Below, piece by piece: positions 1-64,000 of a stretch of 64,000 nt of DNA; the first letter of the stretch is position 1, and each line of letters starts with the position of its first letter. Position numbers and translations under genes: made by a program. The stretch lies in the NCBI RefSeq assembly GCF_040436345.1, contig NC_133235.1, positions 17,942,660-18,006,659 on the forward strand, given 5' to 3'. This stretch comes from Pagrus major (Eukaryota; Chordata; Actinopteri; Spariformes; Sparidae). Under the pieces are notes generated by a model. That model did no database searches, was not told where the DNA came from, and saw nothing but the letters and a program-made list of their open reading frames with translations.

Positions 1-256
1 ATTACTTATTGAAACAGTCGCTCATCTAATTGTTGCAGATCTAATATTTTCATCTTTTCTAAAAATACTTAAGTAATCTGAAATGGAGAAATCACTCTTT
101 TGTTTACCTGTTCACATTTCATGTCCACAATTCGCCTATAACCTGTGATGGGAGAAGTCCATTTTGTTGCATTGTAAACAATCTTAAAAGGTTGGGAACC
201 ATTGCCCTTGGTTGCTACATGCCAGGTTTTGGAACTGTAACAATTTGTCGTAGTGG

Positions 257-560
257 ATCAACAGAAAGGTTATCAGCAACAATTTCAATAATCGATTAAT
301 TAATCATTTCAGACATTAAATCATGCAAAAATGCCAAATATTCACTAGTTTCTAGTTTTCCCTGTCTGAGGTTTATATTCATCGAAACTAAATGTCTTGG
401 GTTTTGGACTGTTTATCAGACAAAACAGGACATTTGAACTTGAAGATGTCACCCTCAGCTCTCAAAACTTATGATGGACAGTTTCACAATTTCTGGGACT
501 TTCCGTAGGATAAACAATGAATTGATTATGAGAAAAATAATCAACAAAATTGTCAATCAT
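257..560. repeat. Interspersed repeat with CGATTAAT-type ends, lrrcc1 first intron
   Basis: An AT-rich block starts with AATAATCGATTAATTAATC, contains AAATGTCTTGGGTTTTGGACTG, and ends with GATTATGAGAAAAATAATC. A related block lies at 16304-16670 with the same internal words (TGGACTGTT, GACATTT) and CGAGAAAATGATTGACAG near its end. I know this as a very common teleost short element. Family assignment was not checked. Confidence 0.6.
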
Positions 561-685
561 CTGTTACTTCAAATGTTATATAGATTTTTATTCCAGCAGC
601 ACAATTGGGCCTGGGAACAAAATGATCTGAAAAGATTTTTCTTTGATGGTGTATCTGTTGCTTTAATTTGTTGCTCTCTGTCTAG

Positions 686-3600
686 TTTGCTAGATGTCCA
701 CCTGAGTCCGACTATAACATCCCTCAATCTTCACTGCAATCAAATCCCAAGGATCGAGGGCCTGTCCTCAGCCTGGCACCTGCGGCACTTAGACCTTTCA
801 TCCAATTGCATTTCTAAGATTGAGGGTCTAAGTTCCCTCACTTCCCTGAGGACTTTAAATTTATCCTGTAACTTAATCACTAAGGTTGAAGGTGAGTTTT
901 TCGTCTCCATTTTACTTGGACAATAAATGTTTCAGCTTTGTGGGTGTTCTTCAGGTGATAATTCTTCATTACAGTCTTGTGTTTACGGTCACTGCTTTAT
1001 GGGCTGCAAAATCACTCAGTTGTTATTGTCCCCTCCCTTTACCTTAGGACTGAATGGCCTTGTGCACCTAACAAGATTAAACGTGTCCTACAATCAGATA
1101 AACAACCTCACCGGTGAGTTTAATATGGACTGAACAGAGTTATATTTTTCTACAAGTAAATGGAAACACTAACAGTTGACTGACATGTCAATGCTGTCAA
1201 TTAGGCTTGTTGTATCTTCATGGTCTGGAATACAAGCTGAAGCACGTCAGTCTCCAAGGCAACCACCTGGACAGCATCGATCACCTCCTGCAGTGCCTGC
1301 TTGGATTGCAATCTTTAAAAGAGGTCATTTTGAGTCAGGATGGCAGAGACAACCCTGTGTGTAGATCAACAGGTATGGCATGATAAACTTGGAGTACAAT
1401 TGTGACTGGTAGTTGGATGGATATATTACCTGTAAATACAATACTGCAACAGTAGATGTTGCAAATCAACAAATTCAACATTGTTTAATCAAATTTCTGG
1501 TGCAGGGACTTGAAAGCGTCAGGTTGTTCTACCCGGTTTCCAGGACTTATCTTTGTCACAAAGGTTTGGATGATTCTTGATGAAAATGTGTTTGTTTACA
1601 TCTACACTCAGTTGGCAGTTTATTGGGCACATTATGCTGAAATTAGTTCAGTCACTGCAAGCTGAAACTCCACCTGTTTAGACTTTTACCTCAAAACCTA
1701 TGTGAGCACTTGTTCATTTCAATAAAAAAGGCTTTATGTACTTGTAGCACTGAACACACTTGTTGTTTGAGATGGAAGCATTTCCAATTTTTGAACACAT
1801 GTAGTTCTGACTACACTTTGGATAAAAGTGGGTGTATAATGTCATACAACAGCCCTAAAAAAAACTTTTTGAAACTTTATGAAGCTAATAATGTTCAGTG
1901 TATGTGTTGATTCAACTTGCTATTCTGTCCACGTTTACTGCATATAAATGAGAGTAGACTAAATACTAGAAATAACTCTCAGTATAATGTAGTACAAATG
2001 ACTAGCACCACAAGGCACTATAAAAAGTAGTATTGTAGACTGTGTTAGATTTAGGTGTACCAAAAAAAGCAGATAACTGAGTGCATAGAAAAGATTTTAC
2101 ACTTTTAAAAAAGTGTAATAATAGGCATCATGAATATGGGCTATGAACAGCAGGTTTTATTTCTTTTCTCTCTGTTGTTTTCAATGACGTACTCGCTAGT
2201 CCAGAGGATAATTGACTAACTAATGCGTTTTCTTCCTCTGTAATGTAAGCACAATGAAAATTTGAGCTTGCTACATTGGGAGCCACTTAAAGTTATGACT
2301 GTGGTCTATTTATCTCTCTGTGCATATAAGTTCAGGTCTTTTAATAATTGGATTGGCAGCAGTTAGATGAATGTAAAGCTCTTTCCCCTGTTTTCCTTTA
2401 AGTTACGCTATGCACACATTATCCCTGTCTTCCTGTTCATGATTAATTTACAGCAGTAGCTGTTAAAAGCGTGTGATTAAATCCATGAGGGTATACTTGA
2501 AGCATTCTTAGAAACCCCTGCTGTCAATATGCATGGATACACTGATATTAACTGTGCTCAGATCTCATTAAGTGAGCCACACCAATAGTGGATATGGGAA
2601 TAGCACGCACAGAGGAGAGGTTATTCTCTTAGACATAGATTTTTTTTATTCTCTGCAACACAACCACCATGACACCTGATGTTTAATCCAGGCTGTAAAC
2701 CACTGATACTACAAAACAAAATAATGGTGTTTATGGGCAGTCACACTGCTGTAGCCTGCTCAGGTTTAAAGTGTATGTGTGTCCATCTTGCTGCAGGTTA
2801 CTGGGAGATTGTTATGCAGTCCTTGCCACAGATCTCAGTTCTGGACGGCGTGGATCGGCTAGGAAGTCAATCACATCCAGGTCTAGTGAGTCCCTGTGAT
2901 ATCCCCGGTCTGGAGGACTATGTGGACCTCCTGCTGTCCTCGGATACTAGTCGCAATGAAGCGGTAATTTGGATGCCACACTTCCATTAGAAGCCTTTTA
3001 ATTTTACCATTATATTTAATTAAAATAATCATATTTCTATTTTTTTTGAGTCTTTTGAGATAGATCTTTTTTGCAAAAGACACTGGCCAACATGGCAGCA
3101 TAGAAGTGCAAAAAGTCACAGAAGAGCTCTCACATTAATTTACAACACTTAAATATAGCACAATAAAAGAAGACATGAGAAGCATTGGAGAGGGAAGATT
3201 TACAATTATTTATTTTTGAATGTGGCTTCCTCATAACCTAAGGTGATTGTGTAATCAACTTGATTGTCCTAAAATGAAATCAACATCACTTAGAATTTAA
3301 TAATAAAAAATTACCCAGAGCAGCTTTTTCTGCTTTATTACAAAACAATCCAAGTTTTCATATCAGTGCATATGGGACAACATTTACGGGGATACCCACA
3401 TATCTGTGAAAGACCATCTCGACCTATAATATTCACCAACTCATATATCGGTCGCGCTCTTATGGCAAAATATCATAATTACACAGTAACAGTTTTAATA
3501 TTTAAAAACCTCCTGAATGCAAAGGAGTTAAGGTGTCCACATTTTGCATTCAGAAGGCCTCAGATAGGATTTTTTCACACATTTATAAGTTTGGGAAATT

Positions 3601-6600
3601 CATACACACATGCAGGGAAAAAGTGTGACTTTCCACTCCAGAGCCTGTCCACTCAATTTCTGAAAGTGCTGACAGATGAAAGTGTTATGTTGCTGGATGT
3701 GTTCGAATGTCTTAATGAGTTAGGAACATCTTGCTGTGAAGTGACAGCACTGATTATTGAACCACTGTGTCACCCTGCAGTACTGTAGTTGTTGTAAAGA
3801 GCAGATTCCCACTGGCCACTGAAGTGTTGGATATTATGTAAATTTGTGGATTTATACCAGGATAGTGAGAGTTGGTGAATCTGATCTCTTTCCTAATAAT
3901 TTATTTCACACATCCATTGCACCAGATGGTCTAATATCCATCTGGTTTTCTCATTAGTGAAACCAGCTGCAGTGTAGTGTAACACACCCACAGTGGGATC
4001 CCTGTTAAAAGAAAATGCTCACAGTGAAAAGGAAAAAAAACTAATTAAAGTTTCTATTGCAGGTTAAAGGGGAGGTCCTTCTCACCACACCCCGCATCGA
4101 TGAGATACTGACCCAGTTTCGGCAGCGGATGGCCTCCGAAGCAATCACAGATCCAGTCGCACAACCAGATCGTCAGAGTGTCCAGCCGGTTCGTTCCACT
4201 GTGGCTGATCCAGCAGACCCCGTTAATGAAGAACGCATCAGGAAACTGGAGCACCAGGTGTCCCAACTCATCCAGAAGGTGCCCATTTAACACTGCTGAC
4301 AGCCAGTTACTCATTTATTAAGACATATTTGTGTGAGGTTTGGTGTAGGTGAGATAACACAGAGAGATCCACAGGGTATGTTTTGGTAGAAATGAATAGT
4401 ATTTGGCCAGCATACATAGCTTATATTCCCCATTTAAAATCTTATAAATCATATAAAATAAATTAATAGCAGTGTTTTTGCATTTTCACATTTAGAACAT
4501 TCTTCTTAAAGCAGCTACAAGAAACTTATTTTTTCTTCAATTTTGGTGGCCCGTGGAGGCCGTGAAAGAAAGTAAACTTTGTTTTAGTGCTGCACCATAC
4601 CAGCAGACACACAGAGCAGCTTCTCTCTTCAGACTTTGGGACTCCTCATTTTATCCTCAGCCGGCCATAAAACATTTGGAATTTTAATTCATGATTTATC
4701 AGATTTGGATATGTTGGAAAAGGACCCAGTGACAGACATAAGGAATAACTAAAGTAACTAATTATGAAGAAATTGCAAATCTTTTTGCTGATGGTCTTGT
4801 TTGAATATGTAACTCATATAGAGGCATCAGTGGTAAATTGACTGTTTCACAATCACAAGTTTTGCGTGGCATTAAGAACCGTAGTGGGACTGACAGGTGG
4901 TATCTATCAGCTTGTATAACACATATATTAAAAATTTCTCTTTAGTGTGGAGTCCATATTTGTTTTAGATTTACAAGTTTTTCTAGGTGGTCCAATTTAT
5001 GTTTATCAAACACTCTTTGTTTTATTCATTTCTTGTTTGTATTCATCCAAACATGTAGACTGTTAAATATTTCTTTTATAGCATCAACATTATAAGTATT
5101 TCTGCAATGTTTACTCAGACCCCTGCAGGTGACAAATCCAGTACTCAGTCTGTGGTGACCGTACGGAAAGCCAAGAGGGACATAGATCGCACATCTGACA
5201 GCGAGTGTGACAGCGGGAAAGAAAACACGAGGCGCACCAGGATCCCCAAACATCGTAACAGCATAATGTCGAGGTCGACCCCCAAGGAGACTAAGGGTCG
5301 GAGATCAGACAGGTACTTCCATATCTCAGCACAATGAAGATGTTTACTCTCTGGAGTGGAAATAATTTGTTTGTTTACATGTGTACTCCTTAATTTTGTT
5401 AAAGCAGCTAATTGCCACCCCCACAAAGCCCCACTCTGCTCAGAACTCACTGTTAATGTTTTGAAACTCAACGGTGTGAAGACCTTTTCAGCTCTATTGA
5501 ACACTATAACAAAATCAGGGAGTGCACCTGTGAGGAATGATAATCACATTCAGACACTTGCCAAAGTTATCTGACACACAAGTGTTTGCAATGTCGTAAT
5601 TGACAAAGGCTGCAACCATACTAATCAACACAACATGCAGCGATGGATATTTCTATTTTGTTCATCATGCATCAAGCTAATATCATTAGGTCTCTTTTAG
5701 CTCTCGGCTGAAATGGGGCGGTACTATTTCTTCTCTGAGCGATGTGGTAAACTTTCCTCCCCTCTGTTAGAAATTACAACTGTCATCTCGCTCCCATGAT
5801 TAACGACTGTGCCTCTATGGTCTACCCCCTCATCTTACTTCATCAGCCACTGATGACATGTGCTTAGAATTCAGTAATTTAACTGAAGTAAGCTCCCCAC
5901 TGTCCTCATCAGACGCAAGGTGATATTAAAATATTAGCTCCAAATTCAATTCAAAGTGTTCAAACTTCGCCTTCCTATAAAAGTGAGGAAGTCATCCGCT
6001 TTGACCTTTAGAGAGCCTGACATTAGCTAGAGGGCTGTTTATAATCAATTTTACTGCTGGTTCAATACCTGTGATTTGTTTTATGTGCAGTGATCAGGAG
6101 AATCATAAACAGAAGAGTTCAAAGTCTGCTGTGGGGCCCAAGAGGAAGGCTGGCAGCACAGGGGGTAAAGACGCAGCGGGGCCAACACGGAGGGTCCTTT
6201 TGAGAGCTGCCAAGGCCTCGGGCGACATGACAACCAAATCCACTGAGGAGGAAACCTACAGGGTACTGTAGCATGGATAGGTCACCTGCTGACTGAATGG
6301 CAGCTTCTATTTTTGTTGAATGAGTATAATATGAAAAAAGGTTATGTCTCCATACAAGAGGAGAGCAGATATTCTCTGTGTTTTGTATTTCGTTTTTATT
6401 TTGCACAGGGACAGAATACTAGATACCACCTGTACAAAATGAATAACTGCAAGACTAAGACGACAACAAAATAACATTTCTCATTCAACTTTTTGCCCTT
6501 TTTGGGAAACAACCCCAAATCCGAAAAGTTGGGATGCTGTGTAAAATAGCACAGAATGTGATAATTAACTAATCCATTTAGACATATAATCAATTGAAAA

Positions 6601-9600
6601 CAGTACAAAAACAATATATTTAATGTTTTCCCTCATCAAGTTCATATTTTTTTGTAACTATATGTTACTGGGAAAGTTGTGGATTGTTCAAAAATCACCT
6701 GTTTGAAACGTTCCACAGGTAAACAGGTTAAGTGGAAACAGGTGATAGTATCATGATTGGGTATGAAAGGATCGTCCTTCATAAACAAGTGTGGGGCAAA
6801 TGACTGCATTTTTTTTTTTCTTGTTTTACACAGCCGAAGTTTCTGGACATTGGGGTCCTTGTCAACAGTCTAAGCATATAGCATATTTCCATTCCTTTTA
6901 ATATACCAGCCACAATTCTTCTTTTCATATATTTTACTCAAACCTTCACCCTGGCTTGGAATATCTACCGATTTGGCATTGCACTCACATAACATTGTCC
7001 AACTCACAATAGACAATTTAAAAATAAAGATGCGAAATCGATGCAGCGGGTGTGCTATGCTATTAGTAGGTAATGTAGCCTCGAGCTGCTTGCCTTTTCA
7101 TTTTCAAACTTGTATTCATCAGACTCAAGTGACGCTGCTTTGAGTGACATCACTTCACACAGCTCCCTCTGAAGCAAAAAAAACTTTATAAAATATTTTT
7201 TTCTTGTCTATATTCTTTACAGGAACTTACTGATACTAAAAAAAAAGAAACAGAAACATTCAATGTTGTTTAATAGTATATCCCTTTGTTTTTGTGTTTT
7301 TGTATATGTGCACTCAGACCATTGTTGAAGAGCGTGACCAAGAAAGAGAGAGGCGTTGGAAGGCTGAGCAGGCTGTGAGGAAACTAACAGAGGATCTGAA
7401 GTGCCTGCAGACAAAGATCAGCGAGGAAAAAGACCTTCAGAGCATGGCCCTGCACACCACCGACAGGTAAGAGGAAAAACTGGTCGGACACACAGATGCA
7501 CATGTATGCAATGCACACACCAACTTCCACATGAATCGGTGCAATAGCTCTAAAGCAGATATCATGATGAAAGGGATAATTGAACTTGCCTCTGTGGATT
7601 TTCGTTGTCAACTGCATAATGGATTCTCATCCATTTCTACCCTCTTCATCTTTTGTATTCACTCTCCTGAGACCAGGACCTGCCGCCTGTCTCATCCTTG
7701 AACAATGAGTAACCATCCTACCATTAAAATTCCTCACTGTCATTGTCCTGTAGCCTCTCATGAAATAAAGCACACACTGGCTGCATTACCTCAAAACCTT
7801 AAAGTATGCCTGCAGCCATCTGTGATAATAAAGCTGTTTAGTATAAAGGCCACTAACCTACGCACCCATTCTGCTTATATGCCTTATATTTACATTCCAG
7901 AGGCTCTCATTATCTATAATTAAATATTCCTATCTCCGTCTTTCCACACATGTGAGACCATTTAGCTGTGAGCTTCCTTCCTTCTGCACAGCACAGATAG
8001 AGCCAGGTGTAGCTATTTTGTGCACTTGTTCTTGCATACATCACAACCTGCTTAGATAAATCTACATTATGGGTGTAATTAGAAGCCCGGTGACAAGCAT
8101 ATGTCAGCAGTATTACACAAATCAATCTTGGCTGTCACTTTCTAATGACACTGAACACTGCTGCTGTTGTTGACTCACTTGCTCATCAGGAGACACATTA
8201 TAGAGAAATGAGTCATTGCAAATTTGAAGGGAGAACTGCTGTAGGTGGTTGTATAGCTCTCAAAGCTTGTATTTCCACCAGACTGCCCTTTAATATATAA
8301 AAGGTTTTTTTCCCATTTCATCTATAATTCTATTTCCTCTCCCTTGAGATACGATTTAGACTATTATATAGAATGTCAGATTTCTCCAATTTCCCAGGCT
8401 ATCGCTTTTTTAACAGTTGCAGATAAAACACAGAGGACAATCAAGGTTATCACATAATTGGTAGCGGTTGCCTCCACCAGTTTCCAAACAAACCAAAAAT
8501 ACACATTCAGGGTAATTCTCCTGCTGCTCCTGCACACTGGTTTCATACTTTCTCCCCATCCAGACTGAAAGAGTTGTTGCTCAAGGAGCGATCAGGGCGC
8601 TCTGAACTGCAGACTCGAGTTGAGGAGCTGGAGGGGAGGTGTCAGTCTCTGACCCAGCAGCTAGAGCAGGCCCGCAGCAGTGAAGAGCAACACAAGACTG
8701 CACTGCACAGACTGGGGGAGAGCATCTCACATGGAGAGGCACTCAGGGCTCGACAGCAGGCTGAGGAGGTAGTGTTGTTGGTTTGGTATATCTGAGAAAA
8801 ATTGTATCGCTATGTGAATACAGATAGTGTACATCCAGTCAGGAAGTTTTTTTAAATTCTCAACATAAAAGGAAGAGCAAAATATAAAAAATATCATTCA
8901 TTATTATACCATATTTGCTCCTGCAGAGTGAATTAATGGAAACAGATGAAAGATTCAGCAGACAGGGTTTTTCAGCTCTTATAGGATGTGACAGGCAGGT
9001 ATAAAATGGTGTCCTTCTGACCTTCCTCAGATGAAGCGGTACCAGGAGCTGGAGAACAGGGCAGCAGCTATGAAGAGAGAGTTGGACATCCAGAGAGCTT
9101 CAGTACGTCAGCATAAAGACAAATTGCAGCAGCTGCATGAATTGCTGGCATCCAGGGAACAAGAGCACAGGTACACCTGAACCTGAACCCCTTCCTATGA
9201 GTTATGAGCTCCTCCATCAATGAAATGTCTTTCACATAAGAGCTTCTTGTATTTTGTTTCATTTATTTTCTTTCTTTGCTTTCAAGTAGGGAGGGCTCAG
9301 TTCTAAAGCAGACAGATATTTCTGCCTGGCAAACATTTCTAAGCAATATTTGATTCAAAATGGGACGATACTTGTGGGGTTGTTTGTGAAAAATCTGATC
9401 GGAACACAGCCACACACGTTGATGAAGCAGATGAGCTGAGTTTTTGATTTAAACGTGTGTTTTTCTAAACTTCCATTGATACTTATGTGGTCAGTTTTAT
9501 AGAGACATGCATTGAAACAGTTTGTGTTTCTGTAATCATCTATCCTGTTCATACTGACCATTTCACTATCCCTTTCAAAAATGCTTATGATAGGAGAAAA

Positions 9601-12600
9601 ATAGTTTTGCGCAAAAATGTCATCCAACGTTTATCTGAAGTTAAAATGAGGTTTCAGCAGTCTGAGTTAGACAAATTTAGTTGGTATTGTCCAGTGTTAC
9701 AGTCTTTTTAGTAGGAAATTCCCTTTTTTTGTTACTGTCCCTTCCTAGCAGGTCAACGGGAAAACACAGTCCAAGGAAACACAAAGATGGCATTTCATAC
9801 CAATAAGGCTGTAACTCTAAGTAACTAAGATATCCTCTTTATTTGATTGACTCAGAGGACTGAAGCCTCTCATTAGTTTCAGGAAAATGTAAATAAGGAC
9901 TGTGGATTCAGTCCATATTATATTAAAAACACTTCTGAAAATGATCTTTTCATAATCAGCATGAACAGGAGGAATGAAAACAGCAAGAAAAAACTGTTTC
10001 AGTGTTCACATGGTCACCTGATTTGAAAGACAGACTTGAATCATTGTAAACCAATGTTGTTGTTGAACTAATTTCTAATAGTAACAAATTTCCATTAGAA
10101 ATCTGCTACAGCTATATATAAAGATTCAAATAACTACATATTAATCTCATGCCAAGCATTTCAGTCAGTCACCTCAGTCACATTATCCTATCAACTCTTT
10201 ATTGGAACACTTTCCTAATTGTTGAGCCCTTAACTTACTGTATTGAACCTGTTTAAATTTATTTTAAAGATGCTGTAAGCATTGTCATTGTTTTAGCTAA
10301 CTTTCTGTCTGTTTTGCAGTTAGCAATCCCTGCTCTCCTCTCTACATCACCACCCTTGCATGACTCCTTTCTTTTTCTGGAACTGGTAGCCTTTTTGCTA
10401 TTGCCAGTAAACAGGCGGATCCTGCTCTCTGCGTTTTCAAGAGCATACAGGACCGCCTCTTTATGGAGTTCTCTGTCCTGATTGGATAAAGTGGGCAGGG
10501 ACACCAGAAAATGTCTTTGCTCTTTTACTGCAGGAGCGGGGGAAGGAGAGACATGGGTTTCTGGCCAAACAAGCTATAACAGTGATTAGTGTTGGAATAT
10601 GGAGCTGTTTAACACTTATTTTGATAAGGAAATAATGCTAACAGCAGCTTTAAATAACAGTTGGAATTGTATGTTCTGACCCACAAATTACAAAATGCAT
10701 CTTAAAGCCCCAATAGCTTTTAAAACAGGTCAATTTATAATCCTTGTTTGTATTGTTTTACAGAAAACAGCTTGAGTTGCGGTTGCAGCCTGGCGGGGCA
10801 GATTTCCGCGAGGCAGTGGCGAAAGATGTTGCAGCCGCAGAGCAGAGACACGCCCACAGGGAGGAGGAGCTGCAGGAGAAGCTCGTAGAGGGCAGGAAAC
10901 AGTACGCCGCTCTGGAGGACGAGTTCCGCATGGCACTAAGCATCGAGGCGGCTCGCTTCTCTGAGGTCTGCTAAAACATGGACACCTGCCACACAGATGG
11001 CCTGTAATCACTGACATGTTGTCCTAAAATTTTCTCGACATCCTCAGTACAGTCCAAAAAATGATTAATGTGTCGAGTAAAAAGTGAAATGATTGAACTG
11101 GAATTGAACCCAATCTAGATAGGCTTTTCTGATGGTGAAAGCTGAGATTGAATTAGGATCATCACCACGGACAAGTATGTGTGATTGCCTCAGGAAGAAA
11201 GTTATACAAAAGGATTGGATTTGAATCAATCTGTACTTTCTCGTTATGGTTACAGATTTCGTTCAGCCTCCACACAAAATCCAATCCAATCTTGATTACT
11301 ACCGCTGCACAATTTTCTACTTTAAGGTCTCTAAACTTTGACCGCTGGAAAAGTCTGAATAAGATACAGCTGAACCCTCACTCATGGAAACCTTTAAAAG
11401 TTTGCTTTACTTTAAATCCCCAGCTACGAAACTGTCTCTGTCAGACCTGGAATGTGACATTGATTGATAAACATGTCAAATCAGGTAATGCTTGGCCCAA
11501 AAGTCCTTCACTCTTAGACGTCTCATTCACATTCCATATCCTCTCTCTGCCTCTGTAGGTACAGGAGGCTGGTGATCAGATGACTGCAGAGCTGCTGGGG
11601 CTCAAGGCGACCCTTGCCCAGTCACAGCAGAGGGAGAAGAAATCTGGCTCTCTGGTGCAGGAGCTCACAGCCATGGTCAAAGAACAGAAGAGCCGCATCT
11701 CTGAACTCATCAAAGCCAAGAAAGACGCTGTCACTGATCTCAAGGTACAGCGCGCAAGTTAAAAAGAGAGTGACTGAAGTTTTTCTTCAGCAAATAAGAA
11801 TAAATTTGATCAGGTCAAGTCTGATCAGGTATAAAAAAAATCACATTAATATATAAGATATTATAAATAAGACCTATTCAGGGCATCAGCCTTGTCAAAA
11901 ATAGTTTAGCCTGAGTCTGTAGGAGACATCTTTAAGACATCATAAATTCTGAATGGGTCCAGCTGCCTTTCCATCTGTCAGCCATGACAGATGGCCGTTG
12001 ATCATTAATACTGTCGGTCTGTCCCTCTGCCAGAGCCGTCTGCATTCCATGGAAGCAGAGGTGGAGCAGGACCGGCGTCTCAATCTGCAGCTCGAGTTGC
12101 TCAAGAAGGACAAGGCGCGACTGTTGTCTCAGCTCACAGCTCAGGAGTCTGTGGTAGACGGCCTCCGGGCAGAAAGGAGGATCTGGGGCCAGGAGCTTGC
12201 TCAGCAAGGTGGGAGATGTCCACGTTAAAGTTTATCAACAAACACCATTTTACTCTATAATGCATGGTTTGGTGGATACTCCATATTGGCCGTTTGCAAA
12301 TTGACTCATTCTTGGCTTAGTACCGTGTAGTCAGATGTTTTATTTAATTTGTGTCATGTAAAGTCTGCCATCTAGTGGTTATTTGGAAGAAACACACTCT
12401 TACACACTTCAGGTAACAAGGCTGTGCAGGTAAATTGTAAATAGCAGACAAGAATTTCAAAATGCTTTGTATGAGGCATCGAAATGCACAAAAAACAACA
12501 TTTTAAAAGCACTGACAAGATTAAATTAAGTATTAAATTAATAAGGAAACAAATGAATAAAAATAGACATTAAAGTAGTAAAGTTTAACATTAAGTGCTT

Positions 12601-14145
12601 TTCTCTTTACTAGGAGCATCTCTGGCTCAGGATCGAGGACGCCTGGAGGCTAGGATAGAGGTGCTGGGTGCTGAACTGGAGACTCAGAAGAAACAGAACG
12701 AGAGGGACAATGATGCCCTTAAAATCAAAGCCAAAATCATGGATGACCAGACAGAGACCATCCGCAAACTCAAAGAGGTAGCAAAATGCTTGTCATACCA
12801 CAACTTGCTACTACTTTAACGTTCATATTTGTGCCTTTTACTCTGAGCATTGTATGTGAATTGTTGTTTATGTGCATTTGTGTATATCATCCCTCTGTCT
12901 TAATGTTCTTTTGATCTTGACGCACACTGAAACAGTTTCTCTGTCTCATCTGCCTTCCTGCTGTCTCAGGCCCTGCAGGAGCGTGATGATCAGATTCGGA
13001 GGCAGTGTGAGGAAGCGGTTCAGGGCCAGAAGAGGCTCCAGCAGCAGCAGGAGGAGGAAACCGCTCGGCAGACTGAGCTGAGGGAGCGACTGGAGCATCT
13101 GAGCCTGCGCAAGGAGGAGCTGAAACAGCAGCTGGAGGACAAGGAGGCCGAGCTCGAGGACGTCAAAAGAGTTTACAGGCAAGCACAAACATGGACATAG
13201 AGGACACAGACATAATAGAAAAACGTTTACTTATTATGTTCTGTTTGCATTAGTGATTCCAGTAAAAAGTGGCAGGAGAAGGCTGACCTGCTCACTCGGC
13301 TGGAGAGCCAGGTGAAGCGCATGAAGGAGAACTTTGATTCCAAGGAACGTTTGATGCTGGAAGAAAGAGATAAAGCAACAGAAGCACACAAGTATGACAC
13401 AATATCACACTAGATCAAAAATGTCTCATCAGTTTAATCATATGACTCGTGAAGTTTTCGGTAGTATCATGATCAGTGTGAGTGATGTCATGTTCAATTT
13501 TATAATAGTTTAGGTTTATGTCAGTGCTTCTTTTCTGTGGCCATCCGTCCTAAAAAATGCACGTTAATTGTATCCAAGGCAGTTGGTGGGACAACATCCT
13601 CCAAGTGCTTTTCCTTATATGTGATATTGTTTTATTTGTTGTCTGTTTTGCAGAGCTGCAGTAGAGAAGTTGCGCTGTGTGGATGATGCATTTCGACTTC
13701 AGCTTGAGTCCGGCCAGGCTGCACATCAAGCTGAGCTGCTTCGACTGGCAAATGAAAAGCAGAAAAAGATTGAACAAGCCAATCAGAAGGTAAAATTTAG
13801 ACACTTTTAACAGTTTTTTTCTCATGTTGGATGGACAGGTGCTTTGTGTGACTGGTCATATGTGACTAATATGAACAAAAGCCAAATCTAGCCCTTACTC
13901 TAATATGAATAAGGATAAGTCTCTAAGCATTTTGATTCTCAGCATTTCACCCAACAAGGCTTGTGAGAACTTTAAAATGTTGTAGGTGTTTTCTGTAGCT
14001 GAGGCCATCTCTGTGTGTGTCTGTGTGTCTTCAGGTATTTGAAGTGGAGGAGGAGATGCGTCAACTCCTGGAGGAGACAGAAACTAACAAGAGAATCATG
14101 GAAGAGAAAATGAAGCGTCTCTCAAGTGTATTAAAAGACTTTTAA
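686..14145 (+). CDS. lrrcc1: lrrcc1, leucine-rich repeat and coiled-coil centrosomal protein 1 (first exon missing, 18 exons seen)
   Basis: Coding exons: 686-891, 1048-1113, 1205-1372, 2797-2963, 4063-4278, 5119-5312, 6091-6262, 7318-7466, 8564-8768, 9031-9170, 10764-10965, 11559-11744, 12034-12208, 12614-12777, 12970-13178, 13254-13391, 13654-13789, 14035-14145. All phases join, giving exactly 1000 residues plus TAA; human LRRCC1 has about 1030. The N-terminal part holds leucine-rich repeats (LNLHCNQIPRIEG, LDLSSNCISKIEG, LNLSCNLITKVEG, LNVSYNQINNLTG). A basic low-complexity linker follows (exons 5-7), then a long coiled coil with family blocks such as MVKEQKSRISEL, WGQELAQQG, MDDQTETIRKLK and LANEKQKKIEQ. 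The family acts at centrosomes and centrioles. Exon 686 starts in mid-codon, so the start codon lies left of the window. Intron 15 uses a GC donor. e2f5 follows head-to-tail. The gene call is secure; single borders such as 5119 could move. Confidence 0.95.
10263..10657. mobile_element. Non-autonomous DNA transposon (MITE-like), lrrcc1 intron
   Basis: The left end TTTAAAGATGCTGTAAGCAT and the right end, read in reverse complement as TTTAAAGCTGCTGTTAGCAT, form imperfect terminal inverted repeats about 390 bp apart. An 81-codon antisense frame inside has no support as a gene. A TTAA-containing target is suggested but was not proved. Confidence 0.5.
13179..13253 (+). other. lrrcc1: GC-AG intron of lrrcc1 (75 bp)
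   Basis: The exon before ends ...TTTACAG and is followed by GCAAGC. The next exon begins after TTTGCATTAG. No GT donor nearby keeps the frame, while joining at GC gives VYSDSSKKW, matching the human family segment AYSTLNRKW. The site has the AG|GCAAG consensus typical of U2-type GC donors. Confidence 0.85.
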
Positions 14146-14283
14146 CACATGAAATATGTCTTCTTTGCAGCCACCTCAATATGTGAATTTCACCACAAGA
14201 GGATGTGTTTTTGTTTTTTATATATAACAAGTTGTTTCTGTTTATATGTTAAGTTATTGTATTTATTTTATCATGATTTATCT

Positions 14284-14289
14284 AATAAA
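14284..14289 (+). terminator. lrrcc1: Polyadenylation signal of lrrcc1
   Basis: AATAAA lies 139 bases after the lrrcc1 stop codon, followed by a T-rich stretch. It is the first canonical signal after the stop and would give a very short 3' UTR. Confidence 0.7.
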
Positions 14290-14414
14290 TTCGCTCAAGC
14301 ATATTTTTGTCTTTTCCTTTTTTGACAATAGATACCAAATTGTGTGAATACAAATTCAAGATGAGAATGCACCATTTGGGGATAAATGATTAGAATAAAG
14401 TTTAGTTTATTGCC

Positions 14415-14842
14415 ATAAATACAAGTACTCAAGTACTGTACTTAGATACAATGTTGCAGTTGATGTACTTTACTTAAGTATTTCCATTTCCTGCTACTTT
14501 ATACTTCCACTCCACTACATTTTGGGGGCAAATATTATACTTAATTTTTTTTTTACTCCATTACATTTATTTAATCACTTTTAGGTACTGGTTAAATTGC
14601 AGATTGCATGTTGCATCAGAGGCAAAGTAGCTCATTTTTAAAGCTCATTATTTTAAATTTTATCGACAATCGGTCAACCCACAGTATACAGGATATACAT
14701 GCAAATATATGTATAATTTACTTGTTCTTTTGGTACTTGAGTACATTTTTTTTTTGCCAGAACATAACTTTTGATACCTTTCAACATAAAATCTTAACTT
14801 TTACTCAAGCATGACTTTAAGGTACTTTTTACAACACTGGTT
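14415..14842. mobile_element. hAT-like MITE relic between lrrcc1 and e2f5
   Basis: The block carries alternating AAGTACTCAAGTACTGTACTT, TACTTTATACTTCCACTCC and TACTTGAGTACATT words and ends with ...TTTTTACAACACTGG. This is the layout of a very common teleost hAT-derived element. Other pieces of the family lie at 34268-34300, 62265-62460 and, in four copies, inside the 38-59 kb array. Confidence 0.7.
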
Positions 14843-14869
14843 TGTAGTTTAAGTATGTGATTGTAGATC

Positions 14870-15316
14870 GGACTCACTATCTCATAATGTTGATTTATTA
14901 GGTCAAAATTCTGGTTTTGTCTTACAAATTGGACAAAGTCTCAAATTACAACCTTTCACCCTATATGTGTTTTTTATTTCCTTGTTTTACGTTGATCTAG
15001 TTTGTTCTTTTCGGCTTCCATACAGTCGGGGTGTGTTTATACCTGTCTGTCCGGTTGAGAAGAGGGGGGCGGGGTCAAATTCGGGTTGACGGAGGGGTGG
15101 GGGGGTCGCTGACAGGGAGGGCACGAGCAGCACAAGGGTTGCCATGGCAACGGTAACCTAACGTAACGTCCGTTGATTTAAAAACCGTGAAGGTGCTGCC
15201 GTCGTCCCGCTGAGGTAACAACAGACTGTATGTGGACGGACAGAAATGTTTCTTATTTGTAGTAAAACACAGGCGGCTGACTTAAAGTAAGCAGGGCTCT
15301 CCTTTAGAGAAAGAAG
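14870..15316 (+). promoter_or_regulatory. e2f5: e2f5 promoter and 5' UTR region
   Basis: The stretch becomes G/C- and CpG-rich from about 15010 (GGGGGGCGGGG at 15065), unlike the AT-rich DNA before it. No clear TATA box is visible. An RFX X-box is at 15138-15151. An in-frame TAG at 15305-15307 lies just before the ATG at 15317, which fixes the start. The transcription start itself cannot be placed by eye. Confidence 0.6.
15138..15151. promoter_or_regulatory. e2f5: Perfect palindromic X-box (RFX binding site)
   Basis: GTTGCCATGGCAAC matches the RFX consensus GTTRCC-AT-GGYAAC at every base, 166 bases before the e2f5 start codon. RFX2 and RFX3 control ciliary genes, and E2F5 acts in multiciliated-cell differentiation. 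The site is seen directly; use by RFX is inferred. Confidence 0.8.
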
Positions 15317-18300
15317 ATGGAGTTTGAGACGACGGAGACTGTTCGCTCGACACCGAGCCGCCACGAGAAAAGTTTGGGGCTCCTCACGATGAAGTTTGTC
15401 AGTCTGCTTCAAGACGCGAAGGATGGCGTCCTTGATTTGAAAGTGGTCAGTGAAACGGCGAGGGGGCAGGCTCAGTGTTGGTGTTTGTGGGTTGTTTTCA
15501 GGGGGGAATGGACCGGTGCCACCTTCCAGACGGCAGTCTGTGAACAAAGGGGTGTCCGTCACAAATGGAGCCGGTCAGGTGCATTGATTTGTTTAACAGG
15601 TGCACTAGCTAGCCGCCATTAGCCTACCCAGTTCCCGTCGTTTGTGTGTTCAGTAACACTAACTTGGAGGCAGTAAAAATGTTGAATACATTTGCAGAGT
15701 TTGCGTCTGGCTACCAGTTCAAAAAGATTAAAAGTTTTTAATAAATCAGCTGATATTGTATATAAAAAGTGAGGCTAGGGGTCCCATTCATGCTATTTCT
15801 CGGACTCCTCTCCCCTCACACTAGTTTTTAAGTAGACTGACGAAACAAACCTAAAGTCATGAGGCAGTCCCTTTAAGTCTACTGTAACGAGTTTTGGCAT
15901 ACCTATATGATGGTTCCTGATTTGAAATCACCCAAGCAGAATTAACCAAAACAAATTAGAGTGAAATTCAATAGCTAATTTTGAATTCAGACTCCCTTGA
16001 AGGACTCTAGATCCCCAGAGGAGGCATTATGAGGCAACCACTATACCACACCAGCCTGTCTAGGACATACTAAGGAGGTAAAACTATTAAGTAATTTACA
16101 CAGGAAAAAAGAGCAAAGATTAAGAGGAATTTCTTGAAAATGTAATTATAATTTTGTGGAGCAAAAGCAGAGATGTTTTCAGCTTTCCTATCCTGATAAT
16201 GTTTTTTGACCTAGCAGGTTTATCTTGTGAGACCCAGGGATGTCCTGACGCACACATTGGGAATCATATTGCAGCACCATCTTCTTTAAAGTCATCCTGC
16301 TAATTAGAGCTGCAATAATTTTAAAATTAATCAATAAGTTGACAGATAGAAAATTCATCGGCAGCTATTTTAGTAATTGATTTTTCCTTTTGAAGCGTTT
16401 TTATTTAAAGAAAACATACAACTCTCTGCTTCCAGCTTCTCCAAATATTAGGAGTTACTGAAATCTGTTTTATATTATAGTAAGCTGAATATCTCTGGGT
16501 TGTGGACTGTTGATCGGCCAAATCAAGACATTTAAAGAAGTTTTGTTGGATTCTAAGGGACTGGGATTAACATTTTTCAGTTTTCTAATGATTTATAGAC
16601 TATACAAAGGATCGAGAAAATGATTGACAGATTAATAATAATGAAAATGTTAGTTATGTTTTTTTTTTCCTTTTTGAAAGTTTATTTCCTACTACTAGCC
16701 AATACTAAGCTCTAGAAATTGATAGTTGATCTTGTCATTTTTAAAACCCTACGCTTAAACATTATGATTGTGGTAGACTTCTTGTACCATCCATGTAGCT
16801 GCCCTCAGTGTCTCTTTGCCAAACTTCCCTGAAGTGTCCTCCTCAAATCTGCCTCCTATTCATCATAGTGATGGGTAGTTTTCCCTCTCTTCTCGCGCGC
16901 CAAAGCTGGGTAATGTTTACACAGCAGGCTCCTTAGACCCTTTCCCTCCTCCTTCCTCCTCCTCCTCGCTATTGTATAACTGTCCTCTTCTGCCAAGAGG
17001 TTGTATTTGATGTTTGTTCAGCTTAATTTGCCAAATCCTTAATGTGTTGGCTTTGCCCGAGTCTCTTTTTTCACCTCAAGATGTGTTTGCCACAGAAATT
17101 TCTAGTTTCATGTTGATGCCTGGTGTAAGTGTCTGAGGTATCTTGTCAACAAAGGGTCATATTAAGCTGCCACTGAGTAAGACCCTTTATGGAAATGTAT
17201 GTCTGAATTAACAGGCTGCAGACAGCTTGGCAGTGAAACAGAAGAGGAGGATATATGACATCACCAACGTACTAGAAGGAGTGGGGTTGATTGAGAAGAA
17301 AAACAAGAACATAATCCAGTGGAGGTTTGAAACTTTTCATGTAATATTCACATTTGAGGAACGGTGAAGTGTTTTCTACATTTTTAAATGACTTAATTAT
17401 CTTTGAACTTTAAAATGGTGTGGGTGTAAAAAATCTTTCAAGAGCTTGCTTTGCTACTCTACATGAAAATCAGTATCTTTCTCACCTAGGCTCAACAGCT
17501 GATGAATTAAAAAAAAAGCAGCCAAGCTAATTTTATGTTGGCTAACCTTCTAAATACTGAGCAGCACTGGCAAAACATCACAAATATATGATTTGTATCT
17601 TCACCTTGCACTTTCTCCTCGCATCTGTTATCTTTCGTGTGTCCAGGGGAGAGAACTCAGGCAGCCAAACTCAGGAGGTGGTGGAGCAGGTAAAGGCTTT
17701 GAAGGCCCAAATCTCTGAACTGGAGGCCCAAGAGAAAGAGCTGGACAACCAGAAGGCATGGCTAGAGGAGAACATCAAACACCTCAACCACGATCCCTTC
17801 ACCAGTGCATATCCTTTTATGGCAATCTGACATTTTTATTTTGTATTTTTTTTCTTTGGACTGTCGCAGTAAATCTGACCACTCCAGCAGCATTAAGCAA
17901 CTTAAACAAATCATCCACACAATGTTACGTTATAATTTGCTCACATATGGCAAATAAAAAAGTGAGTAATACATATAATAATAATAATAATAATATATGT
18001 AATATAATATGTATAATACATACAATACAGTACTACAAACTGTTACATAGAGCCCCTTTAAGGTCCCTGTAATAAGTCTTTTTTTAATATGAAATAAGTC
18101 CCTTTTAAGTCTATATAAGATGCCATTGATATTACCATTGATTAGACTATTAGACTAACCCTAACCCTAATTTTAGCATCATAAATGTATATTGTGAAAT
18201 AATGAGACGTTTATAAGCACTTATAAGAAACTTGTTAGCAGTTTATAGATGCTGGGTTCTTATAATGGTTAATATTATTAGCATTACAAACATTGAGTTT

Positions 18301-21300
18301 AACCAACTTACCTATTATGTCATTGTTTAACCTCCACTAAGCTTTGTTGCTTTATTCAGATCAATACTTTATAATGCATGTATTAGCAATTAACAATGTT
18401 TTATTAATGGTTAACTATGCTTTTTTGCAGCTACTGGGACTATAGTGAGATGAATGCCTTTATTAACATAAAAAAAATACTTTTTTTGCTCTTACAGTCA
18501 ACATTTCTTCTAAAGATTTCAAGCTATGCATCAGGGGGCTCAGGCTGGAATTGAACCTCAACCTTATTATGTTAATAAGCATTTTATAGGGACTTATTAT
18601 AATGCTTATTACAAGGACCTTTAATATAAAGCATTACCTGCTGGGGCAAGTTGAAAGTGGACACATCTCCATTCCTACAAAAAGCAACGTACTGTTGGAC
18701 TGAACATATGAAGAGTTGAAAATATTAACGGGTGAGGCTTTGCTTCTGATGTCATTACAGTGAAATTTCACTCAGTTCACTTGGTATTCAGGATTCCTTT
18801 TGTGTCTCTCTACAGTTTGTAATTCTACCCCTCTTGGTATCCCATCTATTCATTTGAGAGAATAAATCCCTACTTGGTTCTTATTGAACAGAGAAAAGGC
18901 TTCAAAGGGAGGATTATGAATATAATTGCTATTGTCAGTCGTGAAATCACAGCCAGGCTAATCCTGACTTGCACAATGCTCACAGTCTGGTGTTTCCAGT
19001 TTATGGTCTCCATTTTCCTCCCACAAGTAATCCCGTTCCTGTTTCCCTAACACCACCTCTCCACTTATAAATTTGTGACTCATGAAGACGTCTGCAATGC
19101 CTTCAGTGGAGACACTCTTCTTGCTGTAGTGGCTCCTGCTGGGACTCAGCTGGAGGTAGCGCTACCTGAAATGGTTTGTCACACAAGCTTTTTTTTATTG
19201 CTTGGGATACATGGAATATTGTTTGCACTATGTTAATGATAATAGTCACCGGAAAGAAGGAAATTCACCATTTTTTGTATTCCTTGTTTTCTATGGTAAA
19301 CCACATGTAGCCTCTTTATAAAAGAAGGCTAATGTGATAATTTGTTTCTTGTGGCATATGAAGTCTAACTGGAAAAGAAAACAATCATGCTGGATTATCA
19401 GCACATTTGCTGCGTATTTGCTGTAACACTAATCAACATAGTGTCATTAACTGACACATAACCTTGTGTAGCAGTCCAATATAATGATTGGGAAGATTGT
19501 TTTCAAACTTACCTTACTTGCCAAGTTCAGCTTTATATGACGCCTGCTTAGGATCTCCTAAGTTAGATGGGGGCAGCAGGCACAAGCTGAAAACACAACA
19601 CTTTTCACCTTTTCTGTTGATATGGCGAGTAAAACATTGCTATTCAAACATCCAGCAGATTCGGAGTAACATAGTATTAATTTGAGATCATATTCTGGCC
19701 AACTTATTGATATAAATCCAGTATTAACACTCTGTTTATTGTCCTCTGGACCACTACTGACTGAACTAACTAACTCTTTAGCTGCTATATGTTCTACTAT
19801 GTTAACCAGCTAGTCTAAAGTCTGTCTGCTGTTTGGTGCAGAGCAGGTAGTGTAGGTTTTTAGAGCTTTTTCATTGGAAAAATATATCTACTGCAGATGG
19901 AAATGAACAGTGACAGTGAACCAAGACTTCAAAGCTGCAGGCTGTAAAATGAGCTGAATGATGCTAAAATATTCCGTAGAAATCAGGAAAACTACAAGCA
20001 GCTGCTTTCACGTGCAAGTAGTAATCAGATCCATTGTGTATATAAAAATACTGAATGTAGCTGAGTAATGACAATAAACATGTCACCACACTGCTGCTCC
20101 TCAGGGCCAGAGTGGTCAGAAGAAGTACCAGGTGAACCTACGCAGCCACTCGGCTCCCATCCAGGTCATGCTCATCAACAGGGATTCAGACTCCACAATA
20201 CCTGTGGTCTTCTCTGTGCCACCCACTGACGACATCTGTCCAGTGCCAACTCCACCCAGCACCCCTGCAAGCCTTCAGAGGTTTCCTCTGTCAACGTCCA
20301 TGTACTCAACCTCCAACACCACCTCCTCCTACTGCAGCCAGGACTCTCTCTGCTCAGACCACCAGATGGTGCTACCAGAACATGATGAAGTGCTGACGCC
20401 ATCTTCCACCCCGTCTGACGTACATATGGGTAAGGACAGGGACCACCTGAGACCCACAATGTGCATTGTTACTGACTTTTAATGGCTGCCCTTAGGCTGC
20501 AATGAATAACATTTTAGAAGATAAAAGCTTAGCTTTACTCTCTGTAATTTCAGTATTTTGTGCCGAGACAAATGTTATGGCACCAGTAGAAGCTTTAAAC
20601 ATCATACCAGAAGGCCAGCTTCAATAGCTAAAAAATAAAAATAAAAATATAGAATATTGGTGATTGGAAGAAATAGTTAAATAATTAATCAATAGTAATG
20701 TAAAGGAAAAAAAAGAAAAAAACAGCCCTCACAAGAAACTGATCTCTTACAAATTGAATAAATAGTGGCCTAAACAGAGAAACTAGCTTTACCAGACCAA
20801 CCCACAGTAGTCACACTGTGGCAGTTTCTTTTTAATTTCACAAATTCTCCACCCCATGAGTCAGCGATGGCATTACTCCCACTTGGTGCTGACAATTACC
20901 ACTTGGTTTTGTGTCATGTCATAAAAACTGACCTCTCCCTCCTATCCTCTTGTGACAAGTAAGATGAGACAAACCTACACCTTCATCACTCTTGTTGGTT
21001 CCTTGAGGTACGTGACCTCTTGAAATTTCCATAAAAAGCTTCACCTTTATCTCGAGCAGTGGGTGAATCAGAAGAAATAAGTGAACATCTGGTTGAGAGT
21101 GCAGAACTGTCATTGTGTGTTGTAGCAAAAATTGGGAGAAAAAACAAATAGCATGGGCTAAATAACCTACAAACATGTAAATTATACCGAGGACTCATAC
21201 AGTACACCTTCATTGCCTGTAATGAGACGGTAGACTAGATATAAGACCTTCCAGCATAAACCAGTATAATGCAAAATGACCATGAGGTTGAATCAACACC

Positions 21301-24300
21301 AACGCAATTCAACAAAATCTGAACTATAATCTAATAGGATTTATTATAGAGATGTTGTATTAGACCGCATTAGTTTAAGCACTGGTGTAGCTAATAAACT
21401 GGCAACTAAAATCTTATATGTGGTAATACTCTGCAAGCAGAGACAAGTTTTCAAAACTCTGTCTTGCATTCAAAGATGCTATCATGTCCAAAAACTGAAA
21501 GTATTGCAAGGCTGAACTGGGTTGTTAGGAAATCAAATCGTGATGACAAACATAAAATGACCCTGGGAAATAAGTCATGCGAATACTGGCTGATTTGTTG
21601 CTTTAAAAAAAGTTTGCCTTCTACCAGCTGACTCAGCTGATCTCCACTTGTCCTGACAAGAACAGGAAATATGACAAAGTCTCTTCTTGCACTTGTGTCA
21701 GTCATAATGGCTTACCCATCTCACACAATTTAAAGTCTCAGAAAGTTGTCCTTTTCCTAGTGCAGTTTAAGTTAACCATCACACAACGGTTGCCTGTGCC
21801 ACAACAAAAAAATCGGAGATGCTATGCTGTAGAAAATGGTCAGTTTTAAGAATTTAGCTTTTAACATTTAACACTGACATTAAAAAGTCTTTGCAAACCC
21901 AATGTTTTGAGTACCTAAAATTCTTCCTCCTTGAAATTGGATTGCAAAGCATCTAAGTAAATTGAATTGGGGGGGGTTTCAACTTCTCCTTTCATAAATT
22001 GTTTCCTAAATCAACCTTAACTCGTAAATGTTCTGTCTAATTTCTTCTGCATGAAATGCTCTAGTTTGGCAGCTCAGAAACAAGAATACTAGAAAACTTT
22101 CACAAGAGAGAGCAACAACATCATTAGGTAAAGCACTTATGATTTGATTGCAGCATGTTTTTACAACAGTAGATTTGATTGTAAAGAAACATTTGTGGAT
22201 AGAATTCGATTGGCCCAAAACAGTGAACTGTTATCTAGTTGCATAGACAAAGAAATGAGAAAGCAGATTTGCAGCACTGTAAATGTGATGTGGAAGAGAC
22301 ATCTTGTATGTGTATCTCACATGTCACCCTGTATTACCAGCAACCCAACCCACGCAACATGTCATGGGAAAAGACTCGGTCTCATGAGTAGGAAACTTTT
22401 AGTATGTTTGAAAGGCAAACAGCTTCCTCTTCTGGATCTAGGTTTTAGAGAAAAGGATGATTCACTGCTGTAATAAGTGTGTAAGAATAGATAAAACTGG
22501 GTAATATGGTTCAACATTGTCAAAGTGAAACTCAGTCAGACCTTCCGGTCAGAAAAAAGAGGAATTAACACAATAGCACCACAGTAGACATTTTTACTTT
22601 TATACAACACAGTGTTGGGAACAATGACAAACCAAACATAGTGTTTAGTGTTCTTCACCTTGAGAAAGAGCCAGATAAATATAATTTGGATTTACAGGGG
22701 GTTATGTGTGGGACTGTTTTATGGCCATGCACAATGTCTTCCTGGAGTCTTCTGTGTTTCCCAAACATTGGCTCTACCTGGGCGGGCCGCCCAGGTTAAT
22801 TGAGACCCGCCCAGGAAGATAAAATCCAGTTCCTCCAGTTTTTTCAATCAATGATGTAATTTTACAGCACACACAGACCATCCGCCCTCCAGCCCCACTC
22901 ACCTCTTCTCACACACACGTGCATCATGCAGCATGCGTCTGCTCTGGCATTAACAATTTACGCTAAGCTAGGCTAAGCTAACCAGCTTCATAATTAGTGG
23001 ACTTATGTATGATTCTTCTCATCTAACCCTTGGGAAGATGTCTTTACCTTGCAAGGCAGCTGTGAATCATGAGATCACATGTTCATATGATCTTGCAAAT
23101 CCATCTTGTCATGGTTCAACCTATGGTCTTGTGGTTGAACCAGTCAGCCTTCAAATGAGGAACTACTGGCAGCTATGTATTATTTAGAATGACGACCAAC
23201 GAGAGAAGCAGTGAGTCTTTGAAAACATCATTTCTCAAGAGCTTAGCATGATGCTACAATAGCATCAGTTATGTCAGAACTGGAGAGTATATTTCATAAA
23301 AAGCAAAGAACTGCCCAGAAAGGTTTTCTCAATGGAGAAGATGTTTTCACTCCTCTCTCAGCTGGCCTTAGTAAGGGCATGCTCACACTAATGATGGTAT
23401 ACTCGATTCCTTTTACTGACTCGAGTTTGTATGAGTCACTCACTAAAGTGAATCGGGTTTTCGAGTCACTTGAGTCAGTCACCCAGAGTGTGCGCCACGG
23501 AATGCGAGTTTCTCAGGTAAGGGAGGGGCTCTACGAGCTGGGAGGGAGAGCGAGTGAGCTGTGAACTGCGAGTGAGCTGTGAACTGCGAGTCGGAGATGC
23601 TGAGTCCTGAACGGTGCGGAGCAACGAGTTTCTCGGGTAAGGGAGGGGCTATACGAGCTGGGAGGGAGAGCGAGTGAGCTGTGAGCTACGAGTTGCAGCT
23701 ACCGGGTCCTGAACGGTGCGGAGCAACGAGTTTCACGGGTAAGGGAGGGGCTCTACGAGCTGGGAGGGAGAGCGAGTGAGCTGTGAGCTGGAGCTACTGG
23801 GTCAGTTAATCGTTCTTTTTCTGTATCAGCCTGTGATACAGCTCAGCTCGGGGCAGAAAGGGAGGAGACAGGGGAGTTGAGTTGAAATAAAGACCAGAGC
23901 CAGAGACTTTATTTATTTATTTCCCAGAGACTGATAGACAGTCTATCACCTGCCAATATTTTTCAGAAGTGCCTTCCCTTTTCCAAACAGTTTCTAGTGG
24001 TGCCTTTCTAGATGGTTCTGTGTAACAAATCATCTGACATGTCAGGTTAAAAATGTCTTAACTCCCTGCTGGTCTTCAGCAGACTTGTGGAATTTTCCTA
24101 GGAAATGTGTCAGTGCTGAGGGCTTTCCAATCCACAATTCATAATTTCCACAAGGGGCTTCAAGTGGACTTCTGTGAGCTTAGAGAGTCTGCTTAGGGTG
24201 CAGACTTCATCAGATGTTGTCGGAAAATAACCAGTAAGATAATACAGACCATTTTTATTTTTGAAGGCATTTACTTTTTTTCATTTTCATTGTATAGGTT

Positions 24301-26529
24301 TGATGTAGTGAGATGTGATATTGGATGTACAGAATATGGATGGGTTGAATAACTTGGATTTTTTAGATTCTGCAAAAACAGATGGGAGAAGCCTTTTTTT
24401 TTTTTCTTTCACATATCATTCATTCGTTGCCAGTGCCCTGTTGGGAACTGTCCGGAAAAACACTTAGCATTGCGCTACAGCGTCAGGAATTAAATTCATC
24501 TCCATGGAAACACTTGAGGTCTCAAGTCCCGTTTTATAGTGCTGCCCAGCACTCTTGTCACGGTACATCATGTAATACAAAAGTCTGTGAGTCGGTCTGC
24601 AGTTCTGGAGGGTGCACATTTGGATTGACCCCTTCTTTAGGTACTTTGCTGTTTCATTTCAACACAGCTGATTGAGGTCGTCTCTCTGCTTCAGATCTTT
24701 TTCATCGAGATAATTTACACCCTGTAAAGTTGCCAGTTTAATTTCCTGAATGGGGCCTTACTGAATACCTAAGGCTAAGTATTCTTGTTTCACCCTCCTC
24801 ACTCTTGCAGGTTGTCACAGTCAGTCAGCAGCAGTGTTGGAGCAGCAGCAGATGGACCTGGAGGGCCCAGAGTTCCAGTCTGTACTGGACATGAGCAGCC
24901 TGCTGAAGCTCAGCTCTGCTGGAGACCACATGAAGGACGACAGAGAGGGTAAGGCACAGGGATCTGAACACAGTTTATTCTGTAGTTGCATCCAGCAGTT
25001 AAGCTTGGGGGCAATTTAATTATTGCTTCACATTTATATTAGTTATGGTTCTGTAAAGGCTCTAAGATGTAAGCTTGCTTTTCTGAAGTGCTGATCCTAA
25101 GTTTTACTACTTGGTTAGGGAAAATGGCTGAATAGTAATGATAGGTTTGCTTCACTGTGAATTACATACATGTTGTTTTAAATTCTCTTGTAGGAACTGT
25201 TGACCTGATTGATGAGCTAATGTCCACTGATGGTAAGCATCTGAAAACCTTTCTTTAACTGGTAATAAACATATTTTCTGCTTCAACGCATCATTATGAA
25301 GTACATGCTGATTACACAATGTAATGGATATATTGTTTTGAAACCACTGGCATCGATTCCCTTTAAACCTCACTATCCGTATACAATTTTGTCTGACACC
25401 GGGCACGCAATCACCCAGGAAAAGGAAGGTTAACTGACGATCCATTTCTATTCTTCTATTCTAATTGTCTTTGCAACAGCAGTGGCAACAATAATACCAC
25501 TTGGAAATGCTAGAGGAAAATTTGTGTGTTGCCAGTTTAACTTAATTTATAAATGAAAAACTGTGGCCACAAATATTTGCTGTCACAGCCATGCTAGCAA
25601 AGTGGTGCTTTGAGCTGAATGCTAGCATGCTAACATGCTGATGTTTAGCAACCTTGGTCCAGAACAAGTAATACATCATTTTAATTGTATTTTATTATAG
25701 TAGACATGACGGTAAATTCATTGAACTGTGATTTGAACTTGAAAGAGTCTACAGCCACACTAGCTGCCCTGAGTGTGTACTTTAGGCTAGCTGCAATGCT
25801 TGGAGCTAAATGCTAATACCATGCTAGTATGCTCATAGAAGATACTAACATGCTTATGCTTAGCAGGCATAATGTTGGACCACGTTCAACATCTTAATGT
25901 AGCGTGTTAGCATGCTTAGTGTAATTATCACTAATCATAAAGCAAAGCTGAGGATAGTCTGACTCACCTGATGTAAACTTTGGGTATAAACCTATTTCAG
26001 GTTCCAGTCCCCTCGTCCTTCCACACGCTCTGTGTTACCGTTCTGAAAATCCTCACCACTACAGAAAACAATAACAACAACCTCGGAGCTAGCAAACGCT
26101 AACGACGTGAATTTAAATAAGCCAACACCTGTTACCTTTTCTTTTGCAGGGATTTTGCCATTTTATTGCCTTGACCCCCCCACATGTGAAGTTCCCTGCA
26201 GCACTATTTTGTAAGGGCATCCTATGTTTAGCCCCACCCAAGACGATTGTGATTCATTTAAAGTAATACAAAGAAAACACAGAAATGTTTCTTTGACCTA
26301 TACCAGAATGATAACTGGTGCAGCCTGACCTTTCTGCAGAGCACTGACACAATGCTGATTAAAGTCAACTTTAATCTACCTATCCATAATCTGTGTTTGT
26401 ATTTATGTTTTATGGTATTTTTCTTGTTAATGCTCCTTCTCTCCTCATGCAGGTATTGACTACAGCTTCAACCTGGACGACAACGAGGGAGTGTGTGACC
26501 TGTTTGATGTGCAGATCCTCAATTACTGA
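15317..26529 (+). CDS. e2f5: e2f5, transcription factor E2F5 (complete, 8 coding exons)
   Basis: Exons: 15317-15445, 17215-17324, 17647-17808, 19065-19173, 20105-20429, 24811-24948, 25194-25232, 26453-26529. Together they give 362 residues; human E2F5 has 346. Residues about 9-80 form the winged-helix DNA-binding domain ([15 protein letters not shown], then [19 protein letters not shown]). A dimerisation coiled coil follows ([18 protein letters not shown]), then the marked box ([24 protein letters not shown]), a Ser/Thr/Pro-rich stretch (about 200-280), and the C-terminal pocket-protein-binding motif [14 protein letters not shown] ending ILNY. E2F4/E2F5 bind DP partners and p107/p130 and repress cell-cycle genes; with GEMC1 or Multicilin they activate multiciliogenesis genes. 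Intron 3 is AT-AC, so GT-AG-only gene finders will misjoin exons 3 and 4. E2F5, rather than E2F4, is favoured by overall resemblance and by the lrrcc1 neighbour. Confidence 0.96.
16304..16670. repeat. Interspersed repeat in e2f5 intron 1 (same family as 257-560)
   Basis: It starts AGAGCTGCAATAATTTTAAA, carries GAATATCTCTGGGTTGTGGA and GACATTTAAAGAAG, and ends CGAGAAAATGATTGACAG. Layout and words match the block at 257-560. Confidence 0.6.
16895..16904 (-). promoter_or_regulatory. Candidate E2F site inside e2f5 intron 1
   Basis: GCGCGCCAAA is the reverse complement of TTTGGCGCGC, which fits the E2F consensus TTTSSCGC. It sits in a small CpG-containing island within otherwise AT-rich intron 1, followed by a pyrimidine-rich stretch. 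Autoregulation is possible but only inferred. Confidence 0.45.
17809..19064 (+). other. e2f5: U12-type AT-AC intron of e2f5
   Basis: The donor reads ATATCCTTTT, matching the U12 5' consensus. The acceptor ends CCAC. TTCCCTAAC at 19043-19051 is one base from the U12 branch consensus TTCCTTAAC, and its branch A is 14-15 bases from the intron end. Joining gives [13 protein letters not shown], as the family requires; no AG acceptor exists at that place. AT-AC introns are known in E2F genes. Confidence 0.92.
18050..18645. mobile_element. Short inverted-repeat element in the e2f5 AT-AC intron
   Basis: CCTTTAAGGTCCCTGTAATAAG near the left end is mirrored by CTTATTACAAGGACCTTTAA near the right end (about 18603-18622). 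The inside is rich in TTATAA/AATGCTTATTA words, and a similar word set flanks the element at 30628-31041. A (TAA)n microsatellite at 17977-17995 precedes it. Confidence 0.5.
22740..23960. repeat. Repeat-rich block in e2f5 intron 5 with a three-copy minisatellite
   Basis: At about 22779-22816 GGGCGGGCCGCCCAGGTTAA and ACCCGCCCAGG form a GC-rich inverted motif in AT-rich surroundings. At 23507, 23627 and 23728 a unit of 101-120 bp starts again (AGTTTCTCAGGTAAGGGAGG and variants, then GGCTCTACGAGCTGGGAGGG), ending near 23805. GAGTCACT-type repeats lie between. No coding frame is convincing. Confidence 0.65.
25560..25960. repeat. Teleost interspersed repeat rich in GCTAGCATGCTAAC words
   Basis: It contains GCTAGCATGCTAACATGCTG, TGGTGCTTTGAGCTGAATGC and further TGCTAGTATGCTCATAG and GTTAGCATGCTTAG repeats. 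I know this wording from a dispersed teleost family, of which 31380-31500 (GATTGCCATGAAATCTGGTC, GATGAAATGTAACTTTG) seems another part. It lies in e2f5 intron 7. Confidence 0.6.
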
Positions 26530-27532
26530 GTGCTGAGTGCTAACAGTGCCTCTGCTGTTTGCTTATACAAACTTTGGGAGGACTTTTTTTCAACTTAAAG
26601 ACTGCACAGCTGGGACTTAAATATGCTGTTATCAGAAAACCCTTTACACACATTAGACTTGACCACTGTCTGCCAGATGACCTGTTTGTTATCCTGGCCC
26701 TTTGCCTCAGCCAACACAAAACTAAGTGCCTGAATTAGTTTACAATAACACATTTATGTAGCCATGAGACAGTATGTGTCAAATTGGGCTTTTGATGATT
26801 TACTGGATAAATATTTACAACATTCCAGAGAAATGGGGTGTGAAAGTAAGCCAGGACAAATCCTTCAATCTCCTACTGATATTTTGCCTGTACGTATCTC
26901 TGTATTTTTCCACATCCAGTGGAAGTGGAAGAACTGCTTTACTTTGTTTATGATCAGTTAAGATTGCGACAGTGTTTTCTTCAGCTGACTCACAGTATTG
27001 GCCTCTTTCTATCATTTGATACAGGGTTGATGATCTAGTTCAGGGTATACGAGTCACTGTCTTTACATTGAAAGCATATTGTGTAAAAACATAACAAACT
27101 CCATAGTTATATTTCATACAAAGGCATATTGTATTTAATGAGTGAATGTTTTGGTTGCGTTCTGTAACCTTGTTCTCGTGTGAAAATACCAGAAAGTTTT
27201 CTTTTCTAAATTATTGAGACACTGCCTTTTTAGGCCTCTTGAGTTTTTGTTTTTAAAAATTTAAAAAAGTCTTAAGTACAGTTATATATATTGAATAATT
27301 AATATTTTTTACTTAATTTAAAAATAATTCTTGGTTCAAGTTTGTTGAAACTGAAGCTGTTTGACTGCCTTAATCGTCATTTAATAAGTGAATTGGCCAT
27401 ATTTTTGATCTGACATATCAGATGTTAAGAGCCTTAAGTGGAACTTTTGTATATTTATAGTTTTGTTTGATTACAAGTCATGTTTTTTGTTACAATTTGT
27501 TGTTTATTTGCACATTTTTTAAATGTTTTTTC

Positions 27533-27538
27533 AATAAA
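27533..27538 (+). terminator. e2f5: Polyadenylation signal of e2f5
   Basis: AATAAA stands about 1 kb after the stop codon, in an AT-rich 3' UTR without an earlier canonical AATAAA. A T-rich element follows. Confidence 0.65.
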
Positions 27539-27559
27539 TGGACATAATCTTGATTTACA

Positions 27560-30500
27560 ATCTTTTCTTTTCCCACAAGTTTAATTTTAAAATATGAAAT
27601 GAGACAAACAAAACAAATTACTTCAACATGTACTGTACTTTAATTTTGTAAGACTTTGTTGAGAAGAGTTGACATGGTTGTCTTAAACAATACAGAAGGC
27701 TTTGTTAATAACACATGAGCTCAAAGTTGAATCCCCAGATTGAGACAGTTTTTTTTTTTTTTTTTTTTTTTTGGCTTCGTAAAATATGTTGCTCCATTGA
27801 CAGATGGCAAACCTTAAATGGTTTCCACATGGATCTGTATGCATGCCAGAGCATGACCTGCAGCATCACTTAAACCACTTGATTTTTACCAGCTGGGCTG
27901 CAGGAAGAAAAGACATTTAAATCAAACTGTTTTCTTCGAATCAATGAGGAAGTGCTCAAAGTCAGGCAGGCAGTGAACAGTCAAATGTGTTTACATTTTG
28001 TCTGAGAGATTAATGACCCATCAAACCACAGCAAACATGTGCCTAAAAGGAAGAATACAATCAGAAATGCTAAATATTCAAACTATTTAGTGCTGTGTTT
28101 GTCTTATTTACAACTGGAGACAATGTTTTTATCTGATACAGACGACAGGCTGACAATCCCTCCTGTGTCATTGCCCCCTGACCTTTTATCCACCAAGTCA
28201 TGCAATGAATTTGCTTCATTCAGTTCCTCCATATCAGATATAAGGTCTGTTAGGCATCTATTTAAGTGGACAGATTTTGAACCTATCAGCTATAAAATCT
28301 TGGAAGTAATTGTACAACATCTGAAATCTTTCTCCTTCAGCCTTCAGATTCTACCTACAGGGTTAGGGTTAGGGTTTTCTACCGCACAGCATCAGATCTT
28401 AAACAAGTACACACTTATCTACTCTCATGTTATTTCCCAAAGGTGCAGAAAACTGCAGTTATTGAATCACTCTTAAAAATGGGTTCACATATTATGACTT
28501 TTTGACTTATTAAAGGACACCTATTATGATTTTTTTTCCCTTCATGTTCAGTGTTTTATACAGGCTCCTGTTTATGTAAAATATCTTGAAAGTTAAAACG
28601 GTCATAGTCCGCACCAACAGAAGCTCCTCTCTCCCACAGAAAACACTGCTCCTGAAACGTCTCGTCAGTAGTCTTCAATTCTGTGACTTTGTGACATCAC
28701 ACTACGTCACAATGTCACACATTTGCATTATTTATGCCACGCAGCTAGTGTGGCACGTTAAAAATTGAGTCAGCACGGTCTGTTGTGGTATGCGGTGCTG
28801 GCTCAGGCATGTGTGAGCTGACCAATCAGAGCAGACTGGGTAGTCAGCAGGGCGGCCTTAAAGAGACAGGAGCTAAAACAGAGCGTCTCAGACAGAGGGA
28901 GAATACAGTGCTGCAACACTGGACAGTATGAGAAAACTGATGGGTTTTTTTGAGCATTCAAGCATGTAAACCTATTCTAGTAGTAACCCAAAATAAAATG
29001 TACTTAAAGTTGTGAAACAGTTTGGCTCGGTTTAGGGACTAAAACTATCTGGTTAGGTTGAGGAAAAGATCATGCTTTGAGTCATAGTGAGTATGTTACT
29101 TACATAAGCTCAGTCACATAAGTTACCTTACTTATGCAACTTAAAAGCAATCAGCTCTCTGGGGGAGAAGTCCAGTGTATGACCCATCCAACCACCCCCT
29201 GCCTCTGTTTTTTCTGGCTCTTTTATATAGTGTTTTGATGTGCTGTCAGTGGGAACAAGCTGTAATTACACATCTGAGGGTACAAAAATGATGTGGAGTT
29301 TCTCAAGGCTCTATTCTTGGGCCTCTGCTTTTCAACATCTACATGCTCCCACTAGATAATGGAAAACAACAAAATATCTTACCTTAAATACGCTACCAAA
29401 ACACACATTTATGTACCAATATCACGGGTTGACTGGTCCCCATACAAGCATTTAGCAGGTGTATTTAGAAAGTCATCTATTGGCTGTGTTATCAAGTTAA
29501 ATAAAGATAAAATTGTCTTCATACACTCTTTAAATATCTCTTCTTAATGCTTTTCTGTCTTATGTAAATCAATATGAATCGCCCTGTTATCGAAAGTTGC
29601 TATACAAAATATTCCTTTTAAATAAGGCAGTGTCTTGTCTTGCAAGTCTGCAAAGGTCGGCAAGATTAGCACTAACACTGACTTATCTTAATATGTACAG
29701 TGTCCTGATGCTGGACTTTCCACAAGTGTATGACTAAATGTTTGAATATGTGCAACCCTCCCTCTCTGTGCAGCTACACGTGATATACACAGAATATGTT
29801 CTCACTAATCTTGTTTGGGAAAAGTGTTAAAAGAAAGCCTTCCTTATCACTTTGTAAAAAGGCTACTTGAGTTGTTTTCCAGTCTGTTGCACTGACTTCT
29901 CTGTGTGATCACAGATAAACTGTAAAGTACGTGTGCAGTTAATTCATCTCAGATGTTTGGAGGAATTCAGGAAACAACAAAGCTCTGGTTTCCTTCATTA
30001 AATCACACTGGATGTAGATCTGGCACAAGAATCTGCAAGAAACACCACCAGTGTAAAAAAAGCTCCCTGGTAGATGCTTGAATCTGTGTTGTCTTTTAAT
30101 TATCAGGAAATAAAAGTTGTCATGAGCTGAGGAATGAAATGCATGATCAGAAAATACACAGATCAAGTGGAATAATATTAAAGATCTGCTTCTTCAAGTG
30201 GTGCAGGCATGTGTAGTACATCCGGTTTTATAGCAGATGTGTAGCATCAAGTGGATCAGGAGTATTTACTTCAGTTGATTACAATTTAAACAAGCATCAT
30301 TTCAAACAAGCAGTTACAAAGTTCTAGGTCATACATAGTTTCACAAATAGATCTTGTTTTTCTTCTTCTATTTCACTGTATAATGCGTCATGACGGGTAT
30401 CAAGTATCAGCTTGAGTCTTAGCTGTACTTTGTTCTTTGTGGACAGCTGGAAATGTTTTGAATGTCTCTTGTGAAATCCTGGAAGAACATCTGTTACCTC

Positions 30501-30590
30501 ATTGATCTGGATAAACAAAACCAAATTAAGCTTGTCAGGTGTTCTGCAAAGAAAGTTTTTGATTCTGGTAACACTTTATAACAACCATCA
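27560..30590. other. Gene-free interval between e2f5 and ackr4, left part
   Basis: No supported gene. It holds a T22 run (27750-27771) and a four-unit GGTTAG stretch at 28361. A block at 28508-28930 starts AAAGGACACCTATTATGATT, contains CTGACCAATCAGAGCAGACT and AAAGAGACAGGAGCTAAAAC, and reads like a common teleost repeat. A 145-codon frame at 28039-28476 crosses low-complexity DNA and resembles nothing I know. Confidence 0.6.
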
Positions 30591-30627
30591 TTAATAAATG
30601 CTTCATTAAACTTTAGTTATTTGACCT

Positions 30628-31041
30628 TAAAGTGTAACTCTCACCAAAATGCAACCTAGACTTTTTTTGTGAATGTACCCGAGTCAAACCTTCGTGTAAA
30701 AGCATAATTACGACGAAAAAGCCACTTTTAAGATTTACCGTAGTTTCGTTTTCAAAATCACTATTTTTAAAACACAAAGAAGACTCGACACAACATGAAA
30801 CTTTGCTGGTAGTATCACCAGGGTCTCGTAACATGGAGGAGAAAGCTCCATGTTACGTCGGGGATGCTACCATACAGCTGCCCCTAGCACGCAATTGAAA
30901 GTGATTTTGACCTGAACACGAAACTGCGGTAAATCTTAAAAGTGGCTTTTTCGTCGTCATAATGCTTTTACACGAAGGTTTGACTCAGGTACATTCACAA
31001 AAAAAAGCCTAGATTGCATTTTGGCGAGTTACACTTTAACA
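30628..31041. mobile_element. MITE with long terminal inverted repeats and TTAA ends
   Basis: The left arm (TTAAAGTGTAACTCTCACCA to about 30745) and the right arm (from about 30925 to GAGTTACACTTTAA) are near-perfect inverted copies of more than 110 bases, sharing AAGCCACTTTTAAGATTTAC and CGAAGGTTTGACTC in mirror image. TTAA at both outer ends suggests a piggyBac- or Kolobok-like TTAA target. It is inserted in an older repeat (CATTAATAAATGCTTCATTA on one side, ATGATTAATAAATACTG on the other). No transposase frame. Confidence 0.8.
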
Positions 31042-32146
31042 AACAATGAGATGTTTTATAAACCGTTGTTTTGAAGCAATTGTTTATAGTGAAGTTGCAG
31101 ATGATGTTTATAATACTTTGTGAATGATTAATAAATACTGTGCAGTTTATCCAAAAATATTATTTGAATGGCGATTATAAAGTTGCAACTGACGTTTATA
31201 AAGTTTACAAATGTTTAATAAATGTTATAAAGCATTGAAAGTCACTATCATGCCTACTATAAAAAAACAGTCAAAACATAAAATATCGTCAGGTCCAAAC
31301 CTGACAAAACATAAAAGCCAAATTCTCTTTTAGCGACAGCTGCAGCAGCATCGGTCTGTCAGTCCACCACTTTGATCCAAACTGAAATATTTAAACAAGC
31401 ATTGGACAGATTGCCATGAAATCTGGTCCAGACATCCTTTTCTCTCTCAGGATGAAATGTAACTTTGTGGACCAAGGTTTAAAAACTGACTAAACAAATC
31501 CAACTTGACAGAGTGAATATTTTTCTTTGCTGCTTGGAAGTGTCATTGGAAGAGACATAAAAACAGGTACATTTATCACAATTTACATGTATTAATCACT
31601 TTTTTATTGGCCATATGTGATGTTACGTGAAAAATGAGACCGTCCTGTCTGTCTCGGTTGCCTATACAAGACTTTGGACGATTTGTTTAAGTTGTTTAAT
31701 GCTGCTGGACTGTGGATTTCTTTGTCGGATTTTTCCCGACAGTCCAAAGGATGTGACTTCATGCACATTCTCAATGTAAGAGATGGAGTCCACTAATATA
31801 AACTAACAATCTGGGTCGGATCATTCTTAGAATAAATGTTATTTTCATGGCAGAGTGCTGAGGATGAACTGAGGAGTCTCACAGTCTGAGGAAAGAAGCT
31901 GTTCTGTCGTCTGTTGGTAAAGAACAGTGATACTTTCTTTCCTTGTAGCTGCTTTAACAAAAACAAGACCTCACAATAACAACCACCTGTTTGAAATGTT
32001 TTAGTTAAAATGGAATTTTTGTACCAGTTAATGATTTCCACACATTGCGCCTACTGCTGCTGTTTCCTAAAAAACAAGCATCCCAAAGTTCTTGCATCCA
32101 CACATCTAAACTAAATAACTGATTCTGAGACACAGTTTTCACTGTC
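31042..32146. other. Interval left of ackr4, probably including its 3' UTR
   Basis: No other gene is supported. 31380-31500 matches a dispersed teleost repeat (see 25560-25960). The part next to the ackr4 stop codon (32146 leftward) probably holds the receptor's 3' UTR, but I cannot choose its polyadenylation signal with confidence. Confidence 0.45.
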
Positions 32147-33283
32147 TCATATTGAGAATGTGTTTGTCTCTTGGGATGCACTGTGGGAGTTAAAGGACAT
32201 GTCTATCCCTTCCTCCTCTGCAGGATTCTCTGTCCTCTTCCTCCTCCTTCTCTTCTCTCCAAACCTCTTGGCCACTTTCATCATGTGCTGCCTGAAGGAG
32301 GACCCCACGAAGGCGTAGAGGATGGGGTTGAGGCAGCAGTGAGTGAGGGCCAAGCTCTCCGTCACCTGAGCCGCCTGATCCAACACTTTACTCGTCCCGC
32401 AGTGGGTCACCAAGGCGTAGACTGAGTCCATTGCTCTGTACACCTTCAGCACGTTATAAGGCAGCTGAGTGACCACAAACACCCCCACCACTATCAGGAG
32501 AACTTGGACAGCTTTACACTTCTTGCTTCTAATCTCAATAGGGAGGTCCTTTAGTGCTCGGCCTACGTTCCAATAGCAGATCACCATGACCAGGAGAGGA
32601 AGCAGGAAGCCCAGCAGCACCTCTGCCATCTCCAGGGCAGCTTTCCCCCCTCTAGCCATCGACGAAGGGTAGATAGCCAGACAGATGTTCCTATTAGATG
32701 CCCATCTCACCTCTGAGAGAATCAAATCAGGAAGACCGAGGATGAAAGCTGTCGCCCAAACAACTAAACACATCCTCCAGCAGTGTCTCCTGCAGAACAT
32801 CCTCTGCAGCCACCCTCTTTGGTCTCTACCCTGCGCCCTGGCTAACGCTAAGTACCGATCCAGGCTGATGCAGGCAAGCAGCAGCATGCAGCAGGTGAAG
32901 TTGACCGTGTAGCAGACCGACACGATCTTACAGACGACCTCCCCCAGCTCCCAGCCCCTCGCCGCATCCGCAGCCCAGAAAGGCAGCGTGAAGAGCAGCA
33001 GCAGGTCGGCCACAGCCAGGTGGGTCAGGAAGATGTCCATCATGGTCTTGAGGCGTTTGTGGTAGGCGTAGACGGCCACGACGGAGGCGTTTCCTGCCAG
33101 GCCCACCACCAGACACACAGTGTACATGACGGGGAGGAAGACCCCTGCGAAGGAACGGACGTCACCTTTCTCACAGAGGGTCGGGTAGTCATCGTAGCTG
33201 AAGTTGCCGCTGATGTTTTCATGGTAGTTGTAGTCCTCCTCTGAGACGTCCATGATCATCAGATGAAGCTGTGAGGACGACAT
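32147..33283 (-). CDS. ackr4: ackr4, atypical chemokine receptor 4 (CCRL1-like), 378 residues
   Basis: The gene is a single open coding exon for a class A seven-helix receptor. Helices lie near residues 48-74, 82-104, 117-141, 169-190, 216-240, 257-281 and 305-328. The four chemokine-receptor cysteines are C37, C118, C201 and C295. N23 (NIS) and N27 (NFS) are N-glycosylation sites. The TM3 end reads DRYLALA (142-148), where signalling chemokine receptors have DRYLAIV. TM7 has NPILY (319-323). Matches to human ACKR4 include [32 protein letters not shown] and the last residues TFSI. ACKR4 scavenges CCL19, CCL21 and CCL25 through arrestin without G-protein signalling. M11 is an alternative start. 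An acceptor-like TTTAG just upstream suggests a 5' non-coding exon. Which teleost paralogue (a or b) was not decided. Confidence 0.9.
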
Positions 33284-33394
33284 TTTGAATTACCACTTTA
33301 CCTAAAGCCACAAGCAGCTGGAGTCCATTCCCACCAGTTAAAGAAAAAAATTCAAATAAAATGAAAAATTTGCCCTGATAAAAAAAATGTATAT

Positions 33395-33665
33395 TCATAA
33401 TTAAGAGATAAAAAGTCAAAATAATGAGATAAATGTTGACTCAGGATTATGAGTTTTATCTCATAATTTCAACTCTATGTCAGAATGTTGACTTCTTATC
33501 TTATAAATCTGAGTTTTTGTCCCATAATGTTTTTTATCTCATAATTGTAACTTTTTTTAATCATAAATATGACTTTTTCAATCATATTTTTATAACTTTT
33601 ACTTTCTTATCCATAATTCTGACTTTTATCACATAACTATAACTTTTATCTCATATTTATGACTT
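33395..33665. repeat. Degenerate ~20-bp tandem repeat upstream of ackr4
   Basis: The phrase TTTATCTCATAATTNTGACT recurs about ten times with changes (for instance TTTTATCTCATAATTTCAAC, TTTTTTATCTCATAATTGTA). It makes a chance 67-codon frame. A related phrase built on CTCGAAATGTCAAGTTTATT is at 35221-35275. Confidence 0.65.
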
Positions 33666-34629
33666 AACCATGGTAACCAAACATTTTTTCATCAAGCTTA
33701 GTTTTCAACTTAATTGTTTTATTTAACCGGCAGAAATGAGCTTCCATATAAGCCGGTGTCTGAACTTAATATTCTCATAACAATAAAGCTTTCTTTGTTT
33801 TACAGCTGGACTGGAGCTAGAATTGGCCCCAGAACAGGAAAATGGAAATGAAACAAACCTCAAGTTTGGGGAGAAACATCTGAAGAAGGAACACTGAAGT
33901 CCGTAAATGATTTTGTGATTGTATTTATTCTTGTGCCCTGATAACATCGATGTCAACATACTCTACTTGTTGACTTTTGGATATCGTGTCCTGACCGGAA
34001 TTGAACCTTCCTGTTTTACCATCACTAAGATAAATAATGTGGGTTTCCGCCTCCCTTCAAAGGAGTTCAAAGGACAGAGGAAGATACTGTACAAAGTTTA
34101 CATAAGTGTAGGTTGGATAAGCTATCAAATTTCCCTGGAGATCCCCCGTCTGAGATTTCTCCTGTTTCTGAATTAACATGCTCGAGATGAAGAGTTTTGA
34201 GTGACTGATTATTAAAGTACTTCTCATACTTTTTACATGACTGAGAGTACCACATCCCTGTTTGACCACCAGTGCTGGAACTAAGTACATTTACTGAATT
34301 ACTGCTGCCCTCTGTGTGAATTCAACAAGACGCCAATTCTTACATATTGCACCTTTAACCCTCACGCAACTGTGGATACATTTTATGTTTTTTTACTTTC
34401 ATTTTTTGGGATCATTTTGGCTGTATTACTGCATATTGCATACATTTTTTTCTTTTAATTTCAACCTCAGCTCTTAAAAATGTCTATAACACACTGTGTA
34501 TATTAGAGGCAGACAGCCAACCCACTGTCAGTACAGCATAAAACCCTGCATCCCATGTTATCAGGCTTTCATTTTGTGGTCCTGGATGAGTTTTTGTAAT
34601 TTTTACTAATTTTCACCAAATAGGGCAAT

Positions 34630-34880
34630 TTAGCTCTATTTTGCCCCATAGGCCATTTTGTACTTTATGTGATGATAGCTGCCTGGGGAATGAATATCAT
34701 GTTTTGTTTGAGTGTAAAAACACAAATATTGTTGATAACAGAAAGAAATATTTGCCAAAACACTTTGTTAATCATCCGTCTATGTTTAAACTTAAACTGT
34801 TATTGCTGACTGATAAAGCAAAGCTTGTATGTAAACTAGGAACATTTTGAGTAATGTTTTGCCTTTCTTTAAATAAATTG
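34630..34880 (+). mobile_element. 3' remnant of a non-LTR retrotransposon (LINE)
   Basis: A frame at 34641-34850 encodes CTLCDDSCLGNEYHVLFEC followed by a Lys/Leu-rich tail. The CxxC...H...C pattern with GNEYHVLFEC is typical of the C-terminal end of LINE reverse-transcriptase polyproteins. Nothing upstream reads as reverse transcriptase, so this is a 5'-truncated copy. Confidence 0.6.
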
Positions 34881-36104
34881 GCTTGTGCTGGGAATCTATT
34901 CTGGTTGTTTATTACTGTATTATGCTTTTGTTTTGTGTTTGTACTCCTCAGCAGTCAGCTCTTCTGGTCCATCAAATCCAGTTAGTGGAGCAACTGTGAG
35001 CTGTCCGAGCCTACAGTCTCTGCCATTGCTACATCTTTGGAGCGTAACGTTCTGTGTGTTGTGTAACAATCTCTTCAAAGTCCTAATACTTACACACTGT
35101 GTTTATGAGCTAACACAGAAATATATTCTTTGTTACTAAAGCTGATTCTGAAGTATAGTTTCACCACTTCATCTACACAAGGCTTTTTGTTGAGGCAGTC
35201 ACATACCCTGTAGTCTCACAAGGTCGACTTCAATCTCGAAATGTCAAGTTTATTCTCGACATTTCAACTTGTCCATAATGACAAAAAAAACCCAACTTCC
35301 TCCTCTTTTTTATTTTCCTCACCCCTGGCCCTAATACTCTACTGTAGATAAAGACCACATTTAGCACAAATAAATGCTCAATGTCAAAAACTGCCATAAA
35401 AAGTGAAAATAACATTTTTTGTGTATTTTCTTTATTTTTTCAATAAAAAAAACCCAGTGGCATCATGTTAACAAACTGGTATTCAAAGGGTTAAAATCCT
35501 GAAAATGAATGAATATTTGGTAGTTATTATCAGGACTGATGTTGGTTGAAAAATGTAACCCAGTGAAAGTTGTAAATAATATTAATATATAGTATTTTTA
35601 TGGCAGTTTCTGACATGGGACATTTTTTTGTTGTTGTACTAAATGTGTTTTTTTTATCAGTTGTATGAGGGTTAAGTGACTTTACAGAAGGCTGCTTCAG
35701 TAAATAGTCACATCCCACCACAGAGGAAATGTTATGGACACTACCAGCATTAAGTAACGTTAATACGGTAATGTTGAAGTAAATCAGCGGCACAGACTGT
35801 ACCCTGTAAAAATGCAACAAACGCATCACATCTTCCTCCCTTGAACCCACCCTGCACGAACCGGGCTGCAGCTGAAGTGTTACAACAAAGACAGATACAG
35901 ATAATAACAATAATAATAATAATGTTGCTGCGTGATGTCTGATAGATACTCACGATGTTTTATTCATCAGTCTGTCCCGGAGTGGCTCATGGAGGCTCCA
36001 AAGTTTCTGTTTTTTTAAAATGTTTTTCGGCGGGTTCGTTTGATTCCACGCCCAGGACGCGCAGCACACGTGGGCGGGGACTTATAGACAGATCTTCTAC
36101 TTCA

Positions 36105-36832
36105 CTACAGATAAGATTTGGCTTTGAAAGCAGTGAATGTGTCTTCTGTAAAAGTGATGTTGAAACAGCAGAGCAGCTATTTTTTCATGCCCCCATACCC
36201 AGCTATACTGGAGAAAGTTAGCTGGGTAACAACATTACAACAGAGCCTGTTTTAGATCATAATAGTATTGTTCATGGCGTCTTATTAAAGGTGCACTATG
36301 TAGTTTTGGGGAAGAATTTTTAATAAAAAGAGAAATATCTTCATTAACTGATTATTCTATACCTAAACAATCTCTCTTTGTGTTCATGACTGAATAAACT
36401 GAATAAACAAACTGACCTTAAAGGACAACACAGTTTCATACTGTGGCGGACCCTGCCACCTATCTAGCTTCAAACGTTGTGTTCTGGGGACCTTATTTTC
36501 CTCTGAGAACAGCTTGTTTATTCAGCAACGGAAAAAAAAAAAAATCTGTTTCTATTATTACCTTGTTAAGATTGTAATATTTACATTTTTTCTCCAAAAC
36601 TACATGATGCTTTTAAATTTTTAATTTAGCTAAAAAACTAGACCTCTTGGTCAATGTTTTGAGAATCTTAGCTACTTTTTTTATTCATAAAGCTAAATGT
36701 ATAAAACCCCGGCCATCTTCTTATCATGAAATCCCACTTTATATTAAGTCCCTGAAATTGATGAAGTCCAAAACTTCCAAAGATCTCTGTGTATTATTAG
36801 AAAATGACATCACCAATGAAATACTTTGATCT
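36105..36832 (+). mobile_element. L1/Tx1-like LINE C-terminal remnant interrupted by a MITE
   Basis: The frame before the break encodes FGFESSECVFCKSDVETAEQ and LFF, like the C-x2-C-ET-x-HLF ending of fish L1-type elements. After 36615 the frame encodes FFIHKAKCIKPRPS and, further on, KLMKSKTSKDL, like the final FHIHKCK...KxxKNKKA stretch of the same elements. The parts are separated by the element at 36287-36614. Confidence 0.6.
36287..36614. mobile_element. MITE inserted in a LINE remnant
   Basis: The left end AAAGGTGCACTATGTAGTTT and the right end, read in reverse complement as AAAAGCATCATGTAGTTTTG, are imperfect inverted repeats about 330 bp apart. The left-end wording is one I know from a widespread teleost MITE. 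Its insertion splits the LINE-like coding stretch and is therefore younger than the LINE copy. Confidence 0.65.
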
Positions 36833-38200
36833 ATTTTTACTTTTATTTCCTATTTTCCTTTTTTTTAAATGATAATTTTTGTTTTACCTTTTGCTGCACC
36901 GCTGCTACTTAAGTGTATTGCTTTAAAAGGATGGTAATATCTTCTCTCATCAGAGCTGTGATGGCAGGACAGGACAGAAAGAGAAAAGAATCAACCCCAC
37001 ATAAGATAAAGGGGAAACACTGAACCCTTGTCAGCCCTTTTTCATCTGGATTTTTTTATTTTTTTAATTAATTGATTTATTTTTTATTCAACAAAAAAAA
37101 AACAGATAGAGCTGCCATCCTGAATCTTATGCACCAGCTAAAGATAAGCTACATAAAGCATTTACAGCTCAGTATGAAAGTCATTCTGACTGGGGTCAAA
37201 TAGCTTTTAAATCAGTACAGAAATCTGTCTTACCTTCAGTCCCTGCTTTGTTCCTCTGACCAGAGAGTCTGGAATCAGTCCAGTTTAAAATCCAGTCTTG
37301 TGGCTCCACACGCTGTGAACACACTTCTGAGAATGATGACTCAGAGAGTCCGTGAAAGAAGTCAAGTGACATGAGACAGAAACCAAATCACAGGCAAACC
37401 CTCTGCTTGAGGTGTTTATTGAGGAAACGATTTTTTGTCTTTTTAAACATGCAGGAACATGTTTACACTGACACAAAATCAGATATGTTGAAAGCATTTC
37501 AATAGCAGAGGATCAACACAACAATTAGTCTTACACATATGCCCATATAAAGTTGACTGTTTATGTAAGCTTGCATTTCTGTGAAATGCAAAAAAAAAAA
37601 CCCCATTGTATCTCAATAATGCAATATCATATGTATTTTGGAGGCACTTAAAGCAAGGACCTGTGGTGTCTTGTCCTGTGTTTATTTTTACATCCACACC
37701 CTTATTAATAACTGCACTGCAACTCAAGTGTTTTTTGAATGTTTCCTTCTGTTCTGGGTCCCCCAGAGGCCAAAGGTGGAGCTGCACCACCCAGTAACAG
37801 CCCTGATTGACAGAGGGAACCACATACTCAAGTCAGCGTAGAGAAAAGTACAGAAGCCCTGAGGGGCAGGTGAGAATTTTATTTTTCTGGTGATCCATTT
37901 TCTAAGTCTGATCTACATTATTTTCTCTCCTGTGTTTATGACTTGCGATCAAATGAAGAGAGAACAAAAGAAAGTTTTGAGAGGATAATCTTTCTAAGTT
38001 CCCTATTTTTTTTTCCATCTGTGAAAATGTAAAAAAAAACAAAAACAAAAACAATTCTGGAGAGACTTTTTTTGCTGAGTGAACTACACAGTTCCCCTCT
38101 AAAGACCAGTGTGATGGCAGAAACATATTGTTAAACCTGAAACAGAATATTTGATAACATCCATCTGTTTGTGTGCCAAGCAGAAAACCATACACAATAT
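36833..38200. other. Gene-free interval before the peptide array
   Basis: AT-rich, with A-runs at 37093, 37591 and 38029. Frames of 60-114 codons at 37479-37841 overlap on both strands and resemble nothing known. The block at 38085-38210 (AGACCAGTGTGATGG...GTGCCAAGCAGAAAACCATAC) is already array sequence, repeated downstream of genes A, C and F. Confidence 0.5.
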
Positions 38201-38372
38201 ATGATTTGAAAATCTTTTATTTAGTTAATAATCAAATTATTGCACATTACATAAGCACTTGAGCATACAGCGTATTCATCTCCACTCCTCCATGTAGCAT
38301 GGCGGACCTGGAAAGCTTGTTTTGAACTTGTGTCGTTTGAATGCAGCCGTGAAAGTGTCTGTTCCCATCATA

Positions 38373-38832
38373 TTACTGCAAGATGCTCTTTATTTCCTTA
38401 TGCCCCGGTCGGTCAGTGGTCTAAAGGGTTGAAGACAGAGAGAGACATACTTTAATTTAAACAACAACAAACTCATACAGCTGTCATCAAGTGATGAGCA
38501 CACTGAGAATTGAATTTCACTCAAACTACCGCACCAACCTGATCTACTCTGCCGAAAATGTTGCATGAACGTGGTCTTTTCAAACAGCCCAGCCAAAATC
38601 TGGGCTTCTGTGTTGCTGCCGGGCGTGGTTCCTACAATACAAAGTGAACAAATAAAGCATTAAATCCACAGAAAACCACCTTCTTCAGTCAGAGACCAGC
38701 AGTGGGTCTTCTTACCAGATCAAGAGGCAGTTTTTGATTATCTTCCACCAGAGCGGCTGCATCAGTAGCAGTGAAGGCTGTGATGAGCAGGAAAGACAGA
38801 CACAACAGGACCAGCAGCACACCTTTCTCCAT
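38373..38832 (-). CDS. Array gene A: putative secreted Cys-loop peptide precursor (85 aa, type I)
   Basis: Exons 38716-38832, 38539-38631 and 38373-38420, all phase 0. Residues 1-25 are a strong signal peptide (MEKGVLLVLLCLSFLLITAF...TDA). A short propeptide follows (VEDNQKLPLDL), lacking the RRLRPYL basic end found in other copies. Exon 2 encodes EPRPAATQKPR, then FWLGCLKRPRSCNIFGR and VDQ. The two cysteines are six residues apart, and G-R after NIF may be an amidation signal. The tail is TTDRPGHKEIKSILQ. The exon 2 donor GTTGGT is weak; GTAGAT after FGR is an in-frame alternative. TATA-like box 38870-38877, polyadenylation signal 38216-38221, both on the minus strand. Family unknown: a peptide hormone or a one-disulfide antimicrobial hairpin are both possible. 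Confidence 0.7.
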
Positions 38833-38869
38833 GGCTGATGAATTAAAGAGTCTGACACACACACAGGTC

Positions 38870-38877
38870 TTAATATA
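38870..38877 (-). promoter_or_regulatory. TATA box of gene A, conserved in all seven array genes
   Basis: TATATTAA on the minus strand lies about 40 bases before the ATG, preceded by CTCTTTTGTGGTTGG. The same box is at 41690-41697, 44391-44398, 48546-48553, 52649-52656, 54448-54455 and 59280-59287. A start of transcription 25-30 bases downstream would leave a 5' UTR of only about 10-20 bases. The roughly 100 bases before each ATG are nearly identical in all copies. Confidence 0.75.
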
Positions 38878-40357
38878 CTGAGTGCCAGCCAACCACAAAA
38901 GAGGAAGCAACAGCATACCAACTCTTTACATCATCAGAGAGACGTCAGGGAAAAGTTTAATGAGCCACACCTAAACAGAAACATAAGGCTTTTATTTTCT
39001 TGTTTTTTATTTGTATTGCTTTAATGTGATTTTGACCTCTTTAAAATCATTTTTATTCCTTTAACTTGTATTTATTCTCATTGACACTTTGTGGTTTGCA
39101 TTTAGTGTTTTTGCCTTCTTGTTTTAACTTCTCCTTAATCTGGTTTGGCTCAACAGTTGGGCGTTTACACTATAATGTCTTCCTGAGTGTCTGTCAAAGC
39201 ACTTTGTAAACTCTGTTTTTCTGTTTTTAATGGTGCTATATAAAATAAAATTATTAATAATATTTTTTGTTTGGGTTGTTTTATAGAAGTTGAAACAGTA
39301 TATTGCCTTAATTACATTGAATCTCAAGCATAACTTGGGAAATATCAAACTCAGAAAGTAGGTACCGCACAGAAATTCAACTTAACTTTTGACTAGAATA
39401 CTTTGATTACAACAATTTGCATTAATTGGCAAATTATAAACCGTTACTAAAATCACAAACAACTTTTTTTGTATTCAGCCTTCAATGTGAAAATCTAAAA
39501 ATACATTTTTTTAACATGTTACAATATTTAAGTTCAGACTCCTCAACAATGAACCATTTCACCTTTGATTGTCCACCACTGATGTGTGTGCTCATTACTG
39601 CTTTTTAATGTTGTATAAAGTACCCAAAAGTCATAAACAATTAAACTGGAACCCAGGTTGTTTACTTCTACTCCTTCAACGTCTCTCTCATGGCAGTTGA
39701 TCAAATATTTCAAACAAAAAAACAACATCTTCTTCTACTGTTTCACCAAACATGAACATCTACTGTTTAAAATGTGTGGGTATTTTGGCTGTTAGCGTGA
39801 TGTTTTTGAAAATTAAGTTTTTGTTTCAAGTTAAAAATTGATTCCTTCACACTGGCCACGATCAGCAGTCTTCTGAATGAAAGTCCTCTCCTTGTTATAA
39901 CTCTCCTCCCTCCCTACCTGGACTTGTGGTTCTTTATACTTCTACAGCTGTAATACCTAATAAAGCCACTAGAGGGCGCTGCCTAACAGGAAGCATAACT
40001 ATGGGTCGTTTTGACCTGCTTGCTTTTTCAACAAATATGGCCGTTTCCCTGAGGAGGGCACCCTGGATGTGGTTGTATCAGGGTGGCAGTGGTCCCCCCT
40101 GGCCACCCCTCAGGGGCACCACTGTCTGGAGTGCACACTTACTGTATTCCCTCACTTACAATGACATCAGGAGAAATTAGCCATTGTTATGAACAGCAAA
40201 CCACCTTTTGTTCAAAATCACTTGTATTAATCTATACAGTGACCCCAGACCACCAGTGCAAATAATGAACAATCATAAACACACAGTTTGAATCTACACT
40301 ACAGGAGCTCCATCATCAATAAACAGGCTTGTCAATGATCTTATTAGATTGAGAGTT

Positions 40358-40466
40358 ATTGTTGATCCTTTGCCACAAGAGCGGCTGCATCAGACACAAC
40401 AGGACAGCAGTACGAGTCTGTCCATGACCAAGAGTTTAATACAGTTGTGAAATACACAGGTCAGTA
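40358..40466 (-). pseudogene. Decayed exon-1 and promoter relic, 3' of gene B
   Basis: On the + strand GAGCGGCTGCATCAG continues directly into ACACAACAGGACAGCAG. In the intact exon 1 these words are separated by about 33 bases (signal-peptide codons). The match then fades through CCATGACCAAGAGTTTAATA and CACAGGTCAGTAT, which correspond to the start codon and TATA region. No exon 2 or 3 is visible beside it. Confidence 0.7.
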
Positions 40467-41191
40467 TCCACCCACTGCTGACCAATCTCCAGTACACACA
40501 GTAAACTGCTGCTGTGAAACATAAAGGCTGTCTGACTCCATCTAGTGGTCACGTTATGCAGCAATTAAATAAATAGAGTACATTAAACTACAGCAGACAC
40601 GACACAACATGTTTGCAGAGGTCTTTAATTCTTCTGTCCTGTTTCCTTCATTGATAAATTATTTAGGAACAGACATTTAATGAGAAATAGAGCGGAAATA
40701 AATGAATCACTCTGGAAGCAACAGACAAACTCCTGGAGAAAGAGCAAAGAGCAACACCTCCTGCTACACAGCTGAGTGTGTAAAGATTAATTAATTTATT
40801 AATATTAATGTTGTAAGTATTAAAATTTTGAGTTTGAATTTCCTTCTACATAGTACCCCTTTAAAGACCAGTGTGGTGGTAAAGTACAGAAACATATTGT
40901 TTAACCTGAATCAGAAACTTTGATGACATCCAACACATTTGCAGTTCGAGGCCGAGGAAATAACCTGAGGGATGAGACGTCTGCTGTCAGAGATTCTGTT
41001 TGTGTGCCAAGCAGAAAACCATACACAATATCTGATTAGAAATCTTTTATTTAGTAAAATATTAAAATGACTGCACATTACATAAGCACTTGAGCATACA
41101 GTATATTCATCTCCACTCCTTTACGTAGCATGGCGGCTGTGGAAAAGCTTGTTTTTCAGATGCAGCAGTGAAGGAGGCAGTTCCCATCGTG

Positions 41192-41652
41192 TTACTGTAA
41201 GGGGCTCTTCTTTTCCTTAGGCTTTAAACTGAACTGAGGGGATGGGCTTGGGCTTGGGCTAAAGGGTTAGAGACAGAGAGAGAGAGAGAGAGATACTTTA
41301 ATTTAAACAACTAACTCATAAACCAACTGTCATCAACCTTTTAAGATATCACCATTTCACTCAAAGTAAAGCAACAACCTTACCGTTTGCCAAAAAAGCG
41401 GCATCCCCCTGGTCTTTTCCAACAGCCCATCCATCCTCCCTACAATACAAAGTGAACAAATAAAGCATTAAATCCACAGAAAACCACCTTCTTCAGTCAG
41501 AGACCAGCAGTGGGTCTTCTTACCAGATAAGGACGCAGTCGTCCAGGTTGTTTTTGATTATCTTCCAACAGAGCGGCTGCATCAGTAGCAGTGAAGGCTG
41601 TGATGAGCAGGAAAGACAGACACAACAGGACCAGCAGCACACCTTTCTCCAT
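41192..41652 (-). CDS. Array gene B: putative secreted Cys-loop peptide precursor (83 aa, type II)
   Basis: Exons 41524-41652 (phase 0), 41384-41439 (ends phase 2 at a good donor CG|GTAAGG) and 41192-41258. The signal peptide is the same as in gene A, followed by LLEDNQKQPGRLRPYL. Exon 2 is short: GG, then WMGCWKRPGGCRFFGKR. The Cys-x6-Cys loop is followed by RFF-GKR, a textbook amidation and dibasic cleavage site. Exon 3, read in phase 2, gives a Ser/Pro-rich tail PSPSPSPQFSLKPKEKKSPLQ-stop (the R is split over the junction). TATA box 41690-41697; polyadenylation signal 41046-41051. This is the clearest prohormone-like member. Function unknown. Confidence 0.72.
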
Positions 41653-43892
41653 GGCTGATGAATTAAAGAGTCTGACACACACACAGGTCTTAATATACTG
41701 AGTGCCAGCCAACCACAAAAGAGGGAGCAACAGCATACCAACTCTTTATATCATCAGAGAGACGTCAGGGAAAAGTTTAATGAGCCACACCTTCACTGAA
41801 ACATAAGATTTTATGTTCTTGTGTTTTATTTGTATTGCTTTAATATGATTTTGACCTCTTTTTAAAAAAGAAAATGATTCCTTTTACTTGTATTTCTTCT
41901 CATTGACACTTTGTGGTTTGCATTTTGTCTTTTTGCCTTCTTGTTTTAACTTCTCCTTAATCTGGTTTGGCTCAACATTTGGGCGTTTACACTATAATGT
42001 CTTCCTGAATGTCTGTCAAAGCACTTTGTAAACTCTGTTTTTCTGTTTTTAACGGTGCTATATGAAATCAAATTATTAATAATATTTTGTGTTTGGGTTG
42101 TTTTATAGAGGTGGAAACAGTATATTGCCTTAATTACATTGAATCTCAAGCATAACTTGGGAAATATCAAACTCAGAAAGTAGGTACATACTGATGTGTG
42201 TGCACATTACTGCTTTTTAATGTTGTTTAAAGTACCCACAAGTCATAATTGAGTAAAAGTAAAGACAAAATATTAAAATATTACTTTGGTAAAAGTGAAA
42301 GTCACCCATTCAAACAATATTTGAGTTAAAGTCATAAAGTATCTGATATTAAATGTACTTAAGTATCAAAAGTACAAGTGAAAGTAAATAACACATATAT
42401 TTACATTCATGTATTGTACGTACTGTATATTATGGGTCAACTATGGGATCTGATATTCAGCGTTTTTCTGATTATCAGAATTAGTGTTTGTTTAATCAAA
42501 TTGCAAATAAAAAATATTAATATAAAAATGCACTTTGGCTATGATGCAGCCTGTAATCTGTAAAATAACAAGTACCTAAAGTATCAGATAAAGTAGTGGA
42601 TTAAAAGTACAATATCTGCCTCCAAAATATATGGAGTGGAAGTATAAAGTAGCAGAAAATGGAAATACTCAAGTAAAAATGTACAGTCCTTGAGTAAATG
42701 TACTTAGTTACATTCCATCACTGCTGTTTTAAAAACTTTACATCCTTTGAGTATCACAGTGTTACAGTCAGCTCCCAGTGTGAGTCTGTTGTTCTTGGTG
42801 ACTTCAGTGGTTTTAGTATTAATGTTTAGTTGTTGGGTGGCTGACAAACAGTTGTAGCAACAGTTTGCAGTTCTGACATGGACTGTTTCTTCATTCCTCT
42901 GCACTTTCGCAGTGATTTAACCACACGTTATGTTGTCGTAATCTAAGCATTTGCACCACCGGCCAGTTTCTGGAACCCAGGTTGTTTACTTCTACTCCTT
43001 CACAGTTCCTCTCATGATGATCGACCAAATATTTCAAACAAAAAAAAAACATTTCAAACTGAGGGTGAGAGCCACCTGTGTGCCCTTCCCCACCTCTTTT
43101 AAGCCTTCACAAAAAGGGTGTCATCACACCATGATTGGCTGGGAGGGAAATGTCCCAAGCTGCTTCCACTCCTCAATCAGGAGTCAGTCTCCTCACCCTG
43201 TGCACAGGTGATCTGAATCCCCTGCAACTAGGCTTGAGGGATTTTGGAAAATCAGCCCAAAAAGGAAAGACAGTAAGTCTCAAACAATGGGACTGCTACA
43301 CACTAACATCTACTGTTTAAAATGTGTGGGTATTTTGGCTGTTAGTGTGATGTTTTTGAAAATTAAGTTTTTGTTTATTATTATTTTGTTTGTCATCAGT
43401 GAAAATGGATGAATGTGATTATCAAAGCTGGTGGATGGTTTACACCCTGTTCTCACAAAATAAAAAAAATCTGAGTTTGTATTATTACCTCATTCATATT
43501 GTATATATTAAAATTCCAAGTTTGAATTTCTTTTCCAAAACTACACAGTTCCCCTCTAAAGACCAGTGTGATGGTAGAGACATATTGTTTAACCTGAAAC
43601 AGAAAATTTGATGACATCCAACACATTTACAGCTTGAGGCCGAGGAAATAACCTGAGGGATGAGACATCCGCTGTCAGAGATTGTGTTTGTGTGCCAAGC
43701 AGAAAACCATACACAATATCTGATTAGAAAATCTTTTATTTAGTTAATTATCAAATTATTGCACATTACATAAGCACTTGAGCATACAGCGTATTCATGT
43801 CCACTCCTCTATGTAGCATGGCGGACCTGGAAAAGCTTGTTTTGAACTTCTGCCGTTTGAATGCAGCCGTGAAAGCGTCTGTTCCCAACATG

Positions 43893-44353
43893 TTACTGCA
43901 AGATGCTCTTTATTTCCTTAAGCTGTTGGTCTTTGGTCTAAAGGGTTGAAGACAGAGAGAGATACTTCAATTTAAAAAACAGCAATCTCATACAGCTGTC
44001 ATCAAGTGATGAGCACATTGAGAATTGAATTTCACTCAAACTTAAGCAGCAACCTTTTCTTTTTTGCCGAAAAGGTTGCATCCCCCTGGTCTTTGCCAAC
44101 AGCCCAGCCAACATCTGCGTTTCACTGCCGGGCGTCGTCCCTACAATACAGAGTGAACAAATAAAGCATTTAATCAACAGAAAACCACCTTCTTCAGTCA
44201 GAGACCAGCAGTGGGTCTTCTTACCAGATAAGGACGCAGTCGTCGTGGTTGTCGTTGATTATCTTCCACCAGAGCGGCTGCATCAGTAGCAGTGAAGGCT
44301 GTGATGAGCAGGAAAGACAGACACAACAGGACCAGCAGCACACCTTTCTCCAT
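43893..44353 (-). CDS. Array gene C: putative secreted Cys-loop peptide precursor (86 aa, type I)
   Basis: Exons 44225-44353, 44054-44140 and 43893-43937, all phase 0. After the signal peptide comes LVEDNQRQPRRLRPYL. Exon 2 encodes GRRPAVKRR, then CWLGCWQRPGGCNLFGKK and EK. KRR before and GKK after would release a 15-residue amidated peptide. Here Phe is replaced by a third Cys (TGT against TTC in G), leaving an unpaired cysteine that could allow dimers. The tail is TKDQQLKEIKSILQ. The donor AAG|GTTGCT is weak; without splicing the frame stops after KKEKVAA. TATA box 44391-44398; polyadenylation signal 43735-43740. Confidence 0.68.
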
Positions 44354-47196
44354 GGCTGATGAATTAAAGAGTCTGACACACACACAGGTCTTAATATACT
44401 GAGTGCCAGCCAACCACAAAAGAGGAAGCAACAGCATACCAACTCTTTACATCATCGGAAAGATGTCAGTGAAAAGTTTAATGAGCCAGACCTAAACAGA
44501 AACATAAGATTTTATGTTCTTGTTTTTATTTGTATTGCTTTAATGTGATTTTGACCTTTTAAAATCATTTTTATTCCTTTTACTTGTATTTATTCTCATT
44601 GACACTTTGTGGTTTGCATTTAGTGTTTTTGCCTACTTGTTTTAACTTCTCCTTAATCTGGTTTGGCTCAACATTTGGGCGTTTACACTATAATGTCTTC
44701 CTGAATGTCTGTCAAAGCACTTTGTAAACTCTGTTTATCTGTTTTTAACGGTGCAATATAAAATAAGATTATTAATAATATTTTTTTTTTGGGTTGTTTT
44801 GTAGAGGTGGAAACAGTATATTGCCTTAATTACATTGAATCTCAAGCATAACTTGGGAAATATCAAACTCAGAAAGTAGGTACAGCAGAAATTCAACTTA
44901 GATTTTGACCAGAATACTTTGATTACAAGAATTTGCATTAATTGGCAAATTATAAACCTTTACTAAAATCAAAAACAACTTTTTTTGTATGCAGCCTTCA
45001 ATGTGAACATCTTAAAATATATATATTTTAAACATGTTACAAAATTTAAGTTCAGACTCCTCAACAATGAACCATTTCACCTTTGATTGTCCACCACTGA
45101 TGTGTGTGCTCATTACTGCTTTTTAATGTTGTATAAAGTACCCAAAAGTCATAAACTTTGGGTTTGCATTTTGTGTTTTTGCCTTCTTGTTTTAACTTCT
45201 CCTTAATCTGGTTTGGCTCAACATTTGGGCGTTTACACTATAATGTCTTCCTGAGTGTCCTACTTTTACTCTGTCAAAGCACTTTGTAAACTCTGTTTTT
45301 CAGTTTTTAACGGTGCTATATAAATAAAATTATTAATAATATTTTGTGTTTGGGTTGTTTTATTTTTTTATTTTTTACTTTTGCTCTGTTTATGAATACT
45401 GATAACATGTTACAATATTTAAGTTCAGACTCCTCAACAATGAACCTTTTCACCTTTGATTGTCCACCACTGATGTGTGTGCACATTGCTGCTTTTTAAA
45501 GTACCCACAAGTCATAATTGAGTAAAAGTAAAGACAAAATATTAAAATATTACTTTGGTAAAAGTGAAAGTCACCCATTCAAACAATATTTGAGTTAAAG
45601 TCATAAAGTATCTGATATTAAATGTACTTAAGTATCAAAAGTACATAGTAAGTAAGTATAGTAAGTAAATAAAACATATTTGCATTCATGTATTGTACGT
45701 ACTGTATATTATGGGTCAACTATGGGATCTGATATTCAACATTTTTCTGATTATCAGAATTAGTGTTTGTTTAATCAAATTGCAAATAAAAAAATATTAA
45801 TATAAAATGCACTTTGGCTATGATGCAGCCTGTAATCTGTAAAATAACAAGTACCTGAAGTATCAGATAAAGTAGTGGAGTAAAAGTACAATATCTGCCT
45901 CCAAAATATATGTAGTGGAAGTATAAAGTAGCAGAAAATGGAAATACTCAAGTAAAAATGTACAGTCCTTGAGTAAATGTACTTAGTTACATTCCATCAC
46001 TGCTGTTTTAAAAACTTTACATCCTTTGAGTATCACAGTGTTACAGTCAGCTCCCAATGTGAGTCTGTTGTTCTTGAAGGTGACTTCAGTGGTTTTAGTA
46101 TTAATGTTTAGTTGTTGGGCGGCTGACAAACAGAAGTTGTCATAGCAACAGTTTGCAGTTCTGACATGGACTGTTTCTTCATTCCTCTGCACTTTCGCAG
46201 TGATTTAACCACACGTTATGTTGTCATAATCTAAGCATTTGCACCACCGGCCAGTTTCTGGAACCCAGGTTGTTTACTTCTACTCCTTCACAGTTCCTCT
46301 CATGATGATTGACCAAATATTTCAAACAAAAAAAACCCATTTCAAACTGAGGGTGAGAGCCACCTGTGTGCCCTTCCCCACCTCTTTTAAGCCTTCACAA
46401 AAAGGGTGTCATCACACTATGATTGGCTGGGAGGGAAATGTCCCAAGCTGCTTCCACTCCTCAATCAGGAGTCAGTCTCCTCACCCTGTGCACAGGTGAT
46501 CTGAATCCCCTGCAACTAGGCTTGAGGGATTTTGGAAAATCAGCCCAAAAAGGAAAAACAGTAAGTCTCAAACAATGGCACTGCTACACACTAACATCTA
46601 CTGTTTAAAATGTGTGGGTATTTTGGCTGTTAGTGTGATGTTTTTGAAAATTAAGTTTTTGTTTCAAGTTAAAAATTGATTCCTTCACACTGGCCACGAT
46701 CAGCAGTCTTCTGAATGAAAGTCCTCTCCTTGTTAAAACTCTCCTCCCTCCCTACCTGGACTTGTGGTTCTTTATACTTCTACAGCTGTCATACCTAATA
46801 AAGCCACTATAGGGCGCTGCCTAACAGGAAACATAACTATGGGTCGTTTTGACCTGCTTGCTTTTTCAACAAATATGGCCGTTTCCCTGAGGAGGGCACC
46901 CTGGATGTGGTTGTATCAGGGTGGCAGTGGTCCCCCCTGGCCACCCCTCAGGGGCACCACTGTCTGGAGTGCACACTTACTGTATTCCCTCACTTACAAT
47001 GACATCAGGAGAAATTAGCCATTGTTATGAACAGAAAACCACCTTTTGTTCAAAATCACTTGTATTAATCGATACAGTGACCCCAGACCTACAGTGCAAA
47101 TAATGAACAATCATAAACACACAGTTTGAATCTACACTACAGGAGCTCCATCATCAATTAACAGGCTTGTCAATGATCTTATTAGATTGAGAGTTA

Positions 47197-47305
47197 TTGT
47201 TGATCCTTTGCCACACGAGCGGCTGCATCAGACACAACAGGACAGCAGTACGAGTCTGTCCATGACCAAGAGTTTAATAGAGCTGTGAAATACACAGGTC
47301 AGTAT
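47197..47305 (-). pseudogene. Decayed exon-1 relic, 3' of gene D
   Basis: GAGCGGCTGCATCAGACACA joins AACAGGACAGCAG with the same inner gap as at 40358-40466, so the decay came before the unit was copied. Confidence 0.68.
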
Positions 47306-48040
47306 CCACCCACTGCTGACCAATCTCTAGTACACACAGTAAACTGCTGCTGTGAAACATAAAGGCTGTCTGACTCCATCTAGTGGTCACGTTATGCAGC
47401 ACTTAGGATAAATAGAGTACATTAAACTACAGCAGACACGACACAACATGTTTGCAGAGATCTTTAATTTTTCTGTCCTGTTTCCTTCATTGATAAATTA
47501 TTTAGGAACAGACATTTAATGAGAAATAGAGCGGAAATAAATGAATCACTCTGGAAGCAACAAACAAACTCCTGGAGAAAGAGCAAAGAGCAACACCTCC
47601 TGCTACACAGCTGAGTGTGTAAAGATTAATTAATTTTAATTAATTAATTAATATTAATATTATCAGTATTAAAATTCTGAGTTTGAATTTCCTTCTACAT
47701 AGTACCCCTTTAAAGACCAGTGTGGTGGTAAAGTACAGAAACATATTGTTTAACCTGAATCAGAAACTTTGATGACGTCCAACACATTTGCAGTTTGAGG
47801 CCGAGGAAATAACCTGAGGGATGAGACGTCTGCTGTCAGAGATTCTGTTTGTGTGCCAAGCAGAAAACCATACACAATATCTGATTAGAAATCTTTTATT
47901 TAGTAAAATATTAAAATTACTGCACATTACATAAGCACTTGAGCATACAGTATATTCATCTCCACTCCTTTACGTAGCATGGCGGCTGTGGAAAAGCTTG
48001 TTTTTCAGATGCAGCAGTGAAGGAGGCAGTTCCCATCGTG

Positions 48041-48508
48041 TTACTGTAAGGGGCTCTTCTTTTCCTTAGGCTTTAAACTGAACTGAGGGGATGGCAGTTT
48101 GGGCTTGGGCTAAAGGGTTAGAGACAGAGAGAGAGAGAGAGAGATACTTTAATTTAAACAACTAACTCATACAGCTGTCATCAAGTGATGAGCACATTGA
48201 GAACTGAATTTCACTCAAACTAAAGCAGCAACCTTATCTTTCATGAAGAAATTGTTGCATCCCCCTGGTCTTTGCCAACAGCCCATCCATCGTCCCTACA
48301 ATACAAAGTGAACAAATAAAGCATTTAATCAACAGAAAATCACCTTCTTCAGTCAGAGACCAGCAGTGGGTCTTCTTACCAGATAAGGACGCAGTCGTTG
48401 TGGTTGTCGTTGATTATCTTCCACCAGAGCGGCTGCATCAGTAGCAGTGAAGGCTGTGATGAGCAGGAAAGACAGACACAACAGGACCAGCAGCACACCT
48501 TTCTCCAT
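48041..48508 (-). CDS. Array gene D: putative secreted Cys-loop peptide precursor (86 aa, type II)
   Basis: Exons 48380-48508, 48233-48295 and 48041-48109, phase 0 throughout. The propeptide end is QRQPQRLRPYL. Exon 2 encodes GR, then WMGCWQRPGGCNNFFMK and DK. It keeps the loop but has lost the Gly-Lys amidation signal. The good donor GTAAGG of B and E reads ATAAGG here, so GTTGCT further on must serve. Exon 3 has an extra in-frame stretch (PKPKLPSPQFSLKPKEKK, then SPLQ). The phase change at the donor and the length change in exon 3 compensate, keeping the family tail. TATA box 48546-48553; polyadenylation signal 47895-47900. Possibly weakened, but open. Confidence 0.62.
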
Positions 48509-51301
48509 GGCTGATGAATTAAAGAGTCTGACACACACACAGGTCTTAATATACTGAGTGCCAGCCAACCACAAAAGAGGAAGCAACAGCATACCAACTC
48601 TTTACATCATCAGAGAGACGTCAGGGAAAAGTTTAATGAGCCAGACCTTCACTGAAACATAAGATTTTATGTTCTTGTTTTTTATTTGTATTGCTTTAAT
48701 GTGATTTTGACCTCTTTTAAAATCATTTTTATTCCATTTACTTGTATTTATTCTCATTGACACTTTGTGGTTTGCATTTAGTGTTTTGGCCTTCTTGTTT
48801 GAACTTCTCCTTAATCTGGTTTGGCTCAACAGTTGGGCGTTTACACTATAATGTCTTCCTGAGTGTCTGTCAAAGCACTTTGTAAACTCTGTTTATCTGT
48901 TTTTAACGGTGCTATATGAAATAAGATTATTAATAATATTTTTTGTTTGGGTTGTTTTGTAGAGGTGGAAACAGTATATTGCCTTAATTACATTGAATCT
49001 CAAGCATAACTTGGGAAATATCAAACTCAGAAAGTAGGTACAGCAGAAATTCAACTTAGATTTTGACCAGAATACTTTGATTACAAGAATTTGCATTAAT
49101 TGGCAAATTATAAACCTTTACTAAAATCACAAACCATTTTTTCTGTATTCAGCCTTCAATGTGAACATCTAAAAATATATATATTTTAAACATGTTACAA
49201 TATTTAAGTTCAGACTCCTCAACAATGAACCATTTCACCTTTGATTGTCCACCACTGATGTGTGTGCTCATTACTGCTTTTTAATGTTGTATAAAGTACC
49301 CACAAGTCATAAACTTTGGGTTTGCATTTAGTGTTTTTGCCTTCTTGTTTTAACTTCTCCTTAATCTGGTTTGGCTCAACATTTGGGCGTTTACACTATA
49401 ATGTCTTCCTGAGTGTCTGTCAAAGCACTTTGTAAACTCTGTTTATCTGTTTTTAACGGTGCTTTATAAATAAAATTATTAATAATATTTTGTGTTTGGG
49501 TTGTTTTATTTTTTTTATTTTTACTTTTGCTCTGTTTATGAATACTGATAACATGTTACAATATTTAAGTTCAGACTCCTCAACAATGAACCATTTCACC
49601 TTTGATTGTCCGCTACTGATGTGTGTGCACATTACTGCTTTTTAAAGTACCCACAAGTCATACTTGAGTAAAAGTAAACATATCATATTAAAATATTACT
49701 TTGGTAAAAGTGAAAGTCACCCATTCAAACAATATTTGAGTTAAAGTAATAAAGTATCTGATATTAAATGCACTTAAGTATCAAAAGTACAAGTGAAATT
49801 AAATAACACATATTTACATTCATGTATTGTACGTACTGTATATTATGGGTCAACTATGGGATCTGATATTCAGCGTTTTTCTGATTATCAGAATTAGTGT
49901 TTGTTTAATCGAATTGCAAATAAAAAAATATTAACATAAAAATGCACTTTGGCTATGACGCAGCCTGTAATCTGTAAAATAACAAGTACCTGAAGTATCA
50001 GATAAAGTAGTGGAGTAAAAAGTACAATATCTGCCTCCAAAATATATGGAGTAGAAGTATAAAGTAGCAGAAAATGGAAATACTCAAGTAAAAATGTACA
50101 GTCCTTGAGTAAATGTACTTAGTTACATTCCATCACTGCTGTTTTAAAAACTTTACATCCTTTGAGTATCACAGTGTTACAGTCAGCTCCCAATGTGAGT
50201 CTGTTGTTCTTGAAGGTGACTTCAATGGTTTTAGTATTAATGTTTAGTTGTTGGGCGGCTGACAAACAGTTGTAGCAACAGTTTGCAGTTCTGACATGGA
50301 CTGTTTCTTCATTCCTCTGCACTTTCGCAGTGATTTAACCACACGTTATGTTGTCATAATCTAAGCATTTGCACCACCGGCCAGTTTCTGGAACCCAGGT
50401 TGTTTACTTCTACTCCTTCACAGTTCCTCTCATGATGATTGACCAAATATTTCAAACAAAAAAAACCCATTTCAAACTGAGGGTGAGAGCCACCTGTGTG
50501 CCCTTCCCCACCTCTTTTAAGCCTTCACAAAAAGGGTGTCATCACACCATGATTGGCTGGGAGGGAAATGTCCCAAGCTGCTTCCACTCCTCAATCAGGA
50601 GTCAGTCTCCTCACCCTGTGCACAGGTGATCTGAATCCCCTGCAACTAGGCTTGAGGGATTTTGGAAAATCAGCCCAAAAAGGAAAAACAGTAAGTCTCA
50701 AACAATGGCACTGCTACACACTAACATCTACTGTTTAAAATGTGTGGGTATTTTGGCTGTTAGTGTGATGTTTTTGAAAATTAAGTTTTTGTTTTCATTT
50801 AAAAATTGATTCCTTCACACTGGCCACGATCAGCAGTCTTCTGAATGAAAGTCCTCTCCTTGTTATAACTCTCCTCCCTCCCTACTTGGACTTGTGGTTA
50901 TTTATACTTCTACAGCTGTAATACCTAATAAAGCCACTAGATGGCGCTGCCTAACAGGAAGCATAACTATGGGTCGTTTTGACCTGCTTGCTTTTTCAAC
51001 AAATATGGCCGTTTCCCTGAGGAGGGCACCCTGGATGTGGTTGTATCAGGGTGGCAGTGGTCCCCCCTGGCCACCCCTCAGGGGCACCACTGTCTGGAGT
51101 GCACACTTACTGTATTCCCTCACTTACAATGACATCAGGAGAAATTAGCCATTGTTATGAACAGCAAACCACCTTTTGTTCAAAATCACTTGTATTAATC
51201 GATACAGTGACCCCAGACCACCAGTGCAAACAGTGAACAATCAAAAACACACAGTTTGAATCTACACCACAGGAGCTCCATCATCAATAAACAGGCTTGT
51301 C

Positions 51302-51393
51302 AATGATCAGCTGCATCAGACACAACAGGACAGCAGTACGAGTCTGTCCATGACCAAGAGTTTAATAGAGCTGTGAAATACACAGGTCAGTAT
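51302..51393 (-). pseudogene. Decayed exon-1 relic, 3' of gene E
   Basis: CAGCTGCATCAGACACAACA followed by GGACAGCAG is the same relic as at 40358-40466. About 30 bases are also missing at its left side, where CAATGATC joins AGCTGCATC. Confidence 0.66.
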
Positions 51394-52117
51394 CCACCCA
51401 CTGCTGACCAACCTCCAGTACACACAGTAAACTGCTGCTGTGAAACATAAAGGCTGTCTGACTCCATCTAGTGGTCACGTTATGCAGCACTTAAATAAAT
51501 AGAGTACATTAAACTACAGCAGACACAACACAACATGTTTGCAGAGATCTTTAATTTTTCTGTCCTGTTTCCTTCATTGATAAATTATTTAGGAACAGAC
51601 ATTTAATGAGAAATAGAGCGGAAATAAATGAATCACTCTGGAAGCAACAAACAAACTCCTGGAGAAAAAGCAAAGAGCAACACCTCCTGCTACACAGCTG
51701 AGTGTGTAAAGGTGAATTAATTTATTAATATTAATATTGTAAGTATTAAAATTCTGAGTTTGAATTTCCTTCTACATAGTACCCCTTTAAAGACCAGTGT
51801 GGTGGTAAAGTACAGAAACATATTGTTTAACCTGAATCAGAAACTTTGATGACATCCAACACATTTGCAGTTCGAGGCCGAGGAAATAACCTGAGGGATG
51901 AGACATCTGCTGTCAGAGATTCTGTTTGTGTGCCAAGCAGAAAACCATACACAATATCTGATTAGAAATCTTTTATTTAGTAAAATATTAAAATTACTGC
52001 ACATTACATAAGCACTTGAGCATACAGTATATTCATCTCCACTCCTTTACGTAGCATGGCGGCTGTGGAAAAGCTTGTTTTTCAGATGCAGCAGTGAAGG
52101 AGGCAGTTCCCATCGTG

Positions 52118-52187
52118 TTACTGTAAGGGGCTCTTCTTTTCCTTAGGCTTTAAACTGAACTGAGGGGATGGGCTTGGGCTAAAGGGT

Positions 52188-52256
<69 letters not shown>

Positions 52257-52610
52257 TAATTTAAACAACAAACTCATAAACCAACTGTCATCAACCTTTT
52301 AAGATATCAACATTTCACTCAAAGTAAAGCAACAACCTTACCGTTTGACCCAAAAGCGGCATCCCCCTGGTCTTTTCCAACAGCCCATCCATCCTCCCTA
52401 CAATACAAAGTGAACAAATAAAGCATTAAATCCACAGAAAACCACCTTCTTCAGTCAGAGACCAGCAGTGGGTCTTCTTACCAGATAAGGACGCAGTCGT
52501 CGTGATTGTCGTTGATTATCTTCCACCAGGGCGGCTGCATCAGTAGCAGTGAAGGCTGTGATGAGCAGGAAAGACAGACACAACAGGACCAGCAGCACAC
52601 CTTTCTCCAT
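52118..52610 (-). CDS. Array gene E: putative secreted Cys-loop peptide precursor (81 aa, type II)
   Basis: Exons 52482-52610, 52342-52397 (phase 2, donor CG|GTAAGG) and 52118-52178. The propeptide ends QRQSRRLRPYL. Exon 2 encodes GG, then WMGCWKRPGGCRFWVKR, so the F-G-K of gene B is W-V-K and amidation is lost while a basic pair remains. The tail in phase 2 is PSPSPQFSLKPKEKKSPLQ. Intron 2 carries a long (AG)n run at 52189-52253, read as (CT)n just before the acceptor. TATA box 52649-52656; polyadenylation signal 51972-51977. Confidence 0.66.
52189..52253. repeat. (AG)n microsatellite at the intron-2 acceptor of gene E
   Basis: About 32 AG units, against clearly shorter runs at the same place in the other genes (for instance about 41276-41293 in B). 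On the gene strand this is the polypyrimidine tract of the exon 3 acceptor, so its length may affect splicing. Confidence 0.9.
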
Positions 52611-53950
52611 GGCTGATGAATATTAAGAGTCTGACACACACACAGGTCTTAATATACTGAGTGCCAACCAACCACAAAAGAGGAGGCAACAGCATACCAA
52701 CTCTTTACATCATCAGAAAGAAGTCAGGGAAAAGTTTAATGAGCCAGACCTTCACTGAAACACAAGATTTTATGTTCTTGTTTTTTATTTGTATTGCTTT
52801 AATGTGATTTTGACCTCTTTTAAAATCATTTTTATTCCTTTTACTTGTATTTATTCTCATTGACACTTTGTGGTTTGCATTTAGTGTTTTTGCCTTCTTG
52901 TTTTAACTTCTCCTTAATCTGGTTTGGCTCAACAATTGGGCGTTTACGCTATAATGTCTTCCTGAGTGTCTTACTTTTGCTCTGTCTGTCAAAGCACTTT
53001 GTAAACTATGTTTTTCTGTTTTTAACGGTGCTATATAAAATAAAATTATTAATAATATTTTGTGTTTGGGTTGTTTTATAGAGGTGAAAACAGTATATTG
53101 CCTTAATAACATTGAATCTCAAGCATAACTTGGGAAATATCAAACTCAGAAAAGTATACAGCACAGAAATTCAACATCAACCCATGATTGGCTGGGAGGG
53201 AAATGTCCCAAGCTGCTTCCACTCCTCTATCAGGAGTCAGTCTCCTCACCCTGTGCACAGGTGATCTGAATCCCCTGCAACTAGGCTTGAGGGATTTTGG
53301 AAAATCAGCCCAAAAAGGAAAAACAGTAAGTCTTAAACAATGGCACTGCTACACACTAACATCTACTGTTTAAAATGTGTGGGTATTTTGGCTGTTAGTG
53401 TGATGTTTTTGAAACTTAAGTTTTTATTTATTATTATTTTGTTCGTCATCAGTGAAAATGAGATGAATGTGATTATCAAAGCTGGTAAATGGTTTACACC
53501 TTGTTCTGACAAAAAAAAATCAAAAAAATCAGAGTTTGTATTATTACCTAATTCATATTGTATATATTAAAATTCCAAGTTTGAATTTCTTTTCCAAAAC
53601 TACAGAGTTCCCCTCTAAAGACCAGTGTGATGGTAGAAACATATTTTTAAACCTGAAACAGAAAATTTGATAACATCCAACGCATTTGCAGTTCGAGGCC
53701 GAGGAAATAACCTGTGGGATGAGACATCTGCTGTCAGAGATTCTGTTTGTGTGCCAAGCAGAAAACTATACACAATATCTGATTAGAAAATCTTTTATTT
53801 AGTTAATAATCAAATTATTGCACATTACATAAGCACTTGAGCATACAGCGTATTCATGTCCACTCCTCTATGTAGCATGGTGGACCTGGAAAGCTTGTTT
53901 TGAACTTCTGCCGTTTGAATGCAGCCGTGAAAGCGTCTGTTCCCAACATG

Positions 53951-54410
53951 TTACTGCAAGATGCTCTTTATTTCCTTAAGCTGTTGGTCTTTGGTCTAAA
54001 GGGTTGAAGACAGAGAGAGATACTTTAATTTAAACAACAACAAACTCATTCAGCTGTCATCAAGTGATGAGCACACTGAGAATTGAATTTCACTCAAACT
54101 AAAGCAGCAACCTTTTCTTTTTTGCCGAAGAGGTTGCATCCCCCTGGTCTTTGCCAACAGCCCAGCCAACATCTGCGTTTCACTGCTGGGCGTCGTCCCT
54201 ACAATACAAAGTGAACAATAAAGCATTTAATCCACAGAAAACCACCTTCTTCAGTCAGAGACCAGCAGTGGGTCTTCTTACCAGATAAGGACGCAGTCGT
54301 CGTGGTTGTTGTTGATTATCTTCCACCAGAGCAGCTGCATCAGTAGCAGTGAAGGCTGTGATGAGCAGGAAAGACAGACACGACAGGACCAGCAGCACAC
54401 CTTTCTCCAT
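53951..54410 (-). CDS. Array gene F: putative secreted Cys-loop peptide precursor (86 aa, type I)
   Basis: Exons 54282-54410, 54112-54198 and 53951-53995, phase 0. The protein is nearly identical to gene C: GRRPAVKRR, then CWLGCWQRPGGCNLFGKK and EK, tail TKDQQLKEIKSILQ. The propeptide differs (DNQQQPRRLRPYL). The two exon 2 differences from C are third-position changes in this frame (CCG/CCA for Pro, CTT/CTC for Leu), which supports the reading frame and its constraint. It shares the weak GTTGCT donor and the extra Cys. TATA box 54448-54455; polyadenylation signal 53794-53799. Confidence 0.68.
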
Positions 54411-56871
54411 GGCTGATGAATTAAAGAGTCTGACACACACACAGGTCTTAATATACTGAGTGCCAACCAACCACAAAAGAGGAAGCAACAGCATACCAAC
54501 TCTTTACATCATCAGAGAGACGTCAGGGAAAAGTTTAATGAGCCAGACCTTCACTGAAACATACGATTTTATTTTCTTGTTTTTTATTTGTATTGCTTTA
54601 ATGTGATTTTGACCTCTTTAAAAATCATTTTTATTCCATTTACTTGTATTTCTTCTCATTGACACTTTGTGGTTTGCATTTAGTGTTTTTGTGTACTTGT
54701 TTGAACTTCTCCTTAATCTGGTTTGGCTCAACAGTTGGGCGTTTACACTATAATGTCTTCCTGAGTGTCTTACTTTTGCTCTGTCTGTCAAAGCACTTTG
54801 TAAACTCTGTTTATCTGTTTTTAATGGTGCTATATAAAATAAAATAAGTAATAATATTTTTTGTTTGGGTTGTTTTGTAGAGGTGGAAACAGTATATTGC
54901 CTTAATTACATTGAATCTCAAGCATAACTTGGGAAATATCAAACTCAGAAAGTAGGTACAGCAGAAATTCAATTTAGATTTTGACCAGAATACTTTGATT
55001 ACAAGAATTTGCATTAATTGGCAAATTAAAAACCTTTACTAAAATCACAAACAACTTTTTTTGTATTCAGCCTTCAATGTGAACATCTAAATATATATAT
55101 ATTTTAAACATGTTACAATATTTAAGTTCAGACTCCTCAACAATGAACCATTTCACCTTTGATTGTCCACCGCTGATGTGTGTGCTCATTACTGCTTTTT
55201 AATGTTGTATAAAGTACCCACAAGTCATAAACTTTGGGTTTGCATTTAGTGTTTTTGCCTTCTTGTTTTAACTTCTCCTTAATCTGGTTTGGCTCAACAT
55301 TTGGGCGTTACACTATAATGTCTTCCTGAGTGTCTGTCAAAGCACTTTGTAAACTCTGTTTATCTGTTTTTAACGGTGCTTTATAAATAAAATTATTAAT
55401 AATATTTTGTGTTTGGGTTGTTTTATTTTTTTTATTTTTACTTTTGCTCTGTTTATGAATACTGATAACATGTTACAATATTTAAGTTCAGACCCCTCAA
55501 CAATGAACCATTTCACCTTTGATTGTCCGCTACTGATGTGTGTGCACATTACTGCTTTTTAAAGTACCCACAAGTCATAATTGAGTAAAAGTAAAGATAT
55601 CATATTAAAATATTACTTTGGTAAAAGTGAAAGTCACCCATTCAAACAATATTTGAGTTAAAGTAATAAAGTATCTGATATAAATGTACTTAAGTATCAA
55701 AAGTACAAGTGAAATTAAATAAAAACATTTACATTCATGTATTGTACGTACTGTATATTATGGGTCAACTATGGGATCTGATATTCAACATTTTTCTGAT
55801 TATCAGAATTAGTGTTTGTTTAATCAAATTGCAAATAAAAAAATATTAATATAAAAATGCACTTTGGCTATGATGCAGCCTGTAATCTGTAAAATAATAA
55901 GTACCTAAAGTATCAGATAAAGTAGTGGAGTAAAAAGTACAATATCTGCCTCCAAAATATATGGAGTGGAAGTATAAAGAAGCAGAAAATGGAAATACTT
56001 AAGTAAAAATGTAGTCCTTGAGTAAATGTACTTAGTTACATTCCATCACTGCTGTTTTAAAAACTTTACATCCTTTGAGTATCACAGTGTTACAGTCAGC
56101 TCCCAGCGTGAGTCTGTTGTTCTTGAAGGTGACTTCAATGGTTTTAGTATTAATGTTTAGTTGTTGGGCGGCTGACAAACAGTTGTCGTAGCAACAGTTT
56201 GGACTGTTTCTTCATTCCTCTGCACTTTCGCAGTGATTTAACCACACGTTATGTTGTCGTAATCTAAGTATTTGCACCACCGGTCAGTTTCTGGAACCCA
56301 GGTTGTTTACTTCTACTCCTCCACAGTTCCTCTTATGATGGTTTATCAAATATTTCAAACAAAAAAAAACATTTCAAACTGAGGGTGAGAGCCACCTGTG
56401 TGCCCTCCCCCCCCTTTTTAAGCCTTCACAAAAAGGGAGCCATCACACCATGATTGGCTGGGAGGGAAATGTCCCAAGCTGCTTCCACTCCTCTATCAGG
56501 AGTCAGTCTCCTCACCCTGTGCACAGGTGATCTGAATCCCCTGCATCTAGGCTTGAGGGATTTTGGAAAATCAACCCAAAAAGGAAAGACAGTAAGTCTC
56601 AAACAATGGCACTGCTACACACTAACATCTACTTTTTAAAATATGTGGGTGTTTTGGCTGTTAGCGTGATGTTTTTGAAAATTAAGTTTTTGTTTTCATT
56701 TAAAAATTGATTCCTTCACACTGGCTACGATCAGCAGTCTTCTGAATGAAAGTCCTCTCCTTGTTATAACTCTCCTCCCTCCCTACTTGGACTTGTGGTT
56801 CTTTATACTTCTACAGCTGTAATACCTAATAAAGCCACTAGAGGGCTCTGCCTAACAGGAAGCATAACCGT

Positions 56872-57573
56872 GGCTGTGTCCAAATTCAGGGGCTGCAGCC
56901 CACGAAGGGCGCATTTGAAGGCCAATTACGTCACAACGCTGCGCGAAGGCTGTCCAAATTCGAAGGCTGCTCCACATGCAGCCCACAAATGCAGCCTTCC
57001 CCACCCTCGTTTAGGAGGACGCACCGCTACTATCCTTCGCGGCCTCACATATCCCAAGATCCTTTGCGCACCGCTGCTCAGTCCCGAAACAGAAGAGGAA
57101 GCAAGAGAAAATGGCGACATCAAGTGGCGCAGACATGACATTTAAATTTAAGTAATGGGTTTATACTCGGTTTTTACTCATTTGAACATCCAACGCCAGA
57201 TATGTTAAACTTCAAGAGACTATAAAACCTCCAAAGTTTAACTTTCAGTTAAAATGCGTGACGCTGGTACTGCTGTGGTAAATATAGTTGTTAATCACCA
57301 ATGGGTTAATGTTTATTTTGTAATGTTGATAATTCAATTCAGATTTGACACATTGTACACACACAAATAAATGTACACGTTTGATAGATTTGAACCAAAA
57401 CAGACTTTAATGCATGAACACCTGGTGACGCAACCAGGAAATACTCCGAAGGCTAGACCGTCCCATTTAACAACGGTGGCTGCAGCCTTCAAGGTCTCTC
57501 TGAAGGACCCGGCCTCCGTGGGCCGCAAAGGCCGCGTCCTTGAAGACTGCAGCCCCTGAATTTGGACACAGCC
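56872..57573. mobile_element. Non-autonomous DNA transposon inserted in the last array unit
   Basis: The ends GGCTGTGTCCAAATTCAGGG...GCAGCC and, in reverse complement, the same word with one mismatch form terminal inverted repeats of about 29 bases. Other units read AGCATAACTATGGG across the site, so this 702-bp segment is a clean extra. The inside is CpG-rich with repeated GAAGGCTGC words. Target duplication is unclear and no transposase frame is seen, so I leave the superfamily open. Confidence 0.8.
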
Positions 57574-57931
57574 TATGGGTAGTTTTGACCTGCTTGCATT
57601 TTCAACAAATATGGCCGTTTCCCTGAGGAGGGCACCCTGGATGTGGTTGTATCAGGGTGGCAGTGGTCTCCCCTGGCCACCCCTCAGGGACACCACTGTC
57701 TGGAGTGCACACTTACTGTATTCCCTCACTTACAATGACATCAGGAGAAATTAGCCATTGTTATGAACAGAAAACCACCTTTTGTTCAAAATCACTTGTA
57801 TTAATCTATACAGTGACCCCAGACCACCAGTGCAAACAGTGAATAATCAAAAACACACAGTTTGAATCTACACCACAGGAGCTCCATCATCAATTAACAG
57901 GCGTGTCAATGATCTTATTAGATTGAGAGTT

Positions 57932-58042
57932 ATTGTTGATCCTTTGCCACAAGAGCAGCTGCATCAGACACAACAGGACAGCAGTACGAGTCTGTCCATG
58001 ACCAAGAGTTTAATAGAGCTGTGAAATACACAGGTCAGTATC
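57932..58042 (-). pseudogene. Decayed exon-1 relic, 3' of gene G
   Basis: AGAGCAGCTGCATCAGACAC then AACAGGACAGCAG: the fourth copy of the exon-1 relic, at the same distance (about 0.8 kb) downstream of a type II gene as the others. Confidence 0.68.
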
Positions 58043-58794
58043 CACCCACTGCTGACCAATCTCTAGTACACCAGTAAACTGCTGCTGTGAAACATAAAGG
58101 CTGTCTGACTCCATCTAGTGGTCACGTTATGCAGCACTTAAATAAATAGAGTACATTAAACTACAGCAGACACGACACAACATGTTTGCAGAGGTCTTTA
58201 ATTCTTCTGTCCTGTTTCCTTCATTGATAAATTATTTAGGAACAGACATTTAATGAGAAATAGAGCGGAAATAAATGAATCACTCTGGAAGCAACAGACA
58301 AACTCCTGGAGAAAGAGCAAAGAGCAACACCTCCTGCTACACAGCTGATTGTGTAAAGATGAATTAATTTTAATTAATTAATATTAATATTGTAAGTATT
58401 AAAATTCTGAGTTTGAATTTCATCTACATAGTACCCCTTTAAAGACCAGTGTGGTGGTAAAGTACAGAAACATATTGTTTAACCTGAATCAGAAACTTTG
58501 ATGACATCCAACACATTTGCAGTTCGAGGCCGAGGAAATAACCTGAGGGATGAGACATCTGCTGTCAGAGATTCTGTTTGTGTGCCAAACAGAAAACCAT
58601 ACACAATATCTGATTAGAAATCTTTTATTTAGTAAAATATTAAAATGACTGCACATTACATAAGCACTTGAGCATACAGTATATTCATCTCCACTCCTTT
58701 ACGTAGCATGGCGGCTGTGGAAAAGCTTGTTTTTCAGATGCAGCAGTGAAGGAGGCAGTTCCCATCGTGTTACTGTAAGGGGCTCTTCTTTTCC

Positions 58795-59242
58795 TTAGGC
58801 TTTAAACTGAACTGAGGGGATGGGCTTGGGCTAAAGGGTTAGAGAGAGAGATACTTTAATTTAAACAACAAACTCATAAACCAACTGTCATCAACCTTTT
58901 AAGATATCACCATTTCACTCAAAGTAAAGCAACAACCTTACCTTTACTCTGCCGAAAAGGTTGCATCCCCTTGGTCTTTTCCAACAGCCCAGCCAGAATC
59001 TGCGTTTCACTGCCGGGCGTCGTCCCTAAAAAAACAAAGTGAACAAATAAAGCATTAAATCCACAGAAAACCACCTTCTTCAGTCAGAGACCAGCAGTGG
59101 GTCTTCTTACCAGATAAGGACGCAGTCGTCGTCGTGATTGTCGTTGATTATCTTCCACCAGAGTGGCTGCATCAGTAGCAGTGAAGGCTGTGATGAGCAG
59201 GAAAGACAGACACAACAGGACCAGCAGCACACCTTTCTCCAT
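58795..59242 (-). CDS. Array gene G: putative secreted Cys-loop peptide precursor (83 aa, type II with type I-like core)
   Basis: Exons 59111-59242, 58942-59025 and 58795-58830, phase 0, with a good donor AAG|GTAAGG. The propeptide ends RQSRRRLRPYL. Exon 2 encodes GRRPAVKRR, then FWLGCWKRPRGCNLFGR and VK: long and type I-like. It keeps Phe where C and F have Cys, and is close to gene A, so this may be the ancestral core. The 3' UTR and exon 3 are type II. Because the junction is phase 0, exon 3 is read in another frame than in B, D and E and ends early (PKPIPSVQFKA). TATA box 59280-59287; polyadenylation signal 58624-58629. Confidence 0.68.
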
Positions 59243-59399
59243 GGCTGATGAATTAAAGAGTCTGACACACACACAGGTCTTAATATACTGAGTGCCAGCC
59301 AACCACAAAAGAGGAAGCAACAGCATACCAATTCTTTACATCATCAGAGAGACGTCAGGGAAAAGTTTAATGAGCCACACCTAAACAGAAACATAAGAT

Positions 59400-60700
59400 T
59401 TTAGCACAATAGGTAAATGAGACAACATTTTCTGGACTTTCTTGAAATGAGATAACTAACATGTTCAATGTCACAATTTTAAATGTGTTTTTTCCAGCAT
59501 ATGCAGTGTGAGTGCATGGATCTGAACATGTGATAGAGGCATGGCATCGAGGAAATTGCACCAACAACCGCTTTTATTGTAAAATAATGAGGAAGAACCA
59601 CTGAAATGAATGAATGAAATTAAGAAACACCAGGAAATAAATTTACCCAACCATCCTGTGTTTTGAAATCAATCACAGTAACAAGAAACAGAAATAAGGG
59701 TGATTTTCCATGCAGCCACAGTGTCTCACATCAGCAAATTTTACTGTATATATTTTCACTGAATGACACAACAGCAGAGCAGAGTTCTGCTTCACCTGCG
59801 GAAAGTCACTAAGAGACACAAAACAAACAAAAACAGACACAAAAAAATCCTTTACTTGTCCTGAAAATGGGGACATTTCTTTGTTACAGCAGCCAAAGGT
59901 CAGGAATATCACAATAAACAATAATCCAAATAAAAAATAAACAATATAATAAAATAAAAAGATAAGAAATAGAATAGACGTGTTTATACATAATATTTAC
60001 AATATGAACAGTGTAATTGTACACAGTGTGGGCAGCGTATTTTTATTTACAATATAATAAATATGGGTATAAAAATTGTCCAGTTAGTGCAAACCAAAGT
60101 GAGAATGAGGATATGGGATATGTGTAGAGTTTGAGTTTAGAGTAAATGAACACAGTATATGTGTCACATGTTTCTGTCACCATGTAAGGGTTTTTTGATG
60201 GAGGGTCTAAGGAAAGATGTTTTCCTGTATGTGACTGTATGTGAGCTCTGACACAGACTTTTACCAGTCTGCACTCTCTCATGTTAGTGTGTTGGAATTG
60301 GAGTTATTGCACCACCAACCAGTTCCTACAAAATAATGGGCAGGCATCACCAAAAGAAAAGAAAAGAAAAGGAAAGGAAAGAAGACTCTGTCCGCCTTGT
60401 CTACTCCTTTACAGTCCCTCTGAACACGTATGACTCAATATCTACTTCTACTCTTTCACCAAACTTTTCACCAATATTTTCAAGATGACATCGGTACAAT
60501 TTCCAGCCGTGTTTGTAGAGACAGAAATTGGATATTTAAGTCAAAACACAACCTTTTCCTCACCCTGACAAGCTGTTTTTTGTGCCTAAACCTAACCGGA
60601 GCACAAGCACAGCGTTGTCAAAACATAAAATAGAAAACTGAACCTAAAGAATCGTAAAGTTGCAACATAAAAAGTGTAAAATGTCAACGTATCTGTGGAG
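59400..60700. other. Gene-free interval between the array and myrip
   Basis: AT-rich and without a credible gene. It contains A-rich low-complexity DNA (59930-59975) and a purine stretch AAAAGAAAAGAAAAGGAAAG at 60354-60382. Array similarity stops near 59400, right after the promoter of gene G. Confidence 0.6.
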
Positions 60701-60719
60701 TGCAGGCTGTAATACTCCA

Positions 60720-61371
60720 CCTGTCCACTAGTTGCCCTCAGCGGGGTTCCTGTCAGTGCGCACACACCTGCTCCTCGGTGTCCCGTCAGTCTCAGCTCTG
60801 CTCCAGACTACACGTGTTTTAGCTGCCTGATACCGAGTACACATCATTGTATCTTCCACCGCTTCTTTATGACACCACATGTCCCTGTCTGCAGTTACTT
60901 AGGGCTGTTTTTGTGACACTGACGGTTAAAAATCGGCATGCGGGTCAACATGTGCGCATTTACGCACTTAAGACGTGTCCACCACGCTTTATGTCGCACA
61001 AATAATCGTTTTTCTCTAAAGTTTCCAAAAACTTCATCACTTCCATGTCGCCTTGTGTCCAGCAGAGAACTGGAAGTAGATCCTCTGAGAGCCTGATCCT
61101 GATTTTCTCTCACAAACCGGGACTGGCTGCAGCAGCAGGGATCAGACCTGCAGGGAAACTTCTCCTCAACTTCTGAAGCGGAGAAAACTGCTGTTAAAGA
61201 TGTTTTAAAGAGCGTTAAGAAAACTCCTTTCGTCTTTTTATTTGACAGATTTTTGGCGACGCACATTATTCACACGAGGAACACTAAAAGGACATCAGGA
61301 GGGTTTCTCCCCCTCTGTCTCGGCTGTGGAGGTGCACTGGTGGTCACTTTCACCAACAGACTCAGATGTCG
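60720..61371 (+). promoter_or_regulatory. myrip: Probable myrip promoter and first non-coding exon
   Basis: Base composition rises in G+C and CpG from about 60720 (CTCCTCGGTGTCCCGTCAGT and others). The segment ends with a good donor, ATGTCG|GTGAGT, at 61371/61372. A second possible non-coding exon is 61704-61877 (acceptor CTACCCAG, donor CTCGT|GTAAGT). The join to the coding exon is inferred. Confidence 0.45.
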
Positions 61372-62264
61372 GTGAGTTTTAAGTTTGCTTGAGATTTTTA
61401 GAACATAAAAAATGCAAAAGCTCTTTTTTGAAGTGACATTTATACAGTTTTTTGACAGCAGCCTGCAAAAAAATCATTACTTTGACTAGATTATTTGCTT
61501 TAAACGTGTCTGATCACTCATGTGGGAATAAACTTTAATTTGTGGTGTTTTTTCCATTTTACTAAATTAGGTCACAAGATTTAAAGCATAAACAGCTAAA
61601 AAGTACTGGTGCTAGGTGATAATAGATGGGTCTATTGCTTGAGGTGACTTATATTGGTAATGTCCTGACAGCTCTCCTCTTCATTAAAATCTTCTCTACC
61701 CAGGGGCTGCTCATCCTCACAGACTCACTGCAGATCTCCTGATCTGATCTGCTGTCATGGTGGCCTCAGTCACAGAGAAGTGGGCCTGGACTTCATGTCT
61801 GAGTAGATTTCCTCCTCAGGAATGCTGATGGAGAAAACCCAAATCCTGCTCGGTGTTAATACCCCTGATTTACTCGTGTAAGTGGCTTGTAGGACGTCAA
61901 AATAAGGAGTTTGAAGTGCTTACGGACACAGTTCTGTGCTCTATAGTGTCAAGCAGGAGGCTGTGTGAGCTGCCAGGTTAGATGTGTATAATACAGTTTC
62001 ATTCAACAGATGTGGTTCACTCACCGTCAGATGACAGCATTGCACTATTTTCTTTCAGAGCTTTTCATTAATACAAACATTATCATTACATGTCTCAGTG
62101 GTGAAAGTGAATTTCTGGATAATTATTCCACAAAAACATACTCATACTGCCTCATAGCACAAAGGCTATACAGTCGGGGTAGACGGATAATCAGGGCTAA
62201 TCAGTGTGGTGATTTATTTCTGTTAGATTGACAATGAAATAAACTAACTTAAAAATGAGCTACT

Positions 62265-62460
62265 TTGGCTCTGATGCATCATCCTGTCACTCAAGTGTCA
62301 CACCTACAACAACATCTGATTGGTAACACGCCACAATTAACAGCCTATAAATACTGAATAATCAGAATCTGTAAAGTAACTAGTAACTAAATGTGTCAAA
62401 TAAAGTAGCAGAAAATGGAAATACTCAGCTGTACTTGAGTAAAAATGAATATTGATTGCA
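62265..62460. mobile_element. hAT-like MITE fragment in a myrip 5' intron
   Basis: It contains GTAACTAGTAACTAAATGTG, AAATAAAGTAGCAGAAAATG and GAAATACTCAGCTGTACTTG, the wording of the array's hAT-like element, but is much shortened. Confidence 0.55.
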
Positions 62461-62690
62461 AATATCAGTTTTCAGTCTCCTTGATGAGCCGTATCAGTCG
62501 ACCCCTGCTATACAGCAGTGAAATACATTTAGTTTCTTAAAGGTCATAGCTCATGAGTGGTGTTTGAATTGCATGACAAGAGAAAATGCACTCAGTTGTC
62601 AGACCCCTGTAGTTCAGGACACACATTTCTGTCATTTCCTGCTCTGATTTGTGTTATTTTGTGATTAATGTATATTTTTCTCTCCTTTAG

Positions 62691-62862
62691 ATGATCAGAA
62701 CGAGCTGATTGTTTGGTCGGAGGGGTCGATAACAGCAGGAGGTGTGTCAGCGATGGGCCGTAAGTTAGATCTGTCCGGACTGACGGACAACGAGGCGGAG
62801 CATGTGCTGCAGGTGGTGCAGAGGGACATGAGGCTACGCAAGAAGGAGGAGGAGCGCCTCAG
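62691..62862 (+). CDS. myrip: myrip, first coding exon (Rab27-binding N terminus); gene continues past the window
   Basis: The exon lies between TTTCTCTCCTTTAG and the donor CTCAG|GTCGGT. The start codon is at 62753 in good context (GCGATGG). The 36 full codons read [20 protein letters not shown], then [16 protein letters not shown]. This is the start of the Slp-homology/Rab27-binding domain shared by MYRIP and melanophilin; [11 protein letters not shown] and LRKKEEERL fit MYRIP best. The protein links Rab27A on melanosomes or secretory granules to myosin VIIa/Va and actin. A six-codon upstream frame starts exactly at the exon's first base (ATGATCAGAACGAGCTGA). The zinc-finger exon was not found before 64000. 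Melanophilin remains the main alternative. Confidence 0.82.
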
Positions 62863-64000
62863 GTCGGTTCTGATGACCTCTGATGTTCGCTTCACTTACT
62901 TGGTTCTTTACATATTCATGGAGTGACTCATTCGATTGTGATTACTCACCCTGTTAACACATGACACTGAAAGTCTATATTTACTCTGGTAAATATTTTT
63001 ACTTTGGTGTGGATCTGGATAAAGGGACAGATCCAGGAATTTTTCTAACTGTCCTTAACACTGTGAGAGAGGGAGTTTCTCAGTGTTTTTGTTCATTTCT
63101 CAGGGAATAATGCACGGTGGTCAGGTGTATTTAGGTGGCTGGTATCTATGACTGAGTGCAATTTGATGTGGATCCTAGATCTGGTGAGCTTAAATTCTGG
63201 TTAAGCAGTTATGGGTGATACAGGGTCATGGAGTTTGATATTAGATTAGTCTTGATTGATTTAAAGGGGATTGTTGATTGTTGTTGATTGTAGGTATGCA
63301 CTCTGAAAACTGAAAACAGCGTTCTGCTGAAACTCACTGTAAAGATCAGTAACAGTGAGGGGATCACATTGTGATTTACATGCGAGGCATTTTCAGACCT
63401 CTGTGGGTATTTTCCATCGTGCCTCTTTGCTCTGAAGTGTTTCCTCAACACATTGGACAGGAAGCGACCTCCCTTTCCTGTTGCACTCAGACCAGCTTGC
63501 TCAAAACTTCCACCCTCCCTTCAGAGCCCAAACACAATACGTATGAGCACAGAGACAGAGTAGTATGCTAGGGCGTGTTTGAACTGAGTCTCTTTGGTCT
63601 GAAAATGAGTGGGGTACATAATAGAAGGAAATGATTTGTCTGCTTGTAAGTGAGTAAGAATAACATGGTTATCTCATTTGTTTCGGACTCTTTTATCTCG
63701 CTCCTTGTGTTTTTATTCCCACACACATTATTCTAAAAAGGCTTTTAGTAATCTAAGAATTCAATCAAAAGATAAGAAATTGGTCCTCACATACAAGATT
63801 AACTTAATAGCTGTGAATTCCTGAAGATTTCCAGACAGAGGAATGTTTTAATGTGGAATTTGGCTCGAGCCTTGTTTACTACGTGACACACACTGTTTGT
63901 TGTGTTGTTGTTTAGGGTTTTTGCGGTGGAGGTTCATATATACTGTGATATTTGTTGTAATGACAGAAGCTCTCAACAACAGTGATACATTCTGTGATGA
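62863..64000 (+). other. myrip: Intron after the first myrip coding exon
   Basis: No further exon of the Rab27-binding domain (expected Cys-rich FYVE-like zinc finger) is recognisable before the window ends. The frames of 66 and 80 codons here have no family resemblance. Confidence 0.5.

Follow-up and report, generated by a model that had tools for sequence, protein, structure and literature searches.

The question raised by this locus is what kind of product is encoded by a row of seven small genes in a 64,000-nucleotide stretch of Pagrus major DNA (the window). The original prediction, made from the letters alone, had described a seven-gene tandem array, and this observation is confirmed by core pattern matches, exon 1, TATA box and polyadenylation signal in all seven copies. 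A degenerate core pattern (up to three mismatches) matched seven times in the window, always on the minus strand and inside 38.2-59.3 kb; 100 shuffles gave a mean of 0.23 matches and two at the most. With one precursor as query against the whole genome, 10 of 10 scored matches fell in the array. Scanning the window with Rfam and for tRNA genes gave zero hits in each case. A FYVE_2 gene and a chemokine-receptor gene lie beside the array.

All seven genes lie on the minus strand and are given here with exons 1, 2 and 3 in that order. Gene A (38373..38832) has exons at 38832-38716, 38631-38539 (core FWLGCLKRPRSCNIFGR) and 38420-38373, a TATA box at 38877 and AATAAA at 38221. Gene B (41192..41652) comprises 41652-41524, 41439-41384 (a short form of exon 2, GGWMGCWKRPGGCRFFGK) and 41258-41192, with TATA at 41697 and AATAAA at 41051, and gene C (43893..44353) comprises 44353-44225, 44140-44054 (RRCWLGCWQRPGGCNLFGK) and 43937-43893, with TATA at 44398 and AATAAA at 43740. 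The short form of exon 2, here lacking an amidation site, recurs in gene D (48041..48508; exons 48508-48380, 48295-48233 with GRWMGCWQRPGGCNNFFMK and 48109-48041; TATA 48553, AATAAA 47900) and gene E (52118..52610; exons 52610-52482, 52397-52342 with GGWMGCWKRPGGCRFWVK and 52178-52118; TATA 52656, AATAAA 51977). Gene F (53951..54410; exons 54410-54282, 54198-54112 and 53995-53951; TATA 54455, AATAAA 53799) has the same core as gene C, and gene G (58795..59242) has exons at 59242-59111, 59025-58942 (RRFWLGCWKRPRGCNLFGR) and 58830-58795, TATA at 59287 and AATAAA at 58629. Four relic copies of exon 1, with approximate ends, are interspersed on the same strand: one from an MDR-type family member, with an early stop and resembling exon 1 of the relatives P0006 and P0007, downstream of gene B (40356..40425), a second copy downstream of gene D (47194..47263), a third, shorter one downstream of gene E (51310..51351) and a fourth downstream of gene G (57930..57999). 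Further upstream, at some 1.8 kb from gene G, minus-strand positions 61054..61176 match residues 17-56 of the family member P0036 from Chaetodon auriga (tblastn, 71% identity, E 1.7e-10) and perhaps represent the same locus or a common upstream exon.

The common promoter that had been proposed is present, with a TATA box 45-46 bases upstream of the ATG in every gene; exon 1 starts with GCCATGG before each of the seven cores, and AATAAA follows 601-633 bases after the ATG in all copies. The motif TGTGGTT occurs in seven and an exact TTCCTC in five of the seven promoters, which we take to be RUNX-like and, in reverse, PU.1-like, respectively; these motifs carry little weight since the seven near-identical copies are not independent. 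Intron 1 is in phase 0 throughout, with donor CTG/GTAAGA and acceptor TAG; five genes have intron 2 in phase 0 and the other two, B and E, in phase 2. Three genes (B, E and G) have the intron-2 donor GTAAGG. The remaining four (A, C, D and F) have a weak GTTGCT or GTTGGT instead, which leaves the C-termini in the array less certain; the core lies wholly within exon 2 and is untouched by this doubt. The exon 3 frame of gene G differs from that of B, D and E. Of the earlier argument that every copy stays open through introns whose phases join, joinable introns stand in all seven genes; open reading by itself is weak evidence, because a random stretch of 84 bases with the composition of the introns has a 20% chance of staying open. 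Stronger evidence for genes comes from relatives that are annotated and have this signal exon and this loop.

A near-identical exon predicted to encode a signal peptide (VLLVLLCL..FLLITAFT.TDAA, alignment A2) is common to all seven genes, and the core WxGC[WL][KQ]RPxxC occurs in exon 2 of each, both as originally described. Two cysteines are found in the core, and genes C and F add a third directly before it. Gly-Lys or Gly-Arg, which the original prediction had named together with basic sites, follows the core in A, B, C, F and G but not in D and E. The motif Phe-Gly-Lys/Arg is found in five of the seven window genes as well as in Perca P0012 and the zoarcid P0013, P0014, P0017 and P0025. Bounded by hand, the predicted window peptides are 15-23 residues long with three to five aromatic residues and a charge of +2 to +5, a range that treats all seven as amidated and would otherwise be one lower for D and E. 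Structure models, of low confidence, disagree on the fold: the exon-2 peptide modelled alone, as a 30-mer whose last two residues are intron-coded, has a strand on either side of the loop (mean pLDDT 67), and a family-wide model has no strand at the core (mean pLDDT 61).

The statement that the core matches no named peptide family was upheld within Pfam, the PDB and the literature searched. Four precursors gave no accepted match among those listed from Pfam at E<=10, the PDB search returned no match to the precursors, and their sequence strings were without a match in the literature text searched. Piscidin, LEAP-2 and beta-defensin were absent among the Pfam matches listed for the four precursors (E<=10) and for 18 relatives (E<=1). 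In the portions of PMC13001179, PMC11868651 and PMC12997841 available to us, a percomorph C-x-x-R-P-G-[GA]-C family is not described. Pecbloodin of mudskipper was set aside as a relative, the peptide printed in the accessible part of PMC12997841 looking unrelated.

Uncharacterised homologues were found in percomorph fishes. An alignment search that scored the 8000 candidates sharing most words, with the window's own as the one eukaryotic genome searched, yielded at least 27 named relatives from 16 species, all uncharacterised and one labelled semaphorin-4G-like; the 14 lineages looked up all belong to the Percomorphaceae. The earlier interpretation stands as regards a real family with a predicted secretion signal, a prohormone-like layout and no named match, and needs correcting in that the family extends beyond these seven genes. 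A family limited to sparids and a few unnamed contigs, as a first search had indicated and a second had extended by two more exon-1 fragments, was overturned by adding MDR-type exon-1 rows. The loop of the wider family is mostly C-x-x-R-P-G-[GA]-C, in many cases with the amidation signal xxFG[KR] after it, and W-x-G-C-[WL]-[KQ]-R-P is the form that it takes locally. The C-x6-C loop is present in all seven window genes and in 20 of the 27 named relatives and absent in seven. Among 32 six-residue loops, R is third in 22, P fourth in 25 and G fifth in 28, and the first two inner positions are highly variable among the loops listed. Two to three loops per precursor occur in P0009, P0010 and P0011, with three in one tuna and one damselfish. 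Of 26 slices taken around the loop in relatives, 23 have a positive net charge and three are neutral or negative, values inflated by the processing-site residues that the slices take in. In a comparison bearing on the position of intron 1, made with the protein entries of the relatives, the unspliced P0006, P0007 and P0020 read VRR[TL][TI]AGH past exon 1, the window VRRPTAGL. Consecutive locus numbers of the Perca and Zoarces entries suggest tandem copies there too.

Exon 1 (codons 1-33) has pN 0.012 and pS 0.021. For exon 2, a descriptive pooling of 21 non-independent pairs gives pN 0.180 and pS 0.111, with pN exceeding pS in 16. Gene-like repeats without a product, i.e., decaying or unexpressed copies, are a very improbable explanation: relic exon-1 copies within the array, weak intron-2 donors in four of the seven genes and the loss of loop cysteines in several relatives speak for decay, but the low exon 1 pN and the retention of ATG, frame, intron-1 sites, TATA box and polyadenylation signal in every copy argue against it, as do nine of the 27 named relatives annotated as alternative isoforms, an annotation that often rests on transcript reads. 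Compared with intron 1 and the 3' flank taken together, exon 2 is more divergent (p<0.05) in 13 of the 21 pairs and fails to be so in eight; among pairs with a common 3'-end type, the excess is found in eight of nine. Divergence of exon 2 exceeds that of intron 2 in only nine of 21 pairs and not in B-E, C-F and D-G, which have a common 3' type, and conversion between old exon-2 forms could account for part of the exon-2 excess. Mean identity is 71% in the signal exon (28 residues), 58% in the loop (eight residues) and 20% beside it (11 residues), based on 78 pairs of 13 proteins picked by us from seven species, a comparison biased by relatives having been found largely via the signal exon.

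In our reading, the array encodes members of a new family, namely putatively one-disulfide peptides that diversify rapidly. At the level of sequence, the locus comprises a TATA promoter, a conserved signal-like exon and a single intron-bounded exon with a cysteine loop, in tandem copies with recombined segments, and percomorph relatives retain the signal and, for the most part, the frame of the loop and change the remainder. The original prediction had left both a hormone and an antimicrobial role open. The pattern of constant signal and variable mature part favours a role in defence, and we put at roughly one in two the probability that the products of the array are secreted precursors of small host-defence peptides with one disulfide, acting as direct antimicrobials or as immune modulators. 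The same evolutionary signature occurs in reproductive and venom peptides, and peptides that serve mating, signalling in the skin or some other rapidly evolving interaction unrelated to immunity would also account for it. A weak match of two of 18 relatives to the chi-conotoxin profile (best E 0.0033) points the same way; the Pfam match of P0012 scores 13.4, under the curated 27, and we regard this explanation as improbable.

The main rival to host defence is a percomorph signalling family, hormone or cytokine-like, whose amidated cyclic peptides would be ligands of a G-protein-coupled receptor. Basic cleavage sites, a one-disulfide loop and a glycine amide donor in five of the seven window genes form a prohormone layout such as defines neuropeptides and peptide hormones, and Thunnus has multi-loop precursors; the layout is not decisive for a hormone because amidated antimicrobial peptides have it as well. 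The low identity beside the loop, the wide variation of its first two inner positions, the missing amidation site in D and E and seven variants at a single locus, which is unusual for a hormone, make signalling rather unlikely.

If the products are host-defence peptides, the signal peptide would be removed and the prodomain cleaved next to the basic residues (KRR, RR) that precede the core. The two core cysteines, with six residues between them, would then form a disulfide, and the loop so closed would enclose a turn of R-P-G or R-P-R. Gly-Lys or Gly-Arg would be converted into a C-terminal amide in five of the seven, e.g., FWLGCWKRPRGCNLF-amide with a net charge of about +4. With its different members, the array would provide several variants at once, and the turnover of exon 2 would track changing microbial targets. 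With slightly less assurance than for the array itself, we propose that these cyclic and partly amidated defence peptides form a family not described so far, which arose at or near the base of the Percomorphaceae and diversified via a dedicated loop exon, by gene copies, swapped exon-2 forms and the three loops per precursor in tuna and damselfish. Provided that the peptides are produced, a secreted family that within our searches lacks a name, a profile and a reported test is present in many perch-like fishes, among them farmed species. The concrete prediction is short cyclic amidated peptides, open to synthesis, assay and search in mucus, plasma and gill peptidomes.

Among known systems, the closest are the unnamed homologues, i.e., AB9X84_000784 and AB9X84_002030 of Acanthopagrus schlegelii, PFLUV_G00134210-30 of Perca fluviatilis, VZT92_003847-49 of Zoarces viviparus and LOC122993417 of Thunnus albacares. 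Percomorph homologues agree with the window genes in the signal exon, and 20 of the 27 named ones also in the C-x6-C loop, but differ in a mostly MDK or MDR start, one extra signal residue, other loop flanks and, in some, several loops or lost cysteines. AB9X84 goes unmentioned in the available part of the black seabream genome paper (PMC11868651). Four precursors gave no Pfam match to hepcidin, and the two core cysteines of the array genes (three in C and F) fall short of eight. The genes of fish hepcidins also have three exons, are about as large and have expanded in percomorphs, with the mature peptide in exon 3, whereas the array has its two to three cysteines around the core in exon 2. 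Mature hepcidin contains eight cysteines in four disulfides (PMC13001179, in part).

Another comparable system is thanatin, a one-disulfide hairpin of insects, to which no sequence relation was found; for the array peptides a hairpin is a candidate fold, given by one model and absent from the other. The thanatin loop likewise has six residues. Thanatin has one disulfide and is cut from a proprotein (PMC13001179, in part). Ranacyclins are short, with one disulfide and a C-terminal amide (PMC13001179, in part). Like these and the tigerinins, the beta-hairpin antimicrobial peptides of frog skin, the predicted array peptides are short with one disulfide; no homology was found, and the former come from frogs, not fishes. 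Loop size, sequence and signal of both differ from those of the array, and ranacyclin sequences have a GCW start and a basic-Pro loop. These two features, size and the predicted amide give the array peptides a resemblance to ranacyclins, some of which inhibit proteases (PMC13001179, in part). Short serine-protease inhibitors like frog-skin Bowman-Birk peptides or ranacyclins, which block trypsin-like proteases by means of a basic residue within a hairpin closed by a disulfide, are nevertheless a doubtful explanation for the array. None of the loops listed contains Thr-Lys-Ser-x-Pro-Pro, the inhibitory motif of Bowman-Birk peptides; the array loop has six residues between the cysteines, and Pro usually comes next after the basic residue, making a poor scissile bond. 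Set beside the ranacyclin format of a single disulfide, 17-20 residues and an amide, the array sequence allows the amide in five of seven genes and a hand-bounded length of 15-23 residues. The proposed percomorph family of defence peptides would be a fish counterpart of the frog-skin peptide families.

The seven genes A to G are arranged head-to-tail on the minus strand at about 38.2 to 59.3 kb, and the core pattern WxGC[WL][KQ]RPxxC of exon 2 is matched seven times in the window vs. a mean of 0.23 times in shuffled sequence. Upon querying the whole genome (786 Mb, 25 contigs) with one precursor, all 10 scored matches fell inside the array, a number that refers to the best candidates and that diverged copies could escape. 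All seven genes feature a TATA box at -45/-46, the start context GCCATGG around the ATG and AATAAA in the same context, with introns of 83-85 and 111-163 bases. B, E and G have a strong intron-2 donor; the other four genes (A, C, D, F) have a weak one, which renders exon 3 less certain; the exon-3 end KEIKSILQ (A, C, F) is similar to KEIKSVLQ of P0002, an annotated protein from black seabream (Acanthopagrus schlegelii). Gene E carries a CT microsatellite ahead of the intron-2 acceptor (about 52252-52190) that is expanded relative to the corresponding runs of the other genes. We consider it very improbable that no product is made.

Two types of 3' end occur, type I in A, C and F vs. type II in B, D, E and G. 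A broken exon 1 is located downstream of each of the four type-II genes, and the starts of these relics resemble those of relatives P0006 and P0007 with MDR-type signal exons. In the simplest reading, an ancestral unit of type-II gene, relic and type-I gene would have been present in four copies, one type-I gene having been lost. In segment alignments, the form of exon 2 does not track the type of 3' end: gene G joins a long exon 2 to a type-II end, while in gene D, with its short exon 2, intron 2 begins type-I-like and finishes type-II-like. Segments have thus recombined. The stretch separating genes G and F contains an insertion of ~0.7 kb (minus strand, about 57.57-56.87 kb) with the inverted ends GGCTGTGTCCAAATTCAGGGGCTGCAG and its complement, and the parallel unit at about 50.97 kb has no such insertion; judged by eye, it is MITE-like and would have arrived after duplication of the unit.

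Pooled raw differences among the genes amount to 2.6% for intron 1, 4.0% for exon 1, 18.1% for exon 2, 16.5% for intron 2, 19.3% for exon 3 and 10.9% for the 3' flank, the high values for intron 2 and 3' flank being due for the most part to divergence between the two 3' types. For exon 2, nonsynonymous differences (pN, 0.180) exceed synonymous ones (pS, 0.111) when pooled over 21 pairs and in 16 of these individually, while codons 1-33 of exon 1 yield 0.012 and 0.021, respectively; the pairs share genes and are non-independent, and these figures are descriptive. In eight of the nine pairs of the same 3' type, C-F being the exception, exon 2 differed more (p ≤ 0.015) than intron 1 and flank combined; of all 21 pairs, 13 showed this excess at p < 0.05 and eight fell short. 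The picture is weaker against intron 2, which exon 2 surpasses in only nine of 21 pairs and not in the same-type pairs B-E, C-F and D-G. Diversifying selection may account for the exon-2 excess, and so may conversion among old forms of this exon.

The closest annotated proteins are those from black seabream. A single-sequence search retrieved two seabream proteins and three fragments, an 8-row alignment two further fragments and an 11-row alignment 39 proteins at E ≤ 10, 27 of them with species names (16 species); P0039 (E 0.64), one of the 39, was left out of the relatives. All 14 species looked up belong to the Percomorphaceae, and the other two fall into the same genera. Database names read 'uncharacterized' or 'hypothetical', with one protein labelled semaphorin-4G-like. 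Unspliced sequence past the end of exon 1 reads VRRTTAGH in P0006 and P0007, VRRLIAGH in P0020 and VRRPTAGL in the window, and this resemblance suggests the same position of intron 1.

The C-x6-C loop is present in 20 of the 27 named relatives and absent from P0023, P0025, P0026, P0030, P0031, P0032 and P0036; in P0027 and P0033 it represents a later loop, the cysteines of the earlier one having been lost. Signal exon and glycine-rich core are retained, but one or both cysteines of a loop are gone, in P0026, P0027, P0030, P0031, P0032, P0033 and P0036, which come from eelpouts, groupers, snappers and butterflyfishes. Precursors from Thunnus (P0011) and Stegastes (P0010) contain three loops and that from Scomber (P0009) two; the 32 six-residue loops listed stem from window and relatives together, with two P0010 loops outside the list. 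Among 13 hand-chosen proteins (four window genes, three from Perca, two from Lycodopsis and one each from Zoarces, Pampus, Lates and Collichthys), which form 78 pairs, the signal exon averaged 71% identity (28 residues), the loop 58% and the flanks 20% (11 residues), in a comparison that takes in within-species pairs, under-scores MEK vs. MDK signals as it is ungapped, and is biased toward a conserved signal because relatives were found largely via signal-exon words.

A domain scan of six individual reading frames in the window assigned leucine-rich repeats to 0.5-0.9 kb and, below cut-off in both cases, E2F CC-MB pieces to sites near 17.6 and 20.1 kb. It also indicated a single-exon, chemokine-receptor-like 7tm_1 receptor beside the array (32147-33283, minus strand; best PDB relatives CCR9 and CCR7) and the start of FYVE_2 near 62.8 kb, and gave no domain match for the reading frame at 23.2 kb. 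Candidate names for the neighbors are LRRCC1, E2F5, ACKR4/CCR and MYRIP. The upstream part of P0036 from Chaetodon matches a conserved stretch upstream of gene G (61054-61176, minus strand), which suggests that P0036 and the array occupy the same locus. This stretch, in which no clear donor site was seen by eye, may represent a distal first exon, or it may belong to the promoter region of the neighboring gene.

The array precursors combine a secretion signal-like exon, a loop exon, basic sites and positive charge, with Gly-Lys/Arg in five of the seven genes. The precursors would be cleaved, closed by a disulfide and C-terminally amidated, and the peptides may be secreted at barrier surfaces and act on microbes or leukocytes. 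We assign a defence role a probability of about 0.5. A signalling function is considered less likely; signal and loop scaffold stay constant while the residues around them change, a pattern that fits a one-receptor hormone less well than it fits defence peptides, without being proof. Protease inhibition is improbable as a role for these looped peptides, and other roles are equally so.

The searches placed the peptides in no known family. Pfam yielded a single match, under cut-off, for four window precursors, and for 18 relatives it returned matches to seven families (threshold E ≤ 1, lowest value 0.0033), with UPF0542 in eight and chi-conotoxin in two; for the first of these relatives, for which the cut-off was compared, all three matches lay under it. 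PDB gave no match at E ≤ 10 for one precursor or an 18-row profile, and none of 16 sequence strings and six gene identifiers matched in literature largely confined to papers free of subscription. In the sections covered of a review on beta-hairpin antimicrobial peptides, nothing resembles the array peptides, and the fish entries are hepcidins and a trout cathelicidin fragment (PMC13001179).
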